DNA of 64,000 nucleotides from Turneriella parva DSM 21527. GTDB lineage: Bacteria > Spirochaetota > Leptospiria > Turneriellales > Turneriellaceae. The stretch lies in the NCBI RefSeq assembly GCF_000266885.1, contig NC_018020.1, forward strand, positions 2,418,001 through 2,482,000, read 5' to 3'. The position numbers were made by a program, and so were the translations under genes. Below are positions 1 through 64,000 of the stretch, piece after piece. The notes below the pieces were generated by a model. It was given only the letters and a program-made list of their open reading frames with translations. It made no database searches and was not told where the DNA came from. The stretch's first letter is position 1. The number at the start of each line of letters is the position of its first letter.

Positions 1-93
1 GCAGATGCGCCAGCGGATAATAGATAAACTTATTCGGAAAATCTGTCATCAATGACAGCAGGTGTTCACCTTTCGCGACAGCTTTTGTGCTCA
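1..93 (-). CDS. Partial gene, N-terminal 31 residues only, downstream of the phosphonate genes
   Basis: An open minus-strand frame begins with ATG at 93 and runs off the left edge; its product opens MSTKAVAKGEHLLSLM. It starts 5 bp after the stop of the aminotransferase gene, so it is probably the next gene of the same operon. In phosphonate clusters this place is often held by a transferase that attaches the CDP-activated phosphonate to a lipid or glycan, but 31 residues are too few to recognise a family. Product unknown. Confidence 0.55.
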
Positions 94-98
94 TAAAA

Positions 99-1175
99 TT
101 ATTTGAAGAAGTCTTTGAGTAATTGCAGCAGTTTGTTCATCTCGTCAGTTCTGATGTCGCCCATCACGGCAATACGAAAAATTTTACCCGAAAAATTGCC
201 CTGGCCGGCGTAGATCGTGTAACCCTCGGCTTTTAACGTATCGTGCAAAGCGTCATAGTCACGGCCTTCGGGCAACAAGAACGAGGTCAGGTATGACGAA
301 AAGGCACTGCGATCAATCAGGGTTTTGACGCCTGCTGCCGCGAGCGTATCGAGCACACTGTCGCGCCGATCGCGGTACGTCTTGAGGCGTGCTTTCTGTC
401 CACCGAGATCAAAAAATTCACGCAACGCCTCGTGCAGAGCATAGATGCCCTGTACTGATTGCGTAAACGGCGAAAAGCCGGTCTTCTGCGCCTTGTAATA
501 TTCAAACAGGTCAAGGTAGAGGCTGCGCGCTTCACTTTTGCCCGCTTCGAGAACATCGGTGCGTGCCAGTACAAACGAAATCGCGGGTATTGCGTGTACG
601 CATTTGTTGCCGGTTGCCGCGACGGCGAGCACGTTCTTAAAATCAAGGTCTTCTGCCGCAAAGCTTGAGACAGCATCGACCAGAACCGGCACTGAGAATT
701 TTTCGGCGAGGGCTGCGAGAGGTGAAATATCATTCAGGCGCCCGGTTGTCGTCTCATGGTGTACTGTCGCGACGGCCGAGTACGCACCTGGCGAAGCCGC
801 CAGAGCCGCTTCGGCAGCTTTCAGATTCAGGCCCTCAGTCCATTCGCCCTTGATGAGTTCAAAAGGTTTGCCCTGTTTCGTGAGCATCGTCGCCATACGC
901 TCGCCATACACGCCGTTCGCAACAATGAGCGTCTTTTTTGATGCGGATGCAAAACTTTGCAGCATGGCTTCGACTGCAGCGGTGCCAGAACCCGTGAGCA
1001 GCACAGGGCGAAAATCCTTGGCTTGCGGATAGATCTTGCCGATCATTTCGAGAATTTCGAGGCTCAGCGATGCAAATTCTTTTTCGCGGTGGCAGAGGTC
1101 GCTGCGCTGCAGCGCAGCACGCACGCGATCTGAAAGGGTGACCGGGCCCGGGTTAAGAAGAATTTCTCGTTTCAT
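99..1175 (-). CDS. phnW: 2-aminoethylphosphonate:pyruvate-type aminotransferase
   Basis: A 358-residue class-V fold-type-I PLP aminotransferase. The N-terminus has the LNPGPVTLS signature of the PhnW/serine-pyruvate aminotransferase group, the cofactor lysine is probably the K of ATGNKCVHA near residue 190, and the length matches PhnW (about 360). The family interconverts phosphonoacetaldehyde plus amino donor and 2-aminoethylphosphonate in the cytosol. Here it lies 1 bp after the phosphonopyruvate decarboxylase gene and closes a PEP mutase, decarboxylase, aminotransferase order, so the biosynthetic direction is likely. The symbol rests on family resemblance and context; another small amino acceptor is possible. 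Confidence 0.82.
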   Translation of the reverse strand: MKREILLNPGPVTLSDRVRAALQRSDLCHREKEFASLSLEILEMIGKIYPQAKDFRPVLLTGSGTAAVEAMLQSFASASKKTLIVANGVYGERMATMLTKQGKPFELIKGEWTEGLNLKAAEAALAASPGAYSAVATVHHETTTGRLNDISPLAALAEKFSVPVLVDAVSSFAAEDLDFKNVLAVAATGNKCVHAIPAISFVLARTDVLEAGKSEARSLYLDLFEYYKAQKTGFSPFTQSVQGIYALHEALREFFDLGGQKARLKTYRDRRDSVLDTLAAAGVKTLIDRSAFSSYLTSFLLPEGRDYDALHDTLKAEGYTIYAGQGNFSGKIFRIAVMGDIRTDEMNKLLQLLKDFFK

Positions 1176-1176
1176 A

Positions 1177-2331
1177 TCAGCCTTGCAGATACTGGCGAAA
1201 GCGCTCGGCCACCTGAACAGGCGTGACTTTGGGGCGCGGTAGGTTCGGGTTCTCGCCCGGCGCCGTTTTAATGTGTATCAGAGTCAGCTCATTGCCAGCG
1301 AGCGCCTGCTTTAGCTGCGCCGCAAATTCAGCGATCGTCGCACAGCGATAGACCTGAGGGTAGCCGCACGCGTGCGCGACGAGGCTTAGGTCAGCTGTAC
1401 CCGAAACCGTTGCCTGCGCACCGGTAGAGTCGTGCACTTCGTTATCGAGCAGAACATGCACGAGGTTTTGTGGCCTCTCAAAGCCGAGCGTCGCCGCCGA
1501 GCCCATGCGCATGAGGTATGCACCGTCGCCGTCGAGCGCGATCACCTTGCGGTCAGTTTTCGCACGCGCGATACCCAGCGCAAAACTTGAAATACAACCC
1601 ATCGAACCTACCATGTAGAGCTGGTTCTCAAGGTCAGAGAGCGCATAGAGCGCCCTGCCGGTAAAGCCGGTTGTGGCCACCACTGCGTGGGGTTTCACCG
1701 CCTGTTTCTGCACCTCGGCGAGCACTTCACCACGGGTTGGTCGCGCCAAGGCGGCATCTTGCCACGCCGCGGGCCGCGCGTTGATCGCGCCCTGCGGTTT
1801 ATTGCCGGCGCGCGTTGTCAACGCATGCGGGGCGACCACATCTTTTTTCATGATCAACCCATAAGGAGTTCCCGTTTTCTGCATGTGTGCGACTGCCCGT
1901 GCAAGCACGGGTTTCACTTCGCTTTCTTCTGACGGGAAAAGCTCCCACGGAATGCGCATCAGGTCAAACAGTTCGCCCGTGATCTGGCCCATCAGCTCAT
2001 GCTGCGGTTCGTCAGCAGGGCCGCCCGGTTCGCCGCGCCACGTCGTAATCACGAGCGACGGAATTTTGAAGATCATGTTGAGCGATGTCAGCGGTGAGAC
2101 CGTGTTGCCAAAACCTGAGTTCTGAAACATGACGACGCTGCGCCGGCCGGCTATTTCAGCGCCGGCAGCAATGGCCACTGCATCGCCCTCATTGGTTGCG
2201 CCGATATAATCGAGGTCGGGAGCGTCGATGACATAGTTAATGAAAGGCTTCAGGTAAGAACACGGAACTCCGGTATAGAGCGAAAAACCCGCAGCCTTCG
2301 CTTCTTCGATGAATGTCGATGCTTTGATCAT
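1177..2331 (-). CDS. aepY: Phosphonopyruvate decarboxylase
   Basis: A 384-residue thiamine-diphosphate enzyme. An N-terminal pyrimidine-binding half (GVPCSYLKPFI, then GATNEGDAVAIAAGAE with the catalytic-type Glu) is followed by a C-terminal pyrophosphate-binding half with GSMGCISSFALGIA and GDGAYLMRMGS. In the family this irreversible step converts phosphonopyruvate to phosphonoacetaldehyde and pulls the unfavourable PEP mutase reaction forward. The start codon abuts the stop of the PEP mutase gene (TAAATG), implying tight co-translation. Sulfopyruvate decarboxylase is the nearest alternative; the PEP mutase neighbour argues against it. Confidence 0.88.
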   Translation of the reverse strand: MIKASTFIEEAKAAGFSLYTGVPCSYLKPFINYVIDAPDLDYIGATNEGDAVAIAAGAEIAGRRSVVMFQNSGFGNTVSPLTSLNMIFKIPSLVITTWRGEPGGPADEPQHELMGQITGELFDLMRIPWELFPSEESEVKPVLARAVAHMQKTGTPYGLIMKKDVVAPHALTTRAGNKPQGAINARPAAWQDAALARPTRGEVLAEVQKQAVKPHAVVATTGFTGRALYALSDLENQLYMVGSMGCISSFALGIARAKTDRKVIALDGDGAYLMRMGSAATLGFERPQNLVHVLLDNEVHDSTGAQATVSGTADLSLVAHACGYPQVYRCATIAEFAAQLKQALAGNELTLIHIKTAPGENPNLPRPKVTPVQVAERFRQYLQG

Positions 2332-3942
2332 TTAAAAACTACCACCTGCGAGAACGTCTTCGAGGTTGTCGATGTCGAGCCAGCCCGCGCGCGAAGTGTA
2401 GACGACGCGCACATCATGGCCTTTTTCGATGATCGTACGCAGCAGGTCAGACATGCGCAGGGTGTTGAATGCCTTGTCTTTTTGTAATTCAGTCAGCACG
2501 CTTTGCACGATCGCAGAACCTTTTGCCGAGAGCCGAATAATGCCCGCCCATTCGCCATGGCGTTTGTTTTCTGGCATATCGCTGCCGATACCGGTGAGGC
2601 GCACCTCGTGGTAAAACGCTTTGGTCGATTGTGGTTCACTGCACGAAACGTAGTCAGCGTAACGGGCCGAGTTGCGGCTCGTCTGCCAGTCATAGTCGAC
2701 AACCGCGACGATGTCTGCCTTGTTGTCGATGAGCTCTTGCGCAATGTATTTCTTGAAAAGCACATCGCCATATGAAATGAATACCTCGCCCTGAATCTTG
2801 CCCATCGCTTTTGCGAGCGAGCCGAGCTCTTGCGTGCCTGCGAAGTTATCGTTGTCGGCGTAGTCGACATTCAATAGATTAAAAGCTTCTTTTTTGTAGC
2901 CACGCACAATCGTGATATCTTTGACGCCGACGCTGCGGTAGCTGTCGACGATGTGCTGCGCGAGCGGTTTGCCGCCAATTGCAACCATTGCCTTCGGCAT
3001 ATCTTTGGTGAGATCGCCCAGTTCTTCGCCGCGTGACGCCGCCAGTACAATGGCGCCCGGCGCGGCTGTTGTCGGCAGATAACGCTTCTCGGCGTCTTCG
3101 AGTTCGTCGGCACCCTGAATGCGAAAAACTTCGCCGACCGAAGCGACTTTTTCTTCGACGTTCAGCAGGTTCTGGTCTTTATAGATCGTTGCAGCCGTCT
3201 GCTGCATTGCGGTGATGGCAGAGCGCATCAGGTGGTTGGCCCAAATCACGATCGAGAATTTATAATCGCGAAAAACTTCGGTCGGCGTCGCGTAATATTT
3301 CGTCGGCACAATCACGACCGGGCTGCGGCCTGCCCATTCTTTCTGAAACGCGAGAATTTCATCAGGTTTTCTGAGCGCGCTGTGAATGAGAATTGCGTCG
3401 GCGCCGGCCTTGCGGTATGCGTCAGCGCGCTTGATCGCCTCGCCGAGCCCCCAGCCTGCAATAAATGCCTCGACGCGCGCGACAATGACGAAGTCAGAAT
3501 CGGTCTGCGCATCTTTACCCGCGCTGATCTTGCCGCAGAATTCTGCGATTTCGGCGAGCGGCTGCTCTGAACCGTTGATGAAACTGTTAGTTTTGGGAAA
3601 AAGTTTATCTTCGATGCATACGCCTGCAACGCCGCGCTGTTCGAGCTTGCGCACGAGCCGGCGCATCGAGTTAAAGTTACCGTAACCCGTGTCGCCATCG
3701 AGCAGAATCGGCACCTTCGTCGCATCGCTCATGAACTCGGTGACTTCAAGAACCTGTGTCCAGCTGGCTTCGTTATTGTCGCGAACACCGAGCGCGGCAG
3801 AAATAGAAAGGCCGCTCGCCCAGATGCCTTTAAACCCGGCTTCTTCGGCGATCTTGGCGCTGAGGCCGTTGTGCGCTTCCATCAGAAATTCGAGTTCTGA
3901 CGACAGCAGCATATTTTTGAGTTGAGTGGTCTTTTTCAGCAT
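2332..3942 (-). CDS. aepX: PEP mutase fused to a C-terminal nucleotidyltransferase
   Basis: A 536-residue two-domain enzyme. Residues about 1-290 are PEP mutase: [10 protein letters not shown] for metal binding and [10 protein letters not shown], the motif separating PEP mutase from isocitrate-lyase relatives. Residues about 300-536 are a sugar-phosphate-type nucleotidyltransferase with [19 protein letters not shown] in place of the usual G-x-G-T-R-L loop, then [13 protein letters not shown]. The first domain makes phosphonopyruvate from PEP; the second probably activates a phosphonate with CTP for transfer to a cell-surface polymer. ATG at 3942 is preferred over a TTG at 3993 because GGAG lies 12 nt upstream and the mutase domain begins there. 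The substrate of the second domain is inferred. Confidence 0.85.
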
Positions 3943-4090
3943 TATAAAGGGAGTCTCCGTAGAAGGTCTGTGCGCATCGGCCCCGATGCTCAACAGGTCA
4001 AATTAAAAATCAGAGACAGGTGAGAAAGCCTAAGCAGGCCCATTGGCGGCCTCGCGGGGTGAATCCTCATTCTATACGATAGGATGTATT

Positions 4091-5704
4091 TCAGCGCCCA
4101 AGAGCTTTTTCGACCTCGACTATCTGCGCAGTGGTCTTGAGCACTGCATCGGGGTTGAGAGAGATGCTGTCGATACCCTCGCGCACGAGAAACTCGGCAA
4201 ATTCGGGATAATCGCTCGGCGCCTGGCCGCAGATACCGATTTTACGGCCGCGCTTGCGCGCCGCCTTGATGACATTGGCAATCATCGCCGTGACGGCAGG
4301 GTTGCGTTCGTTAAAGATCGGCGCGACGATTTCTGAGTCGCGGTCGACCCCGAGAACCAGCTGTGTCAGATCGTTCGAGCCGATGGAAAAACCGTCGAAT
4401 ACCTGCGAAAAATCGTCGGCGAGAATGACATTTGAGGGTATCTCGCACATCACATAGATTTCGAGCGCGTTCTCACCCCGCCTGAGACCGTGTTTTTCCA
4501 TCTCGGCGATAACTTTTTTACCTTCTTCAACCGTGCGGCAAAAAGGGATCATCAGCTTCACATTGCTCAGCCCCATGCCTTCGCGTACTTTTTTCATCGC
4601 CCTGCACTCGAGTGCGAAGCCCTCGCGGTATTTTTCATGGTAATAGCGCGAGGCGCCGCGAAAGCCAATCATCGGGTTCTCTTCGACGGGTTCGTACTCA
4701 CGGCCACCGATGAGGTTGGCGTATTCATTCGACTTAAAATCGCTCATGCGCACTATGACGTCATTGGGGTAGAATGCAGCGCCGATCATCGCGACACCCT
4801 GTGCGAGGCGGTCGACGAAAAATGCCTGTTTATCTGCATAGCCGGCCGTCAGCAGGTCGATGGTGTCTCTGAGGTTACGGTCGGTGATGCGATCGTAGTG
4901 CACGAGGGCGAGAGGGTGCACACGAATGAAGCTGTTGATGATGAATTCCATACGTGCCAGGCCGACACCATCGTTGGGTATCTGGCTGACGCGAAAGGCT
5001 TCGTCGGGGTTTGCAACGTTCACCATGATCTTGGTTTTGGGTCTCGAAGTTTTCGAAAAGTCGAGCGTCTGCTTTTCGTATTTCAGCGCACCGGCATAGA
5101 CATGCCCGGTGTCACCTTCTGCGCAACTGACCGTAACAGTCTCGCCGTCGCGCAGTGATTCGGTTGCATTCAACGCGCCGACAACGGCGGGCAACCCGAG
5201 CTCGCGGCTGATGATCGCTGCGTGGCAGGTTCTGCCGCCACGGTTGGTGACAATCGCTGCCGCTTTTTTCATGGCAGGTTCCCAGTCGGGGTCGGTGCGA
5301 TCAGTGACCAGAATATCGCCGTCTTTGACAAGCGATAGATTCGCCGCCGATTTTACGACGCGCACCACGCCGGTCGCGATACGCTGGCCGACGCTGTTGC
5401 CGCTTGCCAGCACCTTGCCGGTCTCTTTCAGCTTATAAACCTCGAGGTGTGTGAAGTCGCGCTGCGATTGAACGGTTTCGGGTCTCGCCTGGACAATAAA
5501 CAGTTCGCCGGTTTTGCCGTCTTTCGCCCACTCCATGTCCATCGGGCAGAAGCTGCCGCGCTTCTTTGTGTAATGTTCTTCAATCGTGCAAGCCCAGCGC
5601 GCGAGCGTCAGAATATCGTCGTCGCCTATCGCGAACGCCGCGCGCTCTGTTTCGCTCACCGGCACATTCTTGACGAGCTTGCCGCCGCCATCGTCATAGA
5701 CCAT
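4091..5704 (-). CDS. ppsA: Phosphoenolpyruvate synthase, C-terminal part after an in-frame stop
   Basis: A 537-residue frame holding the end of the ATP-grasp domain (MDMEWAKDGKTGELFIVQAR), the phosphohistidine domain with GGRTCHAAIISREL (swivelling His), and the PEP/pyruvate barrel ending in GICGQAPSDYPEFAEF with the family Cys. It is in the same frame as the 259-residue frame upstream; only TGA at 5719-5717 and four codons separate them. Together they give about 801 residues, against 792 for E. coli PpsA. The apparent ATG start at 5704 has only a weak AAAAGAA ahead of it. Either the gene is broken, the stop is read through, two halves assemble, or the base is an error. Confidence 0.85.
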   Translation of the reverse strand: MVYDDGGGKLVKNVPVSETERAAFAIGDDDILTLARWACTIEEHYTKKRGSFCPMDMEWAKDGKTGELFIVQARPETVQSQRDFTHLEVYKLKETGKVLASGNSVGQRIATGVVRVVKSAANLSLVKDGDILVTDRTDPDWEPAMKKAAAIVTNRGGRTCHAAIISRELGLPAVVGALNATESLRDGETVTVSCAEGDTGHVYAGALKYEKQTLDFSKTSRPKTKIMVNVANPDEAFRVSQIPNDGVGLARMEFIINSFIRVHPLALVHYDRITDRNLRDTIDLLTAGYADKQAFFVDRLAQGVAMIGAAFYPNDVIVRMSDFKSNEYANLIGGREYEPVEENPMIGFRGASRYYHEKYREGFALECRAMKKVREGMGLSNVKLMIPFCRTVEEGKKVIAEMEKHGLRRGENALEIYVMCEIPSNVILADDFSQVFDGFSIGSNDLTQLVLGVDRDSEIVAPIFNERNPAVTAMIANVIKAARKRGRKIGICGQAPSDYPEFAEFLVREGIDSISLNPDAVLKTTAQIVEVEKALGR

Positions 5705-5716
5705 TTTGAATTCTTT

Positions 5717-6496
5717 TCAGCCGGTCTTTTTCTGCAAGATCGGTCGAAAGCCCTTGAGCAGCGTCGGCTTAAAGACGCGAAATTCATCGGGGTTCACCGC
5801 ACCCTGAACGACATTTTCACCGAGACCATATGCCGCACTGATGAGCACTGCTTTTTTGAACCCGGTTTCGGTATCGATTGAGAACATCACGCCCGACGCG
5901 GCGAGGTCAGAGCGCACCATCAGCTGCACACCTATGGACAGCGCGACCTGAAAATGGTCGAAGCCCTGGTCGTGGCGGTAAGAGATTGCGCGGTCGGTGA
6001 AAAGCGAAGCGAAGCAGCGTCTGCAGGCACCGATGACCGCCACGTCGCCGTGTACATTGAGGTAGGTTTCTTGCTGCCCGGCAAAGCTGGCGTTGGGTAA
6101 ATCTTCTGCCGTGGCGCTCGATCTGACGGCCACGTCGACACCACCGGGCTTATTTTTGCTGAGCTCAGCATATGCAGTGAGTATCGCCTGGCGAATCGCA
6201 GGCGGTATCTCTGCGGCAAGTATCGCCTCGCGTGCTGCGCGCCCGCGCTGTTGCAGATTTTCTATATTCTGTGAATCGAGTCCCTCAAAAATTTCTCTGA
6301 TCTTTTTATCGAGGCCGGTCTCTTTGAAAAATTCGCGAAATGCATTTGCTGTGACCGCAAAACCATCGGGTACACGCACCCCCGCGCTGCTGAGTTCACG
6401 AAACATTTCGCCGAGAGACGCATTTTTGCCGCCGACGATGCCGACGTCTTCGATGCGTATTTTACTGAAAGGGATTATCCATTGATTCGCAGGCAT
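5717..6496 (-). CDS. ppsA: Phosphoenolpyruvate synthase, N-terminal part ending at an in-frame TGA
   Basis: A 259-residue frame with the start of the ATP-grasp domain: GIVGGKNASLGEMF, then VAVRSSATAEDLPNASFAGQ carrying the nucleotide-binding Arg, then VVQGAVNPDEF. ATG at 6496 has an excellent ribosome site (AAAGGAG, 5 nt spacing). The frame ends at TGA 5719-5717 after LQKKTG. In E. coli PpsA, as I recall it, the matching stretch reads TMGSKKIRMVY, so the stop takes the place of Ser and the frame resumes as KEFKMVY. PEP synthase converts pyruvate, ATP and water to PEP, AMP and phosphate. Its place just upstream of PEP mutase suggests it supplies PEP for phosphonate synthesis. Confidence 0.85.
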   Translation of the reverse strand: MPANQWIIPFSKIRIEDVGIVGGKNASLGEMFRELSSAGVRVPDGFAVTANAFREFFKETGLDKKIREIFEGLDSQNIENLQQRGRAAREAILAAEIPPAIRQAILTAYAELSKNKPGGVDVAVRSSATAEDLPNASFAGQQETYLNVHGDVAVIGACRRCFASLFTDRAISYRHDQGFDHFQVALSIGVQLMVRSDLAASGVMFSIDTETGFKKAVLISAAYGLGENVVQGAVNPDEFRVFKPTLLKGFRPILQKKTG

Positions 6497-6549
6497 GAGA
6501 TCTCCTTTGTTTTCGTTTGGGCAGCGCGCCGCTAAAAGTTTCGAAGAAG

Positions 6550-7122
6550 TCAGGTGAAAATTATCTCTCCCCCTTGTGCCTTCTCATAGAATTCACCCAC
6601 GGTAATGATGTCGTCGACGGGCGACACAAAATCGGCTTTGGTCATTTTGAACATGTCGACCGTTGCTTTGCATGCATACATGCCGCACCCAGAGTCATGA
6701 ATCAGCTCGAGAAATTCGCCGATCGGTGGTATGTCGAGCGACTCGATCGATTTACGCATGCGCCACGAAACCAGCGCCGACATGCCTGGAATGCCGCCAA
6801 TCCAAGTGGGTATGTGCAGCCATTTGGGTATGCCCGCAACATACGCCGCGAGTTTTGCCGGCCCTTTCGGGAAAAGGGCATACAGTTCTTTGGTGTTGAC
6901 TCCCGATTCTTTGCCCAGCGTACGAATCGACGGCGAGTCGCCATTCTTCAGGTAACGCTCGCGCATGAATTTCACCACTTTCCAGTGGCCTTCGCTGAGT
7001 TCGCTGATGCCGATGTCGGCGGCGAAGAGCCTAGCCAGCTCTTCTGTCCAATCGGCGGTGTTCTTGAGAAAACCCTGATCGTCGACCTCGACCGTTTTTG
7101 TACCCAAAGTCTTTTGCGGCAT
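6550..7122 (-). CDS. DsrC/TusE-like domain fused to a C-terminal DsrE2-like segment
   Basis: A 190-residue protein. Residues 1-100 read as DsrC/TusE (WTEELARLFA, LSEGHWKVVKFMRERY, ALFPKGPAKLAAYVAG). DsrC normally has a Cys in the last motif and a second at its C-terminal arm; here the first is Ala93 and the arm is absent. Residues 108-190 instead resemble the C-terminal part of DsrE2 proteins (GIPGMSALVSWRMRK, CGMYACKATVDMF, with Cys146 and Cys151). ATG at 7122 is chosen because AAGGAG lies 7 nt upstream. Both families carry sulfur as persulfide, so a sulfur-trafficking role beside the upstream sulfide oxidase-like enzyme is likely. The exact role is unknown. Confidence 0.72.
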   Translation of the reverse strand: MPQKTLGTKTVEVDDQGFLKNTADWTEELARLFAADIGISELSEGHWKVVKFMRERYLKNGDSPSIRTLGKESGVNTKELYALFPKGPAKLAAYVAGIPKWLHIPTWIGGIPGMSALVSWRMRKSIESLDIPPIGEFLELIHDSGCGMYACKATVDMFKMTKADFVSPVDDIITVGEFYEKAQGGEIIFT

Positions 7123-7150
7123 AGAATAGCTCCTTGGGCGACAACCCAAA

Positions 7151-7174
7151 ATAGTCGACCAAATTGTCGACTAT
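7151..7174. promoter_or_regulatory. Perfect 9-bp inverted repeat between the flavoprotein and DsrC-DsrE2 genes
   Basis: ATAGTCGAC at 7151-7159 and GTCGACTAT at 7166-7174 are exact inverted repeats around six bases. The site lies 28 bp upstream of the ATG at 7122 and 15 bp past the upstream stop. It could be an operator for a dimeric sulfur- or redox-responsive regulator or an mRNA hairpin. On the minus strand only TTTTGGG follows, so it is a poor terminator. Confidence 0.5.
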
Positions 7175-7188
7175 AAATACCCGGGTGT

Positions 7189-8424
7189 CTATGTTATGTT
7201 CTGTTTGCCGCGCAGCGAAAAATGCCTGCTGATCGGCAGGTAGCGTGCGGGCAGCATCAGGTGCCAATAGATAAGCCTAAACGCAAGCTTGCCCCAGTGG
7301 TTCAGCCGCGTTACCTTGAGCAGGCGCAGCGGGCCGAAGAACGGCAAAGGGTAGCTGCCGGGCAGAGGCTCTACTTCATAGCTGAAATCAATCAACGCCG
7401 CTTTGCCCGCACCGGTTTCAATAAAGCAGTTCGAATGGCCGTCGAAATCGGCGAGCGGCTCGTCGCCGGCAAGAAAGCGCATAATATTTTCATGCACCGT
7501 CTCTGATTCGAAGTGTGCAACCGAACCCGCCTTTGAGGCGGGTACGCTTGTAGCATCGCCGAGCGCGAAAATCTCTTTGTGCATCGGGTTCTGCAGCGTA
7601 GCGCTGTCGACGCGCACAAACCCCAGATCGTCGCCGATGTCGCTGTTCTTGATAAATTCTGCTCCGTTGTGCAGTGGTACCGTGACGAGCAGATCAAAAT
7701 CGACCGTGCGGTCGTCCCATGAAACGATCTGGTTATTTTCAACGCGGCCGGTGTTGAATTCAGTGACGAGGTCAATATTTTTCTCTGCAAGCAGATTCTT
7801 GAAGACGTTCGCTGCCACAGGTTTGGTGAACGCGTTATCGAGCGGAGTGACATACGAAATTTTCACCTTGTTTCGAATGCCACGGCGTTTGAAATAATCG
7901 TCGGCGAGAAATGCAAATTCAAGCGGTGCCACGGGGCATTTGATCGGCACGTCGACAATATTGATGACCAGGTGCCCCCCGGTAAACTCTTGCAGCGCCG
8001 CCTGCAGGCGGGTTGCACCCTCGAGTGTGTAGAAATCGAAACGGTTTTTGAACCAGCCCTCACCGGTAAGGCCTTCGGTTTCTTCGGGAGCTATGCGCGT
8101 ACCGGTTGCGACAACGAGCACGTCATAAGGCAAGAGCGAGCCGTCGGCGAGCGTCACGGTTCGGGCAATCGTGTCGAGGCTTGTCACCGACTGTTCGACG
8201 AGTCTGATTTCTTTGCGCAGCAGTTGTCGTTTTCGTCTGATAATCTTTTCACGCGTGGTTGATCCGAAAGGTAGAAACAGCAAGCCGGGTTGATAGAGGT
8301 GATCTTTTTCGGGGTCGACTACAGTGATCTGCAGATCGAAGCGCACGCTGCGCCGGTCTTTCTGCAGGCGATTCGCGAGAATATTGCCCCCCGTGCCGCC
8401 ACCCAAAATCACTACCTGCTTCAT
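7189..8424 (-). CDS. Sulfide:quinone oxidoreductase-like FAD protein
   Basis: A 411-residue pyridine-nucleotide-disulfide-fold flavoprotein. The N-terminus VVILGGGTGGNILANRL is the FAD Rossmann loop; YDVLVVATGTRIAPEE and FALGDATSVPASKAGSVAH are the second and third flavin motifs of the SQR/NDH-2 group. HLYQPGLLFLPFG resembles the start of the SQR active-site region, and CPVAPLEFAFLADDY the central Cys motif. SQR oxidises sulfide and passes electrons to quinone at the cytoplasmic membrane face. The sulfur-carrier fusion downstream supports a sulfur role, but which SQR type, or whether it is an orphan relative, cannot be settled by eye. No clear ribosome site precedes ATG 8424. Confidence 0.75.
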   Translation of the reverse strand: MKQVVILGGGTGGNILANRLQKDRRSVRFDLQITVVDPEKDHLYQPGLLFLPFGSTTREKIIRRKRQLLRKEIRLVEQSVTSLDTIARTVTLADGSLLPYDVLVVATGTRIAPEETEGLTGEGWFKNRFDFYTLEGATRLQAALQEFTGGHLVINIVDVPIKCPVAPLEFAFLADDYFKRRGIRNKVKISYVTPLDNAFTKPVAANVFKNLLAEKNIDLVTEFNTGRVENNQIVSWDDRTVDFDLLVTVPLHNGAEFIKNSDIGDDLGFVRVDSATLQNPMHKEIFALGDATSVPASKAGSVAHFESETVHENIMRFLAGDEPLADFDGHSNCFIETGAGKAALIDFSYEVEPLPGSYPLPFFGPLRLLKVTRLNHWGKLAFRLIYWHLMLPARYLPISRHFSLRGKQNIT

Positions 8425-8522
8425 GCGCCGGTGTTGCGCCTCGGCTCATGGTGAGCAATCACATTTTGATAGCCACGCCAAATTGCCTTGACGTCGGGCC
8501 TCTCAGCGCGACTTCTCGGACT

Positions 8523-8987
8523 ATGCCCCAATCAGCCGAGGTTGAAGAATATTATCTGACAATTTTTTTGGCGCATGGCGAAGAAAGCTCGTGGCACGAA
8601 GTTGCCGAATTTATCGAGCAAAAGCTTGCGCACGAGGTTGTGCCTTACGCCGGGTCGCTCGCCCCTGGCAGAACCGACATACAAAAGCTCGAAGAACTCA
8701 CAGAAGAGTGTGCTTTTGCGATCGTGATGCTCACGGCGAAAGAAAGCGCCGCCCGTTCGCGCGCGAAAATTATCCATGAGATCGGCTTTTGCCAGGGGTC
8801 GTTCGGTCGCGAGAATGTGCTCGTGATGAAAGAAGAGGGGGCACAAGAGATTGAAGAATTGGGTGGAGTGATTTATGTGCCGTTTGCTTCAGGCAATGCC
8901 AAAGCAGCTTTTCAGAGAATTCAGGCAGAGATCGATGCTGCTATCGACAGATTTGAAGACGATGAAGAAGAAGACGATGACGATTAA
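8523..8987 (+). CDS. Stand-alone TIR-like domain protein (CAP12/PycTIR family)
   Basis: A 154-residue protein that is almost entirely one TIR-like predicted nucleotide-binding domain (Pfam CAP12/Pycsar effector TIR): TIFLAHGEESSWHEVAEFIE, GRTDIQKLEELTE, FAIVMLTAKES, then RSRAKIIHEIGFCQG, whose Glu matches the position considered catalytic in NAD-cleaving members, and VIYVPFASG. It ends in an acidic tail of Asp and Glu. Family members in CBASS and Pycsar act as NADase effectors in phage defence, but no cyclase or STING-like partner is nearby, so function is open. ATG 8523 was chosen because the domain starts just after it; an ATG at 8448 would add 25 low-complexity residues. Confidence 0.72.
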   Translation: MPQSAEVEEYYLTIFLAHGEESSWHEVAEFIEQKLAHEVVPYAGSLAPGRTDIQKLEELTEECAFAIVMLTAKESAARSRAKIIHEIGFCQGSFGRENVLVMKEEGAQEIEELGGVIYVPFASGNAKAAFQRIQAEIDAAIDRFEDDEEEDDDD

Positions 8988-8991
8988 GGCG

Positions 8992-11900
8992 TCAATTCTT
9001 GCTCAGCAAGAGTTCGACCGTATTGCAGAATAGCTCCATGCCGTCGGCTTTGGGTATGATGAGTTCGATGCCGGCACTCGCAACCTGTGCCTTCATCGAT
9101 TCGTCGACGTAGCCCGAGGCGAGCGCAACTTTCAGATCGCTGCGAATCTTGTGCGCCTCTTTGGCTACCTGAATGCCCGAGGTTCCGGGCATATTGAAGT
9201 CGCTGATGACGAGATCGATGTCGTCGGGGTTCTCGCGCAGAGCCTGTAGTGCATCTTCGGCGTGCATATAGCCGCTGACACGATAGCCGAGGCGCTGCAG
9301 ATAGATCTTCACGAGCCTGACCATCGACTCTTCGTCGTCGATGAACACTATGTGGCCACCGTGTTTTTCGCCGGCTTTGGTGGCTGCATGATTTTCATCA
9401 GGCCCGGTAGCTGTTTTTTCACCACTGACGAGATAGAGCGAAAACGCAGTGCGCACCCCCGGTTCGCTTTCAACCACCATTACGCCCTGGTGTGCTTCAA
9501 CAATGCCGTGCACAACCGATAGGCCGAGTCCCGTGCCTTCGTTCACGCCCTTGGTCGTGAAAAACGGTTCGAAAATACGTTCGAGAGTGTTTGCCGCGAT
9601 GCCAGGCCCGTTGTCTTCGACGACAATGCGCGTGCACGCGGTGCCGGTATTGATCGTCTTCAATTGCACGTGGCGTTCGCGCAGATCGTCGGTCATGGTG
9701 ACGGTTTCAAGCACCAGAACGATTCTTCCAGGCCGAGCCTGCAGCGCCTGCATGGCGTTCGTGGTGATATTGAGCAGCGCCTGTTCAATTTGCGTCGTGT
9801 CGACGAGCGCTACCGCCGCCGGGTTTCTGATTTCCGTCACGAGCTGAATCGTCTCGGGTAAGTTCGATTTGATGAGACGTGCCACCTCGATGACAATCGG
9901 TGCAATCAAGGTGTTGCGCCGGGCAACCGGTTGCTGCCGGCTAAAGGCCAGCAATTGCTGAACGAGCGCCCTTGCGCGCGCCGCGGATTTCTCAATTTCA
10001 CGCAGCGAGTGCCGTGCTTCAGACCTCTCGTCTGTTTCATCAATTGCAAGGCTGACATTGCCGAGTATGCTTGCGATAATATTGTTGAAGTCGTGTGCAA
10101 TGCCGCCAGCGAGTGTGCCGATCGCCTGTAATTTCCGAGACTGCCGCAGTTGCGTTTCGAGGGCCTCGCGCTTTTCATCGGCAAGTTTCGCTGCGGTGAT
10201 ATCCTGAAAAGTGCCGTAGATTCTGATCACCTTGCCGTCTTTCTTTTCAGCAAAACCCTGCGTCTGCACCCATTTATGTCTGCCCTTTTCGGTGATAATC
10301 GGCAGTTGCAAATCATAAGGAGTGCCTTCGGTCATGGCGGCTTCAACAGCTTTTGCGATCGTGTCGCGCGCTTCGGGCGCGAAGAGATTGATCCCTTCGT
10401 CGAGCGCAGGTTCAACTGCGCTATCCCGTTCTGCAATACGAAATGTTTCCTGTGTCCAGGTCAGCTTCATGCTCTCGAGATCGACCTGCCAGCCACCGGT
10501 TTTGGCCAGGGCTCCCGTGCGTTCGAGCAACTCGCTTGTGCGCCGAAGTTCCGTTTCTGCGCGTTTACGTTCGGTGATATCTGACGAAACCCCGATAATG
10601 CCGATGAGTTTACCGGCATGGTCGGTAATCGGTGCGTTGTGAACCTGTGCGATGAATGTACGGCCGTCGCGCCGCGTCACCAGAAATTCACCACTCCAAG
10701 GCTCGCGCTTCGCGAGCCTCGTCAGAATCTCTTGCGCCTGTTCATGCGACATTTTGGGCATTGTTAAATCTATCACGCTCATGCCGATGGCCTCGCGCGC
10801 GCTGTAACCATAGAGTTCTTCTGCTGCCTTGTTCAAGAACGTGATATTGCCCTGCGGGTCGTTACCTATGACCGATTGGCTGATCGCATTCAAGAGCTGC
10901 GCCTGAAACCGCGCCGCATTTTCGACACGCTTGCGGTCGGTGATGTCTTGCATAATCGACACGAACTGCAGCGGTGAACCTGTGTCGCTGCGCACCGCAG
11001 AGACGCTGAGCTGAACAGGTACCCAGTGGCCGTCTTTATGGCGGTATTGTTTTTCGGTGAAGTACCTATCGCGCCTGCCTTCGAGCATGTCTCGCAACGC
11101 CTGTGAGTCGCGTGCAACATCGTCGGGGTGTGTAATCGCCGGGAAGTTTGTAGCTGTGAGTTCGGCTTCGGTCATGCCGACGATGCGGCAGAGTGCGGCG
11201 TTCACGCGCAAAAATCTGCCGTCAAGGCCAACGAGCGCCATGCCGACGGGTGAAGCAGAAAATGCCTTCTCGAGCATCTGGTCGGCGAGGCGCTTTGCCT
11301 CCCGGGCGCTTTTGCTTTCGGTGATATCGGCCGATACGCCCATGATGCCGATGAGTGCACCCTCAGTATTGGTCATCGGCAGATTCAATACCTGCGCGAG
11401 AAAAGTCGTGCCATCGCGCCGCTTAACCTCAAACTCGCCCGACCATGAATTGCCTGCGGCGAGCTGCTGCATAATTTCATGCGCCTGCTGATCAGAGGCT
11501 TGAGGTACAGTGACCTCATAAATGGGGCGGCCTATGACCTCTTCACTTTTGTAGCCATAAATCTCTTCGGCTGCATGGTTCCAGTAGGTAATAAACCCTG
11601 CCGTATCTGTGCTGATGACTGCCTGCCCGATCGCATCGAGCATCTGGCCCTGAAAGCGCACGCGGTCGGCCGATTGTCTCTGCCCAGTGATATCCATAAA
11701 GACGACCACCAGATAGCGTTTGCCCTGATCGTCAACATGCCGGGTTTTAGTGGTGATAACTGTGTGCGTTTTTCCGGTGGCACCGGTGAGTTTCTCTTCA
11801 CAGGTATGTGGCACACCCGTCTCGAGCACGAGGCGGTCGATGCGTAAAAAATGCTCAATTTCATCGGCCGGCAATTCTTCAATGAGTACCTTGCCGATGA

Positions 11901-12084
11901 TGGCCTCGCGCTGCATTCCGAGAATTTCGCAGGCGGCATCGTTCGCGATCAGAATGCGCGACGCGCTGTCTTTGACCAGCGTTGGTGTGCCTGAGATGTT
12001 CAAGAAATGCCCGAGTTGCGCCTCGACGCTGTCGAATGCCTTTTTCGCCGGGGGGGAGCTTAGGGGTTCAGGTGTGGTGCTCAT
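8992..12084 (-). CDS. Multi-PAS hybrid sensor histidine kinase
   Basis: A 1030-residue cytosolic kinase with no membrane segment. Five PAS domains come in order, the second and fourth close relatives of each other (ISTDTAGFITYWNHAAEEIYGY and the matching GNDPQGNITFLNKAAEELYGY). Then come the H-box IGTLAGGIAHDFNNIIASI, an ATPase domain (ALLNITTNAMQAL, DNGPGIA, GTGLGLSVVHGI) and a C-terminal receiver whose phospho-acceptor is the D of LVISDFNMPGTSG. Such kinases pass phosphate internally and then to a separate partner; none is adjacent. ATG 12084 is preferred to TTG 12108. The stop lies 4 bp from the convergent TIR-like gene. Confidence 0.92.
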   Translation of the reverse strand: MSTTPEPLSSPPAKKAFDSVEAQLGHFLNISGTPTLVKDSASRILIANDAACEILGMQREAIIGKVLIEELPADEIEHFLRIDRLVLETGVPHTCEEKLTGATGKTHTVITTKTRHVDDQGKRYLVVVFMDITGQRQSADRVRFQGQMLDAIGQAVISTDTAGFITYWNHAAEEIYGYKSEEVIGRPIYEVTVPQASDQQAHEIMQQLAAGNSWSGEFEVKRRDGTTFLAQVLNLPMTNTEGALIGIMGVSADITESKSAREAKRLADQMLEKAFSASPVGMALVGLDGRFLRVNAALCRIVGMTEAELTATNFPAITHPDDVARDSQALRDMLEGRRDRYFTEKQYRHKDGHWVPVQLSVSAVRSDTGSPLQFVSIMQDITDRKRVENAARFQAQLLNAISQSVIGNDPQGNITFLNKAAEELYGYSAREAIGMSVIDLTMPKMSHEQAQEILTRLAKREPWSGEFLVTRRDGRTFIAQVHNAPITDHAGKLIGIIGVSSDITERKRAETELRRTSELLERTGALAKTGGWQVDLESMKLTWTQETFRIAERDSAVEPALDEGINLFAPEARDTIAKAVEAAMTEGTPYDLQLPIITEKGRHKWVQTQGFAEKKDGKVIRIYGTFQDITAAKLADEKREALETQLRQSRKLQAIGTLAGGIAHDFNNIIASILGNVSLAIDETDERSEARHSLREIEKSAARARALVQQLLAFSRQQPVARRNTLIAPIVIEVARLIKSNLPETIQLVTEIRNPAAVALVDTTQIEQALLNITTNAMQALQARPGRIVLVLETVTMTDDLRERHVQLKTINTGTACTRIVVEDNGPGIAANTLERIFEPFFTTKGVNEGTGLGLSVVHGIVEAHQGVMVVESEPGVRTAFSLYLVSGEKTATGPDENHAATKAGEKHGGHIVFIDDEESMVRLVKIYLQRLGYRVSGYMHAEDALQALRENPDDIDLVISDFNMPGTSGIQVAKEAHKIRSDLKVALASGYVDESMKAQVASAGIELIIPKADGMELFCNTVELLLSKN

Positions 12085-12208
12085 AGGCAGTCTAAAGGCA
12101 GCGGGCAATTAGGGGGCCGGGTACTCAGCGCTGCAAGTCGTTTTCTCTTTAATTGTTAATTGTAGTTTGCGCGCCGACGCCACCTCAAAAATCGCTCTCA
12201 CATCACGC

Positions 12209-12236
12209 GGCCGGGGGCGGCAACGCTGCCCCGGCC
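12209..12236. other. GC-rich hairpin in the korA leader
   Basis: GGCCGGGG at 12209-12216 pairs with CCCCGGCC at 12229-12236, with further partial pairing inside. It lies 20 bp before the korA start. It could shape the 5' end of the korAB mRNA or stop read-through from upstream; no U-tract follows, so it is not a standard terminator. Confidence 0.4.
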
Positions 12237-12256
12237 CAAATAAACCTCGAGGGCAA

Positions 12257-14119
12257 ATGCAGGCAGAAATTACTCAATCCGCAAAATCGAAAAAGACCTT
12301 GCACGGCGCGACCGTACGCTTCACCGGTGACTCGGGCGACGGCATGCAGCTCGTCGGTGCACAGTTCACCTCTGTGACCGGGCTTGCCGGCAACGACGTG
12401 ATGACGTTTCCCGACTTTCCCGCTGAGATTCGCGCGCCGCAGGGTACGACCGCGGGCGTTTCAGGTTTTCAGGTGCACTTCGGCGATCATCACATCTATA
12501 CGCCTGGTGACAAGGTCGATGTGCTCGTGGCGATGAACCCGGCAGCTCTCAAGGCGAACCTCAAAGACCTGCGCGAGCGCGGAGTGTTGCTCGTCAATTC
12601 AGACGAGTTCGATGAAAAAAATCTGACCAAGGTCGATTACAAATCGAATCCGCTCGACGACGAGGCGCTTAAAGAAAAATACCGGCTGATCGCCGCGCCG
12701 ATTACCGAATCGACACGGCGAGCTCTTGCAGAGTCGGGCCTGACCACCAAAGAAATCGATCGCTGCAAAAACTTTTTTGCCCTGGGCCTGACGTACTGGA
12801 TGTACCAGCGCGACATCGAAAAAACGAAAAAGTGGCTAGAACAGCAATTCGCAAAAAAGCCGCACCTCGCAAAAGCAAATATACAGGTTCTCGAAGCGGG
12901 CTACCACTTCGCCGAAACGACAGAACTATTCGACGTCTCTTACGAAATTACCAAAGCGAAGTTCGAACCGGGAACCTACCGCAACATCACCGGTAACTCG
13001 GCGCTGGCGCTCGGTCTCGTCGCGGCGACCGACCTTTCGGGACTGCCCGCTCTGTACGCCGGTTATCCGATTACTCCCGCGTCAGACATTTTGCATGAGA
13101 TCGCGAAGTACAAAAACTTTAACATCAAAACTTTTCAGACCGAAGACGAGATCGCAGCCATCTGCGCTGCGCTTGGCGCTTCATACGGCGGCTCGCTTGG
13201 CATCACTGCTTCGTCGGGCCCGGGCATCGCGCTGAAGTCAGAGGCGATTAACCTCGCGGTGATGACTGAACTGCCGGTGGTGATCATCGACGTGCAGCGT
13301 GGCGGCCCTTCGACCGGCATGCCGACGAAGAACGAACAGACCGACCTCTTGATGGCGCTCTACGGCCGTAACGGTGAAAGCCCGGTGCCGGTCGTGGCAG
13401 CCGCTTCACCATCAGATTGTTTCGATGCAGCTATCGAGGCGACGCGCATCGCGCTGAAATTTATGACTCCGGTTTTTCTTCTGTCAGATGCTTACATCGC
13501 CAACAGCTCAGAACCATGGAAACTACCCGAAGTGGAAAACCTGCCCGAGATCGAAACGAACAAGATTGAAAGAGGCGAATCGCGCGAAGGCTTCAAGGTT
13601 TATGGGCGCGACCCCGAAACGCTCGCGCGCCGTTGGCCGATACCCGGCACGCCGGGCTTCGAGCACCGCATCGGCGGCATCGAAAAAGATGAAAACGGCA
13701 ACATCAACTACGACCCTGATAACCATGACAAAATGGTGAATCTGCGCCAGGCGAAGATCAACAAGATTGCCGATTTTATTCCCGAGCTCACAGCCTTTCC
13801 CGAACAAAAGGGGGGATTACTGGTGCTCGGCTGGGGTTCGACGTACGGAGCCATTCGCGAAGCGGTGCTGCGGGTACGCTCGCAGGGGTTCAGCGTCTCG
13901 CACGCACACCTCAAATACCTGAATCCGTTTCCGCGTAACATCGAAAAGGTACTGCGCTCGTTCGAAAAGGTCTTGATACCCGAGCTCAACATGGGACAAC
14001 TCGCGCTCCTCATTCGCGGCAAATACCTCGTGCCCGCGACGCAGTACAACAAGGTGCGCGGCAGACCTTTCGGCATCGAAGAACTCGAACAGGTCATCAT
14101 CGACACGCTGAAAAAATAA
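12257..14119 (+). CDS. korA: 2-oxoacid:ferredoxin oxidoreductase, fused gamma-alpha subunit
   Basis: A 620-residue protein. Residues about 15-190 form the gamma domain (GATVRFTGDSGDGMQLVG), and the rest is the alpha domain with GYPITPASDILHEIA, TEDEIAAICAALGASYGG and QRGGPSTGMPTKNEQTDL, characteristic of the KorA/two-subunit type. With KorB it oxidatively decarboxylates 2-oxoglutarate (or a related oxoacid) with CoA and reduces ferredoxin in the cytosol. ATG 12257 follows GAGGG at proper spacing; an upstream in-frame start at 12167 adds 30 residues of doubtful coding character and is rejected. The stop is 11 bp before korB. Substrate choice between 2-oxoglutarate and pyruvate is inferred from the two-subunit layout. 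Confidence 0.9.
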   Translation: MQAEITQSAKSKKTLHGATVRFTGDSGDGMQLVGAQFTSVTGLAGNDVMTFPDFPAEIRAPQGTTAGVSGFQVHFGDHHIYTPGDKVDVLVAMNPAALKANLKDLRERGVLLVNSDEFDEKNLTKVDYKSNPLDDEALKEKYRLIAAPITESTRRALAESGLTTKEIDRCKNFFALGLTYWMYQRDIEKTKKWLEQQFAKKPHLAKANIQVLEAGYHFAETTELFDVSYEITKAKFEPGTYRNITGNSALALGLVAATDLSGLPALYAGYPITPASDILHEIAKYKNFNIKTFQTEDEIAAICAALGASYGGSLGITASSGPGIALKSEAINLAVMTELPVVIIDVQRGGPSTGMPTKNEQTDLLMALYGRNGESPVPVVAAASPSDCFDAAIEATRIALKFMTPVFLLSDAYIANSSEPWKLPEVENLPEIETNKIERGESREGFKVYGRDPETLARRWPIPGTPGFEHRIGGIEKDENGNINYDPDNHDKMVNLRQAKINKIADFIPELTAFPEQKGGLLVLGWGSTYGAIREAVLRVRSQGFSVSHAHLKYLNPFPRNIEKVLRSFEKVLIPELNMGQLALLIRGKYLVPATQYNKVRGRPFGIEELEQVIIDTLKK

Positions 14120-14130
14120 GGATCGCAAAA

Positions 14131-15135
14131 ATGGCAGAAACAGCTACACTCACAAAAAAAGATTTTGCTTCAGACCAAACGGTGCGCTGGTGCCCCGGCT
14201 GCGGCGACTACGGTATTTTGACCGCGGTGCAAAAGACGATGCCCGAACTCGGCATACCGCGCGAGAACATCGCGTTCATTTCGGGCATCGGTTGTTCGTC
14301 GCGTTTTCCCTATTACATGAACACCTATGGCTTTCACACGATTCACGGCCGCGCGCCGGCGATTGCTTCGGGCCTGAAACTCACGCGCCGCGACCTCTCA
14401 GTGTGGATGGTCACGGGCGACGGCGATGCGCTTTCGATCGGGGGCAACCACCTGATTCACATTTTGCGCCGCAACCTCGACATCAACATTCTGCTCTTCA
14501 ACAATGAAATCTATGGCCTGACGAAGGGCCAGTATTCACCCACGAGCGCGAAGGGTACAGTTGCGAAATCGACTCCCGACGGGTCGCTCGACACGCCGTT
14601 TTCGCCGCTGCGCCTCGCGATCGGTGCAGGCGGTTCGTTTCTCGCGCGCACGTACGACAAAGACATGAAGCACATGGAAAAAACGGTGAAGCAGGCGCAT
14701 CTGCACAAAGGCACTTCATTCGTCGAAGTTCTGCAGAACTGCGTGATATTCAACGACGAAGTTTTTGAACCGGTCGTTGGCAAAGAAAACCGCCACAACA
14801 CGATGATCTTTGTCGAGCACGGCCAGAAAATGCTATTCGGCAAAGACAACGAAAAAGGCCTCAAGCTCAACCACGGCACATTCGAAGTCGTGTCGGCGGT
14901 CGATAACCCAGATCAGGTAGCTGTCTATAACGAGAGCGATCCGCATTTTTTACAGACATTCGAAGCGGTTGGCGGCAAAAACGGCATTCCGGTACCGTTC
15001 GGAGTGCTCTTCAAGCAGGCGCGCAGCATCTACGAAGAAGATGTCGAAGAGCAGGTGCAGAACGTCGTCGCCAAAAAGGGTCGTGGCGATCTGCGCAAGC
15101 TGCTCGCCGCCGGCGAAACCTGGCAAGTAACTTAG
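14131..15135 (+). CDS. korB: 2-oxoacid:ferredoxin oxidoreductase, beta (TPP) subunit
   Basis: A 334-residue thiamine-diphosphate subunit: VRWCPGCGDYGIL with two of the cluster-ligand Cys, GIGCSSRFPYYM with another, and the TPP/Mg motif GDGDALSIGGNHLIH followed by NNEIYGLTKGQ. Length and motifs match KorB-type beta subunits. AAGGATCGCAAAA precedes the ATG. It forms the active centre with KorA and passes electrons to ferredoxin, consistent with an organism that runs its oxoacid step without a lipoate dehydrogenase complex. Its 3' end overlaps the convergent barrel gene by 4 bp. Confidence 0.92.
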   Translation: MAETATLTKKDFASDQTVRWCPGCGDYGILTAVQKTMPELGIPRENIAFISGIGCSSRFPYYMNTYGFHTIHGRAPAIASGLKLTRRDLSVWMVTGDGDALSIGGNHLIHILRRNLDINILLFNNEIYGLTKGQYSPTSAKGTVAKSTPDGSLDTPFSPLRLAIGAGGSFLARTYDKDMKHMEKTVKQAHLHKGTSFVEVLQNCVIFNDEVFEPVVGKENRHNTMIFVEHGQKMLFGKDNEKGLKLNHGTFEVVSAVDNPDQVAVYNESDPHFLQTFEAVGGKNGIPVPFGVLFKQARSIYEEDVEEQVQNVVAKKGRGDLRKLLAAGETWQVT

Positions 15136-15920
15136 GGATCTCTGTGTAGCAAATCGTCGTGGTCTGTTTCGGCTGCCTTCGCTGAGCCGAACGTCTGCGT
15201 CACCCACAGCGTTGCCGTGTGGTAGTGGTAGAATGTCGCAGGTGTGGATGCAGGTACGTAACGGTACATGTAACCTGTTTGAATCGTCATCGAGTTCACC
15301 TGGTAGCCGAGCATGAACCAGGTGCGAACCTGGTCGAGCTGGTTGCCGGTAATCTGCGGCGCAAAATTCAAGAGCACCTCGTTACCCACAACAAAAAACG
15401 GCGCCTCATTGAAAAGTTTGAGCCCCGTAATCGGTCGGCGAAAGGCAATCATGTAACGAATGCGGTGGTTAAACACAAATCCCGATTCGGTTTCGCCGTT
15501 CGCCACATTCTGTCTGAACCGTGAATCGTAACGCAGGCGGTGGCTGAACGTGTATTTGGTGCTGAGCGGCAGGTGCATCAAGAGCTGCGCCCACGGCCGG
15601 TGTTCAAACCGGTCGAGCCTGTCTGATCCCGAACCGGGGGTCGTGAGGTAGCCCCACGCATAACCGCCGGTGACGCTCACCTGCTGGCTCAGGTGCCGGG
15701 TAAAACCATGCCGCGACAAAAAGAAGGATGTCGGTACGTAATGCCAGTCGTTCCAGAGCGAATTCTTTTCGCTCAGGCGGTACGAGGTGATATAACCGAG
15801 CCAGCCCTGCGGGCTGACTTCATCGGTGCGGTTAACTGCATACGCCGTGTTTTGGCTGATATGAGCGGCGAGCAAGAACGCCGCGAGCGGTCTGGCAAAG
15901 GGTAATCTATAGATCCTCAT
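15132..15920 (-). CDS. DUF2490-like outer-membrane beta-barrel protein
   Basis: A 262-residue exported protein. An N-terminal signal ([22 protein letters not shown]) is followed by alternating aromatic strands such as [25 protein letters not shown] and [17 protein letters not shown], typical of the DUF2490 family, whose function is unknown. The ATG at 15920 overlaps the stop of the dihydroorotase gene as ATGA, so the two are translationally coupled even though their functions look unrelated; a longer in-frame start at 15935 is less likely. Location in the outer membrane is inferred from strand pattern and signal. Confidence 0.68.
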
Positions 15921-16966
15921 GAAACGATTTGCCATTCGGTTTGGCCGCCGGCGCGCAAAGGTACAATGGTCTGATCGCCGAATGGAAATTCATGGGGTAT
16001 TGCCTTGGGTTTCTTGATCAGGGTGACAGACTTCGAGTTGAGGGGCAGACCGTAAAACTGCGGCCCGAATTCTGACATGAAACCCTGCAATCTGTCGAGC
16101 GCGCCGGCTGCGTCGAAAACTTCTGCGTAGAGTTCAATGCCTGCGTTGGCAGTGTACATGCCGGCGCAGCCGCAGGCGTTTTCTTTGGTGTGTTTTGCAT
16201 GCGGCGCGCTGTCGGTGCCGATGAAAAACTTTTTGCTACCCGAAGTTGCCGCTGCGACGAGCCGCTGCCGGTGCTCTTCGCGCTTCAACACCGGCAGGCA
16301 GTAGTGGTGCGGTCTGATGCCACCGGCAAACAGTTCGTTGCGGTTCATGAGCAGATGGTGCGCGGTGATTGTGGCAGCGACGCGGCCAGCCGCCGCTTCG
16401 ACAAAATCGGCCGCCTCGCGGGTAGTAATGTGCTCGAAAACGACACGCAGCGTCGGGAACTTCTGGATGATCGCCGTCAGTTCAGTTTCCAGAAAAACTT
16501 TTTCGCGGTCGAATACATCGACATTGGCATCCGTCACTTCACCGTGAACGAGCAAGGGCAAGTCAACTTCTTGCATCGCCTCAAGCACGGGATATATTGC
16601 GGCGAGCGCGCTCACCCCGGCTTCGCTGTTGGTCGTCGCACCTGCAGGGTAGAGTTTCACCGCATGCACAATGCCGCTCGCTTTGGCACGGCGAATTTCG
16701 GCAGGCGTCGTGTTGGCGGTGAGGTACAGAGTCATCAGCGGCTCGAACTGCAGGCCCGCAGGTAGCGCGGCGAGAATGCGTTCACGGTAGCCCATCGCTT
16801 CGGCCACTGTCGTCACCGGCGGTTTAAGGTTCGGCATGACGATTGCGCGCGCAAAGCGTTCGGCGGTGTGCGGCAGAACTGCGGCCAGGGCTGCACCGTC
16901 GCGCAGGTGCAGGTGCCAGTCGTCGGGCTGAATAATCGTGATTGTGGTACCGGCGGCTGCAGGCAT
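15917..16966 (-). CDS. pyrC: Dihydroorotase
   Basis: A 349-residue enzyme matching the E. coli-type (type II) PyrC in length (348) and throughout its sequence: [11 protein letters not shown] with two zinc-ligand His, [12 protein letters not shown] with the carboxylated Lys, [20 protein letters not shown], and [20 protein letters not shown] containing the catalytic Asp. It closes N-carbamoyl-aspartate to dihydroorotate in pyrimidine synthesis. The ATG at 16966 gives the usual length; a GTG nine codons upstream exists and neither start has a clear ribosome site. It is divergent from the RNA methylase gene, so the 80 bp between them should hold both promoters. Confidence 0.95.
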
Positions 16967-17046
16967 GCAGCGAAAATGACCCGCGAAACACACCTACAAG
17001 TGCAAAAGTGCGCGCCACTGCATCAGCCGAATGCGAACATTCCGGG

Positions 17047-17802
17047 GTGCAGAATAACCTGCTGACGATCTGCGGCCTATCGACCGTGCGTGCCTTGGCT
17101 GCGGCGGCACCTGAGCGCATCGAGCGTCTGTTTTTCGATGAGACCAACGCACCCCGGTTTGCAGAAGTCTGCAGATATCTTTCGCAAAAGCGCAAGATCT
17201 ACCGCCTGGTTACACCGGCCGAGCTGAAAAAGATTACCGATACCTCACACCACCAGGGTGTTGCTGCGGTGATTCATGCACCCGAGCCGCTGCGTCTTGA
17301 AGGGCTCGAGCTTTCGCACAGCACGCTGTGTCTGCATGACGTTAAAAATCCGCACAATGTTGGCGCCATATTACGCACAACGGCCTTCTTTGGAGTGCGC
17401 GACGTCATCTTCAGCCGCAAATCTTATGACGCGGCAATGACTGCGTCAGCCTGGCGTGTTGCTGAAGGCGGCGTCTCACTCACGCACTGTTATGTGTACG
17501 AAGATGCCCACGATTTATTTTCGCGGGCCAAAATGCTGGGCTGGTGGTGCGCTGCGGCGGTCAGGCCCGAAAAGGGCAGGTTACCTTCGCTTGAATCAAT
17601 CTGTGTGCGCGCTGGCAGGGCGCACGTTGTCGCATGCCTGGGCAACGAAGAAGAGGGTCTGCCGGGAGCTTTTGTCGCCGGTTGTGGCTATAAGTTCACG
17701 ATTTTGGGGTCTGGCAGCGTGGAGTCACTGAACGTTTCAGTGACCGCCGCCCTTTGTCTTGAGAAAATGTCGCGAAATTACTCTGGCCTTCGGCCAGAGT
17801 AA
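17047..17802 (+). CDS. SpoU/TrmH-family RNA 2'-O-methyltransferase
   Basis: About 251 residues. An N-terminal substrate-binding part (LTICGLSTVRALAAAAP) is followed by the knotted SPOUT domain with its three motifs: DVKNPHNVGAILRTTAFFG, VACLGNEEEGLP, and SVESLNVSVTAALCL. The family methylates ribose 2'-OH in rRNA or tRNA with S-adenosylmethionine; the target cannot be read from the sequence. No ATG fits: the domain starts just after a GTG at 17047, whereas the longer frame from 16942 would overlap pyrC with unlikely protein, so GTG is chosen with moderate certainty. The stop codon is part of a terminator stem. Confidence 0.85.
   Translation: MQNNLLTICGLSTVRALAAAAPERIERLFFDETNAPRFAEVCRYLSQKRKIYRLVTPAELKKITDTSHHQGVAAVIHAPEPLRLEGLELSHSTLCLHDVKNPHNVGAILRTTAFFGVRDVIFSRKSYDAAMTASAWRVAEGGVSLTHCYVYEDAHDLFSRAKMLGWWCAAAVRPEKGRLPSLESICVRAGRAHVVACLGNEEEGLPGAFVAGCGYKFTILGSGSVESLNVSVTAALCLEKMSRNYSGLRPE
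17778..17802. terminator. Bidirectional terminator between the RNA methylase and pspA genes
   Basis: TTACTCTGGCC at 17778-17788 and GGCCAGAGTAA at 17792-17802 form an exact 11-bp stem with a TTC loop; TTTCATTC follows on the plus strand. It includes the stop codon of the methylase gene and lies between two convergent genes. Confidence 0.7.
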
Positions 17803-17812
17803 TTTCATTCAA

Positions 17813-18526
17813 TCAATTTTTAACGCCGGTCTGTTGCTGGGTTGAACCGCCTGAATCGCTGACACCCATTTCGATTTTGAACTGTTTGACGAGTTCGGCG
17901 GCGCGAATTTTTTCGGCATCGGCTTCAATCGCCTCTTTCGCCTTGTCGCCTTTGCTGACCGCCATATCGAGTTTCACTTCGGCCATAGCGCTCTCTTTTT
18001 CGATACGCTTGACCATTTCGTCGTGTGTGTGGTCGACGCCGCCCGCGGTGAATTGTTCCATAGTGTCGGCGACTTCTTTCTGCCACTTCGCGCGCTTTGC
18101 GGTTTCAATCGCGTCGAGAGCTTCTTTGGTTTTTCTGTCGAGTTCTTTCATGAAAGCCACCTTGGCCTGTTCGCCTTTTTCTGCCGCGGCGTTAGCCTGC
18201 GCCAGCTGCTGGTCAAGTTTTGCCACCTGCGCCTTATTGTGTTCGAGCTGCAGCGCGTATTCAGCAGCGATGTCTTCGCGGTTCTGCCCGATCGCTGCCT
18301 TCACGTTTGCGATCAATTTCGCCTGTTCGCCTTCGAGCTTCTGTTTCTCTTTATCGACGAGCTTTGCGTTCGCGCGTAGCATCGCGATATTTTCGTTCAT
18401 CTTGGGTATCTTATCGCGCATGTCGCGAATGTTCTGTTCGAGAATCAAAGCGGGATCTTCCATTTCAGAAACCCAGCCGCCGAAAATGGAGCGCAGTGCG
18501 CGCTTAAAACGTTGCCATAAACTCAT
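17813..18526 (-). CDS. pspA: PspA/IM30-family membrane-stress protein
   Basis: A 237-residue, mostly coiled-coil protein. The N-terminus MSLWQRFKRALRSIFGG is the amphipathic membrane-binding helix, followed by EDPALILEQNIRDMRDKI, a hallmark of PspA/Vipp1, then long heptad helices and a glycine-containing C-terminal tail. The family coats and repairs the cytoplasmic membrane under envelope stress. No pspB, pspC or pspF gene is adjacent, so regulation must differ from the enterobacterial system. It is convergent with the RNA methylase gene. Confidence 0.9.
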   Translation of the reverse strand: MSLWQRFKRALRSIFGGWVSEMEDPALILEQNIRDMRDKIPKMNENIAMLRANAKLVDKEKQKLEGEQAKLIANVKAAIGQNREDIAAEYALQLEHNKAQVAKLDQQLAQANAAAEKGEQAKVAFMKELDRKTKEALDAIETAKRAKWQKEVADTMEQFTAGGVDHTHDEMVKRIEKESAMAEVKLDMAVSKGDKAKEAIEADAEKIRAAELVKQFKIEMGVSDSGGSTQQQTGVKN

Positions 18527-18648
18527 GGGTAAGGGTCATTCGGCCCAATCGCGGGGCAAGTCTTTTTATAGAAGTTTCTGGCCGGGAAAATCTACTTGTC
18601 TCGTTAAGGCCGGGCGCGAATCTGCATGCTTTGGCGGCGAGCCGAGAG

Positions 18649-19584
18649 ATGCAAGAGATACCCCTGCACCAAATCGACAACTTTATTCTGCTGCTGAAAT
18701 GGGCGCACCAAAAAGGTTTCGCCGTGGCCGAAGAGCACATCATGCAGCCGCTGCAGATGTATTTCGGCACCCGGGATACCGAGCCACGCGGTGACCTGGC
18801 GAAAAGCCTCGAGGCGCAGAGAAAAATGCGCGAATGGCGCATCGCCTCGAACATCTACAAGCACCTATTTCACGCCCATGCGTTTGAGGCCGATCACCAC
18901 CCGCTTGTGAGTACCCTGAATGCATTTCTACTCGACCTGCAGGGTGAAGCCGCACTGCGCAAAACAACGTTTGCCTACGAATTTTTCAAGGCGTATGAAT
19001 GGCCGCTCAAGAACCTTCAGTCGATTGTCTCGCAAGAGGTGATGACGGGCATTGAAAAGGTGTTCGATGCGCATGAAGACGTGCACGTCGTTGTGTCGCA
19101 TTCTCTGACGACCAACCAGCGTCAGGCGCTCAACGCCGAAGCGCGCGAGCTCTATAACCGCATAGAGCTCGCTTACGCGAGAGGCGATGAGGCACAGCTG
19201 AGTTATCTGCTCGCACAATTCACGGGCAGGTTTTGCAATTTTCCCGAAGTTGCATTTCGCGCTGAAGTCGACGAAATTATCGACAAGATCGTCGCCGACA
19301 ATGCCGCGTTCAGGCATGATATGCGGTCGCGCCTGGCCGTGAGGCTGTTTCAGGCGATCGCCCGCGCTGTCGAAAAAACGGACATCAAGACCGCAGTGCG
19401 GGGTATCACAACGTATGTTATCACCTTTCAAGACGATCTGAGTCTGCCCTACCGCAGCGAGCTCGATGCGATTGAAGAGAAGATGTACCGCTTCATAGAA
19501 CGGCACAACCTCTGGCATCGGGTAAAATTGAATACGGGTGGTGCCGCAAAAACGACAGCACCGCAACAGAAAGGACAACCATGA
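18649..19584 (+). CDS. Hypothetical helical protein upstream of a STAS-phosphatase pair
   Basis: A 311-residue soluble protein of unknown function, predicted mainly helical, with no signal peptide or membrane span. I recognise no family motif; notable stretches are EWRIASNIYKHLFHAHAFEADHH and RHDMRSRLAVRLFQAIA. ATG 18649 follows GAGCCGAGAG and is preferred to a TTG six codons earlier. Its stop overlaps the STAS gene start (ATGA), so the two are co-translated and probably act together with the RsbU-type phosphatase that follows, perhaps as a sensor or scaffold; that role is inference. Confidence 0.7.
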   Translation: MQEIPLHQIDNFILLLKWAHQKGFAVAEEHIMQPLQMYFGTRDTEPRGDLAKSLEAQRKMREWRIASNIYKHLFHAHAFEADHHPLVSTLNAFLLDLQGEAALRKTTFAYEFFKAYEWPLKNLQSIVSQEVMTGIEKVFDAHEDVHVVVSHSLTTNQRQALNAEARELYNRIELAYARGDEAQLSYLLAQFTGRFCNFPEVAFRAEVDEIIDKIVADNAAFRHDMRSRLAVRLFQAIARAVEKTDIKTAVRGITTYVITFQDDLSLPYRSELDAIEEKMYRFIERHNLWHRVKLNTGGAAKTTAPQQKGQP

Positions 19585-19916
19585 GCATACGCATCAACAA
19601 GCGCAGCAACGATAAATACCTGATCTACCAGCTTGAAGGTCGCCTCGACACCGCCGGTAGCGCCGTGCTGAAGCTTGAACTCGACATGGAAACGCAGAAC
19701 CCCTCATGCAGCATTATTCTGGATATGAGCCATGTCAGCTTCATCAGCTCGGCAGGTATCGGTGTCACTGTAAAATCGCACTCGCTTTTGAAACAAAAGG
19801 GCTTTGAGATACGCGTTGCGGCACCGAACGACGAGGTGAAAAAAATTTACGACCTTCTGGGTTTCTCACACGTTATTCGGCTCTACGCGACGCTCGGCGA
19901 TGCCTTGAAGGATTAA
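19581..19916 (+). CDS. STAS-domain anti-anti-sigma factor
   Basis: A 111-residue single STAS domain: YLIYQLEGRLDTAGS, then SIILDMSHVSFISSAGIGV, where the first Ser of SSAGI is the usual phosphorylation site, and KIYDLLGFSHVIRLY. In partner-switching systems the unphosphorylated form binds an anti-sigma kinase and frees a sigma factor or other client. It overlaps the upstream gene by 4 bp and sits 6 bp before an RsbU/SpoIIE-type phosphatase, its expected activator. No RsbW-type kinase is present nearby. Confidence 0.9.
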   Translation: MSIRINKRSNDKYLIYQLEGRLDTAGSAVLKLELDMETQNPSCSIILDMSHVSFISSAGIGVTVKSHSLLKQKGFEIRVAAPNDEVKKIYDLLGFSHVIRLYATLGDALKD

Positions 19917-19922
19917 CCACGC

Positions 19923-21428
19923 GTGCAAGCTGGTCGCCGTCGCAGAATCTCCATTGTCACCAAGATATTTTCTGTCTTTCTTGCGATCACGGCGCTCGAT
20001 ATCTCTCTCATCTATATTCTGATCGGCAGTGGACAAATTGATCTCATTAGCCGCAATGGGCTCTTGATGGCTGAAAACTCCGCGCTGCGTATCGCGCATG
20101 AGCTACGTTCGCCGATGATGCTGGCGAATCTAAAAGACGTATCGGCCGGGCCGTTGGTGCAGAAATTGCGGGCTGAGGGTTTACCAGGGCTAAAAAGCTG
20201 CGGTATCAACCGAGGCGACGAAAAATTGGCGGCGCCGCTCATGCCGCAGGTCGTCAAGGCGCTGCGCCTTTATGAATCGGAACGCAGACTTTTTATTGCC
20301 GACCTCAATCGCACCGATTTTACCGCAAATCTTTTTGTGCCTGTGGCGACGGGCGAGGGGGTAGCCGATACCGTGCTCACCTGTTCGCTCGAGCTTGCCT
20401 CATTGCGTGAATCATTTCAGAGGCTGATGCACCTTGCTCTGGTCATTCTCGCGGTGACGCTTTTGGCGCAGGCAGTTCTTGCGCTTTTTGTTTACCGGGT
20501 CATTATTCGACGCTTGCGCTCGCTAGAGGGTGCCTCGCAGAAGCTTGCCGCAGGCGATTTTTCAGGTGAGTATAAAGAAGTTGGTCGTGCTGACGAAATC
20601 GATAATCTGGCCGAAACGTTTTACCAGATGAAAGACGCGCTCGCCGACAAAACGCGCGTGCTCGAAGATACCCTTCTGCGCCTCGAAAAGGCTAATTTCG
20701 ATCTTGAAGGCGACCTGATTCTCGGCGAAGAGATTCAACGCAGCATTCTGCCAGAGGCGGGTACAGGCAAAACTATCGAGTGGGTTGCAACCTATCGCCC
20801 GGTCGGCCGGGTTTCAGGCGACTTCTATGATGTTTTTGAGCTTCCCGGTGGCGCAACAGGCATTTTGCAATTCGATGCGTCGGGCCATGGTGTACCGGCG
20901 GCGCTCTTAACCATGATGGCGAAAATTTCATTTGCAGAAGCTGTGCAGAAACACGCGACTCCGGCGCTGGCAATGGCTCATGTCAACGACGAGCTTTCGT
21001 TGCACCTGCAGAAGACCGGCAATTTTCTCACCGCTTTTTACGCCGTTATTTCGCAAGAAGGAAAGTTGACTTACTGCAATGCTGCGCACACACAGGTTTT
21101 GCTGCTGAAAGAAAATGGCATGTGCGAACTCTTAGACCCCACATCGCTCAGTGTCGGTTTTGCACCGCTCGGCGGAGCAGATTTTCACAATGGTGAAGCA
21201 ACATTTGCGCCGGGCGACAGGCTGCTGATCTACACTGACGGAGTTACCGAGACACGTGACAGTCAGGGTGTGGCATTTGGTCTCGAACGGCTCGCGAAGC
21301 TGGCCGGTGAACATGCGGCCAAACCCCTGATCGAGATGCACAAAACAATCGAGACTGAATGGCAGTCGGCAGTCTCCCCAAAGGCAATTGAAGACGACGT
21401 GACTCTGCTCAGTATCGCACGCATCTAG
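19923..21428 (+). CDS. Membrane HAMP-domain PP2C phosphatase (RsbU/SpoIIE type)
   Basis: A 501-residue membrane sensor. A first transmembrane helix near residue 15-35 (FSVFLAITALDISLIYILI), a periplasmic segment of about 140 residues, a second helix (LALVILAVTLLAQAVLALFVY), a HAMP linker, a short coiled coil and a C-terminal PP2C-like domain: RPVGRVSGDFYDVFE, LQFDASGHGVPAALL and DRLLIYTDGVTETRD with the metal-binding Asp residues. It should dephosphorylate the neighbouring STAS protein in response to an extracytoplasmic signal. The start is GTG at 19923. The next gene begins directly after the stop. Confidence 0.9.
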   Translation: MQAGRRRRISIVTKIFSVFLAITALDISLIYILIGSGQIDLISRNGLLMAENSALRIAHELRSPMMLANLKDVSAGPLVQKLRAEGLPGLKSCGINRGDEKLAAPLMPQVVKALRLYESERRLFIADLNRTDFTANLFVPVATGEGVADTVLTCSLELASLRESFQRLMHLALVILAVTLLAQAVLALFVYRVIIRRLRSLEGASQKLAAGDFSGEYKEVGRADEIDNLAETFYQMKDALADKTRVLEDTLLRLEKANFDLEGDLILGEEIQRSILPEAGTGKTIEWVATYRPVGRVSGDFYDVFELPGGATGILQFDASGHGVPAALLTMMAKISFAEAVQKHATPALAMAHVNDELSLHLQKTGNFLTAFYAVISQEGKLTYCNAAHTQVLLLKENGMCELLDPTSLSVGFAPLGGADFHNGEATFAPGDRLLIYTDGVTETRDSQGVAFGLERLAKLAGEHAAKPLIEMHKTIETEWQSAVSPKAIEDDVTLLSIARI

Positions 21429-22706
21429 ATGCAGAGTCCCGTTTACAGACCTTCGTTTTACCATGCGGTTATGCTGCCGCTGGCTTTACTGTCGTTGGTA
21501 GCGGCGCTGAGCTTTTTGCGTTACACGACTGAAGTGCAGACCCATGAGCTGCAGTTCAGGCTAAACGCCTTGTCGCTGCGGGAAAGCGCAGTCGATGCTT
21601 CAGACCTGTTGGTGCGACTGAAGGCCGAGCAGTCCCAGAACGGCAGATATTTTAAGCCGCAATCGCTGCCAGTACAGGAACTGCAGAATCTTGCCGCTTT
21701 CGGTGAACATGCCGAACCAGCTGCGCAAGCTGGCGGCCCGACCGTGCCAGAACAGCTGGTGCGCCGGGTCATAGCGGCGCTGCAACGCCTCGCGGGTATA
21801 GATCCGCCTGCTCATATTTACGCTGCAAATGGCGTCGATCTGCTGACCTTGGGGTATAATCTTGAACGGCGGCGATACTTCGCCGAGGCACTCGTCACGT
21901 TCAAGAAAGTTATCGGCAGCGACACGCGGGCAGATGTTGATGACTTTGCGCGGTTGCACGCCGGGTACTGTCTTTTCTTTTTGGGTGAATACACGTTGGC
22001 ACGCGCAGAATGGCAAACGACGCTGAAATCCTCAATGCCGCAGAATCAACACCTTGCTGCGCGGCTGATCGCCTGGCTTGACACTTTTGAAAAACAGCGC
22101 ACGCAGGCCGTGCGCCTGGCGAGCGCGCGGCGCCGCGCCGAATCTCTCTATGGCATTCTGGCCTATAAAGAAAGTTTAGAGGCGTTACTCCTGGTTGCCG
22201 AGAATCGTCGTGACCCGGATTATCATTATTTGCGTGGCCGGGTTTATGAAGGTCCGGGAAAATTCGCGGCCGCAGCAGAAGAATATGCGCGCACGCTCGC
22301 CCTGGCACCGAAAAGTGGGGCCGCTCAGCTCGCCAACCGGCGACTTTTGCTCATGGGGTCGGTCTACCGCAACGACAGGCGCCTGGCCGAAGCGGCGACC
22401 AAGCGCGCTGAAATCTTCGGCGACACGAGCTTTCTGGCGGCTATCGGCCAGCTCGGCCAGAGTGCAAACGCCACTGACACGAGCCTTGCCGGCGAGGCAG
22501 TTTACCGGCAGATTCTGGCGACACAAAGTGCGCCGCCCGTGGCAGCATTGGTTCGCACCGTGCGCGTCAGAACGCATGACGGTGCAGTGATTACCGGTCG
22601 CCTCACCGCAAGCAATGCCACACACGTCGTGATTGTCAATGAAAGCGGGCGTCTGCGCATTCCCCGTTCTGACATCTCGTCACAAGAAAACGTGTCCGGT
22701 AAATGA
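21429..22706 (+). CDS. Membrane-anchored TPR protein with a C-terminal NGD/SGR-type module
   Basis: A 425-residue protein with one N-terminal membrane helix (HAVMLPLALLSLVAALSFL), a helical body with TPR-like repeats (YFAEALVTFKKVIGSDTRADVDDFARLHAGYCLF; YLRGRVYEGPGKFAAAAEEYARTLALAP) and a C-terminal stretch from about residue 378, VRTHDGAVITGRLTAS to IPRSDISS, that matches modules in two later genes. ATG 21429 directly follows the phosphatase stop. Function unknown; a periplasmic scaffold linked to the phosphatase or the sigma-factor genes is plausible. Confidence 0.75.
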   Translation: MQSPVYRPSFYHAVMLPLALLSLVAALSFLRYTTEVQTHELQFRLNALSLRESAVDASDLLVRLKAEQSQNGRYFKPQSLPVQELQNLAAFGEHAEPAAQAGGPTVPEQLVRRVIAALQRLAGIDPPAHIYAANGVDLLTLGYNLERRRYFAEALVTFKKVIGSDTRADVDDFARLHAGYCLFFLGEYTLARAEWQTTLKSSMPQNQHLAARLIAWLDTFEKQRTQAVRLASARRRAESLYGILAYKESLEALLLVAENRRDPDYHYLRGRVYEGPGKFAAAAEEYARTLALAPKSGAAQLANRRLLLMGSVYRNDRRLAEAATKRAEIFGDTSFLAAIGQLGQSANATDTSLAGEAVYRQILATQSAPPVAALVRTVRVRTHDGAVITGRLTASNATHVVIVNESGRLRIPRSDISSQENVSGK

Positions 22707-22821
22707 ACCGGCAGACTCTTCCCTTTATGGGCAGGGGTATAGCAAAAAATCGGTGTCGCCAGCCGCTTGTTCCCTGTAAAATTGTTGTGCGAGCTATGCT
22801 CGATCAGATTCTGGCGGTGCG

Positions 22822-23355
22822 GTGGCACGGCAAAAAGAACCAGATGAATTGCTGCGCGACCTCTTTAACAGCGAGGGGGCCCGTTTGTACGGCTATCTCG
22901 TAAAAAAAGCGGGCGCCGACCTGGCGCAAGATATTGTACAGGAATCCTTTACCCGTCTCTACGTTCGGTTAAGCCGTTCGGCGGATATAGCCAATGCGCG
23001 AGCCTATCTTTACCAGATTGCAAGGCATCAGCTTTTTCATGAATCGGCTTTCGCAAAGCGCTACGCTGGTGGCGACGCCCTGCTTGAAAACCTGGCCGCC
23101 GATGCCGCGCCAGGTGACGCGGGCGACCGTGAACTCATGCAGGCATTACAAGACTCGGTGGGCACGCTCGCCGCAAAAGAGCGTGAGTTGTTCGAAATGC
23201 GCTGGTATCTTGGCCTCACCCAGGCTGAAATCGCCGTTGCACTGAAGAAAAGCGAAAGGCAGATTCGCCGCGATATCGAAAAACTTGTGACGAAACTGCG
23301 CGCAGAATTGCGCGGCAGAGGCTGGCTGAATGCCGTAGAGGCACTGCAGGGTTAA
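22822..23355 (+). CDS. ECF-type RNA polymerase sigma factor
   Basis: A 177-residue sigma-70 relative with region 2 (LAQDIVQESFTRLYVRL, ARAYLYQIARHQLFHE) and region 4 (LAAKERELFEMRWYLGLTQAEIAVALKKSERQIRRDIEKLV, a helix-turn-helix). The usual ECF size and lack of region 3 fit. Start is GTG at 22822. The stop is 2 bp before a FecR-like gene, the typical sigma-regulator pair. It may direct transcription of the downstream outer-membrane gene and itself; no promoter motif could be verified. Confidence 0.9.
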   Translation: MARQKEPDELLRDLFNSEGARLYGYLVKKAGADLAQDIVQESFTRLYVRLSRSADIANARAYLYQIARHQLFHESAFAKRYAGGDALLENLAADAAPGDAGDRELMQALQDSVGTLAAKERELFEMRWYLGLTQAEIAVALKKSERQIRRDIEKLVTKLRAELRGRGWLNAVEALQG

Positions 23356-23357
23356 CG

Positions 23358-24263
23358 ATGAAAAAAAACGACCTGGCAAATGACATACTCCAATTTCTGC
23401 AAGAAGAGAATGGTACCCCAAGGCCGGGCTCTGCGGCAGAGGCGCCCGTGCGCGCGACGCGGTCAAAAATTGATCAGGCGCCGCCGGCTGCCGTTTGGCA
23501 GGGCATACAGGCGAATATCGCAGCAGGTGCCGGGGCGCCCACGCTCTTGCAGAGATTAAAAGAGTTCATGTCAACGCCTGCGGCCCCGGTTTTTGCGGTG
23601 GCGCTTGCCGCCACAATCGGCGGTGCATTCTTTCTTATGAACCGCGCGACAGCCCCGTTGCAGGTGCCCCTGGTTGAAATTACCGCTGTTCAGCCGCAGA
23701 AAGCAGGCACCGTGATTGTTGCCCGTGGCCTGCGCATCGAATCGGTGAGCGGCGGCAGCATCGAGCGCATCTCGGGCAATGCCGACAAGATTGTTCTGCA
23801 AACCGGTAACTGGTCAGTAACGTTGCAGCATGCTGAACTAGAGCGCCGCACGCAGTTTATATTTCCCGGCGGTGCACTCGAACCACTCGGCACTGCATTT
23901 ACCATTCAAATCTCCCCAACGGGAACCGCAGTCAGCCTCACCGAAGGCAAAATTCGGCTTATGGAATTTGATGCCGCAGCGAAATCGTGGCGCGCGCGTG
24001 AACTTGCGGCTCCGTTTGCCGCTGTGGTCGGCGCACAACCTATCGAACGAGATCTGCCCGAGGCAGCGAAGCCAGTCGAAGAACCGAAGTCCGTTTCACG
24101 CTATGCACGCCTTGCGGGCAAGAGCGTGGCCGTCGAACTCAAGAATGGTGACAGGCTTTCTGGTAAAGTTGTCGCGACATCGCAGGGTAAGGTGGTTCTC
24201 GAAAGTTCAGCGGGTCGAATGACGGTGCGCGAGAGCGATATTCTAAACATCGCGGTGAACTAA
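23358..24263 (+). CDS. FecR-domain membrane protein, probable sigma-factor regulator
   Basis: A 301-residue protein. A cytosolic N-terminal part (about 70 residues), one transmembrane helix (TPAAPVFAVALAATIGGAFFLM), then a periplasmic FecR-type beta domain (GTVIVARGLRIESVSGGS, IFPGGALEPLGTAFTIQ, VSLTEGKIRL), and at the end NGDRLSGKVVATSQGKVVL to VRESDILNI, the same small module found in the neighbouring genes. Its topology and adjacency suggest it controls the ECF factor, though iron transport genes typical of Fec systems are absent. The next gene starts 1 bp after its stop. Confidence 0.85.
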   Translation: MKKNDLANDILQFLQEENGTPRPGSAAEAPVRATRSKIDQAPPAAVWQGIQANIAAGAGAPTLLQRLKEFMSTPAAPVFAVALAATIGGAFFLMNRATAPLQVPLVEITAVQPQKAGTVIVARGLRIESVSGGSIERISGNADKIVLQTGNWSVTLQHAELERRTQFIFPGGALEPLGTAFTIQISPTGTAVSLTEGKIRLMEFDAAAKSWRARELAAPFAAVVGAQPIERDLPEAAKPVEEPKSVSRYARLAGKSVAVELKNGDRLSGKVVATSQGKVVLESSAGRMTVRESDILNIAVN

Positions 24264-24264
24264 A

Positions 24265-25281
24265 ATGCGGATATTCTTGGCTTTGCTGGTATGTACTCCC
24301 GCGCTCATGGCGACGGTGATTGTGCAAAAAAACGGAGATGTCATCAGCGGGCGCATTCTACAAGAGCGCAAAGACCGTTATATCTTTCAAAGCCCTTATG
24401 GCAAACTACAGATTGCCAAGGCAAATGTCAGCAAGCTTATTCTCGATGAAAAACAAATCGAGCTGCAAGATGTGAAGTATAAAGACCAGACGGTTAAGGC
24501 GAGACTCGTGGCACAAGACGACAAGACATCGGTATTCTTGACCGACGACGGCCGTACGATTCGTACCGACGCGCCAACCAGTACAGCAACTGATGATAAA
24601 GCCGAAAAACGCGATACGTGGCTTTTTGCTGCGTCAGGCATGTACGGTTTTTCAACATTTCAAAGGCTTTCGACCGATGGGCCACCCGGTTTTGATCAGG
24701 CATTTGCCGCCGGTGCCTTTGGGGCCCAGCTGACCGGGCACTACACTTTCTCCCCCATCTGGGGCGTGGGTGTTGCGACGGCCTTCTACCGCCATGTGCT
24801 CGTGCAGACGGTGCCACAACCCGGCGCCCCCCCCGATTATGAGGCGACTGCGGCGCATGCGTCGGTTTTTGTTTCGCCATCGTTGGTCGTCTCGCTGCTC
24901 GGTAATCTAGGCTCTAAAAAGAGTGCCCACGATATTCGCCTCGAGGTTCAACCAGGGTATTCGTTAAATGAGGCAAACCTTGATCTTAGGTTTATTCCAC
25001 CCACGAATCCTTTTCCCGCTAGCGCCGCAGCTGCGGGAAAGACATCGGCTTTCACCCTGCAAGGCCAGCTTTCATACTCATATAGTCTCTCTGAATCGTT
25101 GCGCTTAAGGCTCGGCGCCGCTTATTATCGGGTCTTTTACGATCGTATCTTCGACGGCACGCTTCAAAACGGCTCAGCAATACCAGGTGGTTTTACTGCC
25201 GATTTTGAGCGAGCCCTGAAGAGTCCCGCGCAGAACCCTCAGATAATTTCAATAACTCTGGGTGCAGAAATTGGTTTTTGA
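24265..25281 (+). CDS. Outer-membrane barrel protein with N-terminal NGD/SGR-type module
   Basis: A 338-residue exported protein. A short signal (MRIFLALLVCTPALMA) is followed directly by QKNGDVISGRILQERKDRYI to IAKANVSKLILDE, the module shared with two upstream genes, with a possible second degenerate copy (QTVKARLVAQDDKTSVFL). From about residue 110 the chain has barrel-like strands (WLFAASGMYGFSTF, GHYTFSPIWGVGVATAFY, LQGQLSYSYSLSESLRLRLGAAYYRVFY) and a terminal Phe in LGAEIGF, as many outer-membrane proteins do. It is the last gene of the sigma-FecR run and a likely target of that sigma factor. Confidence 0.75.
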   Translation: MRIFLALLVCTPALMATVIVQKNGDVISGRILQERKDRYIFQSPYGKLQIAKANVSKLILDEKQIELQDVKYKDQTVKARLVAQDDKTSVFLTDDGRTIRTDAPTSTATDDKAEKRDTWLFAASGMYGFSTFQRLSTDGPPGFDQAFAAGAFGAQLTGHYTFSPIWGVGVATAFYRHVLVQTVPQPGAPPDYEATAAHASVFVSPSLVVSLLGNLGSKKSAHDIRLEVQPGYSLNEANLDLRFIPPTNPFPASAAAAGKTSAFTLQGQLSYSYSLSESLRLRLGAAYYRVFYDRIFDGTLQNGSAIPGGFTADFERALKSPAQNPQIISITLGAEIGF

Positions 25282-25301
25282 CCGCTGTGCGGTCAAAAAC
25301 C
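25273..25301. terminator. Bidirectional terminator, 13-bp perfect stem
   Basis: GGTTTTTGACCGC at 25273-25285 and GCGGTCAAAAACC at 25289-25301 with a TGT loop. It covers the stop codon of the outer-membrane gene and separates it from a convergent lipoprotein gene. Confidence 0.7.
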
Positions 25302-25308
25302 AGCCAAA

Positions 25309-26151
25309 TCACTTAGGATAATAAAACGGCAGGCTAACTGTCTGTTCCATGACGGCGAATTCGACTGCCGAGGTGAAGCGGTAGTCGGTGGTCTTGAGGT
25401 CGCGCAATTTCGGAGCGAGTTCTATTACATTGCGGCCCGAGAGATTCACTGGAATCGTGACCGTCGAATCGGCCTGAGCGGCGAGCTGCTGGTCATTTTT
25501 GACGCCGTTGATCACGCGGGTACCGGCAGCGGTGAAGTCGTATTCAATCTTGGGTATTTTCATCGCAAACGGATTCGGGTTGCGCACGTTAAACTTCAGC
25601 GAGAACGTCGCCTGTGGGTTCAACGGATTCGCCATGTTCATGCGCTCGAAATCGAGTGAACCGAAATGCACCTGGGGCAACTTGGGCACAGGCACCACTT
25701 TCGACGCTTCGATCGGCACGTTGATAGACCCGACCAGGTCGTTGATGTAGATACCGACGGCACCGGTAAGGCCAATATTCACCGAATCTTTCTTCGCAAA
25801 ATCGAAAATGGCTTCAACCGTTTCGACATAACGCACACGCTGCACAATCGTGAAGTTTGTGCTGTCGTTCGCCTTGATCACGACATTCTTGTCGTTCTGC
25901 AGGTCGACCATACGCTTGCCGTCTACACTGATCTGAAACGCGAGTTTATTGAACGTGATACCGAAGCCAACCTTATTGCGTATCGTGTAGATGTATTCGA
26001 GGTCAGCGCCTTCAAAATCGAAACCTCGAAGGTTAACTTCTTTCAATGAAATATCAGGCGTAAATTCGCTGAAGCGCCCTTGCAGAAGAGCGCACGAGGT
26101 GAAGGTGAAAACAGAAAAAACTGCCAGCGCAGCCCAAATTTTTCGTCGCAT
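25309..26151 (-). CDS. LEA14/WHy-type lipoprotein
   Basis: A 280-residue lipoprotein. The signal ends in the lipobox-like FTFTSC (Cys near residue 20). The mature part carries two LEA-2/WHy-like beta domains, seen in LEYIYTIRNKVGFGITFNKLAFQISVDGK and FSLKFNVRNPNPFAMKIPKIEYDF, where the NPNP motif is typical. The LEA-14 fold is found in bacterial envelope lipoproteins of unknown role. ATG 26151 opens the signal; a TTG five codons upstream is rejected. Confidence 0.78.
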   Translation of the reverse strand: MRRKIWAALAVFSVFTFTSCALLQGRFSEFTPDISLKEVNLRGFDFEGADLEYIYTIRNKVGFGITFNKLAFQISVDGKRMVDLQNDKNVVIKANDSTNFTIVQRVRYVETVEAIFDFAKKDSVNIGLTGAVGIYINDLVGSINVPIEASKVVPVPKLPQVHFGSLDFERMNMANPLNPQATFSLKFNVRNPNPFAMKIPKIEYDFTAAGTRVINGVKNDQQLAAQADSTVTIPVNLSGRNVIELAPKLRDLKTTDYRFTSAVEFAVMEQTVSLPFYYPK

Positions 26152-26205
26152 CGCCGACTGCCCCAAACGTGAAAGGGGGCGTCAAGATTTTTGCATTTAC
26201 CAGGC

Positions 26206-26249
26206 GCGATAGAGAACGTAACCGCGTAAGCGGTTTGGTTCTCTATCGC
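26206..26249. other. Long two-part hairpin downstream of the 158-residue protein gene
   Basis: GCGATAGAGAAC at 26206-26217 pairs with GTTCTCTATCGC at 26238-26249, and inside it ACCGC at 26221 pairs with GCGGT at 26230. It follows the minus-strand stop at 26252 and precedes the LEA-type gene. Probable mRNA 3'-end structure; it lacks a U-run on either strand. Confidence 0.5.
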
Positions 26250-26251
26250 AT

Positions 26252-26728
26252 CTAAAAACTACCCACGTTCACAATTCGCGGGGCGCCACCTTCGGGAGCA
26301 ATAATCGAGACAGGCGCAGGCATGCCCTTTGCAGGGTCGTCTTTCGCTATCCAGATTTTGTAGCGGGGGCCGGCAATCTTTTGCAGGCCATAACCTTCGC
26401 CGCGCGAGATCGTCTTGTTCACGCGGGTAATCACCACCGGATACTGGTAGTGCTTAAAGTTGTTGTAGTCTTTCTTAAAGCCGAACTGGACCGTGTTCGA
26501 GGTCAGGCTGCCGTTATCGTTCACGAGCGAGCCACCGGCGAGGGGCCTAAACGCGGTCGCTGCTTCGTCGATGCTTTTGCTCTCTTTCAGCAGCTTTGCA
26601 TAGGCATCGACCACTGCTTTCACGTCTGCGGGCAAATCGCTCACGGGAATATCGTCTGCTTTATTCTGCGCGAAGAGCAGCGCCGAAGCGAATATGATCG
26701 AGATCGTGGTTAATCCTGCTTTTGTCAT
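26252..26728 (-). CDS. Small exported protein of unknown function
   Basis: A 158-residue protein with a signal peptide (LTTISIIFASALLFAQ) and no recognised domain. The mature chain contains ADVKAVVDAYAKLLKESKSIDEAATAF, then FKKDYNNFKHYQYPVVITRVNKTISRGEGYG. ATG 26728 is chosen because the signal starts there and AAAGG lies just upstream; the longer frame from 26830 overlaps the DUF2461 gene. It is probably periplasmic. It sits 41 bp after the DUF2461 gene in the same direction. Confidence 0.65.
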   Translation of the reverse strand: MTKAGLTTISIIFASALLFAQNKADDIPVSDLPADVKAVVDAYAKLLKESKSIDEAATAFRPLAGGSLVNDNGSLTSNTVQFGFKKDYNNFKHYQYPVVITRVNKTISRGEGYGLQKIAGPRYKIWIAKDDPAKGMPAPVSIIAPEGGAPRIVNVGSF

Positions 26729-26769
26729 GGCCTTTTGTAGCCGACCGTTGCTTGATGTAAAGTGATTTG

Positions 26770-27477
26770 TCAGGTTTGCCGTCTCTTGTGCAATGCCCCG
26801 ATTTCGGCGAGTGTCAGGTTCCATCGACACAGCGGTTCAGCAAGCTTGCCCAGATCTTGCAATACAGTCTTTTTCACCATTGTCTGGTCGCTGAGGCTGG
26901 TCAGCAAGAATACATGCTTCAATTTCAGAAGTTCTGCCTGCGGGTGGTTCTTGTCAAAGCCGCGCGGCACCCGCGCCAGCTTGTCGTCGTCGCTGAGATC
27001 GGGAAAAGCCTTGCGCAGTGTCTTGTCAGCGAGAAGTTTCACGATTCGGCTTGAGGGTGAGGCGATGTTTTTCTGCAGCTCGGCGAGTACAGGTTTTGCC
27101 GGCCGGTAATAGCCGGCACCGAAAAGCGATCTGCCGCCGGGTTCGACGTGCACGTAATAGCCGGGTACTATGTCTGATTTTTTTCCGTCGGCACAGATGA
27201 ACGCGGCGAGGTGCGTCTTGTAAGGGGCTTTGTTTTTGCTAAAGCGTACATCGCGGTAGATTCTGAAAAGGCAGCTTTTGGGGTCGATGTTCGATACCGA
27301 ATCGTCATGTTCGCTGAGCACGAAAATGAGCCCTGCCACGAGTTCGAGAAAATTCTTCTGCGCAGTCTCAAATTCTTCGCGATGCTCGGTGAACCAATCG
27401 CGGTCATTATTCTTTGCGAGGGACCTGAGAAAGTTGAAATCGCTCTGTTTCACGGGAACAGCAGTTTTTCTGACCAT
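26770..27477 (-). CDS. DUF2461 family protein
   Basis: A 235-residue soluble protein fitting the DUF2461/TIGR02453 family: FNFLRSLAKNNDRDWFTEHREEFE at the start, then CLFRIYRDVRFSKNKAPYKTHLAAF and PGYYVHVEPGGRSLFGAGYYRP. The family is widespread and of unknown biochemical function. Length is as expected. It is divergent from the hemerythrin gene across about 100 bp that contain a 40-bp palindrome. Confidence 0.88.
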   Translation of the reverse strand: MVRKTAVPVKQSDFNFLRSLAKNNDRDWFTEHREEFETAQKNFLELVAGLIFVLSEHDDSVSNIDPKSCLFRIYRDVRFSKNKAPYKTHLAAFICADGKKSDIVPGYYVHVEPGGRSLFGAGYYRPAKPVLAELQKNIASPSSRIVKLLADKTLRKAFPDLSDDDKLARVPRGFDKNHPQAELLKLKHVFLLTSLSDQTMVKKTVLQDLGKLAEPLCRWNLTLAEIGALHKRRQT

Positions 27478-27512
27478 TCGGCTGCAATCACAATCGAGAA
27501 AACGGGGCAGGG

Positions 27513-27552
27513 GTCAAACAATTAAAGACTATTAAGTCTATAATTGTTTGAC
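27513..27552. promoter_or_regulatory. 40-bp near-perfect palindrome between DUF2461 and hemerythrin genes
   Basis: The left arm starts GTCAAACAATTA (27513-27524) and the right arm ends TAATTGTTTGAC (27541-27552); between them AGACT pairs with AGTCT around ATTA. Arms match at 17 of 18 positions. It ends 28 bp before the hemerythrin ATG and 35 bp from the divergent start. It may be an operator for a dimeric regulator or a hairpin. Confidence 0.55.
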
Positions 27553-27580
27553 GTCTCGTTGCTCAAAAAAAGTCTCAGCT

Positions 27581-28690
27581 ATGAGTCCGCTGGCGATTGA
27601 AACAGAGAACATAAAGTTTCAGGTCAGCGGCGACGTCGTCGCGAAAATGCGCCGCTTCTGGCGTGAGCACGATTTCACCATGGGCATCGACTTGCTCGAC
27701 GCGCAGCACATGTGGCTGATCGCTCTGATTTTTCACCTCGAAGAGCTGCTGAAAGCCCCAGCGCGCGACCAGAAGCAGGTCGACGGAGTTCTGAAAGAAT
27801 GCGTGAAATATGCGCAGACGCATTTTCGTGCTGAAGAAATACTCTTCGCTGCGGCGAAATACCCCGAAGAGGCTGCGCACGAAAAGCAGCACAGTAACTT
27901 CGTCGCGAATATTCAAAACCTTGCCGCCAGGTCAGAAGAAAATGCGGCAAACCTCGGCAAGTTCTTGCAGAACTGGCTCGTGCAGCATATCAAGAAAGAA
28001 GATATAGCCTACTGCAACTTTCTGCGCCAGGCCGGTTTTGACGCGAATGGCTACTTTCAGACCGTCGTCGCGTCAGGTTCTGAGTTTGTGCTGAGTGACC
28101 AGCAGCTTGAGCTGCATGCGGCGATCACGCAAAACAATGAGATTGTGCCGGGTGTTTCAGATGTTGTGCTCGCCGAGATTCGCCGCCTGTGGCGCAGTTA
28201 TTCGATTCGGCTCTATGTGCCCATGATCGACATGCAGCACCTGTGGCTGATCAAGATGGTTGTCGAGCTCGAGGTTGCTCTGAAAGAGGGGTACGAAAAA
28301 CGTGCGCACCTTTTGGGCGAGATGCTGCCCGAGGTGAAGCGTTACGTGCACGAACATTTCTCCGCTGAAGAGGCGATGATGGAATCACTCGGTTTTGAAA
28401 CCCGCGCCGGTCACAAGAAACAGCACGCAGCGTTCGTCAAAACGATCGAAGAGCACAACACCGACTATGGCACCGGCACCCGCAGCGCCGCCACGCTTCT
28501 GGTCAAAGATCTCAAAGAATGGCTGCTTTCGCACATTCTCATCGAAGACGCCAAATTTGCGAAGCTGTGCCGCGAGAAAAACGCCGGGGCGTTACAGATC
28601 TCGAAGCAGCTCATCACCGAGAAAAAGGTACAGTTCAAGAAAGCGCAGATTCTGCTCTACCAGTACGTGACCGGTAACGCGGCGCGCTGA
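27581..28690 (+). CDS. Double-domain hemerythrin-like protein
   Basis: A 369-residue protein with two bacteriohemerythrin domains. Each has the di-iron ligand order: DAQHMWL, HFRAEE, HEKQHSNF, HIKKED in the first (about residues 30-160) and DMQHLWL, HFSAEEAMM, HKKQHAAF, HILIED in the second (about 210-340). Such proteins bind oxygen or nitric oxide or buffer iron. There is no receptor or signalling domain attached. ATG 27581 is used; the frame is open to 27548. The large palindrome just upstream probably takes part in its control. Confidence 0.9.
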   Translation: MSPLAIETENIKFQVSGDVVAKMRRFWREHDFTMGIDLLDAQHMWLIALIFHLEELLKAPARDQKQVDGVLKECVKYAQTHFRAEEILFAAAKYPEEAAHEKQHSNFVANIQNLAARSEENAANLGKFLQNWLVQHIKKEDIAYCNFLRQAGFDANGYFQTVVASGSEFVLSDQQLELHAAITQNNEIVPGVSDVVLAEIRRLWRSYSIRLYVPMIDMQHLWLIKMVVELEVALKEGYEKRAHLLGEMLPEVKRYVHEHFSAEEAMMESLGFETRAGHKKQHAAFVKTIEEHNTDYGTGTRSAATLLVKDLKEWLLSHILIEDAKFAKLCREKNAGALQISKQLITEKKVQFKKAQILLYQYVTGNAAR

Positions 28691-29115
28691 TTTCTATCGA
28701 ATTTCGGGTTTAGATTCGGGGTAGATCCTCATTTTGCTTTTTTTCGCATTTTTCGCAAAAATGCATCAAGCTCTAAAATATTCTGACGAAACTACCATTA
28801 GGGGTGAAAATTGCAAAAAAAATGATAAATAGGATTAAACAGAGGCCTAAAATTGCGTTAACTTTGCTCAGATTGCCTCAGGTTTCATGAGTTAGCATCA
28901 ACTTAACTCCACATCTCTATACCTAAACTCCGTAGATAGACTCAAGTGGTAGAGCAGGGCAGAAAGCTGCTTTGTTTTGCCTGAACACCGCTCTTGCCTG
29001 CCGGCCTTTCCCGGTGGGTCGGGGCAGCAAGCCAGGGAAGGCTTGGTAATGGGTTCTGCACCTGTCGCGAAAAGGACAGAGCCCCGCAGGTGTTGATAAA
29101 AACAACGGAGGGTTT
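28691..29115. other. Non-coding leader region upstream of the first flagellin gene
   Basis: 425 bp with no convincing gene. It begins AT-rich, with GCATTTTT at 28746 inverted at 28757-28764, and becomes GC-rich towards flaB. I could not identify a confident flagellar promoter; candidates with TAAA elements lack a good GCCGATAA partner. The end holds a strong GGAGG site 5 nt before the flaB ATG, within ACGGAGG, which also matches the core of a CsrA-binding site. Confidence 0.4.
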
Positions 29116-29961
29116 ATGATTATCAATCACAATTTGAGTGCGATTAACTCGCACCGCGTGCTGAAGTTTCAGCACGAAGAGACCAGCAAGAGCATGGAGA
29201 AGCTTTCGAGCGGCATGCGCATCAACCGCGGCGGCGACGACGCATCGGGGCTTGCGGTTTCAGAAAAAATGCGCACTCAGGTGGCCGGCCTGCGCCAGGC
29301 AGAACGCAACGCTGAAGACGGCATGAGCATGATTCAGACAACCGAAGGTTATCTGAATGAGCTCAGCGAACTCTTGCAGCGCATTCGTGTTCTCGGTGTG
29401 CAGTCTGCAAACGGTATCTATACCGCCGAAGACCGCCAGATGATGCAGGTTGAGGTGTCTCAGCTGATCGACGAAGTTGATCGTATTGCATCTCAGGCAG
29501 AATTCAACACCATGAAACTGCTGCAGGGCGACTTTGCCCGCACTTCAGCGACAGCTTCTATGTGGTTTCACATCGGTGCCAACATGCACCAGCGTGAGCG
29601 TGTGTTCATCACAACTATGACAGCTGCAGCTCTGAATCTGCGTACACAGGCTGGCGGTATCGAGTCGATTTCAACTGCAGCGAAAGCGAACAGCATGATC
29701 GGCCTCACCGACGAAGCGCTGTATCAGGTGAATAAGCAGCGTGCCAACCTCGGCGCGTACTTCAACCGCCTCGAGCACGCAGCAAAAGGCCTCATGAACG
29801 CTTATGAGAACATTCAGGCATCTGAAAGCCGTATTCGCGACACCGACATGGCAGAAGAGATGACGAAGTTCACAAAGAACCAGGTACTGATACAGAGTGG
29901 TACGGCAATGCTGGCGCAAGCCAACGCAAAACCACAATCAGTGCTGGCTTTGCTTCGATAA
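29116..29961 (+). CDS. flaB: Flagellin, FlaB-type core filament protein
   Basis: A 281-residue flagellin with only the conserved D0/D1 domains: N-terminal [16 protein letters not shown] and [23 protein letters not shown]-terminal [24 protein letters not shown] and [21 protein letters not shown]. Short flagellins without a variable centre form the core of the spirochaete periplasmic flagellar filament. The ATG has a GGAGG site 5 nt upstream. A second flaB copy lies 378 bp downstream; the two are closely related throughout. Export is by the flagellar apparatus, so there is no signal peptide. Confidence 0.95.
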
Positions 29962-29972
29962 CGGGAACTAGC

Positions 29973-30011
29973 GCACGATTTGCTGACGCCGCAGGCGTGA
30001 GCAAATCGTGC
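29973..30011 (+). other. Hairpin 1 of the flaB-flaB spacer
   Basis: GCACGATTTGCT at 29973 pairs with AGCAAATCGTGC ending at 30011, with GCC/GGC pairing and a GCA loop in the middle. It begins 11 bp after the first flaB stop. Confidence 0.6.
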
Positions 30012-30017
30012 ATAACC

Positions 30018-30037
30018 CGTTCGGCGCGAGCCGAACG
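30018..30037 (+). other. Hairpin 2 of the flaB-flaB spacer
   Basis: CGTTCGGC at 30018-30025 and GCCGAACG at 30030-30037 form an exact 8-bp stem with a GCGA loop, a stable tetraloop type. Confidence 0.6.
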
Positions 30038-30046
30038 AAACGCAAG

Positions 30047-30066
30047 GGCAGCACAGGCTGCCTTTT
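30047..30066 (+). terminator. Rho-independent terminator after the first flaB gene
   Basis: GGCAGC at 30047-30052 and GCTGCC at 30057-30062 with an ACAG loop, followed by TTTT. It is the only hairpin of the spacer with a U-tract. Confidence 0.65.
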
Positions 30067-30093
30067 CGTGTTTGTCATACTGAATTTGATTTC

Positions 30094-30167
30094 GACGGGT
30101 CTTGACAGACACCCATTTCGCAGCGCACCGCGCTGCGAAATGGGTGTCTGATTGGGAGAGACCCGTC
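30094..30167. other. Large nested palindrome in the flaB-flaB spacer
   Basis: A 21-bp perfect stem (left arm 30106-30126 starting CAGACACCCATTTCG, right arm 30130-30150) closes an ACC loop, and an outer 9-bp repeat GACGGGTCT at 30094 pairs with AGACCCGTC at 30159. It could extrude as a cruciform or form a very stable RNA. No U-tract follows. Confidence 0.65.
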
Positions 30168-30262
30168 ACGCGAGTGATGGAGCTGCTGCAGCAAGGATGC
30201 CGCAGCAGCGAAGTCTCGATCAACAGACACTCTATGCAATTGCGTTCGCAAGTGGCGGGGTT

Positions 30263-30289
30263 TTAAAGGGGTACGCAGTACCCCTTTAA
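30263..30289. other. Perfect 12-bp hairpin in the flaB-flaB spacer
   Basis: TTAAAGGGGTAC at 30263-30274 and GTACCCCTTTAA at 30278-30289 with a GCA loop. It is followed only by mixed sequence, so it is not an ordinary terminator on either strand. Confidence 0.6.
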
Positions 30290-30296
30290 CTTCTAC

Positions 30297-30325
30297 CTTT
30301 ATTTGCAACGTAGTTGCAAATAAAG
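30297..30325 (+). promoter_or_regulatory. Perfect 13-bp hairpin directly before the second flaB ribosome site
   Basis: CTTTATTTGCAAC at 30297-30309 and GTTGCAAATAAAG at 30313-30325 with a GTA loop. The stem ends 14 nt before the ATG, just ahead of AAGGAG. It would form the 5' edge of the translation-initiation region and may stabilise the mRNA or take part in translational control. Confidence 0.6.
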
Positions 30326-30339
30326 ACAAAGGAGTGTCT

Positions 30340-31188
30340 ATGATCATTCGCAACAACCTGAGCGCAATCAATGCACACCGGGTTCTTAAGTTTAATGAAT
30401 GGGAAACAGACAAGACCATCGCACGTCTGGCTTCAGGTGAAAGAATCACCAAGTCAGCCGACGATGCCTCGGGTCTCGCCGTTTCAGAAAAACTGAGAAC
30501 TCAGGTGCAGGGATTGCGCCAGGCAGAAAGAAATACCGAAGACGGTATCAGCTTTGTACAGACAGCCGACGGTTATTTGAACCAGCTCGGCGATCTGTTG
30601 CAGCGGGTACGCGTTTTGGCCGTTCAGTCGGCCAACGGTATCTACACGGCAGAAGACAGGCAAATGATGCAGGTTGAGATTTCTCAGCTCGTCGACGAGG
30701 TAGATCGTATCGCGTCGCAGGCTGAGTTCAACCGCTTCAAGGTGCTGCTCGGTGACTATGCAAGAACCTCAAAGACAGCGTCGATGTGGTTTCACATGGG
30801 AGCCAACATGCACCAGCGCGAACGCGTCTTCGTCGGCACGATGACCGCCACCGCCTTCAAACTGAAGGAAAACGGTGCGTCAGAGTCGCTGTCGACGGCG
30901 GCACAGGCCAATGACCTCATTGGCGTGGTCGACGAGGCGTTAGGCAAATTGCTGAAGCAAAGGGCCGATCTGGGAAGTTACTCTAACAGGCTTGAAATGT
31001 CTGCGAAGGGCTTGATGAACGCTTATGAAAACATACAGGCGTCAGAAAGCCGCATTCGCGATGCAGACATGGCCGAAGAGATGGTTCGATTCACCTCGGG
31101 CCAGATCTTGCAGCAGAGTGGTACGGCGATGCTTGCCCAGGCGAACCAAAAAGCAGCAAGCGTGATGCGCCTGCTCGGCCGTGATTAA
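30340..31188 (+). CDS. flaB: Second FlaB-type flagellin
   Basis: A 282-residue flagellin, paralogue of the gene just upstream, with [38 protein letters not shown] and the C-terminal [24 protein letters not shown] 30340 is chosen because AAGGAG lies 5 nt upstream; an in-frame GTG two codons earlier sits inside that spacing. As a core filament subunit it assembles into the periplasmic flagellum. A strong terminator follows the gene, and a separate hairpin array precedes it, so the two flagellin genes are probably expressed from different transcripts. Confidence 0.95.
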
Positions 31189-31233
31189 ACGGATCTAGCG
31201 TTGCTTTAGGGCAACCTAGACCGCGAACACGGT

Positions 31234-31273
31234 GCCCGGTTTCCTCTTTATTGAGGTAGCCGGGCTTTTTTTT
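31234..31273 (+). terminator. Rho-independent terminator after the second flaB gene
   Basis: GCCCGG at 31234 pairs with CCGGGC at 31260-31265, with an inner CCTC/GAGG pair, followed by eight T residues. Textbook form. Confidence 0.85.
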
Positions 31274-31301
31274 GGCATATTTAGCATTTTTTGTTTAGAA
31301 T
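31272..31301 (+). promoter_or_regulatory. Probable housekeeping promoter of rnpB
   Basis: TTGGCA at 31272-31277 and TAGAAT at 31296-31301, separated by 18 bp, directly abut the preceding terminator and precede the first paired bases of the RNase P RNA. Confidence 0.5.
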
Positions 31302-31302
31302 G

Positions 31303-31769
31303 AACGCTGACAGGAGCAACCGCTCAGAGATGATACTTTTGCGGTGGTGTTTCACGCCACCGCAAAAGCTAATTAAGAGAGGAAAGTCCGGACACCACGG
31401 GGTACGGGGCCAGAGAGATCTGGAGCTAACGCTGCTCACGCAGCGAAACGCATGAACAGTGCCACAGAAAATATACCACCTCAACTGAGGGGTGTGCAAA
31501 CACCCCTCAGTTGAGGTAAGGGTGAAAAGGTGCGGTAAGAGCGCACCGCGCGGCCGAGAGGTTTGCGGCAGGGTAAACTCCCCCTGGTGCAATTTCGAGC
31601 AGCTGCAGATTTCTTCAGGGTTTCGGCCCGGCTGACCCCAGCCGAAATCGTGCAGCGGGTAGAAAGCGAAGAGCTGCGGGGTATAACCCGCAGACAAGAC
31701 AAATGGTTGCCAAAGGATATTTCGTTCTTACGAAATCTCCGGGACAGAATCCGGCTTATGAATGTCGTT
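31303..31769 (+). ncRNA. rnpB: RNase P RNA, bacterial type A
   Basis: About 467 nt. Recognised from the universally conserved blocks: GAGGAAAGTCCGGACACC near 31380, CAGTGCCACAGAAA near 31456, GGTAAGGGTGAAAAGGTGCG near 31515 followed by GTAAGAGCGCACCGCG, GTAAACTCCCCCTGG near 31575 and ACAGAATCCGGCTTAT at 31744-31759. P1 can form from AAC/GACA at 31303-31312 and TGTC/GTT at 31763-31769. P12 is an unusually long perfect stem (18 bp, 31478-31517) capped by GCAA, and P3 is CTTTTGCGGTGG paired around 31337-31369. The RNA is the catalytic part of the enzyme that trims tRNA 5' ends. Exact ends are approximate. Confidence 0.93.
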
Positions 31770-31919
31770 AATCCGGGGTTGTCTAAAAAGCCACGAACCG
31801 CGCTGCACAGGCGCGGCGCTCAGGCGGAAACCGGCCTGAATAGGCCGTTTCGCGTGAATTTGCCGCAGGCAAATACAGCGTTTTCGTCTGAGCGGTGACT
31901 TTTTAGACAACCCCGGATT
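31770..31919 (+). other. 150-bp segment bounded by 21-bp perfect inverted repeats at the rnpB 3' end
   Basis: The left repeat at 31770-31790 begins AATCCGGGGTTGTC; the right one at 31899-31919 is its exact complement and is followed by TTTTTTT. Inside are further pairings (GCTCAGGCG with a wobble-paired partner near 31880-31893, ATTTGCC-GCA-GGCAAAT near 31860, GGCC-TGAATA-GGCC). It can act as a very large terminator for rnpB, or be a miniature inverted-repeat mobile element that supplies one, or a structured small RNA. No coding frame of note. Confidence 0.55.
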
Positions 31920-31961
31920 TTTTTATGTTTACGCGCCCGCTGCCACACTGGTACATCGGGC

Positions 31962-32045
31962 ATGACTTCATCACTCATCTGGGTTCTGATCGCGGTCTAC
32001 ATCGGCTTCTTTGTGTTTCTGCAAAAAGTCATGAAGGAGTCGTAA
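31962..32045 (+). CDS. 27-residue single-pass membrane microprotein
   Basis: A short frame reads MTSSLIWVLIAVYIGFFVFL and then QKVMKES. It is one hydrophobic helix with a basic cytosolic tail. Its stop abuts the next ATG (TAAATG), and the ribosome site of the next gene (AAGGAG) lies within its last codons, so the two are coupled. Its own ribosome site is weak (TCGGGC). Size, composition and coupling resemble small subunits or regulators of membrane proteins; the larger membrane protein next to it is the probable partner. Confidence 0.5.
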   Translation: MTSSLIWVLIAVYIGFFVFLQKVMKES

Positions 32046-32633
32046 ATGGTACTTGGACACTATGCATCCGCATTTTTGGTGCGCCCGCATCTGCCACAAG
32101 CGCCGTTCTGGTTGCTCTTGCTGACCGCCAACCTCGCCGAGTTCTTATGGCTTGTGCTGGCTCTCGTCGGCGTCGAACCAACTAAGCCCGACTCAATTCT
32201 CGATGCGACTTTTAACAACCTCGACGTGCACATGACGTACAGCCACAATGTCGTACCGAATCTGATTCTGGGTGGCGTCGTGTTCTTGCTGGTGCAACTC
32301 ATCTGGAAAAATAAGAAGCTCGCACTGGGCGCAGCGTTTTTGACCTGTTTGCATGTCTGGTCAGATATCATAGTCGGATTTCAACACGAATTGCTCGGGC
32401 CCGACTCGATGAAAGTGGGACTCAATTCTTACGGCAGATTTCCCTATGCTGCCATACTGATCGAGTGGTTCTTTGCGCTCGGCTGCCTCAGCTACTTTGT
32501 CTGGGCAGAGAAGGCAAGAGGGCGCATGGTCGCGCGCAAAAAAATCGTGCTGCTCTACACGGCGTTCACCATTGGCATTCTGTCATGGCTGCCGAACGCC
32601 TACACACCGATGAGAAAATTACTGGGACTCTAG
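32046..32633 (+). CDS. Integral membrane protein, possibly YdjM-like metal-dependent hydrolase type
   Basis: A 195-residue protein with about five membrane helices. His and Asp residues cluster at helix ends: LDVHMTYSHNVVPNLILGG, LTCLHVWSDIIVGFQHELLG. This pattern is reminiscent of YdjM-type membrane-bound predicted hydrolases, but the match is loose. The start is set by AAGGAG 6 nt upstream, inside the preceding microprotein gene. Function unknown. Confidence 0.65.
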   Translation: MVLGHYASAFLVRPHLPQAPFWLLLLTANLAEFLWLVLALVGVEPTKPDSILDATFNNLDVHMTYSHNVVPNLILGGVVFLLVQLIWKNKKLALGAAFLTCLHVWSDIIVGFQHELLGPDSMKVGLNSYGRFPYAAILIEWFFALGCLSYFVWAEKARGRMVARKKIVLLYTAFTIGILSWLPNAYTPMRKLLGL

Positions 32634-32640
32634 TCGCCCG

Positions 32641-33402
32641 CTATTCGCCTTGATCGCGGCGCCAGCTCCAGAAACTGCTGTAGACGTCGTCTTTTTCATA
32701 ACCGCAGTTGGCGCATTTGTAGTGGTAGATTTCGTCCCAGTGCACGTCGCGTGAAAAAATGCCAGGGTCGTAATCTTTCGCGTTGTCATATGATTTGCCG
32801 GTCACTTTCAGTTTGCGCGTTTTACATTTGGGGCACTTGCTCGTCATCAGCCAGCCGAACACCAGATAACCCGCGAAGAGGCCGACTAATGCCAGAATCA
32901 GCCAGGGCGTCATGCCACGAAACAGATCGGAGAAACGAAAATCTTTCTGCGTCTCATCGCTGTAGTTGACGACCGTCTCTGCGCCTAACTGATAAATGTT
33001 CAGCACATCTGCAAATCGGTCGTCTTTATAATCGCCATACCATGTGGCTGATTTATCCCCCTTTGCGAAATCACGGTCTTTGGGCACCTTGCGCAGCACC
33101 ACGAGGTTCGTATAGAGCGCCTCGAACCGTTCGCGCGCAAACACGCACCTGAGACTGTAGAGCCGCTGCTTGAAATACGTGTACACACATTTCGCTGGCT
33201 TAAATTGATTAAATAGAACAAAAGGGGGATTTATAACTTCAAACGCAGTTTCATCCCAGCTTTGCGGGTTTGACACGTCTTTTGCTGCGGCCTGAATCGC
33301 ATCGGGCGAACTGCCGAACGCGACGTCAATGAACGGGTTTTGCGCGAAGAGAGAAAAGGTGAGTGTGAGAGTGATGAAACCTCTCGCGATGAATGCGCGC
33401 AT
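32641..33402 (-). CDS. Exported membrane protein with C-terminal zinc-ribbon domain
   Basis: A 253-residue protein. It has an N-terminal signal (FITLTLTFSLFAQ), a periplasmic region of about 150 residues, a membrane helix (MTPWLILALVGLFAGYLVFGWL) and a cytosolic tail with CPKCKTRKLKV and CANCGYEKDDVYSS, two CxxC pairs that should bind zinc. No known family was recognised. The topology would link an outside domain to a metal-binding inside domain. Its stop lies 7 bp from that of the convergent membrane protein gene. Confidence 0.7.
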   Translation of the reverse strand: MRAFIARGFITLTLTFSLFAQNPFIDVAFGSSPDAIQAAAKDVSNPQSWDETAFEVINPPFVLFNQFKPAKCVYTYFKQRLYSLRCVFARERFEALYTNLVVLRKVPKDRDFAKGDKSATWYGDYKDDRFADVLNIYQLGAETVVNYSDETQKDFRFSDLFRGMTPWLILALVGLFAGYLVFGWLMTSKCPKCKTRKLKVTGKSYDNAKDYDPGIFSRDVHWDEIYHYKCANCGYEKDDVYSSFWSWRRDQGE

Positions 33403-33462
33403 GGCCCATCGAGGTCAGCAGAAATAACTTGTAAAGCTTGAGTTGGCAGTTGAGAAAAGTCC

Positions 33463-33487
33463 CCGGGAAACACTGTGTGTTTCCCGG
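33463..33487. other. Perfect 11-bp inverted repeat in an intergenic gap
   Basis: CCGGGAAACAC at 33463-33473 and GTGTTTCCCGG at 33477-33487 with a TGT loop, in the 212-bp gap between two minus-strand genes. Probably an mRNA 3'-end hairpin for the 33615-34892 gene, though it lies about 130 bp past the stop. Nothing else was seen in the gap. Confidence 0.5.
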
Positions 33488-33614
33488 AAATGTACGCAAG
33501 GTCTCAAATCTCTGCCGCAGTCAGAGGCAGCCTGCAACACGCTAGCAGGCCATTTTTCAGGGAACTCTTATCGCAACCGTTTGCTTGGGGCGGAGTGTCC
33601 CTATAGAAATCAGT

Positions 33615-34892
33615 CTATTCGTGAAATGTAATCTCCTGCATAGTTTTGTCGGCCCTCGCAAATGAGCGTGAACCAGTGGTAAGGGTGCTGGGATTATAGT
33701 TCGCCGCATTGCCTTGACACGATTGTGAGCAGGCATATATGAGAGACCACGAAATCGATGGGGTGCCAGAACCTTTTGGATACTGCTTGGTTTTTACAGT
33801 ATATGTTGTGGTGTCGATTTCCCTGAAGTTTTCGGAGAGATCGCCCGTAACCAGACGGCTATTAAGGTACTGCATACCGGTGGGCGAGCTTGCGGAAAGG
33901 GGAAACACTTCTGTTTGCTGTCCGGTAGCTGCTGCACCTGTGCCAACCTGCGAGATTTTTTTCCAGTTGTATTGAGGTGAAGCCACATAGCTGTAATAGA
34001 CTTCATCTTGCGTGAACCGGATAGTCTGGATGCCGACATTTCCAGTATTGTAATGTCCGGCCTTGGTGTTGTCGTGCTTGTTTACCCAGTAAATCTCCGA
34101 ATGTTCGTTGATGCCGTCGCCGTTGACGTCAGTGGAAGAGTGAGGCGAGAAAATAATCAGGTCACCGATGACACCGATAAATTTTACCGAATAGCGAATC
34201 TGCGAATCGGGAATCGTGTTTCGCCAGTTTGCAGTGTTCGTTGTGTTATCATGCAGGCCCATAAATTCACTGATGGTCGGTGCCCCGGTGTTTGTCAGGT
34301 TGATGACGTAAAGCAAGGCTTTCCCGTCGCTGAGCCGTTGGGCCATGCCGTAGAGCTTGTGATCGTGAAACAATATTGGAAAGAAGAGCGTGGTTGCATT
34401 GATGCCCGTCGTCGGCAGAGTTATCGGCGTCATCGTCAATGTAGCCATGTTCACGTGATAAACGGTGGAAACGCCCGTACCTAAACCTGCCCATGAATGG
34501 AAGATGACATTGTCGTGGTTGGTATCCATCAGGGTGTAATAGACGCTCGTTGTCGCTCCTGGCAATACCGCCGCGAAGTCACCGACCTTTGTGAAACTGC
34601 TGTTCAACAAATCGATCGCAAATCGGCTAGAGCCGCTGACGGTTCGGGCACTATAGGCAATGTAGTAGTTGCCGTTGCCAGTGAATCCGTGCAAAGAATT
34701 GCATGTGTCAAAACCCGTCAGCCCAGTTGCGCAGTGGTACCTTTCGGTCGTGGTCCATTTGGCAGTTGAAGCGGGCGTGGTGGTGCCGCCGCTGGGCGTA
34801 CCGGAAGTGCCTCCAGAGCCTGAACCTCCACCCCCCTGGCTGCAAGCCAGAATGAAAACCATGAGTGTTATCCAAATTGAGATTCTTTTCAT
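33615..34892 (-). CDS. Secreted Gly/Ser/Thr-linker lipoprotein, probable beta-propeller
   Basis: A 425-residue lipoprotein. The signal MKRISIWITLMVFILAC ends in a lipobox (ILAC, Cys 17). A Gly/Ser/Thr-rich linker (residues 18-50) leads to a body with repeated strands of the type FAIDLLNSSFTKVGDFAAVL and VYHVNMATLTMTPITL, suggesting a propeller or related beta-fold. One stretch, DVNGDGINEHSE, looks like a calcium-binding DxNGDG loop. ATG 34892 has AAGGAG 8 nt upstream. The conserved palindrome at 34979-34997 lies 86 bp upstream. Function unknown; probably surface-exposed. Confidence 0.75.
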   Translation of the reverse strand: MKRISIWITLMVFILACSQGGGGSGSGGTSGTPSGGTTTPASTAKWTTTERYHCATGLTGFDTCNSLHGFTGNGNYYIAYSARTVSGSSRFAIDLLNSSFTKVGDFAAVLPGATTSVYYTLMDTNHDNVIFHSWAGLGTGVSTVYHVNMATLTMTPITLPTTGINATTLFFPILFHDHKLYGMAQRLSDGKALLYVINLTNTGAPTISEFMGLHDNTTNTANWRNTIPDSQIRYSVKFIGVIGDLIIFSPHSSTDVNGDGINEHSEIYWVNKHDNTKAGHYNTGNVGIQTIRFTQDEVYYSYVASPQYNWKKISQVGTGAAATGQQTEVFPLSASSPTGMQYLNSRLVTGDLSENFREIDTTTYTVKTKQYPKGSGTPSISWSLIYACSQSCQGNAANYNPSTLTTGSRSFARADKTMQEITFHE

Positions 34893-34974
34893 TGTAATTA
34901 CTCCTTGCGCTCTTCGTAACAACGAAACGACGAAGACGCGCTGATGTTTTCCACTACTTCACAATTCTAAAAAA

Positions 34975-34997
34975 GTCTATAGGGCAGCGTGCCCTAT
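34975..34997 (-). promoter_or_regulatory. Regulon palindrome copy a, upstream of the 425-residue lipoprotein gene
   Basis: Arms ATAGGGCA (34979-34986) and TGCCCTAT (34990-34997) around GCG; read towards the gene the right arm continues AGAC. It is 86 bp before the ATG at 34892, longer than most copies. Confidence 0.8.
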
Positions 34998-35004
34998 GCA
35001 GTCG

Positions 35005-36273
35005 CTATTCGATAAACGCGCTGAATGCGTAGCCTTCGAGTTTCTTGTATCTCACACGGTACCAGACGCCGCTGAGTCCGTCTTGCCATTCATGATGGCG
35101 TGCGGGGGCGCGCGAAAGAATTGTGACTGTGGCCTCGCCGGGCATCAGCACCAGCTTCTTGCCTTCAATCGACGGCTGATCGCGCAGGTAGAGGCCGTCA
35201 GAGGCGACGACCTTCGACTTTTCAGCGCGTTTGCCGCCGCGCGCACAGGTGAAGCGAGGCTTTTCGCCGCACTTTGCACCCCGAGCGAGAAGCAGTGCCT
35301 CTGTTTCGGCATCGGTGGTATAAGATAGGGCGCGGGCCCCCCTTTGCGTTTTAGCATTGACCTTGGCGCCGGATTCGACGAGTAATTTTACCGCATCGTT
35401 GTCCTGGCGAAAAGCGGCGGAGATAAGCGGGGTTATGCCGTGGTGGTCTGGAATATTGACGTCGGCACCTGAGGCAATGAGGGTGCTCAGAATCTCGATC
35501 TTATTCGGCAAATCTGATTTGGTGGCATTCAAGAGCGCTGTGCCACCATGATGGGGGTTGCGGTGGTTGATGTGCGCGCGAAATTCAAGCAACACCCTGA
35601 CGCAGTCTGCCCTGCCGAAGCCAGCGGCATAGCTCAGGGCTGATCTGCCGCCGGAGTTGAGCTGATTTGGGTCAGCGCCGGTGGCGAGCAGATCTCTGAG
35701 CGCGGCCGCATTGCCAGAGACCGAGTGCGTGAAAATATCTTCGCGTGCCCCGGCATCTTTCAGAATTTTCACAGCCAAAGCATCGTCGTGTATATAGGCT
35801 AGCAGCAAAGCGGTGAATCCCCCATTGCCAACATGGTTTGCATCAGCGCCATGCTTTAATAACCAGCGCATCGTGTTATGCTTGCGATTGTCGGTCAAAG
35901 CGAGCAAGGCAGTGAAGCCAGAGCTGTTCCGGGTTTCGAGATCGGCGCCGTTTTCATAGAACAGCTCGGCCCAATCGAGGCCATGTTCGAGCGCGATAAA
36001 AAGCCACGGCTTATTCTGAGGATACGATTCATTCGGGTTGGCATTCGCGGCAAGCGCTGCTCGCGCGGCATTAAAATCTTTTGCATAAAGCGCTTCGCGC
36101 AGCTTTTCGGTTTCTTGGTGCGGTGAACCAGAGCGCGTGCGCATGGTCGGGGCCGATTTGCAGGCTACGGCGAGCAAAGCTGAAACGGCAATGACGACTG
36201 CGGCAAAGAGCGCCGCGAAGCGTCTGGCATGGTGCTGGTGGCGCGCGCTAAATGCCGTGGTCGTGTACTTCAC
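35005..36273 (-). CDS. Ankyrin-repeat lipoprotein with C-terminal bacterial SH3 domain
   Basis: A 422-residue exported protein. A long signal ends at LLAVAC (Cys near residue 38), followed by about eight ankyrin repeats (for example SGFTALLALTDNRKHNTMRWLLKHGADANH, HHGITPLISAAFRQDNDAVKLLVESGAKVN) and an SH3b-type domain from about residue 350 (KVVASDGLYLRDQPSIEGKKL, GVWYRVRYKKLEGYAFSAFIE). Periplasmic ankyrins usually bind proteins; SH3b domains bind cell-wall peptides. It starts at a GTG that overlaps the stop of the ankyrin/MORN gene, so it is coupled to it. A close paralogue of the same design is at 39249-40463. Confidence 0.85.
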   Translation of the reverse strand: MKYTTTAFSARHQHHARRFAALFAAVVIAVSALLAVACKSAPTMRTRSGSPHQETEKLREALYAKDFNAARAALAANANPNESYPQNKPWLFIALEHGLDWAELFYENGADLETRNSSGFTALLALTDNRKHNTMRWLLKHGADANHVGNGGFTALLLAYIHDDALAVKILKDAGAREDIFTHSVSGNAAALRDLLATGADPNQLNSGGRSALSYAAGFGRADCVRVLLEFRAHINHRNPHHGGTALLNATKSDLPNKIEILSTLIASGADVNIPDHHGITPLISAAFRQDNDAVKLLVESGAKVNAKTQRGARALSYTTDAETEALLLARGAKCGEKPRFTCARGGKRAEKSKVVASDGLYLRDQPSIEGKKLVLMPGEATVTILSRAPARHHEWQDGLSGVWYRVRYKKLEGYAFSAFIE

Positions 36274-37109
36274 TTACGTTTGCCGTCTACATACTCGACA
36301 ATATCAATACGCCCGTCGGGAGTTGTGTAGACGCCGGGCCCATGGCGTTCGCCATTTTTGTATATGCCTTGATACTTAATGCCATCGGGAAAGGTTTCGA
36401 CCCCTTTGCCGTGATACTTGTCATCTTTAAAATCACCGCTGTACGAGCCCTGACTGCTTGTGTACGTACCCTTGCCATTTCGTTTATTATTCTTGTACAT
36501 GCCCACGAATTTACTGCCACTTGCATATTCAATCTCAGCCAAACCATGCAACTCATACAATTTGAATTCGGCTTTATAAATCGCTTGTTTTGTGGTGAGT
36601 ACACCTTTGCCGTCTGGGTGGCTAAAGTATAGCCCGCCGATGTAGGTACGGTCGCCCAACATTGGCAAAGGTTTCGTTATAGTCCAATAACCGTAGGCTT
36701 TTTTCCCAACTTTATGCAGGTAGGTCATGGCTTCGTGATGACCTTCCATATGCGCGTGGATTACGGCCGTTTTGTCTTCTTTGTCTCTGAGCGCCAAATC
36801 AGCTTTAGCCTTGATCAGGCGCTTGATCATATCCATGTCTCCGTAGATTGCTGCGTACATTATTGCCGTTCTGCCATAATTATCTGTGGCATTTACGTTT
36901 TCCCTCGCTGCCAATGCGTCATTGAGCGCTGGTAAACTTCGATTGATGGCTGCATAAACGACCCGCGACGAGGTCTTTATCGGTTCAGGTTTGACGGGTG
37001 TTGTTGCCATCGTCTCGCTTTGGGCGTTTCTGGCCGAACAATCGACGAGCAAAAGCGAAGCGATACAAAGCAATAAAAATCTCATTTGGTTCGTTTTCGT
37101 GTATTTCAT
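36270..37109 (-). CDS. Lipoprotein with ankyrin and MORN repeats
   Basis: A 279-residue protein. The signal ends LLLVDC. Two or three ankyrin repeats (DNYGRTAIMYAAIYGDMDMIKRLIKAKADL) are followed by several MORN-type repeats in the last 110 residues (GKGTYTSSQGSYSGDF, HGKGVETFPDGIKYQGIY, HGPGVYTTPDGRIDIVEY). MORN repeats bind lipids or act as scaffolds. ATG 37109 gives a normal basic n-region; ATG 37085 is also possible. The conserved palindrome ends 34 bp upstream. It overlaps the following ankyrin-SH3 gene as GTGA, forming a two-gene operon. Confidence 0.82.
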   Translation of the reverse strand: MKYTKTNQMRFLLLCIASLLLVDCSARNAQSETMATTPVKPEPIKTSSRVVYAAINRSLPALNDALAARENVNATDNYGRTAIMYAAIYGDMDMIKRLIKAKADLALRDKEDKTAVIHAHMEGHHEAMTYLHKVGKKAYGYWTITKPLPMLGDRTYIGGLYFSHPDGKGVLTTKQAIYKAEFKLYELHGLAEIEYASGSKFVGMYKNNKRNGKGTYTSSQGSYSGDFKDDKYHGKGVETFPDGIKYQGIYKNGERHGPGVYTTPDGRIDIVEYVDGKRK

Positions 37110-37139
37110 AAGCTTTCTATAAACGAGATTAAGGCGAAT

Positions 37140-37162
37140 GTCCATAGGGCATGGTGCCCTAT
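37140..37162 (-). promoter_or_regulatory. Regulon palindrome copy b, upstream of the ankyrin/MORN operon
   Basis: Arms ATAGGGCA (37144-37151) and TGCCCTAT (37155-37162) around TGG; read towards the gene the arm continues GGAC. The gap from palindrome to ATG 37109 is 34 nt. Confidence 0.85.
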
Positions 37163-37314
37163 GCGCGGGGCGTTTGCATACCCCAAAAAATCATGCCTCG
37201 GTATGGGTGCCCAACAAGAAATGAGGATGCATACCGTTCTGGCAGGCTAAACGCGTGTTGCTTGACTTTACCTGAAGAAATGTCAGGTCGACGCAGACTG
37301 CGAGAGGAGTCAAC

Positions 37315-37337
37315 ATAGGGCAACATGCCCTATGGAC
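37315..37337 (+). promoter_or_regulatory. Regulon palindrome copy c, upstream of the SH3 lipoprotein gene
   Basis: Arms ATAGGGCA (37315-37322) and TGCCCTAT (37326-37333) around ACA, followed by GGAC towards the gene. The gap to ATG 37368 is 34 nt. Copies b and c are 152 bp apart and face outward; the sequence between them holds no gene. Confidence 0.85.
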
Positions 37338-37367
37338 AAACGCTCGAATAGGGAGTAACAATAAGAT

Positions 37368-38009
37368 ATGAAAACCAAAACTTTACTGATAGCTACCACG
37401 CTGGCAGCTCTGGGCCTGATGGCCACCGCCTGCAAGCCAAAAGTCACCGACACGGGCATTCGCTACGTCGCCGTCAAAGACGGTCTCAACATGCGCGAAG
37501 AGCCTTCGCCCACGGGCAAGAAAATGCTGACGATACCATACAGGCAAGAGGTGCAGAAGCTCGAAGAAAAGCCGGAATCTTTCACGATCGACAAGACCGA
37601 AGGCAAGTGGACGAAAGTTTCGTGGCAAGGCAAGACGGGTTGGGTGTTTGGTGGGTTCTTGTCTTGGTTCAGTCCGGTTGTGAAAGCAGACGATGAAAAT
37701 AGTTCATCAGGAAATTCTGTAGTCGATCATTTCAAATCGCTCAGTTTCAACAACAATTTTGCAATGAAAGATTCAAATTCGCTCTCTATCTATGGCACAG
37801 ACATGGGCTGCGCGCGCGCCGCAACAGCGAATGAAGATATTACTGAAGATGGCGTTACCTTTGTTCTGAAGTACCGAAACTGCCCCGGTTCGCGAGGAGA
37901 CTGTGGCACTTGTGAAACGGTAAGAGAGACTTGCAGAATTACTGCCGCAACTATCTTAGCAACGGCCAACGGTGGTAGCATCAAGGATAGTGATATCCAA
38001 TGTAACTAG
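37368..38009 (+). CDS. Lipoprotein with SH3b domain and Cys-rich C-terminus
   Basis: A 213-residue protein. The signal MKTKTLLIATTLAALGLMATAC has a clear lipobox (MATAC, Cys 22). An SH3b-like domain follows (IRYVAVKDGLNMREEPSPTGKK, KWTKVSWQGKTGWVFGGFLSW), then a Ser/Asn linker and a 90-residue tail with CPGSRGDCGTCETVRETC, probably disulfide-bonded. It shares the DGLxxRxxPS motif with the two ankyrin-SH3 proteins, so this module recurs in the island. Its promoter region carries the conserved palindrome. Confidence 0.8.
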   Translation: MKTKTLLIATTLAALGLMATACKPKVTDTGIRYVAVKDGLNMREEPSPTGKKMLTIPYRQEVQKLEEKPESFTIDKTEGKWTKVSWQGKTGWVFGGFLSWFSPVVKADDENSSSGNSVVDHFKSLSFNNNFAMKDSNSLSIYGTDMGCARAATANEDITEDGVTFVLKYRNCPGSRGDCGTCETVRETCRITAATILATANGGSIKDSDIQCN

Positions 38010-38049
38010 CGATTTCCGTGTCGCGTTTTGGTTTAAAGGTGCCTAGAAA

Positions 38050-39246
38050 ATCAAGCCCACTCTGAGAACCATCGCCTATTTCGCCGCCGCCAGCTTGCTG
38101 CTTGCGGGCGGCGGCACCGCTCTGCTTATGAACCGCTCGACGCATCCCGGGTTGCGCAAGCTATCCGGTGATTGTATTGGCTGCCATAACCCCGTCAGCT
38201 ATATGCTCGTCGGCACGAACGCGGGCAAATTCTCCAAGGGTGTGCACCCGGTCGCGCCGGGGTTTATCCCCAGTGAGCCTTCCATACCCGACACCCGTGT
38301 CATGACGGGTGAAGAATGCTCGATGTGCCACGCCGAGGTATTTCGCACCTGGAAACAGGCCAACCATGCGCGGGCCTTTTCAAACGCCATCTTTCAGACC
38401 GCGTTCAAACTGGAAAAAACCGCATGGTGTGTAAATTGCCATGGGCCACTGTGGCAACGCGATAGAACCCCGCTTGAGAAGCTGGGCGTCGAAGGCAAAG
38501 ACGAGCCGGGCCTGCACCATGCCGGCGTCTCGTGTGTTGTCTGCCACATGAAAGACGGGCAAATTTACACCCGTAACGCAAAGAAACGCGACGAGTCGAA
38601 ACTCTTTCACCCGCTCTATGTCGATACCCGGCTCGGCGACGAAGAGTATTGCGGAGGTTGCCACCAGTTTAATTTTGTCAGCCACCATGAGCCGTGGCCG
38701 GTTTATGAAAATTCGATACCGATGCAGAACACGGTAGAGGAATACCGCGAGGTTGTGGCCGACCGGCGCGTCGCCTGTTACAGTTGCCACTTCGAGAAAA
38801 CCGACCATAGTCTGCACCCCAAAGGTGATCTCAAATCGGTATTCAAGTACAAGATCGTGTCATCACCCCACGACGATCGCCGGCGCATCACGTTCGATAT
38901 TCGCCTCGAAAATCTGGGTCATTATTTCCCCACGGGCGATCTGTTGCGTATTTTTTCTCTTTATGTAAAGAGCGGTACAGGTGAAGAACTCTTTCGCAAA
39001 GACTACCGTAAGCAGGTCAGGGTCATCGACCGCAGCCTCGTCGCCGATTCTGTGTTAAGGCCTGACCCGGGCACACTCGTGGCAGCCGATAGGGTGATCT
39101 TCGAAACCAAAACGCGGGACTTGCGCTGCGAGATTGTCTATCGCCGCCAGGGTGGTCTCGAACACAAGGCATCGAAGTTCACGTTACCCGAGAAAATTCA
39201 TCACAATGTTCTCTACGCCGGCCCGTGCGATGCGGCGAAGTGGTGA
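38050..39246 (+). CDS. Multihaem c-type cytochrome with non-standard start
   Basis: About 398 residues with six CxxCH haem-binding motifs (CIGCH, CSMCH, CVNCH, CVVCH, CGGCH, CYSCH) and an N-terminal hydrophobic anchor (RTIAYFAAASLLLAGGGTALL). It resembles the cytochrome c554/NapC-NrfH superfamily in spacing, but the substrate is unknown. No ATG or GTG opens the frame. ATC at 38050 has AAGGTG 8 nt upstream and gives a normal signal-anchor (KPTLRTIAYF); CTG 38062 is an alternative, and TTG 38095 would cut the anchor in half. It is the only redox protein in the lipoprotein island and lacks a palindrome of its own, but lies 40 bp after the SH3 lipoprotein gene. Confidence 0.75.
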   Translation: MKPTLRTIAYFAAASLLLAGGGTALLMNRSTHPGLRKLSGDCIGCHNPVSYMLVGTNAGKFSKGVHPVAPGFIPSEPSIPDTRVMTGEECSMCHAEVFRTWKQANHARAFSNAIFQTAFKLEKTAWCVNCHGPLWQRDRTPLEKLGVEGKDEPGLHHAGVSCVVCHMKDGQIYTRNAKKRDESKLFHPLYVDTRLGDEEYCGGCHQFNFVSHHEPWPVYENSIPMQNTVEEYREVVADRRVACYSCHFEKTDHSLHPKGDLKSVFKYKIVSSPHDDRRRITFDIRLENLGHYFPTGDLLRIFSLYVKSGTGEELFRKDYRKQVRVIDRSLVADSVLRPDPGTLVAADRVIFETKTRDLRCEIVYRRQGGLEHKASKFTLPEKIHHNVLYAGPCDAAKW

Positions 39247-39248
39247 CG

Positions 39249-40463
39249 TTATTCCAAAAACCCACTAAACGCATAACCTTCGCGCCCCCTGAACCTGACC
39301 CGGCACCACACACCGGTGCGGCCGTCGTGGTGCTCGTGGTCTTTGCCCGGCGCACGCGAGAGAATGATGACCGTGGCGCCAGCTTTCATTAATGTCAGCT
39401 TCGTCGCCTCGATTGATGGTGCGTCGCGCAGATAAAGGCCGTCGGCGGCGATCACCTTGGTTTTTTCTGTGCGCCTGCCGCCGCGGCCGCAGGTGAACCG
39501 TTTGGGGTCGCCGCATTTTGCGCGCCGCGCGAGCAGAAATTTTTCTGTTGCAGCGTCGGTGACATACGAGAGCGCCGTCGCGCCCTTTTCGTCGCGCGCG
39601 TTGACGTCGGCACCGAGTTCGGCGAGCAGCCGCACGACCTCATTTTCTTGCCGCCTCGCGGCGACGACAATGGGTCGCTCGCCGTCAGCAGTGGTTATGT
39701 TCAGATTTGGGACACCCTTTGCCAGCAGCTGCAAGACTTCTGTTTTATTGGGGATATCAGACATCACCACAGCCATGACTGGTGTGATGCCATTTTCGCG
39801 ATCTGAAACGGAGACCGAAGCACTGAGGCTCAGCAACATACGAACACATTCGGTTCGGCCGAAGCCGGCGGCATAGACCAGTGCTGGTATGCCATATGAG
39901 CTGTACTCATTGACGCTTTCACCTGCACGCACGCGCTCTTGCAGACCTTCTGCGTTACCCGAAACCGAATGCGTGAAAATATCTTCTTTTGCCCCGGCTT
40001 TTTTGAGCATCGCGATGCTGGTTGCATCTTCGTGAATGTAAGCCAGGAGCAGCGCGGTATGGCCATGAAAACTGCGGTGGTTGAGATCAGCATCGCGGCG
40101 AATCAGCCAGCGCATTGCCTCGTGGTTGCGCTGATCGACCATGGCGATGAGTGCGGTGTTCTTTTTCCAGTCTTGTAGGTTGATATCAACCCCCGCGTCG
40201 GCGAAGGCCTCTGCCCAGTCCGTTCCGAGTCTCAGCGCTTTAAAAAACAGCGGGGTCGTTCCCTGATATAAATAATTCGGATCGCCCCCCTTGGCAAGCG
40301 CTGCGCGTGCCGCCTGCAGATTCTTATCCCAGACAGCGTCGGTTAGGGCGTCTGTCTCTTCTCTGGCATATTCGAGGCGAACCTGCCTGGTAGCGCAAGC
40401 AGTGGCTACCATGAGCAGGCAAGAAAATACCAGACGGATGGCAAATGCCGACTTACTTGTCAC
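39249..40463 (-). CDS. Ankyrin-repeat lipoprotein with C-terminal SH3 domain, paralogue of the 35005 gene
   Basis: A 404-residue protein. The signal ends MVATAC. Ankyrin repeats (KKNTALIAMVDQRNHEAMRWLIRRDADLNH, HGHTALLLAYIHEDATSIAMLKKAGAKEDIFTHSVSGNA) and the SH3b tail (KVIAADGLYLRDAPSIEATKL, GVWCRVRFRGREGYAFSGFLE) align end to end with the 422-residue protein at 35005-36273. GTG 40463 overlaps the upstream gene by 11 bp, so it is the third gene of the operon starting at 44054. Two copies placed in two separate palindrome-controlled operons suggest duplication followed by divergence. Confidence 0.85.
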   Translation of the reverse strand: MTSKSAFAIRLVFSCLLMVATACATRQVRLEYAREETDALTDAVWDKNLQAARAALAKGGDPNYLYQGTTPLFFKALRLGTDWAEAFADAGVDINLQDWKKNTALIAMVDQRNHEAMRWLIRRDADLNHRSFHGHTALLLAYIHEDATSIAMLKKAGAKEDIFTHSVSGNAEGLQERVRAGESVNEYSSYGIPALVYAAGFGRTECVRMLLSLSASVSVSDRENGITPVMAVVMSDIPNKTEVLQLLAKGVPNLNITTADGERPIVVAARRQENEVVRLLAELGADVNARDEKGATALSYVTDAATEKFLLARRAKCGDPKRFTCGRGGRRTEKTKVIAADGLYLRDAPSIEATKLTLMKAGATVIILSRAPGKDHEHHDGRTGVWCRVRFRGREGYAFSGFLE

Positions 40464-42243
40464 GCGGCGTCAGTACTTCGGCACATTCTCCACGCTGCTC
40501 GCCGAAGTCGACCGTGATGGCATAGTCCTTAAGGGACCGCACCGCTCGAGGGTCGAATACGACATCGATGTCACTGCCGTTGCCGAAACAAGACTCCGTC
40601 CGTGCCGGCATCGTGCCGCAGCCCCGGCCGCATTCGCGCGCAGGAAACAAAATAGAAAAGGAGTACTCGCCGTCCTGCGCCGATTGAACCCAACGCACGT
40701 CGGATTTCGGAAAAGTGCCGCTATAATCATAGTCACTCGCCGCACCATTACTGGCATTATGTTTTGCCATGGCCAGAAAGGTATTATAGACTTTTCCCTT
40801 ACTGAGGGTAACTTTATAACGGTATTGCCAGATTTTTTTGTCAAACTCACCCTTGCCATATTTGATCGCCAGCTTTAACAGGCTTTCCTGCGTAATGCCG
40901 TTTGCGAAATCGTTATCAGATATAGTTTTCTTATATTCCTTAATGTCTTGCTCTATGCCCTGGGTGACGCTCAGGTATTTCGATGTTTCGCCAACTTTCG
41001 GATTCAATTTGATATGATACGAATAGGCGGCCAGGCTTTTGTTTCGATTCTGCTCCGGGCCTGCCGATGGTGGCGTTACCGGCGCTTCTGCCGTACTTGC
41101 ACTCGCGTCCTGCGTATCGGCAGATACTGGAACCGCTACGCCCGCAAAGTAGTCTTTTTCGACAGTTACGAAAAAACGCAAACCATGTTCGGTGGCCTCG
41201 GCCTTATCGGCATGCATAGTCAGATCAACCTTCGCATCTCTGAGAGACAGCGAGACACCGATCTTGCTGTTCCCAGCCACGGTCACTTTCGCCTCATGTT
41301 CAGGCGCATAGCGACGCCCAAATTCGGCATCAGAAAAAAAGTCCAGCTCAAGGGCTTTATCCTCGAAAATACGGGCGATGATGAGCTCTCTGACCAGGGG
41401 CACATGGGTTATCTTATTGAATTCCGCGGCCAATTGTTTGAAGGTCGATGCCCGCAACGGAAATTTCTCCACAGCCAGAGCCAGATACCTGTCGTATAAA
41501 TCACGCATGTGTTGTGCGAAAGCCGCAAGAAACTTATTTTCCGGCGCGTGCTCGGCTTCTTCGGGCTTTGCTGCCGGTCTTAAATAACCTTTGTACTTTT
41601 CATAGTGTCGCATCAGCCATGGATAATTTAGAATACTTTCAGCGTCTTGCGCCAGGAAAGTCGAAAGCAGGTACATATGTACGAGTTTGTCCTGGCGTTC
41701 GAGAATGGTCTCATCGCGGATATCCAGTATCGCCAGCGCCATGTCAGGAAGGTATTTTCCGGGCTGAGGACGTTTGTGGTTTTTCATCCATTCGCGCATC
41801 AGCAGTGCATCAGCTTCGTCGCCTTTTTTCGCGACATAGAACTGCAGATCTTTTACCGGCTGAAGTTCATTTGCAAAGGGCATGTTGCTGGCAGTAAATT
41901 GTTTCGTCATCGATATGGGTACATACGCTTTCTCGCCATTGCATCGCAATTGTGCCGGACACTTGACCTGCCAGTAAAAATAGTCCACTTTCTGGTATGT
42001 CACCCGAAGCGCCCCTTCAATATCGATCGCGGGTACCTTTTTTTCATCCCATGAGATGCGGCCGTCTTTTAGCGGCTCTTGCAGAATGTCGATTGGCTTT
42101 TCGCCATTCAACTGTATAATCACCGCCGGTTCGGGCATGGCGATATAAGTCTTCTTGGTGCAACCGGTAGCAGCCAGTGTCAGTAAGCAAGTTACCAGAA
42201 CGGATTTGAGAGTGTCGTCTCTGCCTATGTACCTAAAGATCAT
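40453..42243 (-). CDS. Large lipoprotein of unknown function, second of a tandem pair
   Basis: A 596-residue exported protein whose signal ends LAATGC. No domain is recognised. It is paralogous to the preceding gene product: shared features are PEPAV-type start, QEPLKDGRISWDE, CPAQLRCNGEKAYVPI, AKKGDEADALLMREWM and the C-terminal KYGKGEFDKKIWQYRYKVTL. ATG 42243 is preferred because GGAGGG lies 6 nt upstream; ATG 42270 overlaps the upstream stop as ATGA and would add nine residues. Conserved Cys pairs suggest disulfides. It is transcribed with the first paralogue and the ankyrin-SH3 gene. Confidence 0.75.
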   Translation of the reverse strand: MIFRYIGRDDTLKSVLVTCLLTLAATGCTKKTYIAMPEPAVIIQLNGEKPIDILQEPLKDGRISWDEKKVPAIDIEGALRVTYQKVDYFYWQVKCPAQLRCNGEKAYVPISMTKQFTASNMPFANELQPVKDLQFYVAKKGDEADALLMREWMKNHKRPQPGKYLPDMALAILDIRDETILERQDKLVHMYLLSTFLAQDAESILNYPWLMRHYEKYKGYLRPAAKPEEAEHAPENKFLAAFAQHMRDLYDRYLALAVEKFPLRASTFKQLAAEFNKITHVPLVRELIIARIFEDKALELDFFSDAEFGRRYAPEHEAKVTVAGNSKIGVSLSLRDAKVDLTMHADKAEATEHGLRFFVTVEKDYFAGVAVPVSADTQDASASTAEAPVTPPSAGPEQNRNKSLAAYSYHIKLNPKVGETSKYLSVTQGIEQDIKEYKKTISDNDFANGITQESLLKLAIKYGKGEFDKKIWQYRYKVTLSKGKVYNTFLAMAKHNASNGAASDYDYSGTFPKSDVRWVQSAQDGEYSFSILFPARECGRGCGTMPARTESCFGNGSDIDVVFDPRAVRSLKDYAITVDFGEQRGECAEVLTPRDK

Positions 42244-42266
42244 CTTGATCCCTCCATGTTCCTTGC

Positions 42267-44054
42267 TCATCGCTTCTTCGGCATTTCCCGAACCTTATCG
42301 GGGAACAACAGGATACTGCAAAATGAACCATATTTGGAGAAATACTTAACAAAAATGTTGGGCTCGGCATTGATTAGTTCTGCGGGCTCAAAAGTCAAGG
42401 CGAAGCGGTCACCGATCTTGAAGCAAACCCCTTTGACGGCAGATTCAAAACCTCCGGATCGATCGTGTACAAGCTGGCTACCTTCCAGGTAAAAAGAAGA
42501 TGCCGCATCATACCAGCGTAACTTGACCCCAGGCCCATACCCAGTTCTGCCGTCCTCGAAAGATTCGTGCATGGGGCCTTCGAACACACCTACACTGGCA
42601 CTCCCACTAGCGGTATATCTCACCATCTTTGCGAACGTATGATATGGTTCGGGAGCTTGCAAAGTCACAACGTATGAAAAAAGTCCTGTGGTTTTATCCA
42701 GTTTACCCTCGCCATACTTCAAGGCTAATAGCTGTAGAGATCGGCTTGTTAGCTTTCCGCTGAAATCTGCCTCCCCAGTCTTTTTTATCAGTGTGGCCGC
42801 TTCTTTTTCTAAGTGCTTATGTATATTCAAATAGTCTGAATCTTTGACAGGTTCATAATCTACGGTCAGGGACGAAAAGTCTGTTGCTTGAGGCGCTTTC
42901 TGTCCTGTTTCTGCGGCATCTCTCTCTGTTTTCGCGGCTGCGGTAAGTGCCTCGACATGCTTAAGGGTTACGTCTCCTTTGGGTTTCAAGCGCAATATGA
43001 ACCTTAACCCGAGTTGTTTGGGCCTGGCGTCTATATAGGAAACATAAAATTCATACGTTTCAGTCGGAGTTTTCAACTGAGCGACCATGCCTGCCTCTAT
43101 GCGGTCGTGCACAAATGTGAGCGACGGGATAAAAGCCGGGTCTTCAACACCAGCAATTTTTCTCAGGGTATCGATTGGATTGTTGGAAGTTGATTTATCA
43201 ACTGGCTGCATGGCAATGCTTTTTTCTTCCAATAAGCGAAGAAAAATCTTTTCCTTTTTCCCGGGAAGGCAATTTCGATCGATACTTTCCGCGAGCTTGA
43301 CAAATCCCTGCGCCGTCAAAGGGAAATTATCTACGCTGGATTTTAGGTACCTGTCAAATTGTTTCTCTGCGTAGGTACGAAAATTTTTGATGAAGTCATC
43401 GGGTTTGGGAATATCTGCCCATCTTCTTCCGCACAGGGAGTTATCAACACCAAGCGTTTCTCTCTCCTCAGTTGCATAGATTGAGTACTTATATGGTTCA
43501 ACTATACGATGAGCCACAAGGAAAAACTCCGCGTCGTTTTCCGGCAAGAAAAACCGCATCAATTCGGGCATAAATTTTGCAGGTCGTTCTTCATATGCAC
43601 CGTGGAAAAAGTTTCGCATTTTAATCACGTCCGCCGCTTCGTCTTTCTTCGCCACATATAGATGCGCCTTTTCATTGCGCCTTACTATTTCTTTTGCAAA
43701 TGGCATTTTTGCCGCATCGTACTCTACGGTTTCAGCCAGCGGTAAGTAAATCTTTTCACCGTTGCACTTTAGTTCTTTAGGACATGCCGCCTGCCACAGC
43801 AAGAAGTCGACATCTTTGTCCTTTACGTGTAAGATGCCTTCTAACTCGATTGCATTAAGCATTGCTTCACGCCACTCAACGTAACCCTCTTTTAAAGGCT
43901 CTTGAATAAACTTGACTGCCTCTACCTGATTTACTCTGGGCCTCAAATCAACCAGAACAGCCGGCTCTTTCATGGGGGTAAACGCCTTCTTCGTACACGA
44001 AGCTACCAACAGGCTTAGAAATATCACGGAATGGACATATGGGAGTTTTTTCAT
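42267..44054 (-). CDS. Large lipoprotein of unknown function, first of a tandem pair
   Basis: A 595-residue protein with a signal ending LLVASC (Cys 20). Its body parallels the next gene: MKEPAVLVDL, FIQEPLKEGYVEW, CPKELKCNGEKIYLPL, AKKDEAADVIKMRNFF, KYGEGKLDKTTGLFSYVVTL. No enzymatic motif is evident. Two copies plus an ankyrin-SH3 protein form a three-gene operon led by the conserved palindrome 37 nt before the ATG. The local base composition is lower in GC than the housekeeping genes. Probably a periplasmic or surface complex; inference only. Confidence 0.75.
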   Translation of the reverse strand: MKKLPYVHSVIFLSLLVASCTKKAFTPMKEPAVLVDLRPRVNQVEAVKFIQEPLKEGYVEWREAMLNAIELEGILHVKDKDVDFLLWQAACPKELKCNGEKIYLPLAETVEYDAAKMPFAKEIVRRNEKAHLYVAKKDEAADVIKMRNFFHGAYEERPAKFMPELMRFFLPENDAEFFLVAHRIVEPYKYSIYATEERETLGVDNSLCGRRWADIPKPDDFIKNFRTYAEKQFDRYLKSSVDNFPLTAQGFVKLAESIDRNCLPGKKEKIFLRLLEEKSIAMQPVDKSTSNNPIDTLRKIAGVEDPAFIPSLTFVHDRIEAGMVAQLKTPTETYEFYVSYIDARPKQLGLRFILRLKPKGDVTLKHVEALTAAAKTERDAAETGQKAPQATDFSSLTVDYEPVKDSDYLNIHKHLEKEAATLIKKTGEADFSGKLTSRSLQLLALKYGEGKLDKTTGLFSYVVTLQAPEPYHTFAKMVRYTASGSASVGVFEGPMHESFEDGRTGYGPGVKLRWYDAASSFYLEGSQLVHDRSGGFESAVKGVCFKIGDRFALTFEPAELINAEPNIFVKYFSKYGSFCSILLFPDKVREMPKKR

Positions 44055-44087
44055 ATTGCATTATTCATACAATATATTCTGCGTCAA

Positions 44088-44110
44088 GTCCATAGGGCAG
44101 CGTGCCCTAT
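44088..44110 (-). promoter_or_regulatory. Regulon palindrome copy d, upstream of the tandem lipoprotein operon
   Basis: Arms ATAGGGCA (44092-44099) and TGCCCTAT (44103-44110) around GCG; read towards the gene it continues GGAC. The palindrome-to-ATG gap is 37 nt (ATG 44054). Confidence 0.85.
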
Positions 44111-44122
44111 GCGAAGCATTGC

Positions 44123-44156
44123 GTCCGCCAGACCGGCAATCGCCGGTCTGGCGGAC
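44123..44156. other. Perfect 15-bp hairpin downstream of the carboxypeptidase-regulatory-like lipoprotein gene
   Basis: GTCCGCCAGACCGGC at 44123-44137 and its complement at 44142-44156 with a 4-nt loop, 6 bp past the minus-strand stop at 44163. Likely transcript 3' end; it insulates the two palindrome-led operons. Confidence 0.6.
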
Positions 44157-44162
44157 TTTCGT

Positions 44163-44993
44163 CTAGTTTTGAATCGACGCGGGAATCGCCGAGTCGCTCG
44201 ACGTGTCATTCGAGCATTTATTCAGCACAGTTACAACCCCGTTCTGGTACGAGAATGCAGCCCACCACCGGTCGGCGGCGCCACAACCTGTTGAGCTTGC
44301 GCTTGCTGTAACAGTGGTGATGCCATTGCCGGTGATCAGTCTTGCCTGGGGAACCGAAACGGTGCGAAAATCTATAGTGTTGCTGAATCGTGCCACCGCG
44401 AAAACGTACTTCGCTCCGCTATTCTGCAACAACGTAATATTCTCGCACCCTGAAGCGGTCTGCACGTCAAAGTCAAGCGTTGCCTCGGCCGTTGAACCTG
44501 TACCAGAAAAACCCCAATGAGAGCCCGATGAGGTGTTTAGCAATCGAACATCGTGGTCTCCGTTCGCTGACCAGCAGAGGTTAAACACGGTTGTTTTTGG
44601 GTCGACGAATACCACGTCGCCGAGCGCCGCATCTGCGTCTTTTGCGTCAATCATTGCCTGCCACACCTGCTTATCTTTAAGTGTTGCTACGAGCAAAGTT
44701 CTGCTGCCGGGGCTGACCATGACCTTGAAGTTGCCTGCACTGTCTGCCTTTGAGGTTGAAGTAAAGAAGCCGGTTTGCACTCCTTCGTTACCGCTTGCAG
44801 CCTGGGGTATTGCCTCGATGCGCTCAACAGTAGTTTCAGTTAACGCGTAATCTGCCGAGCTTACTTGTTTGCGTGGGTTAACTGCTCGTCCGGTTAAAGT
44901 AATCGCCGCACCCTGGTTGATACAGTTAGCGAAAATAGCGATGATTGTCATGGCCAATGCGCCCTGTATTATTTTTGATTTTTGCTGTTTCAT
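44163..44993 (-). CDS. Lipoprotein with a carboxypeptidase-regulatory-like N-terminal domain
   Basis: A 276-residue protein. The signal ends IFANC (Cys near residue 24). The next 100 residues look like a CarboxypepD_reg/SpaA-type beta-sandwich (ITLTGRAVNPRKQVSSADYAL, DSAGNFKVMVSPGSRTLLVATL), and the rest has aromatic strands and scattered Cys (FNLCWSANGDHDVRLLN, TGCGAADRWWAAFSYQNG). No enzyme motif. It follows the barrel gene by 22 bp and is transcribed with it under the palindrome at 45928. Probably surface-exposed. Confidence 0.72.
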   Translation of the reverse strand: MKQQKSKIIQGALAMTIIAIFANCINQGAAITLTGRAVNPRKQVSSADYALTETTVERIEAIPQAASGNEGVQTGFFTSTSKADSAGNFKVMVSPGSRTLLVATLKDKQVWQAMIDAKDADAALGDVVFVDPKTTVFNLCWSANGDHDVRLLNTSSGSHWGFSGTGSTAEATLDFDVQTASGCENITLLQNSGAKYVFAVARFSNTIDFRTVSVPQARLITGNGITTVTASASSTGCGAADRWWAAFSYQNGVVTVLNKCSNDTSSDSAIPASIQN

Positions 44994-45015
44994 ATTTTCT
45001 CCGTTAGAATAATTC

Positions 45016-45891
45016 TCAGTCTCTTGCGTAGGTGTTGCTGCCGAAGTTCAGTATTCGGGCATCGACAAACACGTGAAAGTTGTGGGAGTTAATAATCTTG
45101 TGTTCTTCTCCCGTGTCGGTTTTCTTTTCGATTCTACCCATCCAATCGTAGTGATAACCAAGGCCCAGGTTGACGCCGGCGCTGAATACATAGTAGATGT
45201 TTAGTCCCAACCTGACGAACCCGGCGGCGGTATTCACAAATGCGCTGCGATCGAGCACCTTGCCGTCAATCTCCACTGTGGCTTTCGTCGGCAAGTGAAA
45301 GCCACCGCCAATAAGCAAACTGTAACTGAATCCGGTGCTGACCCGCGACGGATTCTGAAGGCCGCTCATGCCAAAACCGGTAAGTTCGAGTCCGCCAACT
45401 GCTTTGTAGCCTGAATAGACATACTTCTGAGACAGGCCATTCTGGTTTCCCGAAAATTTGTACTCATAGGCGTCGAATGCAGTAAACCAGTTGTAAACAT
45501 TTTTGACCTGATAGGACAATTTCGCCCCGTAGCTGTACCCGGCTTCTTTTTCGAGCTTGAAAGAGTCGGGCGCGCCGTTTAGGGTGACCGAGGGGTTTGT
45601 GTAGGCACCGTAAACGCCCAGATTGATGCCTGAGTCAGACCAGCGGGTTGGCGTCCGTTCTTCTTGCACGGGTGTTGCAACACCGGCGCTGGGGCTTTCT
45701 GCCGGTTTCTCAGCCACGGTAGCCTTAACAGCCTTACCCTTCTTGCCCTTCGCCTGTGCATGCACGGCATTGGTGGCAAAAAAAGCGGCAAGTAGGATTA
45801 ATCCTAATTTTAGGTCTTGCCTGCCTCTTGCGCTAATTATTTCGCTGCGCTTAAAGGCGGCAGCGATAAGCCTGATCGTTGTTGTTTTCAT
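45016..45891 (-). CDS. Outer-membrane beta-barrel-like protein
   Basis: A 291-residue exported protein. The signal is unusually long (LKLGLILLAAFFATNAVHAQ near residues 28-47) because the ATG at 45891 adds a basic leader; a shorter start is possible but no better ATG is seen. After a Lys/Ala/Pro linker come barrel strands: INLGVYGAYTNPSVTL, SYGAKLSYQVKNVYNWFTAF, GFVRLGLNIYYVFSAGVNLGLGYHYDWM. The palindrome lies 36 nt upstream and the gene leads a two-gene operon. Function unknown. Confidence 0.7.
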   Translation of the reverse strand: MKTTTIRLIAAAFKRSEIISARGRQDLKLGLILLAAFFATNAVHAQAKGKKGKAVKATVAEKPAESPSAGVATPVQEERTPTRWSDSGINLGVYGAYTNPSVTLNGAPDSFKLEKEAGYSYGAKLSYQVKNVYNWFTAFDAYEYKFSGNQNGLSQKYVYSGYKAVGGLELTGFGMSGLQNPSRVSTGFSYSLLIGGGFHLPTKATVEIDGKVLDRSAFVNTAAGFVRLGLNIYYVFSAGVNLGLGYHYDWMGRIEKKTDTGEEHKIINSHNFHVFVDARILNFGSNTYARD

Positions 45892-45923
45892 CAGTCAGGG
45901 TCTTAGCCGATATCAGGTCCATT

Positions 45924-45946
45924 GTCCATAGGGCAGCGTGCCCTAT
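45924..45946 (-). promoter_or_regulatory. Regulon palindrome copy e, between the barrel operon and the kinase gene
   Basis: Arms ATAGGGCA (45928-45935) and TGCCCTAT (45939-45946) around GCG; GGAC extends towards the minus-strand barrel gene, with a 36-nt gap to ATG 45891. It is also 146 nt before the divergent kinase start, so it could affect both. Confidence 0.85.
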
Positions 45947-46092
45947 TCGCGCAGCACACAAATCACGTTGAAAAGGGCAATAGCCGCGAATTTGTTGACC
46001 ACGTCAGATTTCGACATGGTGGGCGGCATCATCGTAAAACTTCCCATTTCGAATTGACGCCGGCGCGGGTGCGGATCAAATCGTCACCCCCT

Positions 46093-47877
46093 ATGGTACA
46101 GAGTCGCCGATCTAAATACCTGGCATGCCTGCTGGTCGCCGCAGCCACGAGTGGCGCGCTTTACGCCAAACCCGATCTGGACTTGGCGCCAAGTTTCGAG
46201 TCACTCGATCTGACGACCGTATTACGCATCTGTCCGCCTAAAGTGCAGTTACCGACACCAGACGATGAACGCTGCACATCAAACACCGCTGAGAGCATCG
46301 CCGCCACGCAGAAGATGCAGCTATATACCGAGCCGTTTTGGGCGCTCGTTGAACTGCGCAACAACACGAAAGACGATCGCATCTATGTGCTCGAACACCA
46401 TCTGGCGATCACCGAACGCGTCGCCGTTGAAGAGCTGAGCGACAAAGCGGCAGCGACAAAAGTTGCGGGTGAAGGTGCTTCGGTTTATGCGCGCGACTAC
46501 CGTGCGCCGCTACCGGCATATCGCCTGCAGTTCAAAGCTGGCGAAACAAAAATTCTGCGGATTTCGATTCGATCTGATCTGGTCACGCGCATGGGTTTTA
46601 CGCTGCACTCAGAGAGGCATTATATCGATGAATTGCAGGTCACGAATGTTCTGCATGCGGGCTTTTATGGCCTGATGTTCAGTATGATTCTCTTCAACCT
46701 GTTGCTCTATCTGCGTTTGCGGCTGCGCATGTATCTGTATTACGTACTTTTTATCATGTCGATTTCGGTGATGTACATGGGCCTCTTCGGCCACGGCTTT
46801 GCATTTATCTGGCCAGACGCATTTCTCTGGCAGAAATATAGCCATAGCGCGGCAAAGTTTACTGCCGCTATCTTCGGTATCGCTTTCTTTAGCGCTGTGT
46901 TGAACGTGCCGCAGCGCATGCCGCGCCTGTATGGCAAAATAAAACTCGCCTACCCCTTATTTGTGGTTGCGGGCTTCGTGACCCCGTTTCTTGCACCGCA
47001 GGGCATTTTTCTCATCGCCACAATTGTCGTTGCGATTGCAGTCATCTATTCTCTCGCGCTGGGGGTTCTTTCAGCGGTGGGAAAGTTGCCGTTCAGCTTC
47101 TATTATGCTATTGCGATGATTGCGATGCTTGGCGGCGCGCTGATCAACCTGTTGCAGACCGCAGCGATTCTGCCGTCGAATACCTTTACGCTGCACGCAA
47201 TGCAGGTCGGCACAGCGCTTGAGGCAATCTTTCTTTCTATTGCTCTGGGCGATCGCTATTCGGCAATCGAGGGTGAAAATCATGCACTGCAGCACCAGCG
47301 ACTCGAAGATAAAAAACGCATCGCGCGCGATATTCACGATGTCATCGGCACCGAGTTTCAGATGCGCCTTATAGAAATTCAGTCAGAGGGCGAAAGTGCA
47401 CTCAGCAGCAAGCTCGTCTCGGGTCTGCGCAGCACGCTCGACAAAATCAGAGAGTTCTTGTTTCTGCTGCATACCGAAGAGCATCTGCCTGCAAAACTCG
47501 AAAAGACGATCGAAGACCTGCTGCGCCGGCTCGAACTCGCAAAAAAGTTTGAAATCGAGAGAGATATTGTCATCGACGCGCAGGCAATCGGCACTACCGA
47601 AGCCTACCACATTGAACGTGCCGTGAGCGAAATCATTTCGAATATTGCCCGCCATGCACAGGCCAGCAAGATTGTCTTCACTTTGCGCATCAACAAGCAA
47701 GGGGGATTTCTCGCCGTGCGCGACAACGGCGTCGGTTTTGAAAAGACGCTCGCAGCGAAGAACATCGGTATGGAAAGCCTCGGCTACCGCGCCGAGCGCC
47801 TGCGGGGCAGACTCAAGATTCTGACGTCGATGGGGCGTGGCACGACCGTTGCCCTGCGATTCAGGGGGCAGGCATAG
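46093..47877 (+). CDS. 7TM sensor histidine kinase (7TMR-DISM type)
   Basis: A 594-residue membrane kinase. A signal sequence and periplasmic sensing domain (about residues 25-190) precede seven membrane helices (from HAGFYGLMFSMILFNLLLYL), then a HisKA_3-like phospho-acceptor helix RIARDIHDVIGTEFQMRL and an ATPase domain (AVSEIISNIARHAQASKI, VRDNGVGFE, GRGTTVALRF). HisKA_3 kinases pair with NarL/LuxR response regulators, and one follows 49 bp downstream. The DISM class often senses carbohydrates or other small ligands. ATG 46093 is chosen because the signal begins there; the frame is open back to 45922. Its stop codon lies within the next palindrome. Confidence 0.9.
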   Translation: MVQSRRSKYLACLLVAAATSGALYAKPDLDLAPSFESLDLTTVLRICPPKVQLPTPDDERCTSNTAESIAATQKMQLYTEPFWALVELRNNTKDDRIYVLEHHLAITERVAVEELSDKAAATKVAGEGASVYARDYRAPLPAYRLQFKAGETKILRISIRSDLVTRMGFTLHSERHYIDELQVTNVLHAGFYGLMFSMILFNLLLYLRLRLRMYLYYVLFIMSISVMYMGLFGHGFAFIWPDAFLWQKYSHSAAKFTAAIFGIAFFSAVLNVPQRMPRLYGKIKLAYPLFVVAGFVTPFLAPQGIFLIATIVVAIAVIYSLALGVLSAVGKLPFSFYYAIAMIAMLGGALINLLQTAAILPSNTFTLHAMQVGTALEAIFLSIALGDRYSAIEGENHALQHQRLEDKKRIARDIHDVIGTEFQMRLIEIQSEGESALSSKLVSGLRSTLDKIREFLFLLHTEEHLPAKLEKTIEDLLRRLELAKKFEIERDIVIDAQAIGTTEAYHIERAVSEIISNIARHAQASKIVFTLRINKQGGFLAVRDNGVGFEKTLAAKNIGMESLGYRAERLRGRLKILTSMGRGTTVALRFRGQA

Positions 47878-47896
47878 GGCAGCCTGCCCTATAGAC
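47874..47896 (+). promoter_or_regulatory. Regulon palindrome copy f, upstream of the response regulator
   Basis: Arms ATAGGGCA (47874-47881) and TGCCCTAT (47885-47892) around GCC, followed by AGAC. It overlaps the TAG stop of the kinase gene and ends 34 nt before ATG 47927. It would make the regulator subject to its own regulon. Confidence 0.85.
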
Positions 47897-47926
47897 ATTC
47901 GCCGACAGGCAGTGTAAGTATTCGAT

Positions 47927-48607
47927 ATGCATGCCCGCATTGCCATCGTCGAAGATACCGAGACCATCGCAGATGAGCTCGAACGTGTGATCAAGTCTGA
48001 CCCCGAGCTCACCTGCGTCGGAAAATTTGGCTCGGCAGAATTAGCGATACGCAAACTGCCTGTGATGCTGCCCGACCTGTGTATTCTCGACATTGGTCTG
48101 CCGGGTATGAATGGCATCGCCGCGTTAAAAATCCTCAAGAAAAAAATACCACAGATGAAAATCGTGGTCTTTACGGTGTTCGAAGACAGCGAATATATCA
48201 TCGACGCGATCCAGAATGGTGCAAGCGGCTATCTGCTCAAAGACACCGACCGCAGGCTGCTCTGCGCCGAGCTCAAGGTGATGCTACAGGGCGGCTCGAC
48301 GCTCACGCCACGCGTAGCGCTCAAAATTTCACAGCTGGTCACTGCGCAGGCGCAGCCCGGTAAAGCAGAGGTGGATATAGATGCGCCGCAGAATCTCTTG
48401 ACCGAGCGCCAAATCAGTATTCTGAACCACATCGCGCTCGGCTTCGACTACAAAGAAATCGCCGACGAACTCGACATCAGCGAACACACCGTGCGCCGGC
48501 ACATTGAGAATATTTACGAGCGGCTTGAGGTCAACAGCAAGAAAGAAGCGATACGCGCCGGGCATAAGCTAGGTTTTTTGAAGAGTATGGCGAAGTGGGT
48601 TTCGTGA
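47927..48607 (+). CDS. NarL/LuxR-type response regulator
   Basis: A 226-residue protein. The receiver domain (residues 1-125) has acidic pocket residues EDTE and phospho-acceptor Asp in LCILDIGLPGMNG, switch Thr in VVFTVFEDSEY and Lys in YLLKDTDRRLL. The C-terminal LuxR helix-turn-helix is TERQISILNHIALGFDYKEIADELDISEHTVRRHIENIYERL. It is the evident partner of the upstream kinase. NarL-type regulators bind short inverted repeats as dimers, and the island palindromes are the natural candidates. The last 132 bp of the gene are repeated at 52414-52545. Confidence 0.92.
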   Translation: MHARIAIVEDTETIADELERVIKSDPELTCVGKFGSAELAIRKLPVMLPDLCILDIGLPGMNGIAALKILKKKIPQMKIVVFTVFEDSEYIIDAIQNGASGYLLKDTDRRLLCAELKVMLQGGSTLTPRVALKISQLVTAQAQPGKAEVDIDAPQNLLTERQISILNHIALGFDYKEIADELDISEHTVRRHIENIYERLEVNSKKEAIRAGHKLGFLKSMAKWVS

Positions 48608-48696
48608 GGGGAAAACTGGTGGTTGAGAAGAGATTTAAATCGATCAAATTGAACTTTAGAGTATATAGGGATTCACACCGCCCGGTTCAGGCAATT

Positions 48697-49842
48697 ATGA
48701 CCAGAATTGGAATAATACGGCGAGGCCTCTTGTGCCTTGCTATAATCTTCGCCATATGTGGTTCTTCAATATTTGCCCGCAGTGAAAAGCGCGTCATGTT
48801 ACTCGATTTCAAAAATGTTCTCAAGAAGACAGACTATGATTATCTTGAGGCTAGCCTTACTGATGCAGTGCGCAACAGGCTGAAAGAGAAGTTTGTCTAC
48901 CGTGAAATTGAAAAGAGCGAATGGCAAGCGGTCGCAAAACAGAACTTTGTGATGGAAGAAGATTTATATACTTTTACGGCAGCGATGAATCTGGGAATCA
49001 ATGCCCAACCTGATGTAGCCATTTTCGGTGGATTTTTTATTGAATCGAAAAGGGGGTCTTCACAGCAAGAAATACGTACCCGAGTGCGCATACTTGACCT
49101 GAACGAACGCAAGGAGATTGCAGATTTCGAAATGAAAAGTGTCGTAGACGCTTCAATTTTCGAGACCGTCGAGAAAATTGCAGATCGAATCGCAAATGAG
49201 GCTGCTGCCGTGCTTCCGGGTAAAGAGGCCTGGGCAAAAGGTGAAGCTCTCGATACGACAAGAAAACTAAACCAGCTCTCTTTGCGCGGTTCGCTTGCCC
49301 CCTCGCCTGTCGGGTCGCAAGCGCGCACAGTGAGCACGGGCAGTCAACATGGCGCTTCTGATCTTCGGAATATCTTCAGTGTAATGGCTGATTTTCAGCA
49401 TTTTGGTATCTATTCGGAGTCCTTGGGCTTTTTCGTATCAGTTGGGATTCGCAACAGCAGCGACAATTTCACTTTTGCCCAAGATGGCTCGCCCGTGCCG
49501 GTGAGCCTCTTGGGCTTGTCGACAACCGCCGGATTCACCTGGAGACAACCATTGAACAATCAACTCTATGCTCAACCTTTTTTCGGGGGCGGCATGAACT
49601 ACGATATGCTGAAGTTTGCATACAATAGCAATTCGGTGGCTGTTGCCTCAACGAATGGACAAGCGCTAAATCAATCAGAGTTGAGCATGATTACTTCGAC
49701 CGCGGTTGGGGGGATTCGGTTAGGCTACATGGTAACGCGATGGTTATATATAGAAATCGGCTCCTCGTATGGGCTTCAATTCTACAGGTCGGGTTTCGGC
49801 CACCTATTGAGTTTTGATATAGGTATGGGGTTTAAGATATGA
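48697..49842 (+). CDS. Exported protein with TolB/CsgG-like N-terminal domain and C-terminal barrel
   Basis: A 381-residue protein. Signal near residues 8-25 (GLLCLAIIFAICGSSIFA). Residues 30-175 resemble the TolB-N/CsgG-like envelope domain (RVMLLDFKNVLKKTDYDYLEASLTDAVRNRL, PDVAIFGGFFIESK), and the remainder has barrel strands ending in SFDIGMGFKI. ATG 48697 is preferred to in-frame ATGs at 48595 since the longer leader is unlike a signal. The stop overlaps the next ATG (ATGA). No palindrome precedes it; transcription may continue from the response regulator. Function unknown. Confidence 0.72.
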   Translation: MTRIGIIRRGLLCLAIIFAICGSSIFARSEKRVMLLDFKNVLKKTDYDYLEASLTDAVRNRLKEKFVYREIEKSEWQAVAKQNFVMEEDLYTFTAAMNLGINAQPDVAIFGGFFIESKRGSSQQEIRTRVRILDLNERKEIADFEMKSVVDASIFETVEKIADRIANEAAAVLPGKEAWAKGEALDTTRKLNQLSLRGSLAPSPVGSQARTVSTGSQHGASDLRNIFSVMADFQHFGIYSESLGFFVSVGIRNSSDNFTFAQDGSPVPVSLLGLSTTAGFTWRQPLNNQLYAQPFFGGGMNYDMLKFAYNSNSVAVASTNGQALNQSELSMITSTAVGGIRLGYMVTRWLYIEIGSSYGLQFYRSGFGHLLSFDIGMGFKI

Positions 49843-52412
49843 AAATTAGTTGCATATTGGTTTCAACGTTGTTTTTTCTGGCGTGCTCAGTGAAGCCGCA
49901 GCTCGATATCGTTACATTGCAACGAGATCTCGAACCGCCGCGTGTATTGACTGTGACGCCGGTAAATGGTACCACCCAGGTGACGGATTTACCACGAATT
50001 GAAATCGTCTTTAGCGAAGCGATGGATAGTAACTCGCTCAATAGCGCGACGATTTACCTGAAGAAAGCCGGTCTGAATCTTGGTGGCACTATTTTGTACG
50101 ATGCGCCATCTCGCAAAGTCACATTGACACCGGCAGGAAGGCTATCGCTAAATACCGAACATACGCTGACTATAAGCACGGGTGTAAAAGATTTGGCTGG
50201 CAATAGCCTTGTCTCTGATTTTACTTCGACATTTTCCACCGATAGCTGCCCCGGACCTCAGGCCTCTCAGCCAAAACTAGGTTTTAACAATGACGTGTCT
50301 GCGATTGCCAAAATCGGCTGCGTGATCTATGTTGGGGGTGATTTCACCTCGGTCGGTGTCGAGACCGGGGGTGGGGTGCCCCTGAATACAGCCACAGGGA
50401 ATATTGAATTTGGTGTGAACCACTTACCGATTAACGGGTCGGTGAGCGCCGTAGTCTCAGACGGAGCAGGTGGGTGGTATATTGGCGGCACCTTTACCCA
50501 GGTCGGGGCTGAGCTGCGTAAGAATCTGGCACACGTACGCTCAGACGGCAGCCTTACTGCCTGGAACCCGGGGGCTGACCTTTCTGTGACGGCATTGGCG
50601 ATCTCGGGTGACGCGGTATATATCGGGGGCTATTTCACAACTGTCGCAGGCGCTGCTCGAAGTCGTGCAGCCGCAATTAGCACAAGTGGAGTCCTCTTGC
50701 CTTGGAACCCAAATGCCAATGGGCAGGTGTTGGCGCTTGCGGTCTCAGGCACAACCATTTTTGCCGGCGGCAACTTTACTGAAATCGGCGGCGGCACCCA
50801 GTCAAATCTCGGGGCGCTCGATGCGGCGACGGGAAATCTTTCAGGGGGGCATCTGAACCCAAGCACGAACTACGAGATCTATAGCCTAGTAGTTTCTGGT
50901 GCAACGCTCTTAGTCGGCGGTTCATTTACATGCATTAACACTTCGAACCCGGCGCCGGCCTGCACAGGTGGTACAAATCGCAACCGCCTTGCCGCATTCA
51001 GCTTAAGTGGTAACCTCTTGAATTGGGCACCGACGCTAAATGACTCTGCACATGCAATTTCTGTTTCCGAAAACATCGTCTATGTTGGTGGTAGTTTTTC
51101 GTGCTATGGCACAACAAATGCAGGCCCAACTTGTACTGGTGGCACGAACCGAAATCGGTTGGTGGCGGTCGATGCGAGTGCTAATTGTCTGGCAAACTGG
51201 TCTGGCTCTTGCGCGCAAGGTGGTGCAAATCCGTTGCAGGGCTGGAACCCTGATGCGGACAATCTCGTGAGGGCATTATCAGCAACTGATAGTGCAGTTT
51301 ATGTTGGTGGAAATTTTACGAGCATAGGTGTCACAGCTCGTAATCGCCTCGCCGCCGTAGGTAAAGATGGTACTGTTCATGCTTGGAATCCCAATCTTAA
51401 CAACTACCCATTCTTCATTGCCAGCGGCTCGAACTCAATCTATGTTGCTGGTACGTTTACTACGGTCAATAATCAGGTGAGAAATCGGCTTGCAGCCATT
51501 AGTACTGACGGAGTCTTGCAGGTATGGAGTCCGAATGCAAATTCCACGGTCAGATCGATAGCAGCAACTGCCAATTCGATTATTGCCGGCGGAGATTTTT
51601 CGCAGATCAATTCAACCGCTCGTAATCGTCTTGCTGCGATCGCGCCCGATGGCACGCTTCTGAACTTCAATCCTGGGGCAAATAGTTCGGTACTGTCACT
51701 GGCTACAGGCAATGGCAAGCTTTACGCCGGTGGTTATTTCACGACTATTGCAGGCCAATCACGCAATCGAGTCGCTGCGTTTGATCTATCGACAAAACAG
51801 CTTCTGGCCTGGAATCCAAATGCTGGTGATGCAGTCTCAACGATAAGTATTTCTGGCAGCACAGTCTATATCGGCGGTTATTTTACGGGACTAAATGACA
51901 ACACGACATCTTGTGGTACACCCGGCCTTGTCACGCGAAACAGAATCGCAGCTGTCAATGATACCGACGGGTGCGCGACGTCTTGGAATCCCAATGCGGA
52001 TTCAAATGTCAATGCAATCGCAGTACTAGGGGCCGAAATTTACGCGGGTGGTAGTTTTACGACAATCGGCGGTGGGGCGCGCACCTATTTGGCGCGACTT
52101 GACGCCGTCACGGGTATGTTGCTCGATAATCCCGCATCTACCGGCAGCATTTATAGTTTGGTGGCCGGCAGTAATCAGATTCACGCAGGTGGCGTTTTCA
52201 CTACGATCGGCGGCATCGTTCGCCGGTATGCCGGTGCCGTTGGTTCGGAGGGAAACGTGACGCCATGGAACCCGAACGCCGATATGCACGTTTATGCCTT
52301 ATTGATCGTTGGCAATGTTGTATATATGGGGGGAGGATTTACCTCTATCGGCGGTTCACCGCGCTCACGTTTTGCCATGGTGAATGCCACTGACGGTAGC
52401 CCGATCTGGTAA
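49839..52412 (+). CDS. Lipoprotein with Ig-like domain and 14 propeller repeats
   Basis: An 857-residue surface-type lipoprotein. The lipobox is FFLAC (Cys 16). Residues 30-130 form an SbsA/Big_5-type Ig-like domain (VTPVNGTTQVTDLPRIEIVF, FSEAMDSNSLNSATIYL). Then 14 repeats of 40-60 residues, each with YVGGxFTxxG, RNRLAA and W-NPNA motifs, fill the rest, as expected for two seven-bladed beta-propellers; the last repeat stops after its first strand, ASDGSPIW-like, allowing ring closure. Short Cys-containing insertions interrupt several blades. It overlaps the preceding gene by 4 bp. Probably a surface binding protein. Confidence 0.82.
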   Translation: MKISCILVSTLFFLACSVKPQLDIVTLQRDLEPPRVLTVTPVNGTTQVTDLPRIEIVFSEAMDSNSLNSATIYLKKAGLNLGGTILYDAPSRKVTLTPAGRLSLNTEHTLTISTGVKDLAGNSLVSDFTSTFSTDSCPGPQASQPKLGFNNDVSAIAKIGCVIYVGGDFTSVGVETGGGVPLNTATGNIEFGVNHLPINGSVSAVVSDGAGGWYIGGTFTQVGAELRKNLAHVRSDGSLTAWNPGADLSVTALAISGDAVYIGGYFTTVAGAARSRAAAISTSGVLLPWNPNANGQVLALAVSGTTIFAGGNFTEIGGGTQSNLGALDAATGNLSGGHLNPSTNYEIYSLVVSGATLLVGGSFTCINTSNPAPACTGGTNRNRLAAFSLSGNLLNWAPTLNDSAHAISVSENIVYVGGSFSCYGTTNAGPTCTGGTNRNRLVAVDASANCLANWSGSCAQGGANPLQGWNPDADNLVRALSATDSAVYVGGNFTSIGVTARNRLAAVGKDGTVHAWNPNLNNYPFFIASGSNSIYVAGTFTTVNNQVRNRLAAISTDGVLQVWSPNANSTVRSIAATANSIIAGGDFSQINSTARNRLAAIAPDGTLLNFNPGANSSVLSLATGNGKLYAGGYFTTIAGQSRNRVAAFDLSTKQLLAWNPNAGDAVSTISISGSTVYIGGYFTGLNDNTTSCGTPGLVTRNRIAAVNDTDGCATSWNPNADSNVNAIAVLGAEIYAGGSFTTIGGGARTYLARLDAVTGMLLDNPASTGSIYSLVAGSNQIHAGGVFTTIGGIVRRYAGAVGSEGNVTPWNPNADMHVYALLIVGNVVYMGGGFTSIGGSPRSRFAMVNATDGSPIW

Positions 52413-52413
52413 G

Positions 52414-52545
52414 AGCGAACACACCGTGCGCAGGCATATCGAGAATATATACGAGCGGCTTGAGGTCAACAGCAAGAAAGAAGCGATACGCGCCGGGCAC
52501 AAGCTGGGTTTCTTGAAGAGTATGGCGAAGTGGGTTTCGTGAGGG
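52414..52545 (+). pseudogene. 3'-terminal fragment of a response-regulator gene
   Basis: 132 bp matching 48479-48610, the end of the LuxR response regulator gene, with only about seven mismatches. All fall at synonymous positions (for example CGG/AGG, CAC/CAT, CTA/CTG). It codes in frame for SEHTVRRHIENIYERLEV and the rest of the helix-turn-helix to the same stop, but has no start or receiver domain. The match begins 2 bp after the stop of the propeller gene. It is a truncated relic from a diverged copy. Confidence 0.85.
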
Positions 52546-52568
52546 ATAGGGCAAGATGCCCTATGGAC
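52546..52568 (+). promoter_or_regulatory. Regulon palindrome copy g, after the regulator relic
   Basis: Arms ATAGGGCA (52546-52553) and TGCCCTAT (52557-52564) around AGA, followed by GGAC. It directly abuts the relic of the response regulator and is 95 nt before the small lipoprotein ATG at 52660. Confidence 0.8.
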
Positions 52569-52659
52569 TTTTTCTCGGTCTTATGGCAGAAAAAGTCATG
52601 TTCAGTGTAACGGTGCGTACCGACGAAGCAGGCATTGAATTGAATAGAACGGAGGAAAC

Positions 52660-52830
52660 ATGAAACGATGGAATTTATGGCTAATTGCTGGATTTCTATG
52701 CGCTGCAGTCGGCTGTGGCAACAGTGATTCGCAGTCTAGCCCAGCAGCGTCGTCTGCAGCTGGTGCTACAACTGGTCAAGAAGACTGCGTGCTAGGGACA
52801 AAAACTATAGACAATTGCAAAGTACAGTAG
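52660..52830 (+). CDS. 56-residue lipoprotein
   Basis: A short frame MKRWNLWLIAGFLCAAVGC has a signal with lipobox (AAVGC, Cys 19), a Ser/Ala/Thr-rich linker and a tail with two Cys (EDCVLG, DNCKVQ). It has an excellent ribosome site (GGAGG, 4-5 nt before ATG). It is led by palindrome g and is 10 bp before the next gene. Small lipoproteins of this shape are common in spirochaetes. Function unknown. Confidence 0.75.
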   Translation: MKRWNLWLIAGFLCAAVGCGNSDSQSSPAASSAAGATTGQEDCVLGTKTIDNCKVQ

Positions 52831-52840
52831 AGGAGACTAT

Positions 52841-53380
52841 ATGAAAGCATTCAAAGAAGGTATTCAAAAAGGACTAGGGATTATTGTTGTTTTCGGTACG
52901 GCAGTATTTGGCTACAACGTGGCAGGCACGGTAAAAACATGGAGTTCCGGGGAAACTCTCACAGCAGCAGATCTCAACCAGACTGTACAGTCGCTCAAGA
53001 CTGCGGTAGAAAATGCAGCTCAATTTTACGAAGCTGGGGGTGGTTATTACCATAGCGCAAACACTTACCAGTGGGGTAGTTTTTTCGGCATAGGGGGCAC
53101 GGCGACCGCCGAAAAAGTTACTTCAATGCCGCGAGCTGGTAAAGTGAAGAACTTTACGCTTAAACCGACCAGCAATACAGTGGATGCAGCCTGTACACTT
53201 ACATTGCGTAAGAATTCTGTCGGGACGACCATAGCGGTCACGATACCAGCTGGGAGCACGACACAAATTGCAGACGCCGATACCGTAGACTTCATAGCGG
53301 GTGATAATTTGGGCTGGTACGTGGCCTGTCCCGGTTTTACGACAGGTTCTGTCGGTTACGACGTTACGTTTGAATTCTAG
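52841..53380 (+). CDS. Exported beta-sandwich protein of unknown function
   Basis: A 179-residue protein. An N-terminal hydrophobic segment (KGLGIIVVFGTAVFGYNVAG) could be a signal or anchor; then LTAADLNQTVQSLKTAVENA, a helix often seen at the base of trimeric tail or collar-type proteins, and a C-terminal beta-sandwich ending VGYDVTFEF. This layout is reminiscent of phage-tail-associated or surface fibre proteins, but the match is only in appearance. AGGAG precedes ATG 52841. It is in the palindrome-g operon after the small lipoprotein. Confidence 0.65.
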   Translation: MKAFKEGIQKGLGIIVVFGTAVFGYNVAGTVKTWSSGETLTAADLNQTVQSLKTAVENAAQFYEAGGGYYHSANTYQWGSFFGIGGTATAEKVTSMPRAGKVKNFTLKPTSNTVDAACTLTLRKNSVGTTIAVTIPAGSTTQIADADTVDFIAGDNLGWYVACPGFTTGSVGYDVTFEF

Positions 53381-53573
53381 ATACGTGACATCGGCAAGTG
53401 AGGGCTGTCAGGTCGCTGGCCAATCTACGCTGGATGGGTCAGATTTGGACTTTGTGCCGGTCGGGTATATCGTTGGTTCGTGCGGCAATATTGTCGGTTC
53501 AGCACTTGCCCTGCCAGTCAGAGAGAAAAGTATATTGACAATGGGAATGATTGAAGTTAGGGTGCTCACGTGA
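53381..53573 (+). pseudogene. Possible remnant of a coding sequence between two island genes
   Basis: In a frame shifted from the preceding gene, codons from about 53390 to the stop at 53571-53573 read as plausible protein (STLDGSDLDFVPVGYIVGS, then SILTMGMIEVRVLT), yet no start codon with a ribosome site fits. The stop overlaps the next gene's GTG (GTGA), as a real upstream gene would. Either an eroded C-terminal piece or simply non-coding. Confidence 0.3.
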
Positions 53574-55270
53574 AAGCAGCACAGTTTTTTTTCGCCCCTT
53601 TCCTCATAGCGCTTTCTATCTCATTTCTGGCGCAATGCGGAAAAAATACTGGTGAAGCAACCTCGGGTCAGACCGCCGCAGCGACGCCAACGTTTACGAT
53701 TCTTTATGCCGGTAATGGAAATACCGGAGGCACCGTACCTGTTGATAGCAACAACTACCCAGCAGGGGCCAGTTTTACCGTGTTAGGAAATACCGGTACC
53801 CTCGTCAAAACTGGCTTCGTCTTTGCGGGTTGGAATACCTTAGCCAATGGGACAGGCACTGCATATTCGGCCGGCAGTACGTACTCGATGGGTTCCGCGA
53901 ATGTTACTCTCTATGCTGCTTGGACCCCTGCTTATAATGTAACCTACAATGGAAATGGTAGTACCAGCGGCAGCCTACCAGTTGATAGTAACAACTATGT
54001 CGCAGGTTCAAGTGTGACAATCCTAGCGAATACGGGAAATCTGATTAACAATAGTATAGTCTTTGGAGGTTGGAACAGCGCCGCTGATGGTTCGGGAACG
54101 GATTATTTACCTGGAGCTAGTCTGGTAATGGGAAGTACAAACCTAGTTCTCTATGCGAAATGGACTCCAAATTATACAATTACCTACAACGGCAACGGCA
54201 ATACTGGGGGCACAGCGCCAACAGACTCATTTTCTTACGCAGCTGGCGCCAACGCGACCGTCTTGTCAAACACAGGGAACCTGAGCAAGGTTAACTTCAC
54301 ATTTATCGGGTGGAATACAGCTTCGAATGGTTTAGGCACATTCTATCCGCCTGGCACTACCTGCGCAATTGCAAGCGCGAATGTGAATCTATATGCCATT
54401 TATCTGGGGAACTTCACTGCGCACAATCCACCGCAGGCAAATATTTGGCGTTCTGTAGCTTATGGGAACGGCGTGTTTGTCGCCGTCGCGCAGAATGGTA
54501 CAAATCAAGTGATGACCTCGTCAGACGGAATCACGTGGAGCCCGCAAAATGCATCCGAGGCAACCTCATGGATGATAGTCACTTATGCTGCCAGCAAGTT
54601 CGTCGCTATCGCTTTTGGTGGCATAAACCCCGCCATGATCTCTGCAGACGGCATCGCCTGGGCAGGGCATAGTATTTCAGAATCCAATGCCTGGCGTTCC
54701 GTCACGTATGGTAACGGTGTATTTGTTGCCGTGGCTGGCAACGGTACAAATCGTGTGATGACCTCACCCGATGGATTGATATGGACAGCCAGGCAGGCAA
54801 TCGCGGCGAACGACTGGCAATCAGTAACATTTGGCAACGGCTTATTCGCCGCCGTTTCAGGTGATGGTTCAAATCAAATAATGACCTCTCCCGATGGTAT
54901 TTTCTGGACAGCCAGAAATGCGCCAGAGGCGAACCAATGGTTATCTGTAACCTTTGGAAACAACGTTTTTGTCGCAGTCGCTAACACTGGCACAAACCGC
55001 GTGATGACCTCGAGCGACGGAACTAACTGGATCGGCAGGACGGCCAGCGAAGCCAACCAATGGCGATCCGTAGTTTACGGCAACGGCCTGTTCGTTGCAG
55101 TAGCAACAGACGGCGTCAATCAAGTGATGACCTCACCCAATGGCATTAATTGGATGGCAAAAGCAGCGCCAGAACCTAATTCTTGGGTATCCCTGACCTA
55201 TGGCCAGGGCCTTTTTGTTGCCGTATCCCTGAACGGCACAAATCGAGTGATGCGCGCTGTCTGGTTTTAG
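53570..55270 (+). CDS. Lipoprotein with three InlB-type repeats and a seven-repeat propeller
   Basis: A 566-residue lipoprotein. The lipobox is FLAQC (Cys 23). Residues about 42-285 hold three InlB/Listeria-Bacteroides repeats (YNGNGSTSGSLPVDSNNY, FGGWNSAADGSGTDY, YAKWTP pattern). Residues 290-566 hold seven repeats of about 41 residues, each with W-SVTYGNGVFVAVA and MTSPDGI-W motifs; seven is the number for one closed propeller. Such proteins are usually surface-exposed and bind ligands or host/matrix molecules. The start is GTG 53570, overlapping the preceding stop. GC content and repeat style differ from housekeeping genes. Confidence 0.82.
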   Translation: MKAAQFFFAPFLIALSISFLAQCGKNTGEATSGQTAAATPTFTILYAGNGNTGGTVPVDSNNYPAGASFTVLGNTGTLVKTGFVFAGWNTLANGTGTAYSAGSTYSMGSANVTLYAAWTPAYNVTYNGNGSTSGSLPVDSNNYVAGSSVTILANTGNLINNSIVFGGWNSAADGSGTDYLPGASLVMGSTNLVLYAKWTPNYTITYNGNGNTGGTAPTDSFSYAAGANATVLSNTGNLSKVNFTFIGWNTASNGLGTFYPPGTTCAIASANVNLYAIYLGNFTAHNPPQANIWRSVAYGNGVFVAVAQNGTNQVMTSSDGITWSPQNASEATSWMIVTYAASKFVAIAFGGINPAMISADGIAWAGHSISESNAWRSVTYGNGVFVAVAGNGTNRVMTSPDGLIWTARQAIAANDWQSVTFGNGLFAAVSGDGSNQIMTSPDGIFWTARNAPEANQWLSVTFGNNVFVAVANTGTNRVMTSSDGTNWIGRTASEANQWRSVVYGNGLFVAVATDGVNQVMTSPNGINWMAKAAPEPNSWVSLTYGQGLFVAVSLNGTNRVMRAVWF

Positions 55271-55349
55271 GTCAAGAGGCGAGTATGCCGCGCACGGCCA
55301 AACCAGGCGCAGGCATCGCCGCTGCAGTGGAACTTCAGTGTTAGTCGCG

Positions 55350-55396
55350 GCTCAGCAGCCCCACGAAACCCGGGATTAGCGGGGCTGAGACCCCGC
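55350..55396. terminator. Alternative stem-loops between two convergent genes
   Basis: CAGCCCC at 55356-55362 can pair with GGGGCTG at 55381-55387, or GCGGGG at 55379-55384 with CCCCGC at 55391-55396. The two share bases and exclude each other. They lie between the stops of the propeller gene and the Cys-rich protein gene. Weak U-tracts. Confidence 0.45.
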
Positions 55397-55405
55397 CCAC
55401 AGTTC

Positions 55406-55768
55406 TTACTCTACCTTTGCCGGGGCTGAAAGCGCGCCTTTGCAGGCGTCGCTTAGCTGCACCTCGTTTTCTTTAAGGCACTTGATGATGCGGCCTTCAC
55501 CCGCCTTTACCTGCTTGCAGAGCTTTTTGTAATCGGCCTTGCAGGCCTTCTTGATGTCGCGGCTCTTTTCGCGCACCTGTGCAATGTGGTTCTTGCAGCC
55601 TTCAGAGAGCTCGTTTTCATGCTCTTTCATGCACTGCCACATGCCCTTGTGGTTGCCTTTGATCACATTGCCGCAGAACTTTTCGCGGTCGGCGCGGCAT
55701 TCGCCTTTGGCAGAAATGGCAGTAACGCTCATGAGAGCGGCGATGGAGAGAATCAGGTATTGTTTCAT
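55406..55768 (-). CDS. Periplasmic cysteine-rich-repeat protein
   Basis: A 120-residue exported protein with signal (YLILSIAALMSVTAISA). The mature part has two cysteine-rich GLG1-type repeats: CRADREKFCGNV, then MWQCMKEHENELSEGCKNH, then CKADYKKLCKQV, then IIKCLKENEVQLSDACKG, giving eight Cys in regular spacing. Such small proteins are common in the periplasm and of unknown role, perhaps metal or redox related. ATG 55768 has AAGGAG 7 nt upstream. Confidence 0.85.
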   Translation of the reverse strand: MKQYLILSIAALMSVTAISAKGECRADREKFCGNVIKGNHKGMWQCMKEHENELSEGCKNHIAQVREKSRDIKKACKADYKKLCKQVKAGEGRIIKCLKENEVQLSDACKGALSAPAKVE

Positions 55769-55875
55769 AGAGTACTCCTTATTGCAGTTTAAGCTGTAAA
55801 GATATTACGCCAGCCAACGCGGGTTCGGTCTTTTTCTTGCCGCCATGCTGGTATTACGGTATACTGCATGCAGCC

Positions 55876-56094
55876 ATGAGTGCTGTTACAGCCAAATATC
55901 AAGCCACTTTGCCTAAGCCTGTGCGTGAGAAGCTGCAGCTTAAGGCGGGTGACAAAGTCACATTCTCAATAGAAAACGATCGGGTGTACATCCAGAAAGC
56001 GACCGGCTTCGATGTACCCTATTTGCGCTCGCTCGAAACGACGCTTGAAGAGTGGGCGTCGCCTGAAGACGAAGAGGCTTATAAAAATCTATAG
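55876..56094 (+). CDS. AbrB/SpoVT-type antitoxin
   Basis: A 72-residue DNA-binding antitoxin: MSAVTAKYQATLPKPVREKLQLKAGDKVTFSIEND is the swapped-hairpin AbrB domain, and the C-terminal tail (LETTLEEWASPEDEEAYKN) is acidic, as expected for toxin binding. ATG 55876 is chosen since the domain starts there; the frame is open to 55837. It is 62 bp upstream of a PemK-like gene, the standard order. It should bind its own promoter. Confidence 0.85.
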   Translation: MSAVTAKYQATLPKPVREKLQLKAGDKVTFSIENDRVYIQKATGFDVPYLRSLETTLEEWASPEDEEAYKNL

Positions 56095-56107
56095 GTAGAA
56101 TTCCCGG

Positions 56108-56140
56108 AAATGATTCGGCAACGACGTCGCAGAATCATTT
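56108..56140. promoter_or_regulatory. Inverted repeat between antitoxin and toxin genes
   Basis: AAATGATTC at 56108-56116 and GAATCATTT at 56132-56140, with CGACGTCG, a palindrome, near the centre. It lies between the antitoxin stop and toxin start and could be a second operator or an RNA stem that tunes toxin translation. Confidence 0.5.
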
Positions 56141-56156
56141 ACGGCCCGAGTTAAAG

Positions 56157-56516
56157 ATGAATCATCTCGTGCAATTCGACGTCGTCAAGGTGCCATTTCC
56201 CTTTACGGAGCTGCCTTTCATGAAGCGAAGGCCAGCGGTTGTCCTTTCTGATGCTGCGGCATTTCAGTTTTCTGCGGGCGAGGGCAAACGCGTGCTCGCC
56301 ATGATCACAAGCAGCAAACACAAGCCCTGGCCGCTCGATACCCATCTGAGTTCTCTCAAAGACGCAGGGCTCAGTCAAGATTCGCTGATTCGACTCAAGA
56401 TTTTCACGCTCGATGAATCATTGATTCTTGCAAAGATTGGCGCCCTGTCTCGAAAAGACAGAGCAACCTTAAGCGCGAATCTCGCAAAGCTTTTCGCCCT
56501 GGAAAAAAATGCATAA
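56157..56516 (+). CDS. PemK/MazF-like toxin
   Basis: A 119-residue small protein: VQFDVVKVPFPFTELPFMKRRPAVVLSD is the typical MazF-fold opening, followed by VLAMITSSKHKPWPLDTHL and LIRLKIFTLDESLILAKIG. MazF/PemK toxins are mRNA endonucleases; the critical Arg and Thr/Ser sites appear as R-RPAV and ITSS. It follows the AbrB-type antitoxin. The last 8 bp overlap the start of obg, so toxin and GTPase share a transcript. The stop is in another frame of the obg start. Confidence 0.8.
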   Translation: MNHLVQFDVVKVPFPFTELPFMKRRPAVVLSDAAAFQFSAGEGKRVLAMITSSKHKPWPLDTHLSSLKDAGLSQDSLIRLKIFTLDESLILAKIGALSRKDRATLSANLAKLFALEKNA

Positions 56517-57717
56517 ATTTGTCGATGAAGTCTTAATCCGCGTACAGGCCGGTAAGGGCGGTGCGGGTGAAATTTCATTCTTGCGCGAAAAGTTTGTGGA
56601 GTTCGGTGGTCCCGACGGCGGCGACGGTGGTGATGGCGGCGACGTGATTTTTACAACCTCTGAACAGCTCTTGGCGCTTTCACATATTCGTCCAGAACAG
56701 GCTTACAGGGCAAAGAACGGTCTGCCCGGTGAAGGTTCGAACTGCAACGGCAAGAAAGGCCGTGACCTCATAATCAGAGTGCCTTTCGGCACGCAGGTGA
56801 TCGACCCCGCGACAGGCGCATTGTTGCACGACTTCACCGAGCCCGGCACCTATGTCGCCGCGCAGGGTGGTCGTGGCGGCAAGGGTAACGCGTTTTTTCG
56901 CACCGCAAGGCGGCAGGCACCGCGTTTTGCGCAGCCTGGCGAAGAGACCGAAGAAAAAGAATTTCTGCTCGCGCTCAAGATGATCGCCGACGTGGGCCTT
57001 GTCGGGTTTCCCAATGCGGGCAAGTCGACGATGCTGAAGGCGCTGACACACGCGAACCCCAAAATCGCGAGCTACCCTTTCACAACGCTGTCGCCGAATA
57101 TCGGCGTCATTTCAGATCTCGTGCGGCGGCCAGTCATCGTGGCTGATATTCCGGGCATTCTTGAGGGTGCATCAAAGGGGTACGGCCTCGGGCTTTCATT
57201 CTTGAAACATATTGAGCGCGTGCGCATTATCATCTTTGTCATCGATCTCGAGAACGCCTACGTCGAAGATGAGCTACATATTCTCAAGTCGGAGCTCGAA
57301 AGTTACAGCCCAGAGCTCTTAAAGAAACCGGCGCTGCTGGTTTTGAACAAGATCGACCGCTTCGACGATAAGAAGTTTCTAAAAGACCTGATAGCTTCTT
57401 ACAAAAAGCAGGGGCTCGACCCGATACCCGTTTCGGCGCAGAGCGGCGAAGGCATGGAGAAGTTGCGCAGTGAACTCGTGCGCCTCTTGAAGATTGCCCT
57501 TAAGCAACCCGCAGAGAAGAAAAGCCTGAAAGACAAAAAGAATGTAAAGCCGTCGGCGACAAAGCCCAAGAAGAGACCGTTGAAAAAGACGACAAAAGCG
57601 GCGAAGCCTCCCGCGAAAAAATCTGCGGGGCAGCCGGCGAAGAAGGCGCCAAAGCCTGCGAAAAAGAGTACGGTCAAGGCGAAGCCGGCCAAAGCTGCCC
57701 CGGCAAAGCGCAAATAA
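56509..57717 (+). CDS. obg: Obg/CgtA GTPase with long basic C-terminal tail
   Basis: A 402-residue essential-type GTPase. Residues 1-155 form the Gly-rich Obg domain (GGPDGGDGGDGGDVIF). The G domain has G1 VGFPNAGKSTM, G2 SYPFTTLSPNIG, G3 DIPGILEGA, G4 LNKID and G5 SAQSGEG. After residue about 335 comes a Lys/Ala/Pro-rich tail resembling histone H1-like repeats (KKPAKKA type), in place of the OCT domain found in many Obg proteins. Obg acts in 50S assembly and stress. It is co-transcribed with the toxin-antitoxin pair; this start overlaps the toxin gene. Confidence 0.95.
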   Translation: MHKFVDEVLIRVQAGKGGAGEISFLREKFVEFGGPDGGDGGDGGDVIFTTSEQLLALSHIRPEQAYRAKNGLPGEGSNCNGKKGRDLIIRVPFGTQVIDPATGALLHDFTEPGTYVAAQGGRGGKGNAFFRTARRQAPRFAQPGEETEEKEFLLALKMIADVGLVGFPNAGKSTMLKALTHANPKIASYPFTTLSPNIGVISDLVRRPVIVADIPGILEGASKGYGLGLSFLKHIERVRIIIFVIDLENAYVEDELHILKSELESYSPELLKKPALLVLNKIDRFDDKKFLKDLIASYKKQGLDPIPVSAQSGEGMEKLRSELVRLLKIALKQPAEKKSLKDKKNVKPSATKPKKRPLKKTTKAAKPPAKKSAGQPAKKAPKPAKKSTVKAKPAKAAPAKRK

Positions 57718-57744
57718 CCCGCGCCTTAGATTCTGCGGCACCCA

Positions 57745-58188
57745 TCAAGGCAGATGCCAGGCGGCACCGAAGGGTGTGTGTTTGAAGTAATATGAAAACG
57801 TCGATTTTGTGACGGTAATTTCACCCGAAACCAGCGACTTCAGATTAAAGACTCTGCCGTTGATAAATTTTTGCTCGCTGCTCGCAAAGATCTCGTTACG
57901 CAATACGGCGATGCGCAGAGCGCTGCGGGCCGGTATTTCTAGCTCGTGCGTCGCTGCCTTGGGCAGACTCAAGGGTACATGACTTGAGAAATCCACCTCG
58001 TTGTTTTTGAACTGATAGAAAGCGAAATCCCGTGTGTTGAAAATGCCGGTACCGGTTTGCGGACTCTCGAGGTGCAGTAAGATGTGCCTGCTCTCGCCGT
58101 GCGGGTTAATGACCAACACGTAACTTTGAAAAGAGCAGCCGCCGCAGAATAAGGCGATTGCTATTAAGATTCGTAGGCGTGATTTCAT
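57745..58188 (-). CDS. Small lipoprotein, third gene of an envelope operon
   Basis: A 147-residue lipoprotein (LFCGGC lipobox). The mature part is predicted beta-rich (SYVLVINPHGESRHILLHLES, FNTRDFAFYQFKNNEVDFS). No family recognised. Its ATG 58188 overlaps the stop of the upstream barrel-type gene (ATGA), so it is the last gene in a three-gene run starting at 60060. It may be an accessory factor for those outer-membrane proteins. Confidence 0.7.
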   Translation of the reverse strand: MKSRLRILIAIALFCGGCSFQSYVLVINPHGESRHILLHLESPQTGTGIFNTRDFAFYQFKNNEVDFSSHVPLSLPKAATHELEIPARSALRIAVLRNEIFASSEQKFINGRVFNLKSLVSGEITVTKSTFSYYFKHTPFGAAWHLP

Positions 58189-59015
58189 TCTGCAACCCTG
58201 AGTCGCCATGCGACTGAAAATTCAAATAACAGCCTGTCACCGAAGCTGACGCGCGCATTCTCGAAGCCCTGGCGAGAGTTCAGCACGAAGCCGAGGCGCG
58301 CACCCAGCTTTGTATCACCGAGCTTGTATGCATAACCCATATTGAACGCGCCCGGTGGTTGAACAAAATTCGGCAGGCCTTTGCCGAAACTGGCGTGGTT
58401 GAGCATTTCAAAGGCTGGCATAAAAATGTGGTGTTCGGTTTCAAATTCGGCCTGCAGGCGCAACCAGCCATAGAGCAGATTTGCGTCGCCACTCAAGAAG
58501 GTCATGCTGAAGCGAACCGGCGCCAGCGGAAACAGCGTGAATCCGCCTGCGGGGTATGCCTGCGACAGCCGCGTGTCAATCGCACGGTCACTCAAGACAT
58601 TGCCCGCCGCGTCTGCCGAGCTGCGGTAACCGAAAGTCACAAGCGCCGCAAAGCCATAGTGCCACCGCAAAACTCCCGTGTCTTTTGCGGCCATGGCGCT
58701 GAGGTATGAAGAGAGATAGCCGTTGATCTGGTAGCTGTTTTTTTGCCTGGTTTCACTCGTCGAGCTGACCGACAGCGCCTGGTAAGAGAGCGTCAGTTGC
58801 GGAATATAAAACCCTGAAAGGTGCGCCATCGCTCTTGCCTGAGATGCGCTGCCCGCGAGGTAGTCGGTTTCGCCGACGTAGAGCGGGTCGGGAAAAGTTT
58901 CAACATAGCGTGCGCGCTGGTAGGCCGCTGAAATTTCAATGTCTTTGCCGCCGAATACGGGGGCAGCAGCAGCGCACGCTGCGCTCAGAAAAATGATGCG
59001 GACTGCGCGCGACAC
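58185..59015 (-). CDS. Outer-membrane beta-barrel-like protein, paralogue of the preceding gene
   Basis: A 276-residue exported protein, signal FLSAACAAAAPVFG. Its opening region (YVETFPDPLYVGETDYLAGSASQARAMAHLSGFYIP) matches the upstream gene's VGYTDPRYVASDKTDYLES, followed by aromatic strands (HYGFAALVTFGYRS, GWLRLQAEFETEHH, GARLGFVLNSRQGF). The start is GTG 59015 with no clear ribosome site. It lies 22 bp after the 340-residue paralogue. Function unknown; a pair of related barrels is likely. Confidence 0.7.
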   Translation of the reverse strand: MSRAVRIIFLSAACAAAAPVFGGKDIEISAAYQRARYVETFPDPLYVGETDYLAGSASQARAMAHLSGFYIPQLTLSYQALSVSSTSETRQKNSYQINGYLSSYLSAMAAKDTGVLRWHYGFAALVTFGYRSSADAAGNVLSDRAIDTRLSQAYPAGGFTLFPLAPVRFSMTFLSGDANLLYGWLRLQAEFETEHHIFMPAFEMLNHASFGKGLPNFVQPPGAFNMGYAYKLGDTKLGARLGFVLNSRQGFENARVSFGDRLLFEFSVAWRLRVAE

Positions 59016-59037
59016 TCAGGGTGACCGCTGCAGTGAT

Positions 59038-60060
59038 TTAAAAGCGACCCGATGCCGAGATTGCAAAGTACAGAGCATCGTTGATTGAAACCCGACGCAG
59101 TTCGCTTTCGTAGTAATTGAGGCTGATGCCGCCACGCACGCCGACCATGATGTTGCCAAAAACAAAGTTCGGTTGCAAGAACAAAGTCGCGTTCGGGAAA
59201 AGCCCGACGCCAAAATCAAATTTCAAGAAGCTCGCCATCGGCAATCTGAAATAAGTCTGCACATAGTCGCGCTGGTATTCGAAGGTTTCACGCCCTGCAG
59301 AAATAAAGAACTGCAGATCGTCGCGCGAGCCCCACGCCATGCGAAACGTTGGCAGCACAAAGGCATTGGCGATAAAAAGTCCCCGGCCCGGCACTTCTTC
59401 AGTTGCACCGGTCACGTTGCCTGCTGCGTCGACGACGCGCCGCGTGCGATTGCCTTCGTATTCGAAGGCGAGGGCGGTCGTCACACCGAAGTCGATTTCA
59501 AAATCGCGTTTGCCAAAGCCAAAGAAAAAACCGATGCCCGGGCGGGTGGTCGCGTTCAGGTTCGCGTTGACGGCATCGGCGTTCAGGGGCGCACCGGTCT
59601 TGGGTATCGAAACGCTGCTGCTGTTCAGAATGCTCCAGCCTGTGAGCTGGCCGCCAAGACGCAGGTATTCGGTGCCGGCAAAGACATCTTGCAGCACCGA
59701 ATCGGTCGCGCTACCCTTGATGCGGTATGGTATCTTGCCGGTGAATTCGAGGTTTGCCGTCATCGCCGCTGATTCAAGGTAGTCTGTTTTGTCGCTCGCG
59801 ACGTAACGCGGGTCGGTGTAGCCGACGAGGCGGGTGCCCTGTGAGAATGAAGCAAAGACTTCGAACCGCTCTTTAAACGGCAATGGCGCAGGTGCCGACT
59901 GCGGCGCTTCAGGTGCGGCTTCGGGTTTTGCCGCTTCAAGAGCAGGTGCAGCGTTAGCCTTTGCCGGCGCCGGTGCCGTTTTGGCAGCCACTTTGGCGCG
60001 GTTCTGCGCCGATAGCGGCAGGGCGAGCATGAGCGCAGCGAGCGGTAGAATTTTGAGCAT
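59038..60060 (-). CDS. Outer-membrane beta-barrel-like protein with Ala/Pro-rich linker
   Basis: A 340-residue exported protein. Signal LPLAALMLALPLSAQ, then an Ala/Pro/Lys-rich low-complexity linker (residues 20-58), then barrel strands such as GFFFGFGKRDFEIDFGVTTALAF and FIANAFVLPTFRMAWG, with Phe at the C-terminus (ISASGRF). It heads a three-gene operon with its paralogue and a lipoprotein. It shares the DP-RYV-TDYL motif with the next gene. Function unknown. Confidence 0.72.
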   Translation of the reverse strand: MLKILPLAALMLALPLSAQNRAKVAAKTAPAPAKANAAPALEAAKPEAAPEAPQSAPAPLPFKERFEVFASFSQGTRLVGYTDPRYVASDKTDYLESAAMTANLEFTGKIPYRIKGSATDSVLQDVFAGTEYLRLGGQLTGWSILNSSSVSIPKTGAPLNADAVNANLNATTRPGIGFFFGFGKRDFEIDFGVTTALAFEYEGNRTRRVVDAAGNVTGATEEVPGRGLFIANAFVLPTFRMAWGSRDDLQFFISAGRETFEYQRDYVQTYFRLPMASFLKFDFGVGLFPNATLFLQPNFVFGNIMVGVRGGISLNYYESELRRVSINDALYFAISASGRF

Positions 60061-60119
60061 GCCGTCAGTCTGCGTTCAGGCCCGCAGAACGGCAACAGCT
60101 TTTTCCTGCGGGGTTTTGG

Positions 60120-61751
60120 TTAGCGGCGAACCAGTTTGCCTTTGCCCTTTTTGGCGGTTGCCGGTTGTCGTACCATATTCACGGTCTTGGTTTTTCGAGG
60201 TATATGCGACATCGCGCGTTCGGTGAGCGCCATGATCGTGAGTGATGGGTTGACGCCAATATTCGCCGAGATCATCGAGCCGTCGCAGATGTACATGTTG
60301 TCGTAACCGAACACGCGGTTTTCACTGTCGATCACGCCCGTTGCCGGTGAATCACCCATGCAAGAACCACCGAGAATGTGCGCGGTGCTGGCGAGGCCTG
60401 TGAGCGCTTCAGTCGCGAGCGCATGCACCGAACCCTTGACCTTGTCGGCATATTTCTGCGCGAGCTCGTGCGCGATGGGTATATCAGATGTCGGCGCGGC
60501 ACCCTGATCGAGGGCTGTTTTCATGCGCAGCCAGCCGCGCTTGAGGCGCATCGTCGAATCGAGGCTCTGCATGAAGAGCATGATCTGCGTGTATTTCGCC
60601 CAATCAGGCACGATGATCGCTTTAAAATATTTCACCGGGTGGCGCAGGTATTGCCACAAGATGCGCCCGATGCGCACGAAAATGTTAGAACCCAAAACCG
60701 CAGGCACCATCGACATTCTGAAGAAGCCCGAACCTTCGGGGTAACGAACCACTTCAAGATGGCTATGGTCGTCGACGTGCAGAATGGAACCTATCGCAAC
60801 GCCTTTCGAAAAGTTGAGGTCGCGGCGCTCGGTCGTGACGCCCAGAAGGCTTTCTGAATTCGTGCGAATGCCGTAACCCAAACGATCTGAAATATTGGGC
60901 AGCGATTTCTTCGCCTTGAGCTTCAGCAGCAGTTGGATTGTACCCAGTACGCCGCCGGCGAAGACGACGCCGTTCGCGCGCACTTTGCCCTCGCGGCTGA
61001 AATATTTGGTCGAATCACGGTAGGTGATTTCATAAGCGTGTTCGCCGCTGATCGGTTTTACATCCACCACCTCGCTGGTGGCCAGAATTTCTGCGCCCAG
61101 GCCCTGCGCGAGATGCAGATAATTTTTATCGAGTGTGTTTTTGGCGTTGTGGGTGCAGCCGAGCATGCACGCCCCGCAGTAGATGCAGCCAGTTCGGTCG
61201 GGGCCTTTGCCCTTGAAGAACGGGTCTTTGACGGTGACGCCAGGTTTGCCAAAGTAAACCGCGACGTTTGTCTGGTCATAGCTCTTCTCTTTGCCAAGGT
61301 CGGCCGCGAGGCTCTTCAGCGTGTTGTCGCCGTCGAAGCGCGCGGGTGTCTGTGCCGCGCCGATCATGCGCAGCGCCGTGGCGTAGTGGGGCTTCAGCTC
61401 TTTTTCCCAGTCGGCGAGATGCGCCCAGCTGTCTGATTTAAAGAAAGGACGTTTCGGTACCGGCAGCGTATTGGCGTAAACGAGCGAACCACCGCCGACG
61501 CCCACGCCCGAAAAAATCGTGACGTGGCGAAAGATGGTCATCTTAAAGAGTCCAAACATCTTGAGAGAGGGCAGCCACAGCCACTTGCGCAGCTGCCAGT
61601 TCGACTTGGGAAAATCTTGCGGTTTAAACCACTTGCCCTTTTCAATCACGAGCACCTTATAGCCCTTTTCGCTGAGGCGCAGCGCCGAAACTGAGCCGCC
61701 GAATCCCGAGCCGATTATCACATAGTCATAAGAGTCTTGAACCTGAACCAT
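60120..61751 (-). CDS. GMC-family FAD oxidoreductase
   Basis: A 543-residue enzyme: N-terminal FAD site YDYVIIGSGFGGSVSALRLSEKGYKVLVIEKG, then FSGVGVGGGSLVYANTL, a Cys cluster CIYCGACMLGC that may be disulfide or metal-binding, and C-terminal HILGGSCMG and NPSLTIMALTERAM. It is near the cholesterol-oxidase branch of the GMC family rather than the glucose oxidase type. It oxidises an alcohol group with FAD; substrate unknown, and no signal peptide is seen. A basic tail (KKGKGKLVRR) ends the protein. It stands alone upstream of the envelope operon. Confidence 0.88.
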   Translation of the reverse strand: MVQVQDSYDYVIIGSGFGGSVSALRLSEKGYKVLVIEKGKWFKPQDFPKSNWQLRKWLWLPSLKMFGLFKMTIFRHVTIFSGVGVGGGSLVYANTLPVPKRPFFKSDSWAHLADWEKELKPHYATALRMIGAAQTPARFDGDNTLKSLAADLGKEKSYDQTNVAVYFGKPGVTVKDPFFKGKGPDRTGCIYCGACMLGCTHNAKNTLDKNYLHLAQGLGAEILATSEVVDVKPISGEHAYEITYRDSTKYFSREGKVRANGVVFAGGVLGTIQLLLKLKAKKSLPNISDRLGYGIRTNSESLLGVTTERRDLNFSKGVAIGSILHVDDHSHLEVVRYPEGSGFFRMSMVPAVLGSNIFVRIGRILWQYLRHPVKYFKAIIVPDWAKYTQIMLFMQSLDSTMRLKRGWLRMKTALDQGAAPTSDIPIAHELAQKYADKVKGSVHALATEALTGLASTAHILGGSCMGDSPATGVIDSENRVFGYDNMYICDGSMISANIGVNPSLTIMALTERAMSHIPRKTKTVNMVRQPATAKKGKGKLVRR

Positions 61752-61824
61752 GCGTCAGGCATGTAGTTGAACTTAAGGCTGCGAGTGAAATTTGCGGTCT
61801 TTAGGCAGGTATTGAAAAGCCTGC

Positions 61825-63528
61825 CTATTGATTTAGCAGCACATCGCCAACAAGAAAGGGGGATTCACCCCGAATTGTTTGTCCGGCCCTTATGAGGTCG
61901 GCCTGTTCGAATGTGTAGAAAACGGAGACCCAGTCGTCGGTCACGACCGAAAAGTGCAGGTGCGGCGCGTGCGACATGCCACTGTTACCCACGGCTGCAA
62001 TGACCTGACCGCGTTTGACCTGCATGCCGACCCGCACCCGTGCGCTGCCTTTCTTCAAATGAGCATAGTGCGACATGACTCCGTTCGCATGCCGAATCTG
62101 AATATGGTTCATGGGCCCGAATTGTAGTTGGCTCGCATCGCTGTGGTCAGCCTGATCGTCTTCAACGTTCACAACCTCGCCGTCGAGTACCGCCAGTACC
62201 GGCTCGCCAAAGGTATAGAAGTCGCTGTTCTTCTTACCAGGTGCATTTTTGCGCTGTACTGAATTCGCTTCATCGACGTGCATAAAGTCATAGCTATACT
62301 TTTCAAATCCGCTGTGCGTGCCGCCCCCGTCGAATTGTGCGACTACCATCACGCGGCCCTTGAGGGGAAACGTCAGGCCCGAACGCCGCGGCCGCGACGG
62401 ATTTTGATTTTCGAAAGTTGCCATTGCGCTTCGCAGATAGATGTTGCTCTCGGTCTGTATTTGGGCAGCCTCGGGGCTCTTTTGCCTCTGTAGTTGCAGG
62501 TGCAGCTGGTTTAACACTGAACCTGCCATTGCGAGAAAAAACGGTTCAGGACGTTTTGCGGCCAGCGCCTTTAGAAAATCTGCCAGTGACCGGTAGTCTT
62601 CAGTTGCGTCGGCAATGTTTCTTAAGGCACCTACGAAATGTTTGGCGCCCGCGGCTGGCTGGTCGGCGAGCAGACGAATGTCGGTCTGCAGGCGCAGCAG
62701 GTTTCTCTTGTCGCGCTTGTGCCAGAGGGTTTGGGTGTACGCGTAGTAAGTGTAACCCATGTCATTCAGAACCTGTGTATCCTGTGGTTTTTGCGCGTGC
62801 AGGTTTTTGAAGACGGCAAGAGCCTCGTCAAACTTTTTCAGGTTGAGGTTGGCATAGGCTGTGATGCGCAGTCCCCAGTCGTTGCCAGCTTTGAGCAACA
62901 GGCCGCGATTAGCCAGTGCGAGTGATTGCCTGTGGTTTTTCGTCGTATTGAGTTCGTAATCAGCCAGATCAAAATATGCAAACGCCAGATTTTCGCGCAC
63001 AAACGATTCTTTAGGGTAGAGTCTTGCAGCGCGTTCCAGAACTTTCACCGCTTCGGCGAGCTTGCCTTGAACTCGCAGCGAATTGCCATAGACAGTAGCG
63101 CTCCACGCCATGGGCAGCAGGCGGTAAGCATCGGCGGCAATTGCATGTGCTTCGGCGGGCACTCGGTCTTTCTGAAAGCCGACACTCGAGTAAATCTCAT
63201 CGAAGAGAGCGCAGAGCGAATAAGAAAGTGCTTCTTTTATCTTCGCAGACATTGGGAAATCGGCCATGGCCTTTCTGCCCGCGCTGACCGCTTCACGGTG
63301 GCGTTTCAGATTGCGCAGAACCCATGATTCGGTAATGCGAAAGCCCTCTTCTTGGGGATACTCGGCAATGGCGTTCTGTATTAGGGGGTAAGCATTCTGC
63401 CAGTCTGAGGCATTCGTGCGCGCTTCGATCTTCTGCCAGTGATCGCTAATCGACAGGGCGCTGAGCGAACTCGTGGCTATTGTGAGGCAAAGGGCTGTCA
63501 GAAACAAAAGTTTCATTCTTCGACGCAT
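61825..63528 (-). CDS. TPR protein with C-terminal M23 metallopeptidase domain
   Basis: A 567-residue exported protein. Signal LLFLTALCLTIATSSLSA. Residues about 30-380 contain TPR repeats (AEAVKVLERAARLYPKESFVRENLAFAYFDLADY, KKFDEALAVFKNLHAQKPQDTQVLNDMGYTYYAY). Residues about 405-545 are an M23/LytM peptidase: HSGFEKYSYDFMHVD, VLAVLDGEVV, MSHYAHLKKGS and HAPHLHFSVVTDDW, with the HxH pair. The first zinc ligand, normally HxGxD, appears to be replaced by YSYDFMHVD, so activity is uncertain; it may regulate wall enzymes instead. ATG 63528 is used; ATG 63516 is possible. Confidence 0.85.
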   Translation of the reverse strand: MRRRMKLLFLTALCLTIATSSLSALSISDHWQKIEARTNASDWQNAYPLIQNAIAEYPQEEGFRITESWVLRNLKRHREAVSAGRKAMADFPMSAKIKEALSYSLCALFDEIYSSVGFQKDRVPAEAHAIAADAYRLLPMAWSATVYGNSLRVQGKLAEAVKVLERAARLYPKESFVRENLAFAYFDLADYELNTTKNHRQSLALANRGLLLKAGNDWGLRITAYANLNLKKFDEALAVFKNLHAQKPQDTQVLNDMGYTYYAYTQTLWHKRDKRNLLRLQTDIRLLADQPAAGAKHFVGALRNIADATEDYRSLADFLKALAAKRPEPFFLAMAGSVLNQLHLQLQRQKSPEAAQIQTESNIYLRSAMATFENQNPSRPRRSGLTFPLKGRVMVVAQFDGGGTHSGFEKYSYDFMHVDEANSVQRKNAPGKKNSDFYTFGEPVLAVLDGEVVNVEDDQADHSDASQLQFGPMNHIQIRHANGVMSHYAHLKKGSARVRVGMQVKRGQVIAAVGNSGMSHAPHLHFSVVTDDWVSVFYTFEQADLIRAGQTIRGESPFLVGDVLLNQ

Positions 63529-63648
63529 GGTCTTAGGTGGTACAATAGCCTGTTTTTGCAATCCTTTTCATTGGGCAGAGAACTACTTGCCCATGAAAGG
63601 CAATAGTGTTCCATTTGACGGCGTGTCTTCGACCGCGGGCCGTACGCC

Positions 63649-64000
63649 ATGGCAGGCGCACAACTCAACCTGCGCGGCACGTATACCGCGCTTATTACCC
63701 CCTTTACCGCCGACGGCGAAAAGGTCGATTGGGCTGCGCTGAAGAAGCTGGTTGAATTTCAGATTGACGAGGGTGTTGAAGGCCTTGTGCCCTGCGGCAC
63801 CACCGGCGAATCACCGACGCTGAGCCACGAAGAGCACGCCGAGGTCATCGCGAAAGTCATTGAGTGGGCAAAGGCGAAAAAACCGTCGACCGTCATCATT
63901 GCCGGTACGGGTAGCAACTCGACCGCCGAAGCGGTGGCTCTGACACGCCATGCTGCTGCAGCCGGCGCCGATGCAGTGCTCTCTGTGAACCCCTATTACA
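63649..64000 (+). CDS. dapA: Dihydrodipicolinate synthase, N-terminal part, cut by the window end
   Basis: The first 117 residues of a class-I aldolase-family protein: [41 protein letters not shown] (with the PCGTTGE motif that binds pyruvate aldehyde) and [14 protein letters not shown]. These are the features of DapA, which condenses pyruvate and aspartate semialdehyde towards lysine and diaminopimelate. The catalytic Lys and Tyr lie beyond the window or at its edge (NPYY). ATG 63649 opens the conserved region. It is divergent from the peptidase gene. Confidence 0.92.

Follow-up and report, generated by a model that had tools for sequence, protein, structure and literature searches.

An exact, promoter-phased palindrome as the putative operator of a NarL-type two-component regulon of surface-protein genes in Turneriella parva

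The stretch of DNA analysed here (termed the window, 64,000 bp in length) corresponds to positions 2,418,001-2,482,000 of the 4,384,015-bp chromosome of Turneriella parva, the genome of which totals 4,409,302 bp; the published figures for T. parva strain H are 4,384,015 + 25,287 bp (PMC3746428). It contains a sensor histidine kinase gene and a response regulator gene, together with genes for lipoproteins and predicted outer-membrane proteins, among which seven copies of a 19-bp palindrome are interspersed (Table 1). Two other features of the window are a bacterial RNase P class A RNA gene (31344-31772) and a multihaem cytochrome gene (38095-39246, with C554/MtrC-like domains), which begins 85 bp past the SH3 lipoprotein gene behind the 37315 site and possibly belongs to the same operon.

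Table 1. Palindromic sites (putative operators), their predicted promoters and associated genes (window coordinates)
Feature	Position	Strand	Promoter and associated genes
Operator	34979..34997	-	AGAC...TAGTGG promoter; lipoprotein 33615-34892; predicted leader about 52 nt with Shine-Dalgarno
Operator	37144..37162	-	TGGACA-N17-TATAGA; predicted leaderless ATG 37109; ankyrin/MORN lipoprotein 36270-37109, ankyrin/SH3 protein 35005-36273
Operator	37315..37333	+	TGGACA-N17-TAACAA; predicted leaderless ATG 37368; SH3 lipoprotein
Operator	44092..44110	-	TGGACT-N17-TATGAA; ATG 44054; tandem 595/605-aa lipoproteins, then ankyrin/SH3 protein 39249-40463
Operator	45928..45946	-	TGGACA-N17-TAAGAC; ATG 45891; outer-membrane-barrel-like protein 45016-45891, then 44163-44993
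Sensor histidine kinase	46093..47877	+	7TMR-DISM (PF07695), HisKA_3-like and HATPase domains; ORF 45922-47877, predicted start 46093
Operator	47874..47892	+	Between kinase and regulator genes; TAGACA-N17-TAAGTA; ATG 47927, its A being the predicted +1
Response regulator	47927..48607	+	NarL/FixJ family, proposed binder; receiver and GerE helix-turn-helix, recognition helix HTVRRHIENIY
Predicted outer-membrane protein	48595..49842	+	Predicted to be co-transcribed with the regulator
Lipoprotein	49839..52412	+	Big_5 and beta-propeller (DUF5122) domains; regulator operon
Copy of regulator gene 3' end	52414..52545	+	132 bp, 95% identical to 48479-48610
Operator	52546..52564	+	TGGACT-N17-CAGAAA; predicted leaderless 21-codon leader ORF 52598-52663, lipoprotein 52660-52830

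The palindrome, ATAGGGCA-NNN-TGCCCTAT, occurs in the window as seven exact 19-mers, with the starts and the central triplets (GCG three times, TGG, ACA, GCC and AGA) that a first-pass annotation of this DNA had given; as that annotation also held, the 64-kb window contains no further exact copy. When up to three mismatches are allowed, a search of the window adds only two weak matches (at 22148 and 32429; 0.16 expected by chance). A scan of the entire genome finds 11 exact palindromes, none with one mismatch and a single one with two mismatches, which lies away from gene starts and is unrelated. The seven copies had been taken to define a local regulon; they are indeed clustered, with 7 of the 11 in the window, but the remaining four lie elsewhere, at chromosome positions 52 kb, 1.03 Mb, 1.20 Mb and 1.75 Mb. 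Just as each copy in the window had been described as leading a transcription unit, all 11 exact sites are upstream of genes; the copy at chromosome position 52299 serves two divergent genes, so that 11 sites correspond to 12 promoters. This excludes the outcome that the first-pass annotation had named as refuting its reading, namely hundreds of genomic copies with no link to gene starts. For a regulator, invariant arms in a genome devoid of degenerate sites are out of the ordinary; the regulon may be young or very stringent.

Oriented toward their genes, the twelve promoters align without gaps and share the composite ATAGGGCA-N3-TGCCCTA-TGGACA-N17-TAnnnn-N5..9-ATG, in which a promoter of fixed geometry begins with the palindrome on its upstream side. 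Palindrome and -35 hexamer share one base, the last of the former and the first of the latter, and 17 bp separate the hexamer from the -10 element in T. parva and in most relatives. All twelve promoters have G-A-C at positions 2-4 past the palindrome (chance about 4e-22), 11 of them have A at position 24, and nine have TA at positions 23-24 (chance about 8e-10). When the first -10 base is taken as -12, the palindrome spans -53 to -35 and is centred near -44; that is, the putative operator abuts or overlaps the -35 element at a fixed phase, which is, as far as sequence can tell, the arrangement of a class II sigma70 promoter. The -10 elements of T. parva are weak (TAnnnn, with the final T mostly absent), and are poor at 52546 and at the plus-strand promoter of chromosome position 52299. 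The genome contains nine matches to a half-site followed by NGAC, N18 and TA, every one of them a known site; half-site-only promoters are absent from T. parva. The earlier interpretation of the palindrome as the operator of a surface-protein regulon is supported by these properties: the candidate operator is rare and exact, it always lies close to a promoter, and it keeps a set orientation and phase relative to the -35 and -10 elements.

The start codons are similarly constrained. An ATG begins at position 34 or 35 past the palindrome at eight of the twelve promoters (chance about 2e-10) and at 37 or 38 at two more. At these ten promoters, where the start codon lies 5-9 nt past the predicted -10 element, no Shine-Dalgarno sequence occurs at a usable distance, and for four genes the predicted +1 is the A of the ATG itself. 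Given this spacing of 34-38 bases in 10 of 12 cases, most mRNAs of the regulon are predicted to be leaderless. Such starts are plausible because about 440 mRNAs of Leptospira interrogans have been mapped with a 5' UTR of under 10 nt (PMC5243855); leaderless genes in L. interrogans are spread genome-wide, however, whereas the predicted ones of T. parva are tied to a fixed operator-promoter-start distance within one predicted regulon. The exceptions, with a longer leader and a Shine-Dalgarno sequence, are the 34979 gene and the minus-strand gene at chromosome position 52299. At 52546, the short leader ORF overlaps the start of the small-lipoprotein gene as ATGA, which possibly allows translational coupling.

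This architecture bears on two readings that do not involve an operator. An 8-bp stem with a triloop could fold, and might act in the transcript as a hairpin or riboregulator; the arms, however, are invariant and lack the compensatory changes that a stem should show, and the site is upstream of the promoter to which it is phased, and hence outside of that transcript. An RNA element, for which no Rfam match was found at the palindrome, was rejected, and we regard it as the least credible of the explanations considered. A mobile or recombination repeat (such as an integron attC-like sequence, a transposon end or an invertible-promoter site) that spread by copying would likewise account for exact arms around a free centre, and one site does follow a 132-bp duplicate of the regulator 3' end; yet such a repeat would have to be present in a mere 11 copies, all of them phased to promoters and most to start codons, and to recur beside the same regulator in other genera. 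BLAST comparison of the 300-bp flanks detected just the overlap of the neighbouring sites 37144 and 37315 plus one weak 30-bp match. Because the flanks lack common sequence beyond the promoter, a mobile origin was also rejected and is considered very improbable. The seven copies in the window are themselves far in excess of chance.

The genes behind the sites have a common theme. Secreted proteins or lipoproteins, in most of which a lipobox is visible by eye, are encoded by 11 of the 12 first genes, as compared with the 12% of genes genome-wide that encode signal peptides in T. parva (PMC3746428), for a binomial chance of 8e-10; the twelfth first gene is that of the NarL-family response regulator itself, next to the 7TMR-DISM kinase gene. 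Of the four copies located elsewhere in the genome, one is shared by divergent genes that encode an SH3 protein and a DUF5018 lipoprotein, and the other three lead genes for one FG-GAP, one small and one Big_5 lipoprotein. Overall, target domains include ankyrin, MORN, SH3, DUF5018, FG-GAP and Big_5, with a DUF5122 beta-propeller lipoprotein further down the regulator operon. In relatives, the targets are instead LVIVD propeller, Lcl_C and DUF5683 proteins; hence the surface-protein theme is kept while the genes change.

The regulator consists of a receiver domain followed by a GerE/LuxR helix-turn-helix, both above their cut-offs (PF00072, E=4.8e-23; PF00196, E=1.1e-16), and has D55 (the phosphoacceptor), T83 and K105, which are aligned in 22 homologues. 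Its best solved relatives are NarL (1a04), DevR (3c3w), VraR and DesR, and it scores below the cut-off of every named NCBIfam equivalog (NarL, NarP, UhpA, UvrY and others), the best being NarL at 121 of 250 bits. No acyl-homoserine-lactone or autoinducer domain is among its Pfam hits, the N-terminus being the receiver. The 7TMR-DISM kinase gene is directly upstream, an adjacency characteristic of cognate pairs that is conserved in relatives: a kinase homologue adjoins the regulator in genomes G005, G009, G016, G017, G018, G022, G032, G040 and G045. The kinase has an HDxxG motif and scores 26.4 bits for HATPase_c, at the cut-off for that domain, and 17.6 bits for HisKA_3 (cut-off 24). The position of site 47874 upstream of the regulator gene predicts autoregulation.

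The first-pass annotation had proposed looking for the site in related genomes, and the same site is found beside the homologous regulator in related spirochaetes. Among 393 Spirochaetota genomes, seven possess an exact palindrome (with a spacer of either 2 or 3 bases); these seven belong to a single class, and the genomes outside it lack the palindrome. Each of the seven has a copy no more than about 3 kb from a homologue of the regulator that is 41-63% identical and has an adjoining kinase homologue (rough joint chance of the site-regulator linkage, 3e-14). The kinase-site-regulator order is repeated in G005 and G018, the latter having a second site after the regulator, ahead of an Lcl_C lipoprotein gene. 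The -35 and -10 elements recur at the same phase, often nearer to consensus: TGGACA-N17-TATAAT in G005, TTGACA-N17-TAAAAT and TTTACA-N17-TATAAT in G018, and TTGACA-N17-TAnnnn in G009 and G016; for G032 (TTGACA) and G040, a 16-bp spacer fits better. In 84,980 species genomes (leaving out T. parva's own), the composite matched five stretches only, in four spirochaete MAGs.

Every regulator beside an exact site has the recognition helix [VI]RRHIE[NK]IY. The regulator of G009 branches with paralogues that have NTVRVHI or HTVRRHINHIY helices and lack the exact site, yet it carries the RRHIEN helix and the site; because G009 thus has both outside of the main clade, there is evidence that the site tracks the recognition helix rather than descent alone. 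In G017, whose regulator has the same helix, a diverged perfect palindrome, ATAGGATG-TT-CATCCTAT, occurs once in the genome, adjoining the regulator and ahead of TTGACA-N17-TATAAA; a single copy of the ATAGGATG variant is present in G042 as well, close to a gene labelled Lcl_C-like by eye. The exact site is absent beside the same-helix regulators of G042, G013, G040b and G005b, which, like the occurrence of two spacer lengths, counts against the assignment of the site to this regulator.

These comparisons also bear on whether another T. parva regulator, for instance a different NarL-type paralogue, binds the palindrome, with linkage to the local regulator being secondary. There are about 16 further NarL-like matches in T. 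parva from which such a binder might come; against this, in the closest paralogue (C1:477549) the recognition helix is NTVRVHIANIY instead, its locus lacks such a site (a scan there, at 477 kb in the genome, for a similar operator-promoter found none), and in seven of seven genomes the site adjoins the family of the 47927-48607 regulator. We consider a different binder improbable. The locus at 477 kb (L070, 4839-12001) shares the architecture of the one in the window, encoding, besides this paralogous regulator, a kinase, a relative of the 48595 protein and lipoproteins.

Taken together, the palindrome is very probably the operator of the 47927-48607 regulator, which, judging from the promoter architecture and conserved linkage, would act by class II activation of weak sigma70 promoters with the 46093-47877 kinase as its partner. 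An envelope signal would lead the 7TMR-DISM kinase to phosphorylate the regulator at D55, whereupon a regulator dimer would bind both ATAGGGCA half-sites (in an 8-3-8 arrangement). The footprint of the dimer, centred near -44, would abut the -35 element, which reads TGGACA in T. parva and TTGACA in most relatives, and the bound regulator would recruit sigma70 RNA polymerase to promoters with -10 elements too weak to act alone. Transcription would begin at, or a few bases from, the start codon at 10 of the 12 promoters, to give mostly leaderless messages; the outputs would be secreted lipoproteins, outer-membrane proteins and, through positive autoregulation, the regulator operon itself.

Class II activation is favoured because the position resembles that of lux-box promoters and because weak -10 elements fit dependence on an activator. 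In LuxR-controlled promoters, as in T. parva, a palindrome of about 20 bp lies just upstream of the -35 element and is bound by a member of a related helix-turn-helix family; the T. parva site differs in its centre, its arm sequence, the invariance of its arms, and in its predicted input, a kinase rather than an acyl-homoserine lactone. The main rival retains the same operator and regulator and instead posits repression, with the protein sitting against the -35 element and blocking polymerase or bending the DNA until its phosphorylation changes. The site does touch the -35 element and covers the regulator's own promoter, making negative autoregulation conceivable, and the near-consensus promoters behind the site in relatives (such as TTGACA-N17-TAAAAT) might need no activator. 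However, -53 to -35 is the usual position of an activator, lux boxes being centred at -42.5 (PMC4471428), and the T. parva -10 elements are weak; we thus judge repression to be unlikely, and activation remains the preferred reading.

Like this regulator, the NarL/FixJ proteins NarL, DevR, VraR and DesR combine a receiver with a GerE/LuxR helix-turn-helix and, as dimers, bind palindromic operators; we know of none having a ATAGGGCA-N3-TGCCCTAT operator. The core of the NreC site is likewise TAGGG/CCCTA, with N4 between the cores versus N7 in the T. parva operator. NreC is the NarL-type regulator of the Staphylococcus NreBC system and binds a GC-rich palindrome (PMC8139620); NreBC controls nitrate respiration genes, whereas the predicted T. 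parva regulon comprises surface lipoproteins. A literature search for the exact motif by its letters returned, among the matches listed, unrelated papers only. So far as the literature searched shows, the putative operator has not been described before, and the regulon appears to be of the NarL two-component type; to our knowledge, few response-regulator operators are known in the Leptospira/Turneriella branch of the spirochaetes. Sequence analysis here defines a putative operator, its probable binder, a regulon of about 12 promoters, and operator variants (8-3-8, 8-2-8 and ATAGGATG). As uncharacterised surface lipoproteins account for most of the targets, the system would tie an envelope sensor to surface make-up, and the fixed operator-to-start distance makes these promoters a naturally uniform collection in which to study leaderless transcription under activation.

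The locus also preserves traces of its own history. The 132-bp copy of the regulator 3' end stops one base before the 52546 operator; on the simplest reading, this operator originally lay directly behind the regulator, an order still seen in G018, until insertion of the two-gene segment 48611-52413, accompanied by a duplication, separated them. A parallel to the T. parva duplication exists in G018 (L077, 4130-4397), where a truncated regulator DNA-binding domain adjoins a second site, with two mismatches, as well as a second kinase gene. These two arrangements suggest the tentative, and on balance doubtful, idea that operator, promoter and start codon make up a single module, rigid, portable and about 53 bp long, which renders any surface-protein gene downstream of it leaderless and kinase-controlled, with the regulon growing by capture or duplication of the module; if so, the surface proteins of each species would change fast while remaining under the control of a single conserved sensor. 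Homologues of the 48595 protein are encoded next to the operator in G009 (L054) and beside the 1.75 Mb copy in T. parva. At the latter locus (L075, 4390-11001), the operator is beside a kinase-like gene as well as the gene for that homologue, perhaps constituting a second surface-protein cassette.
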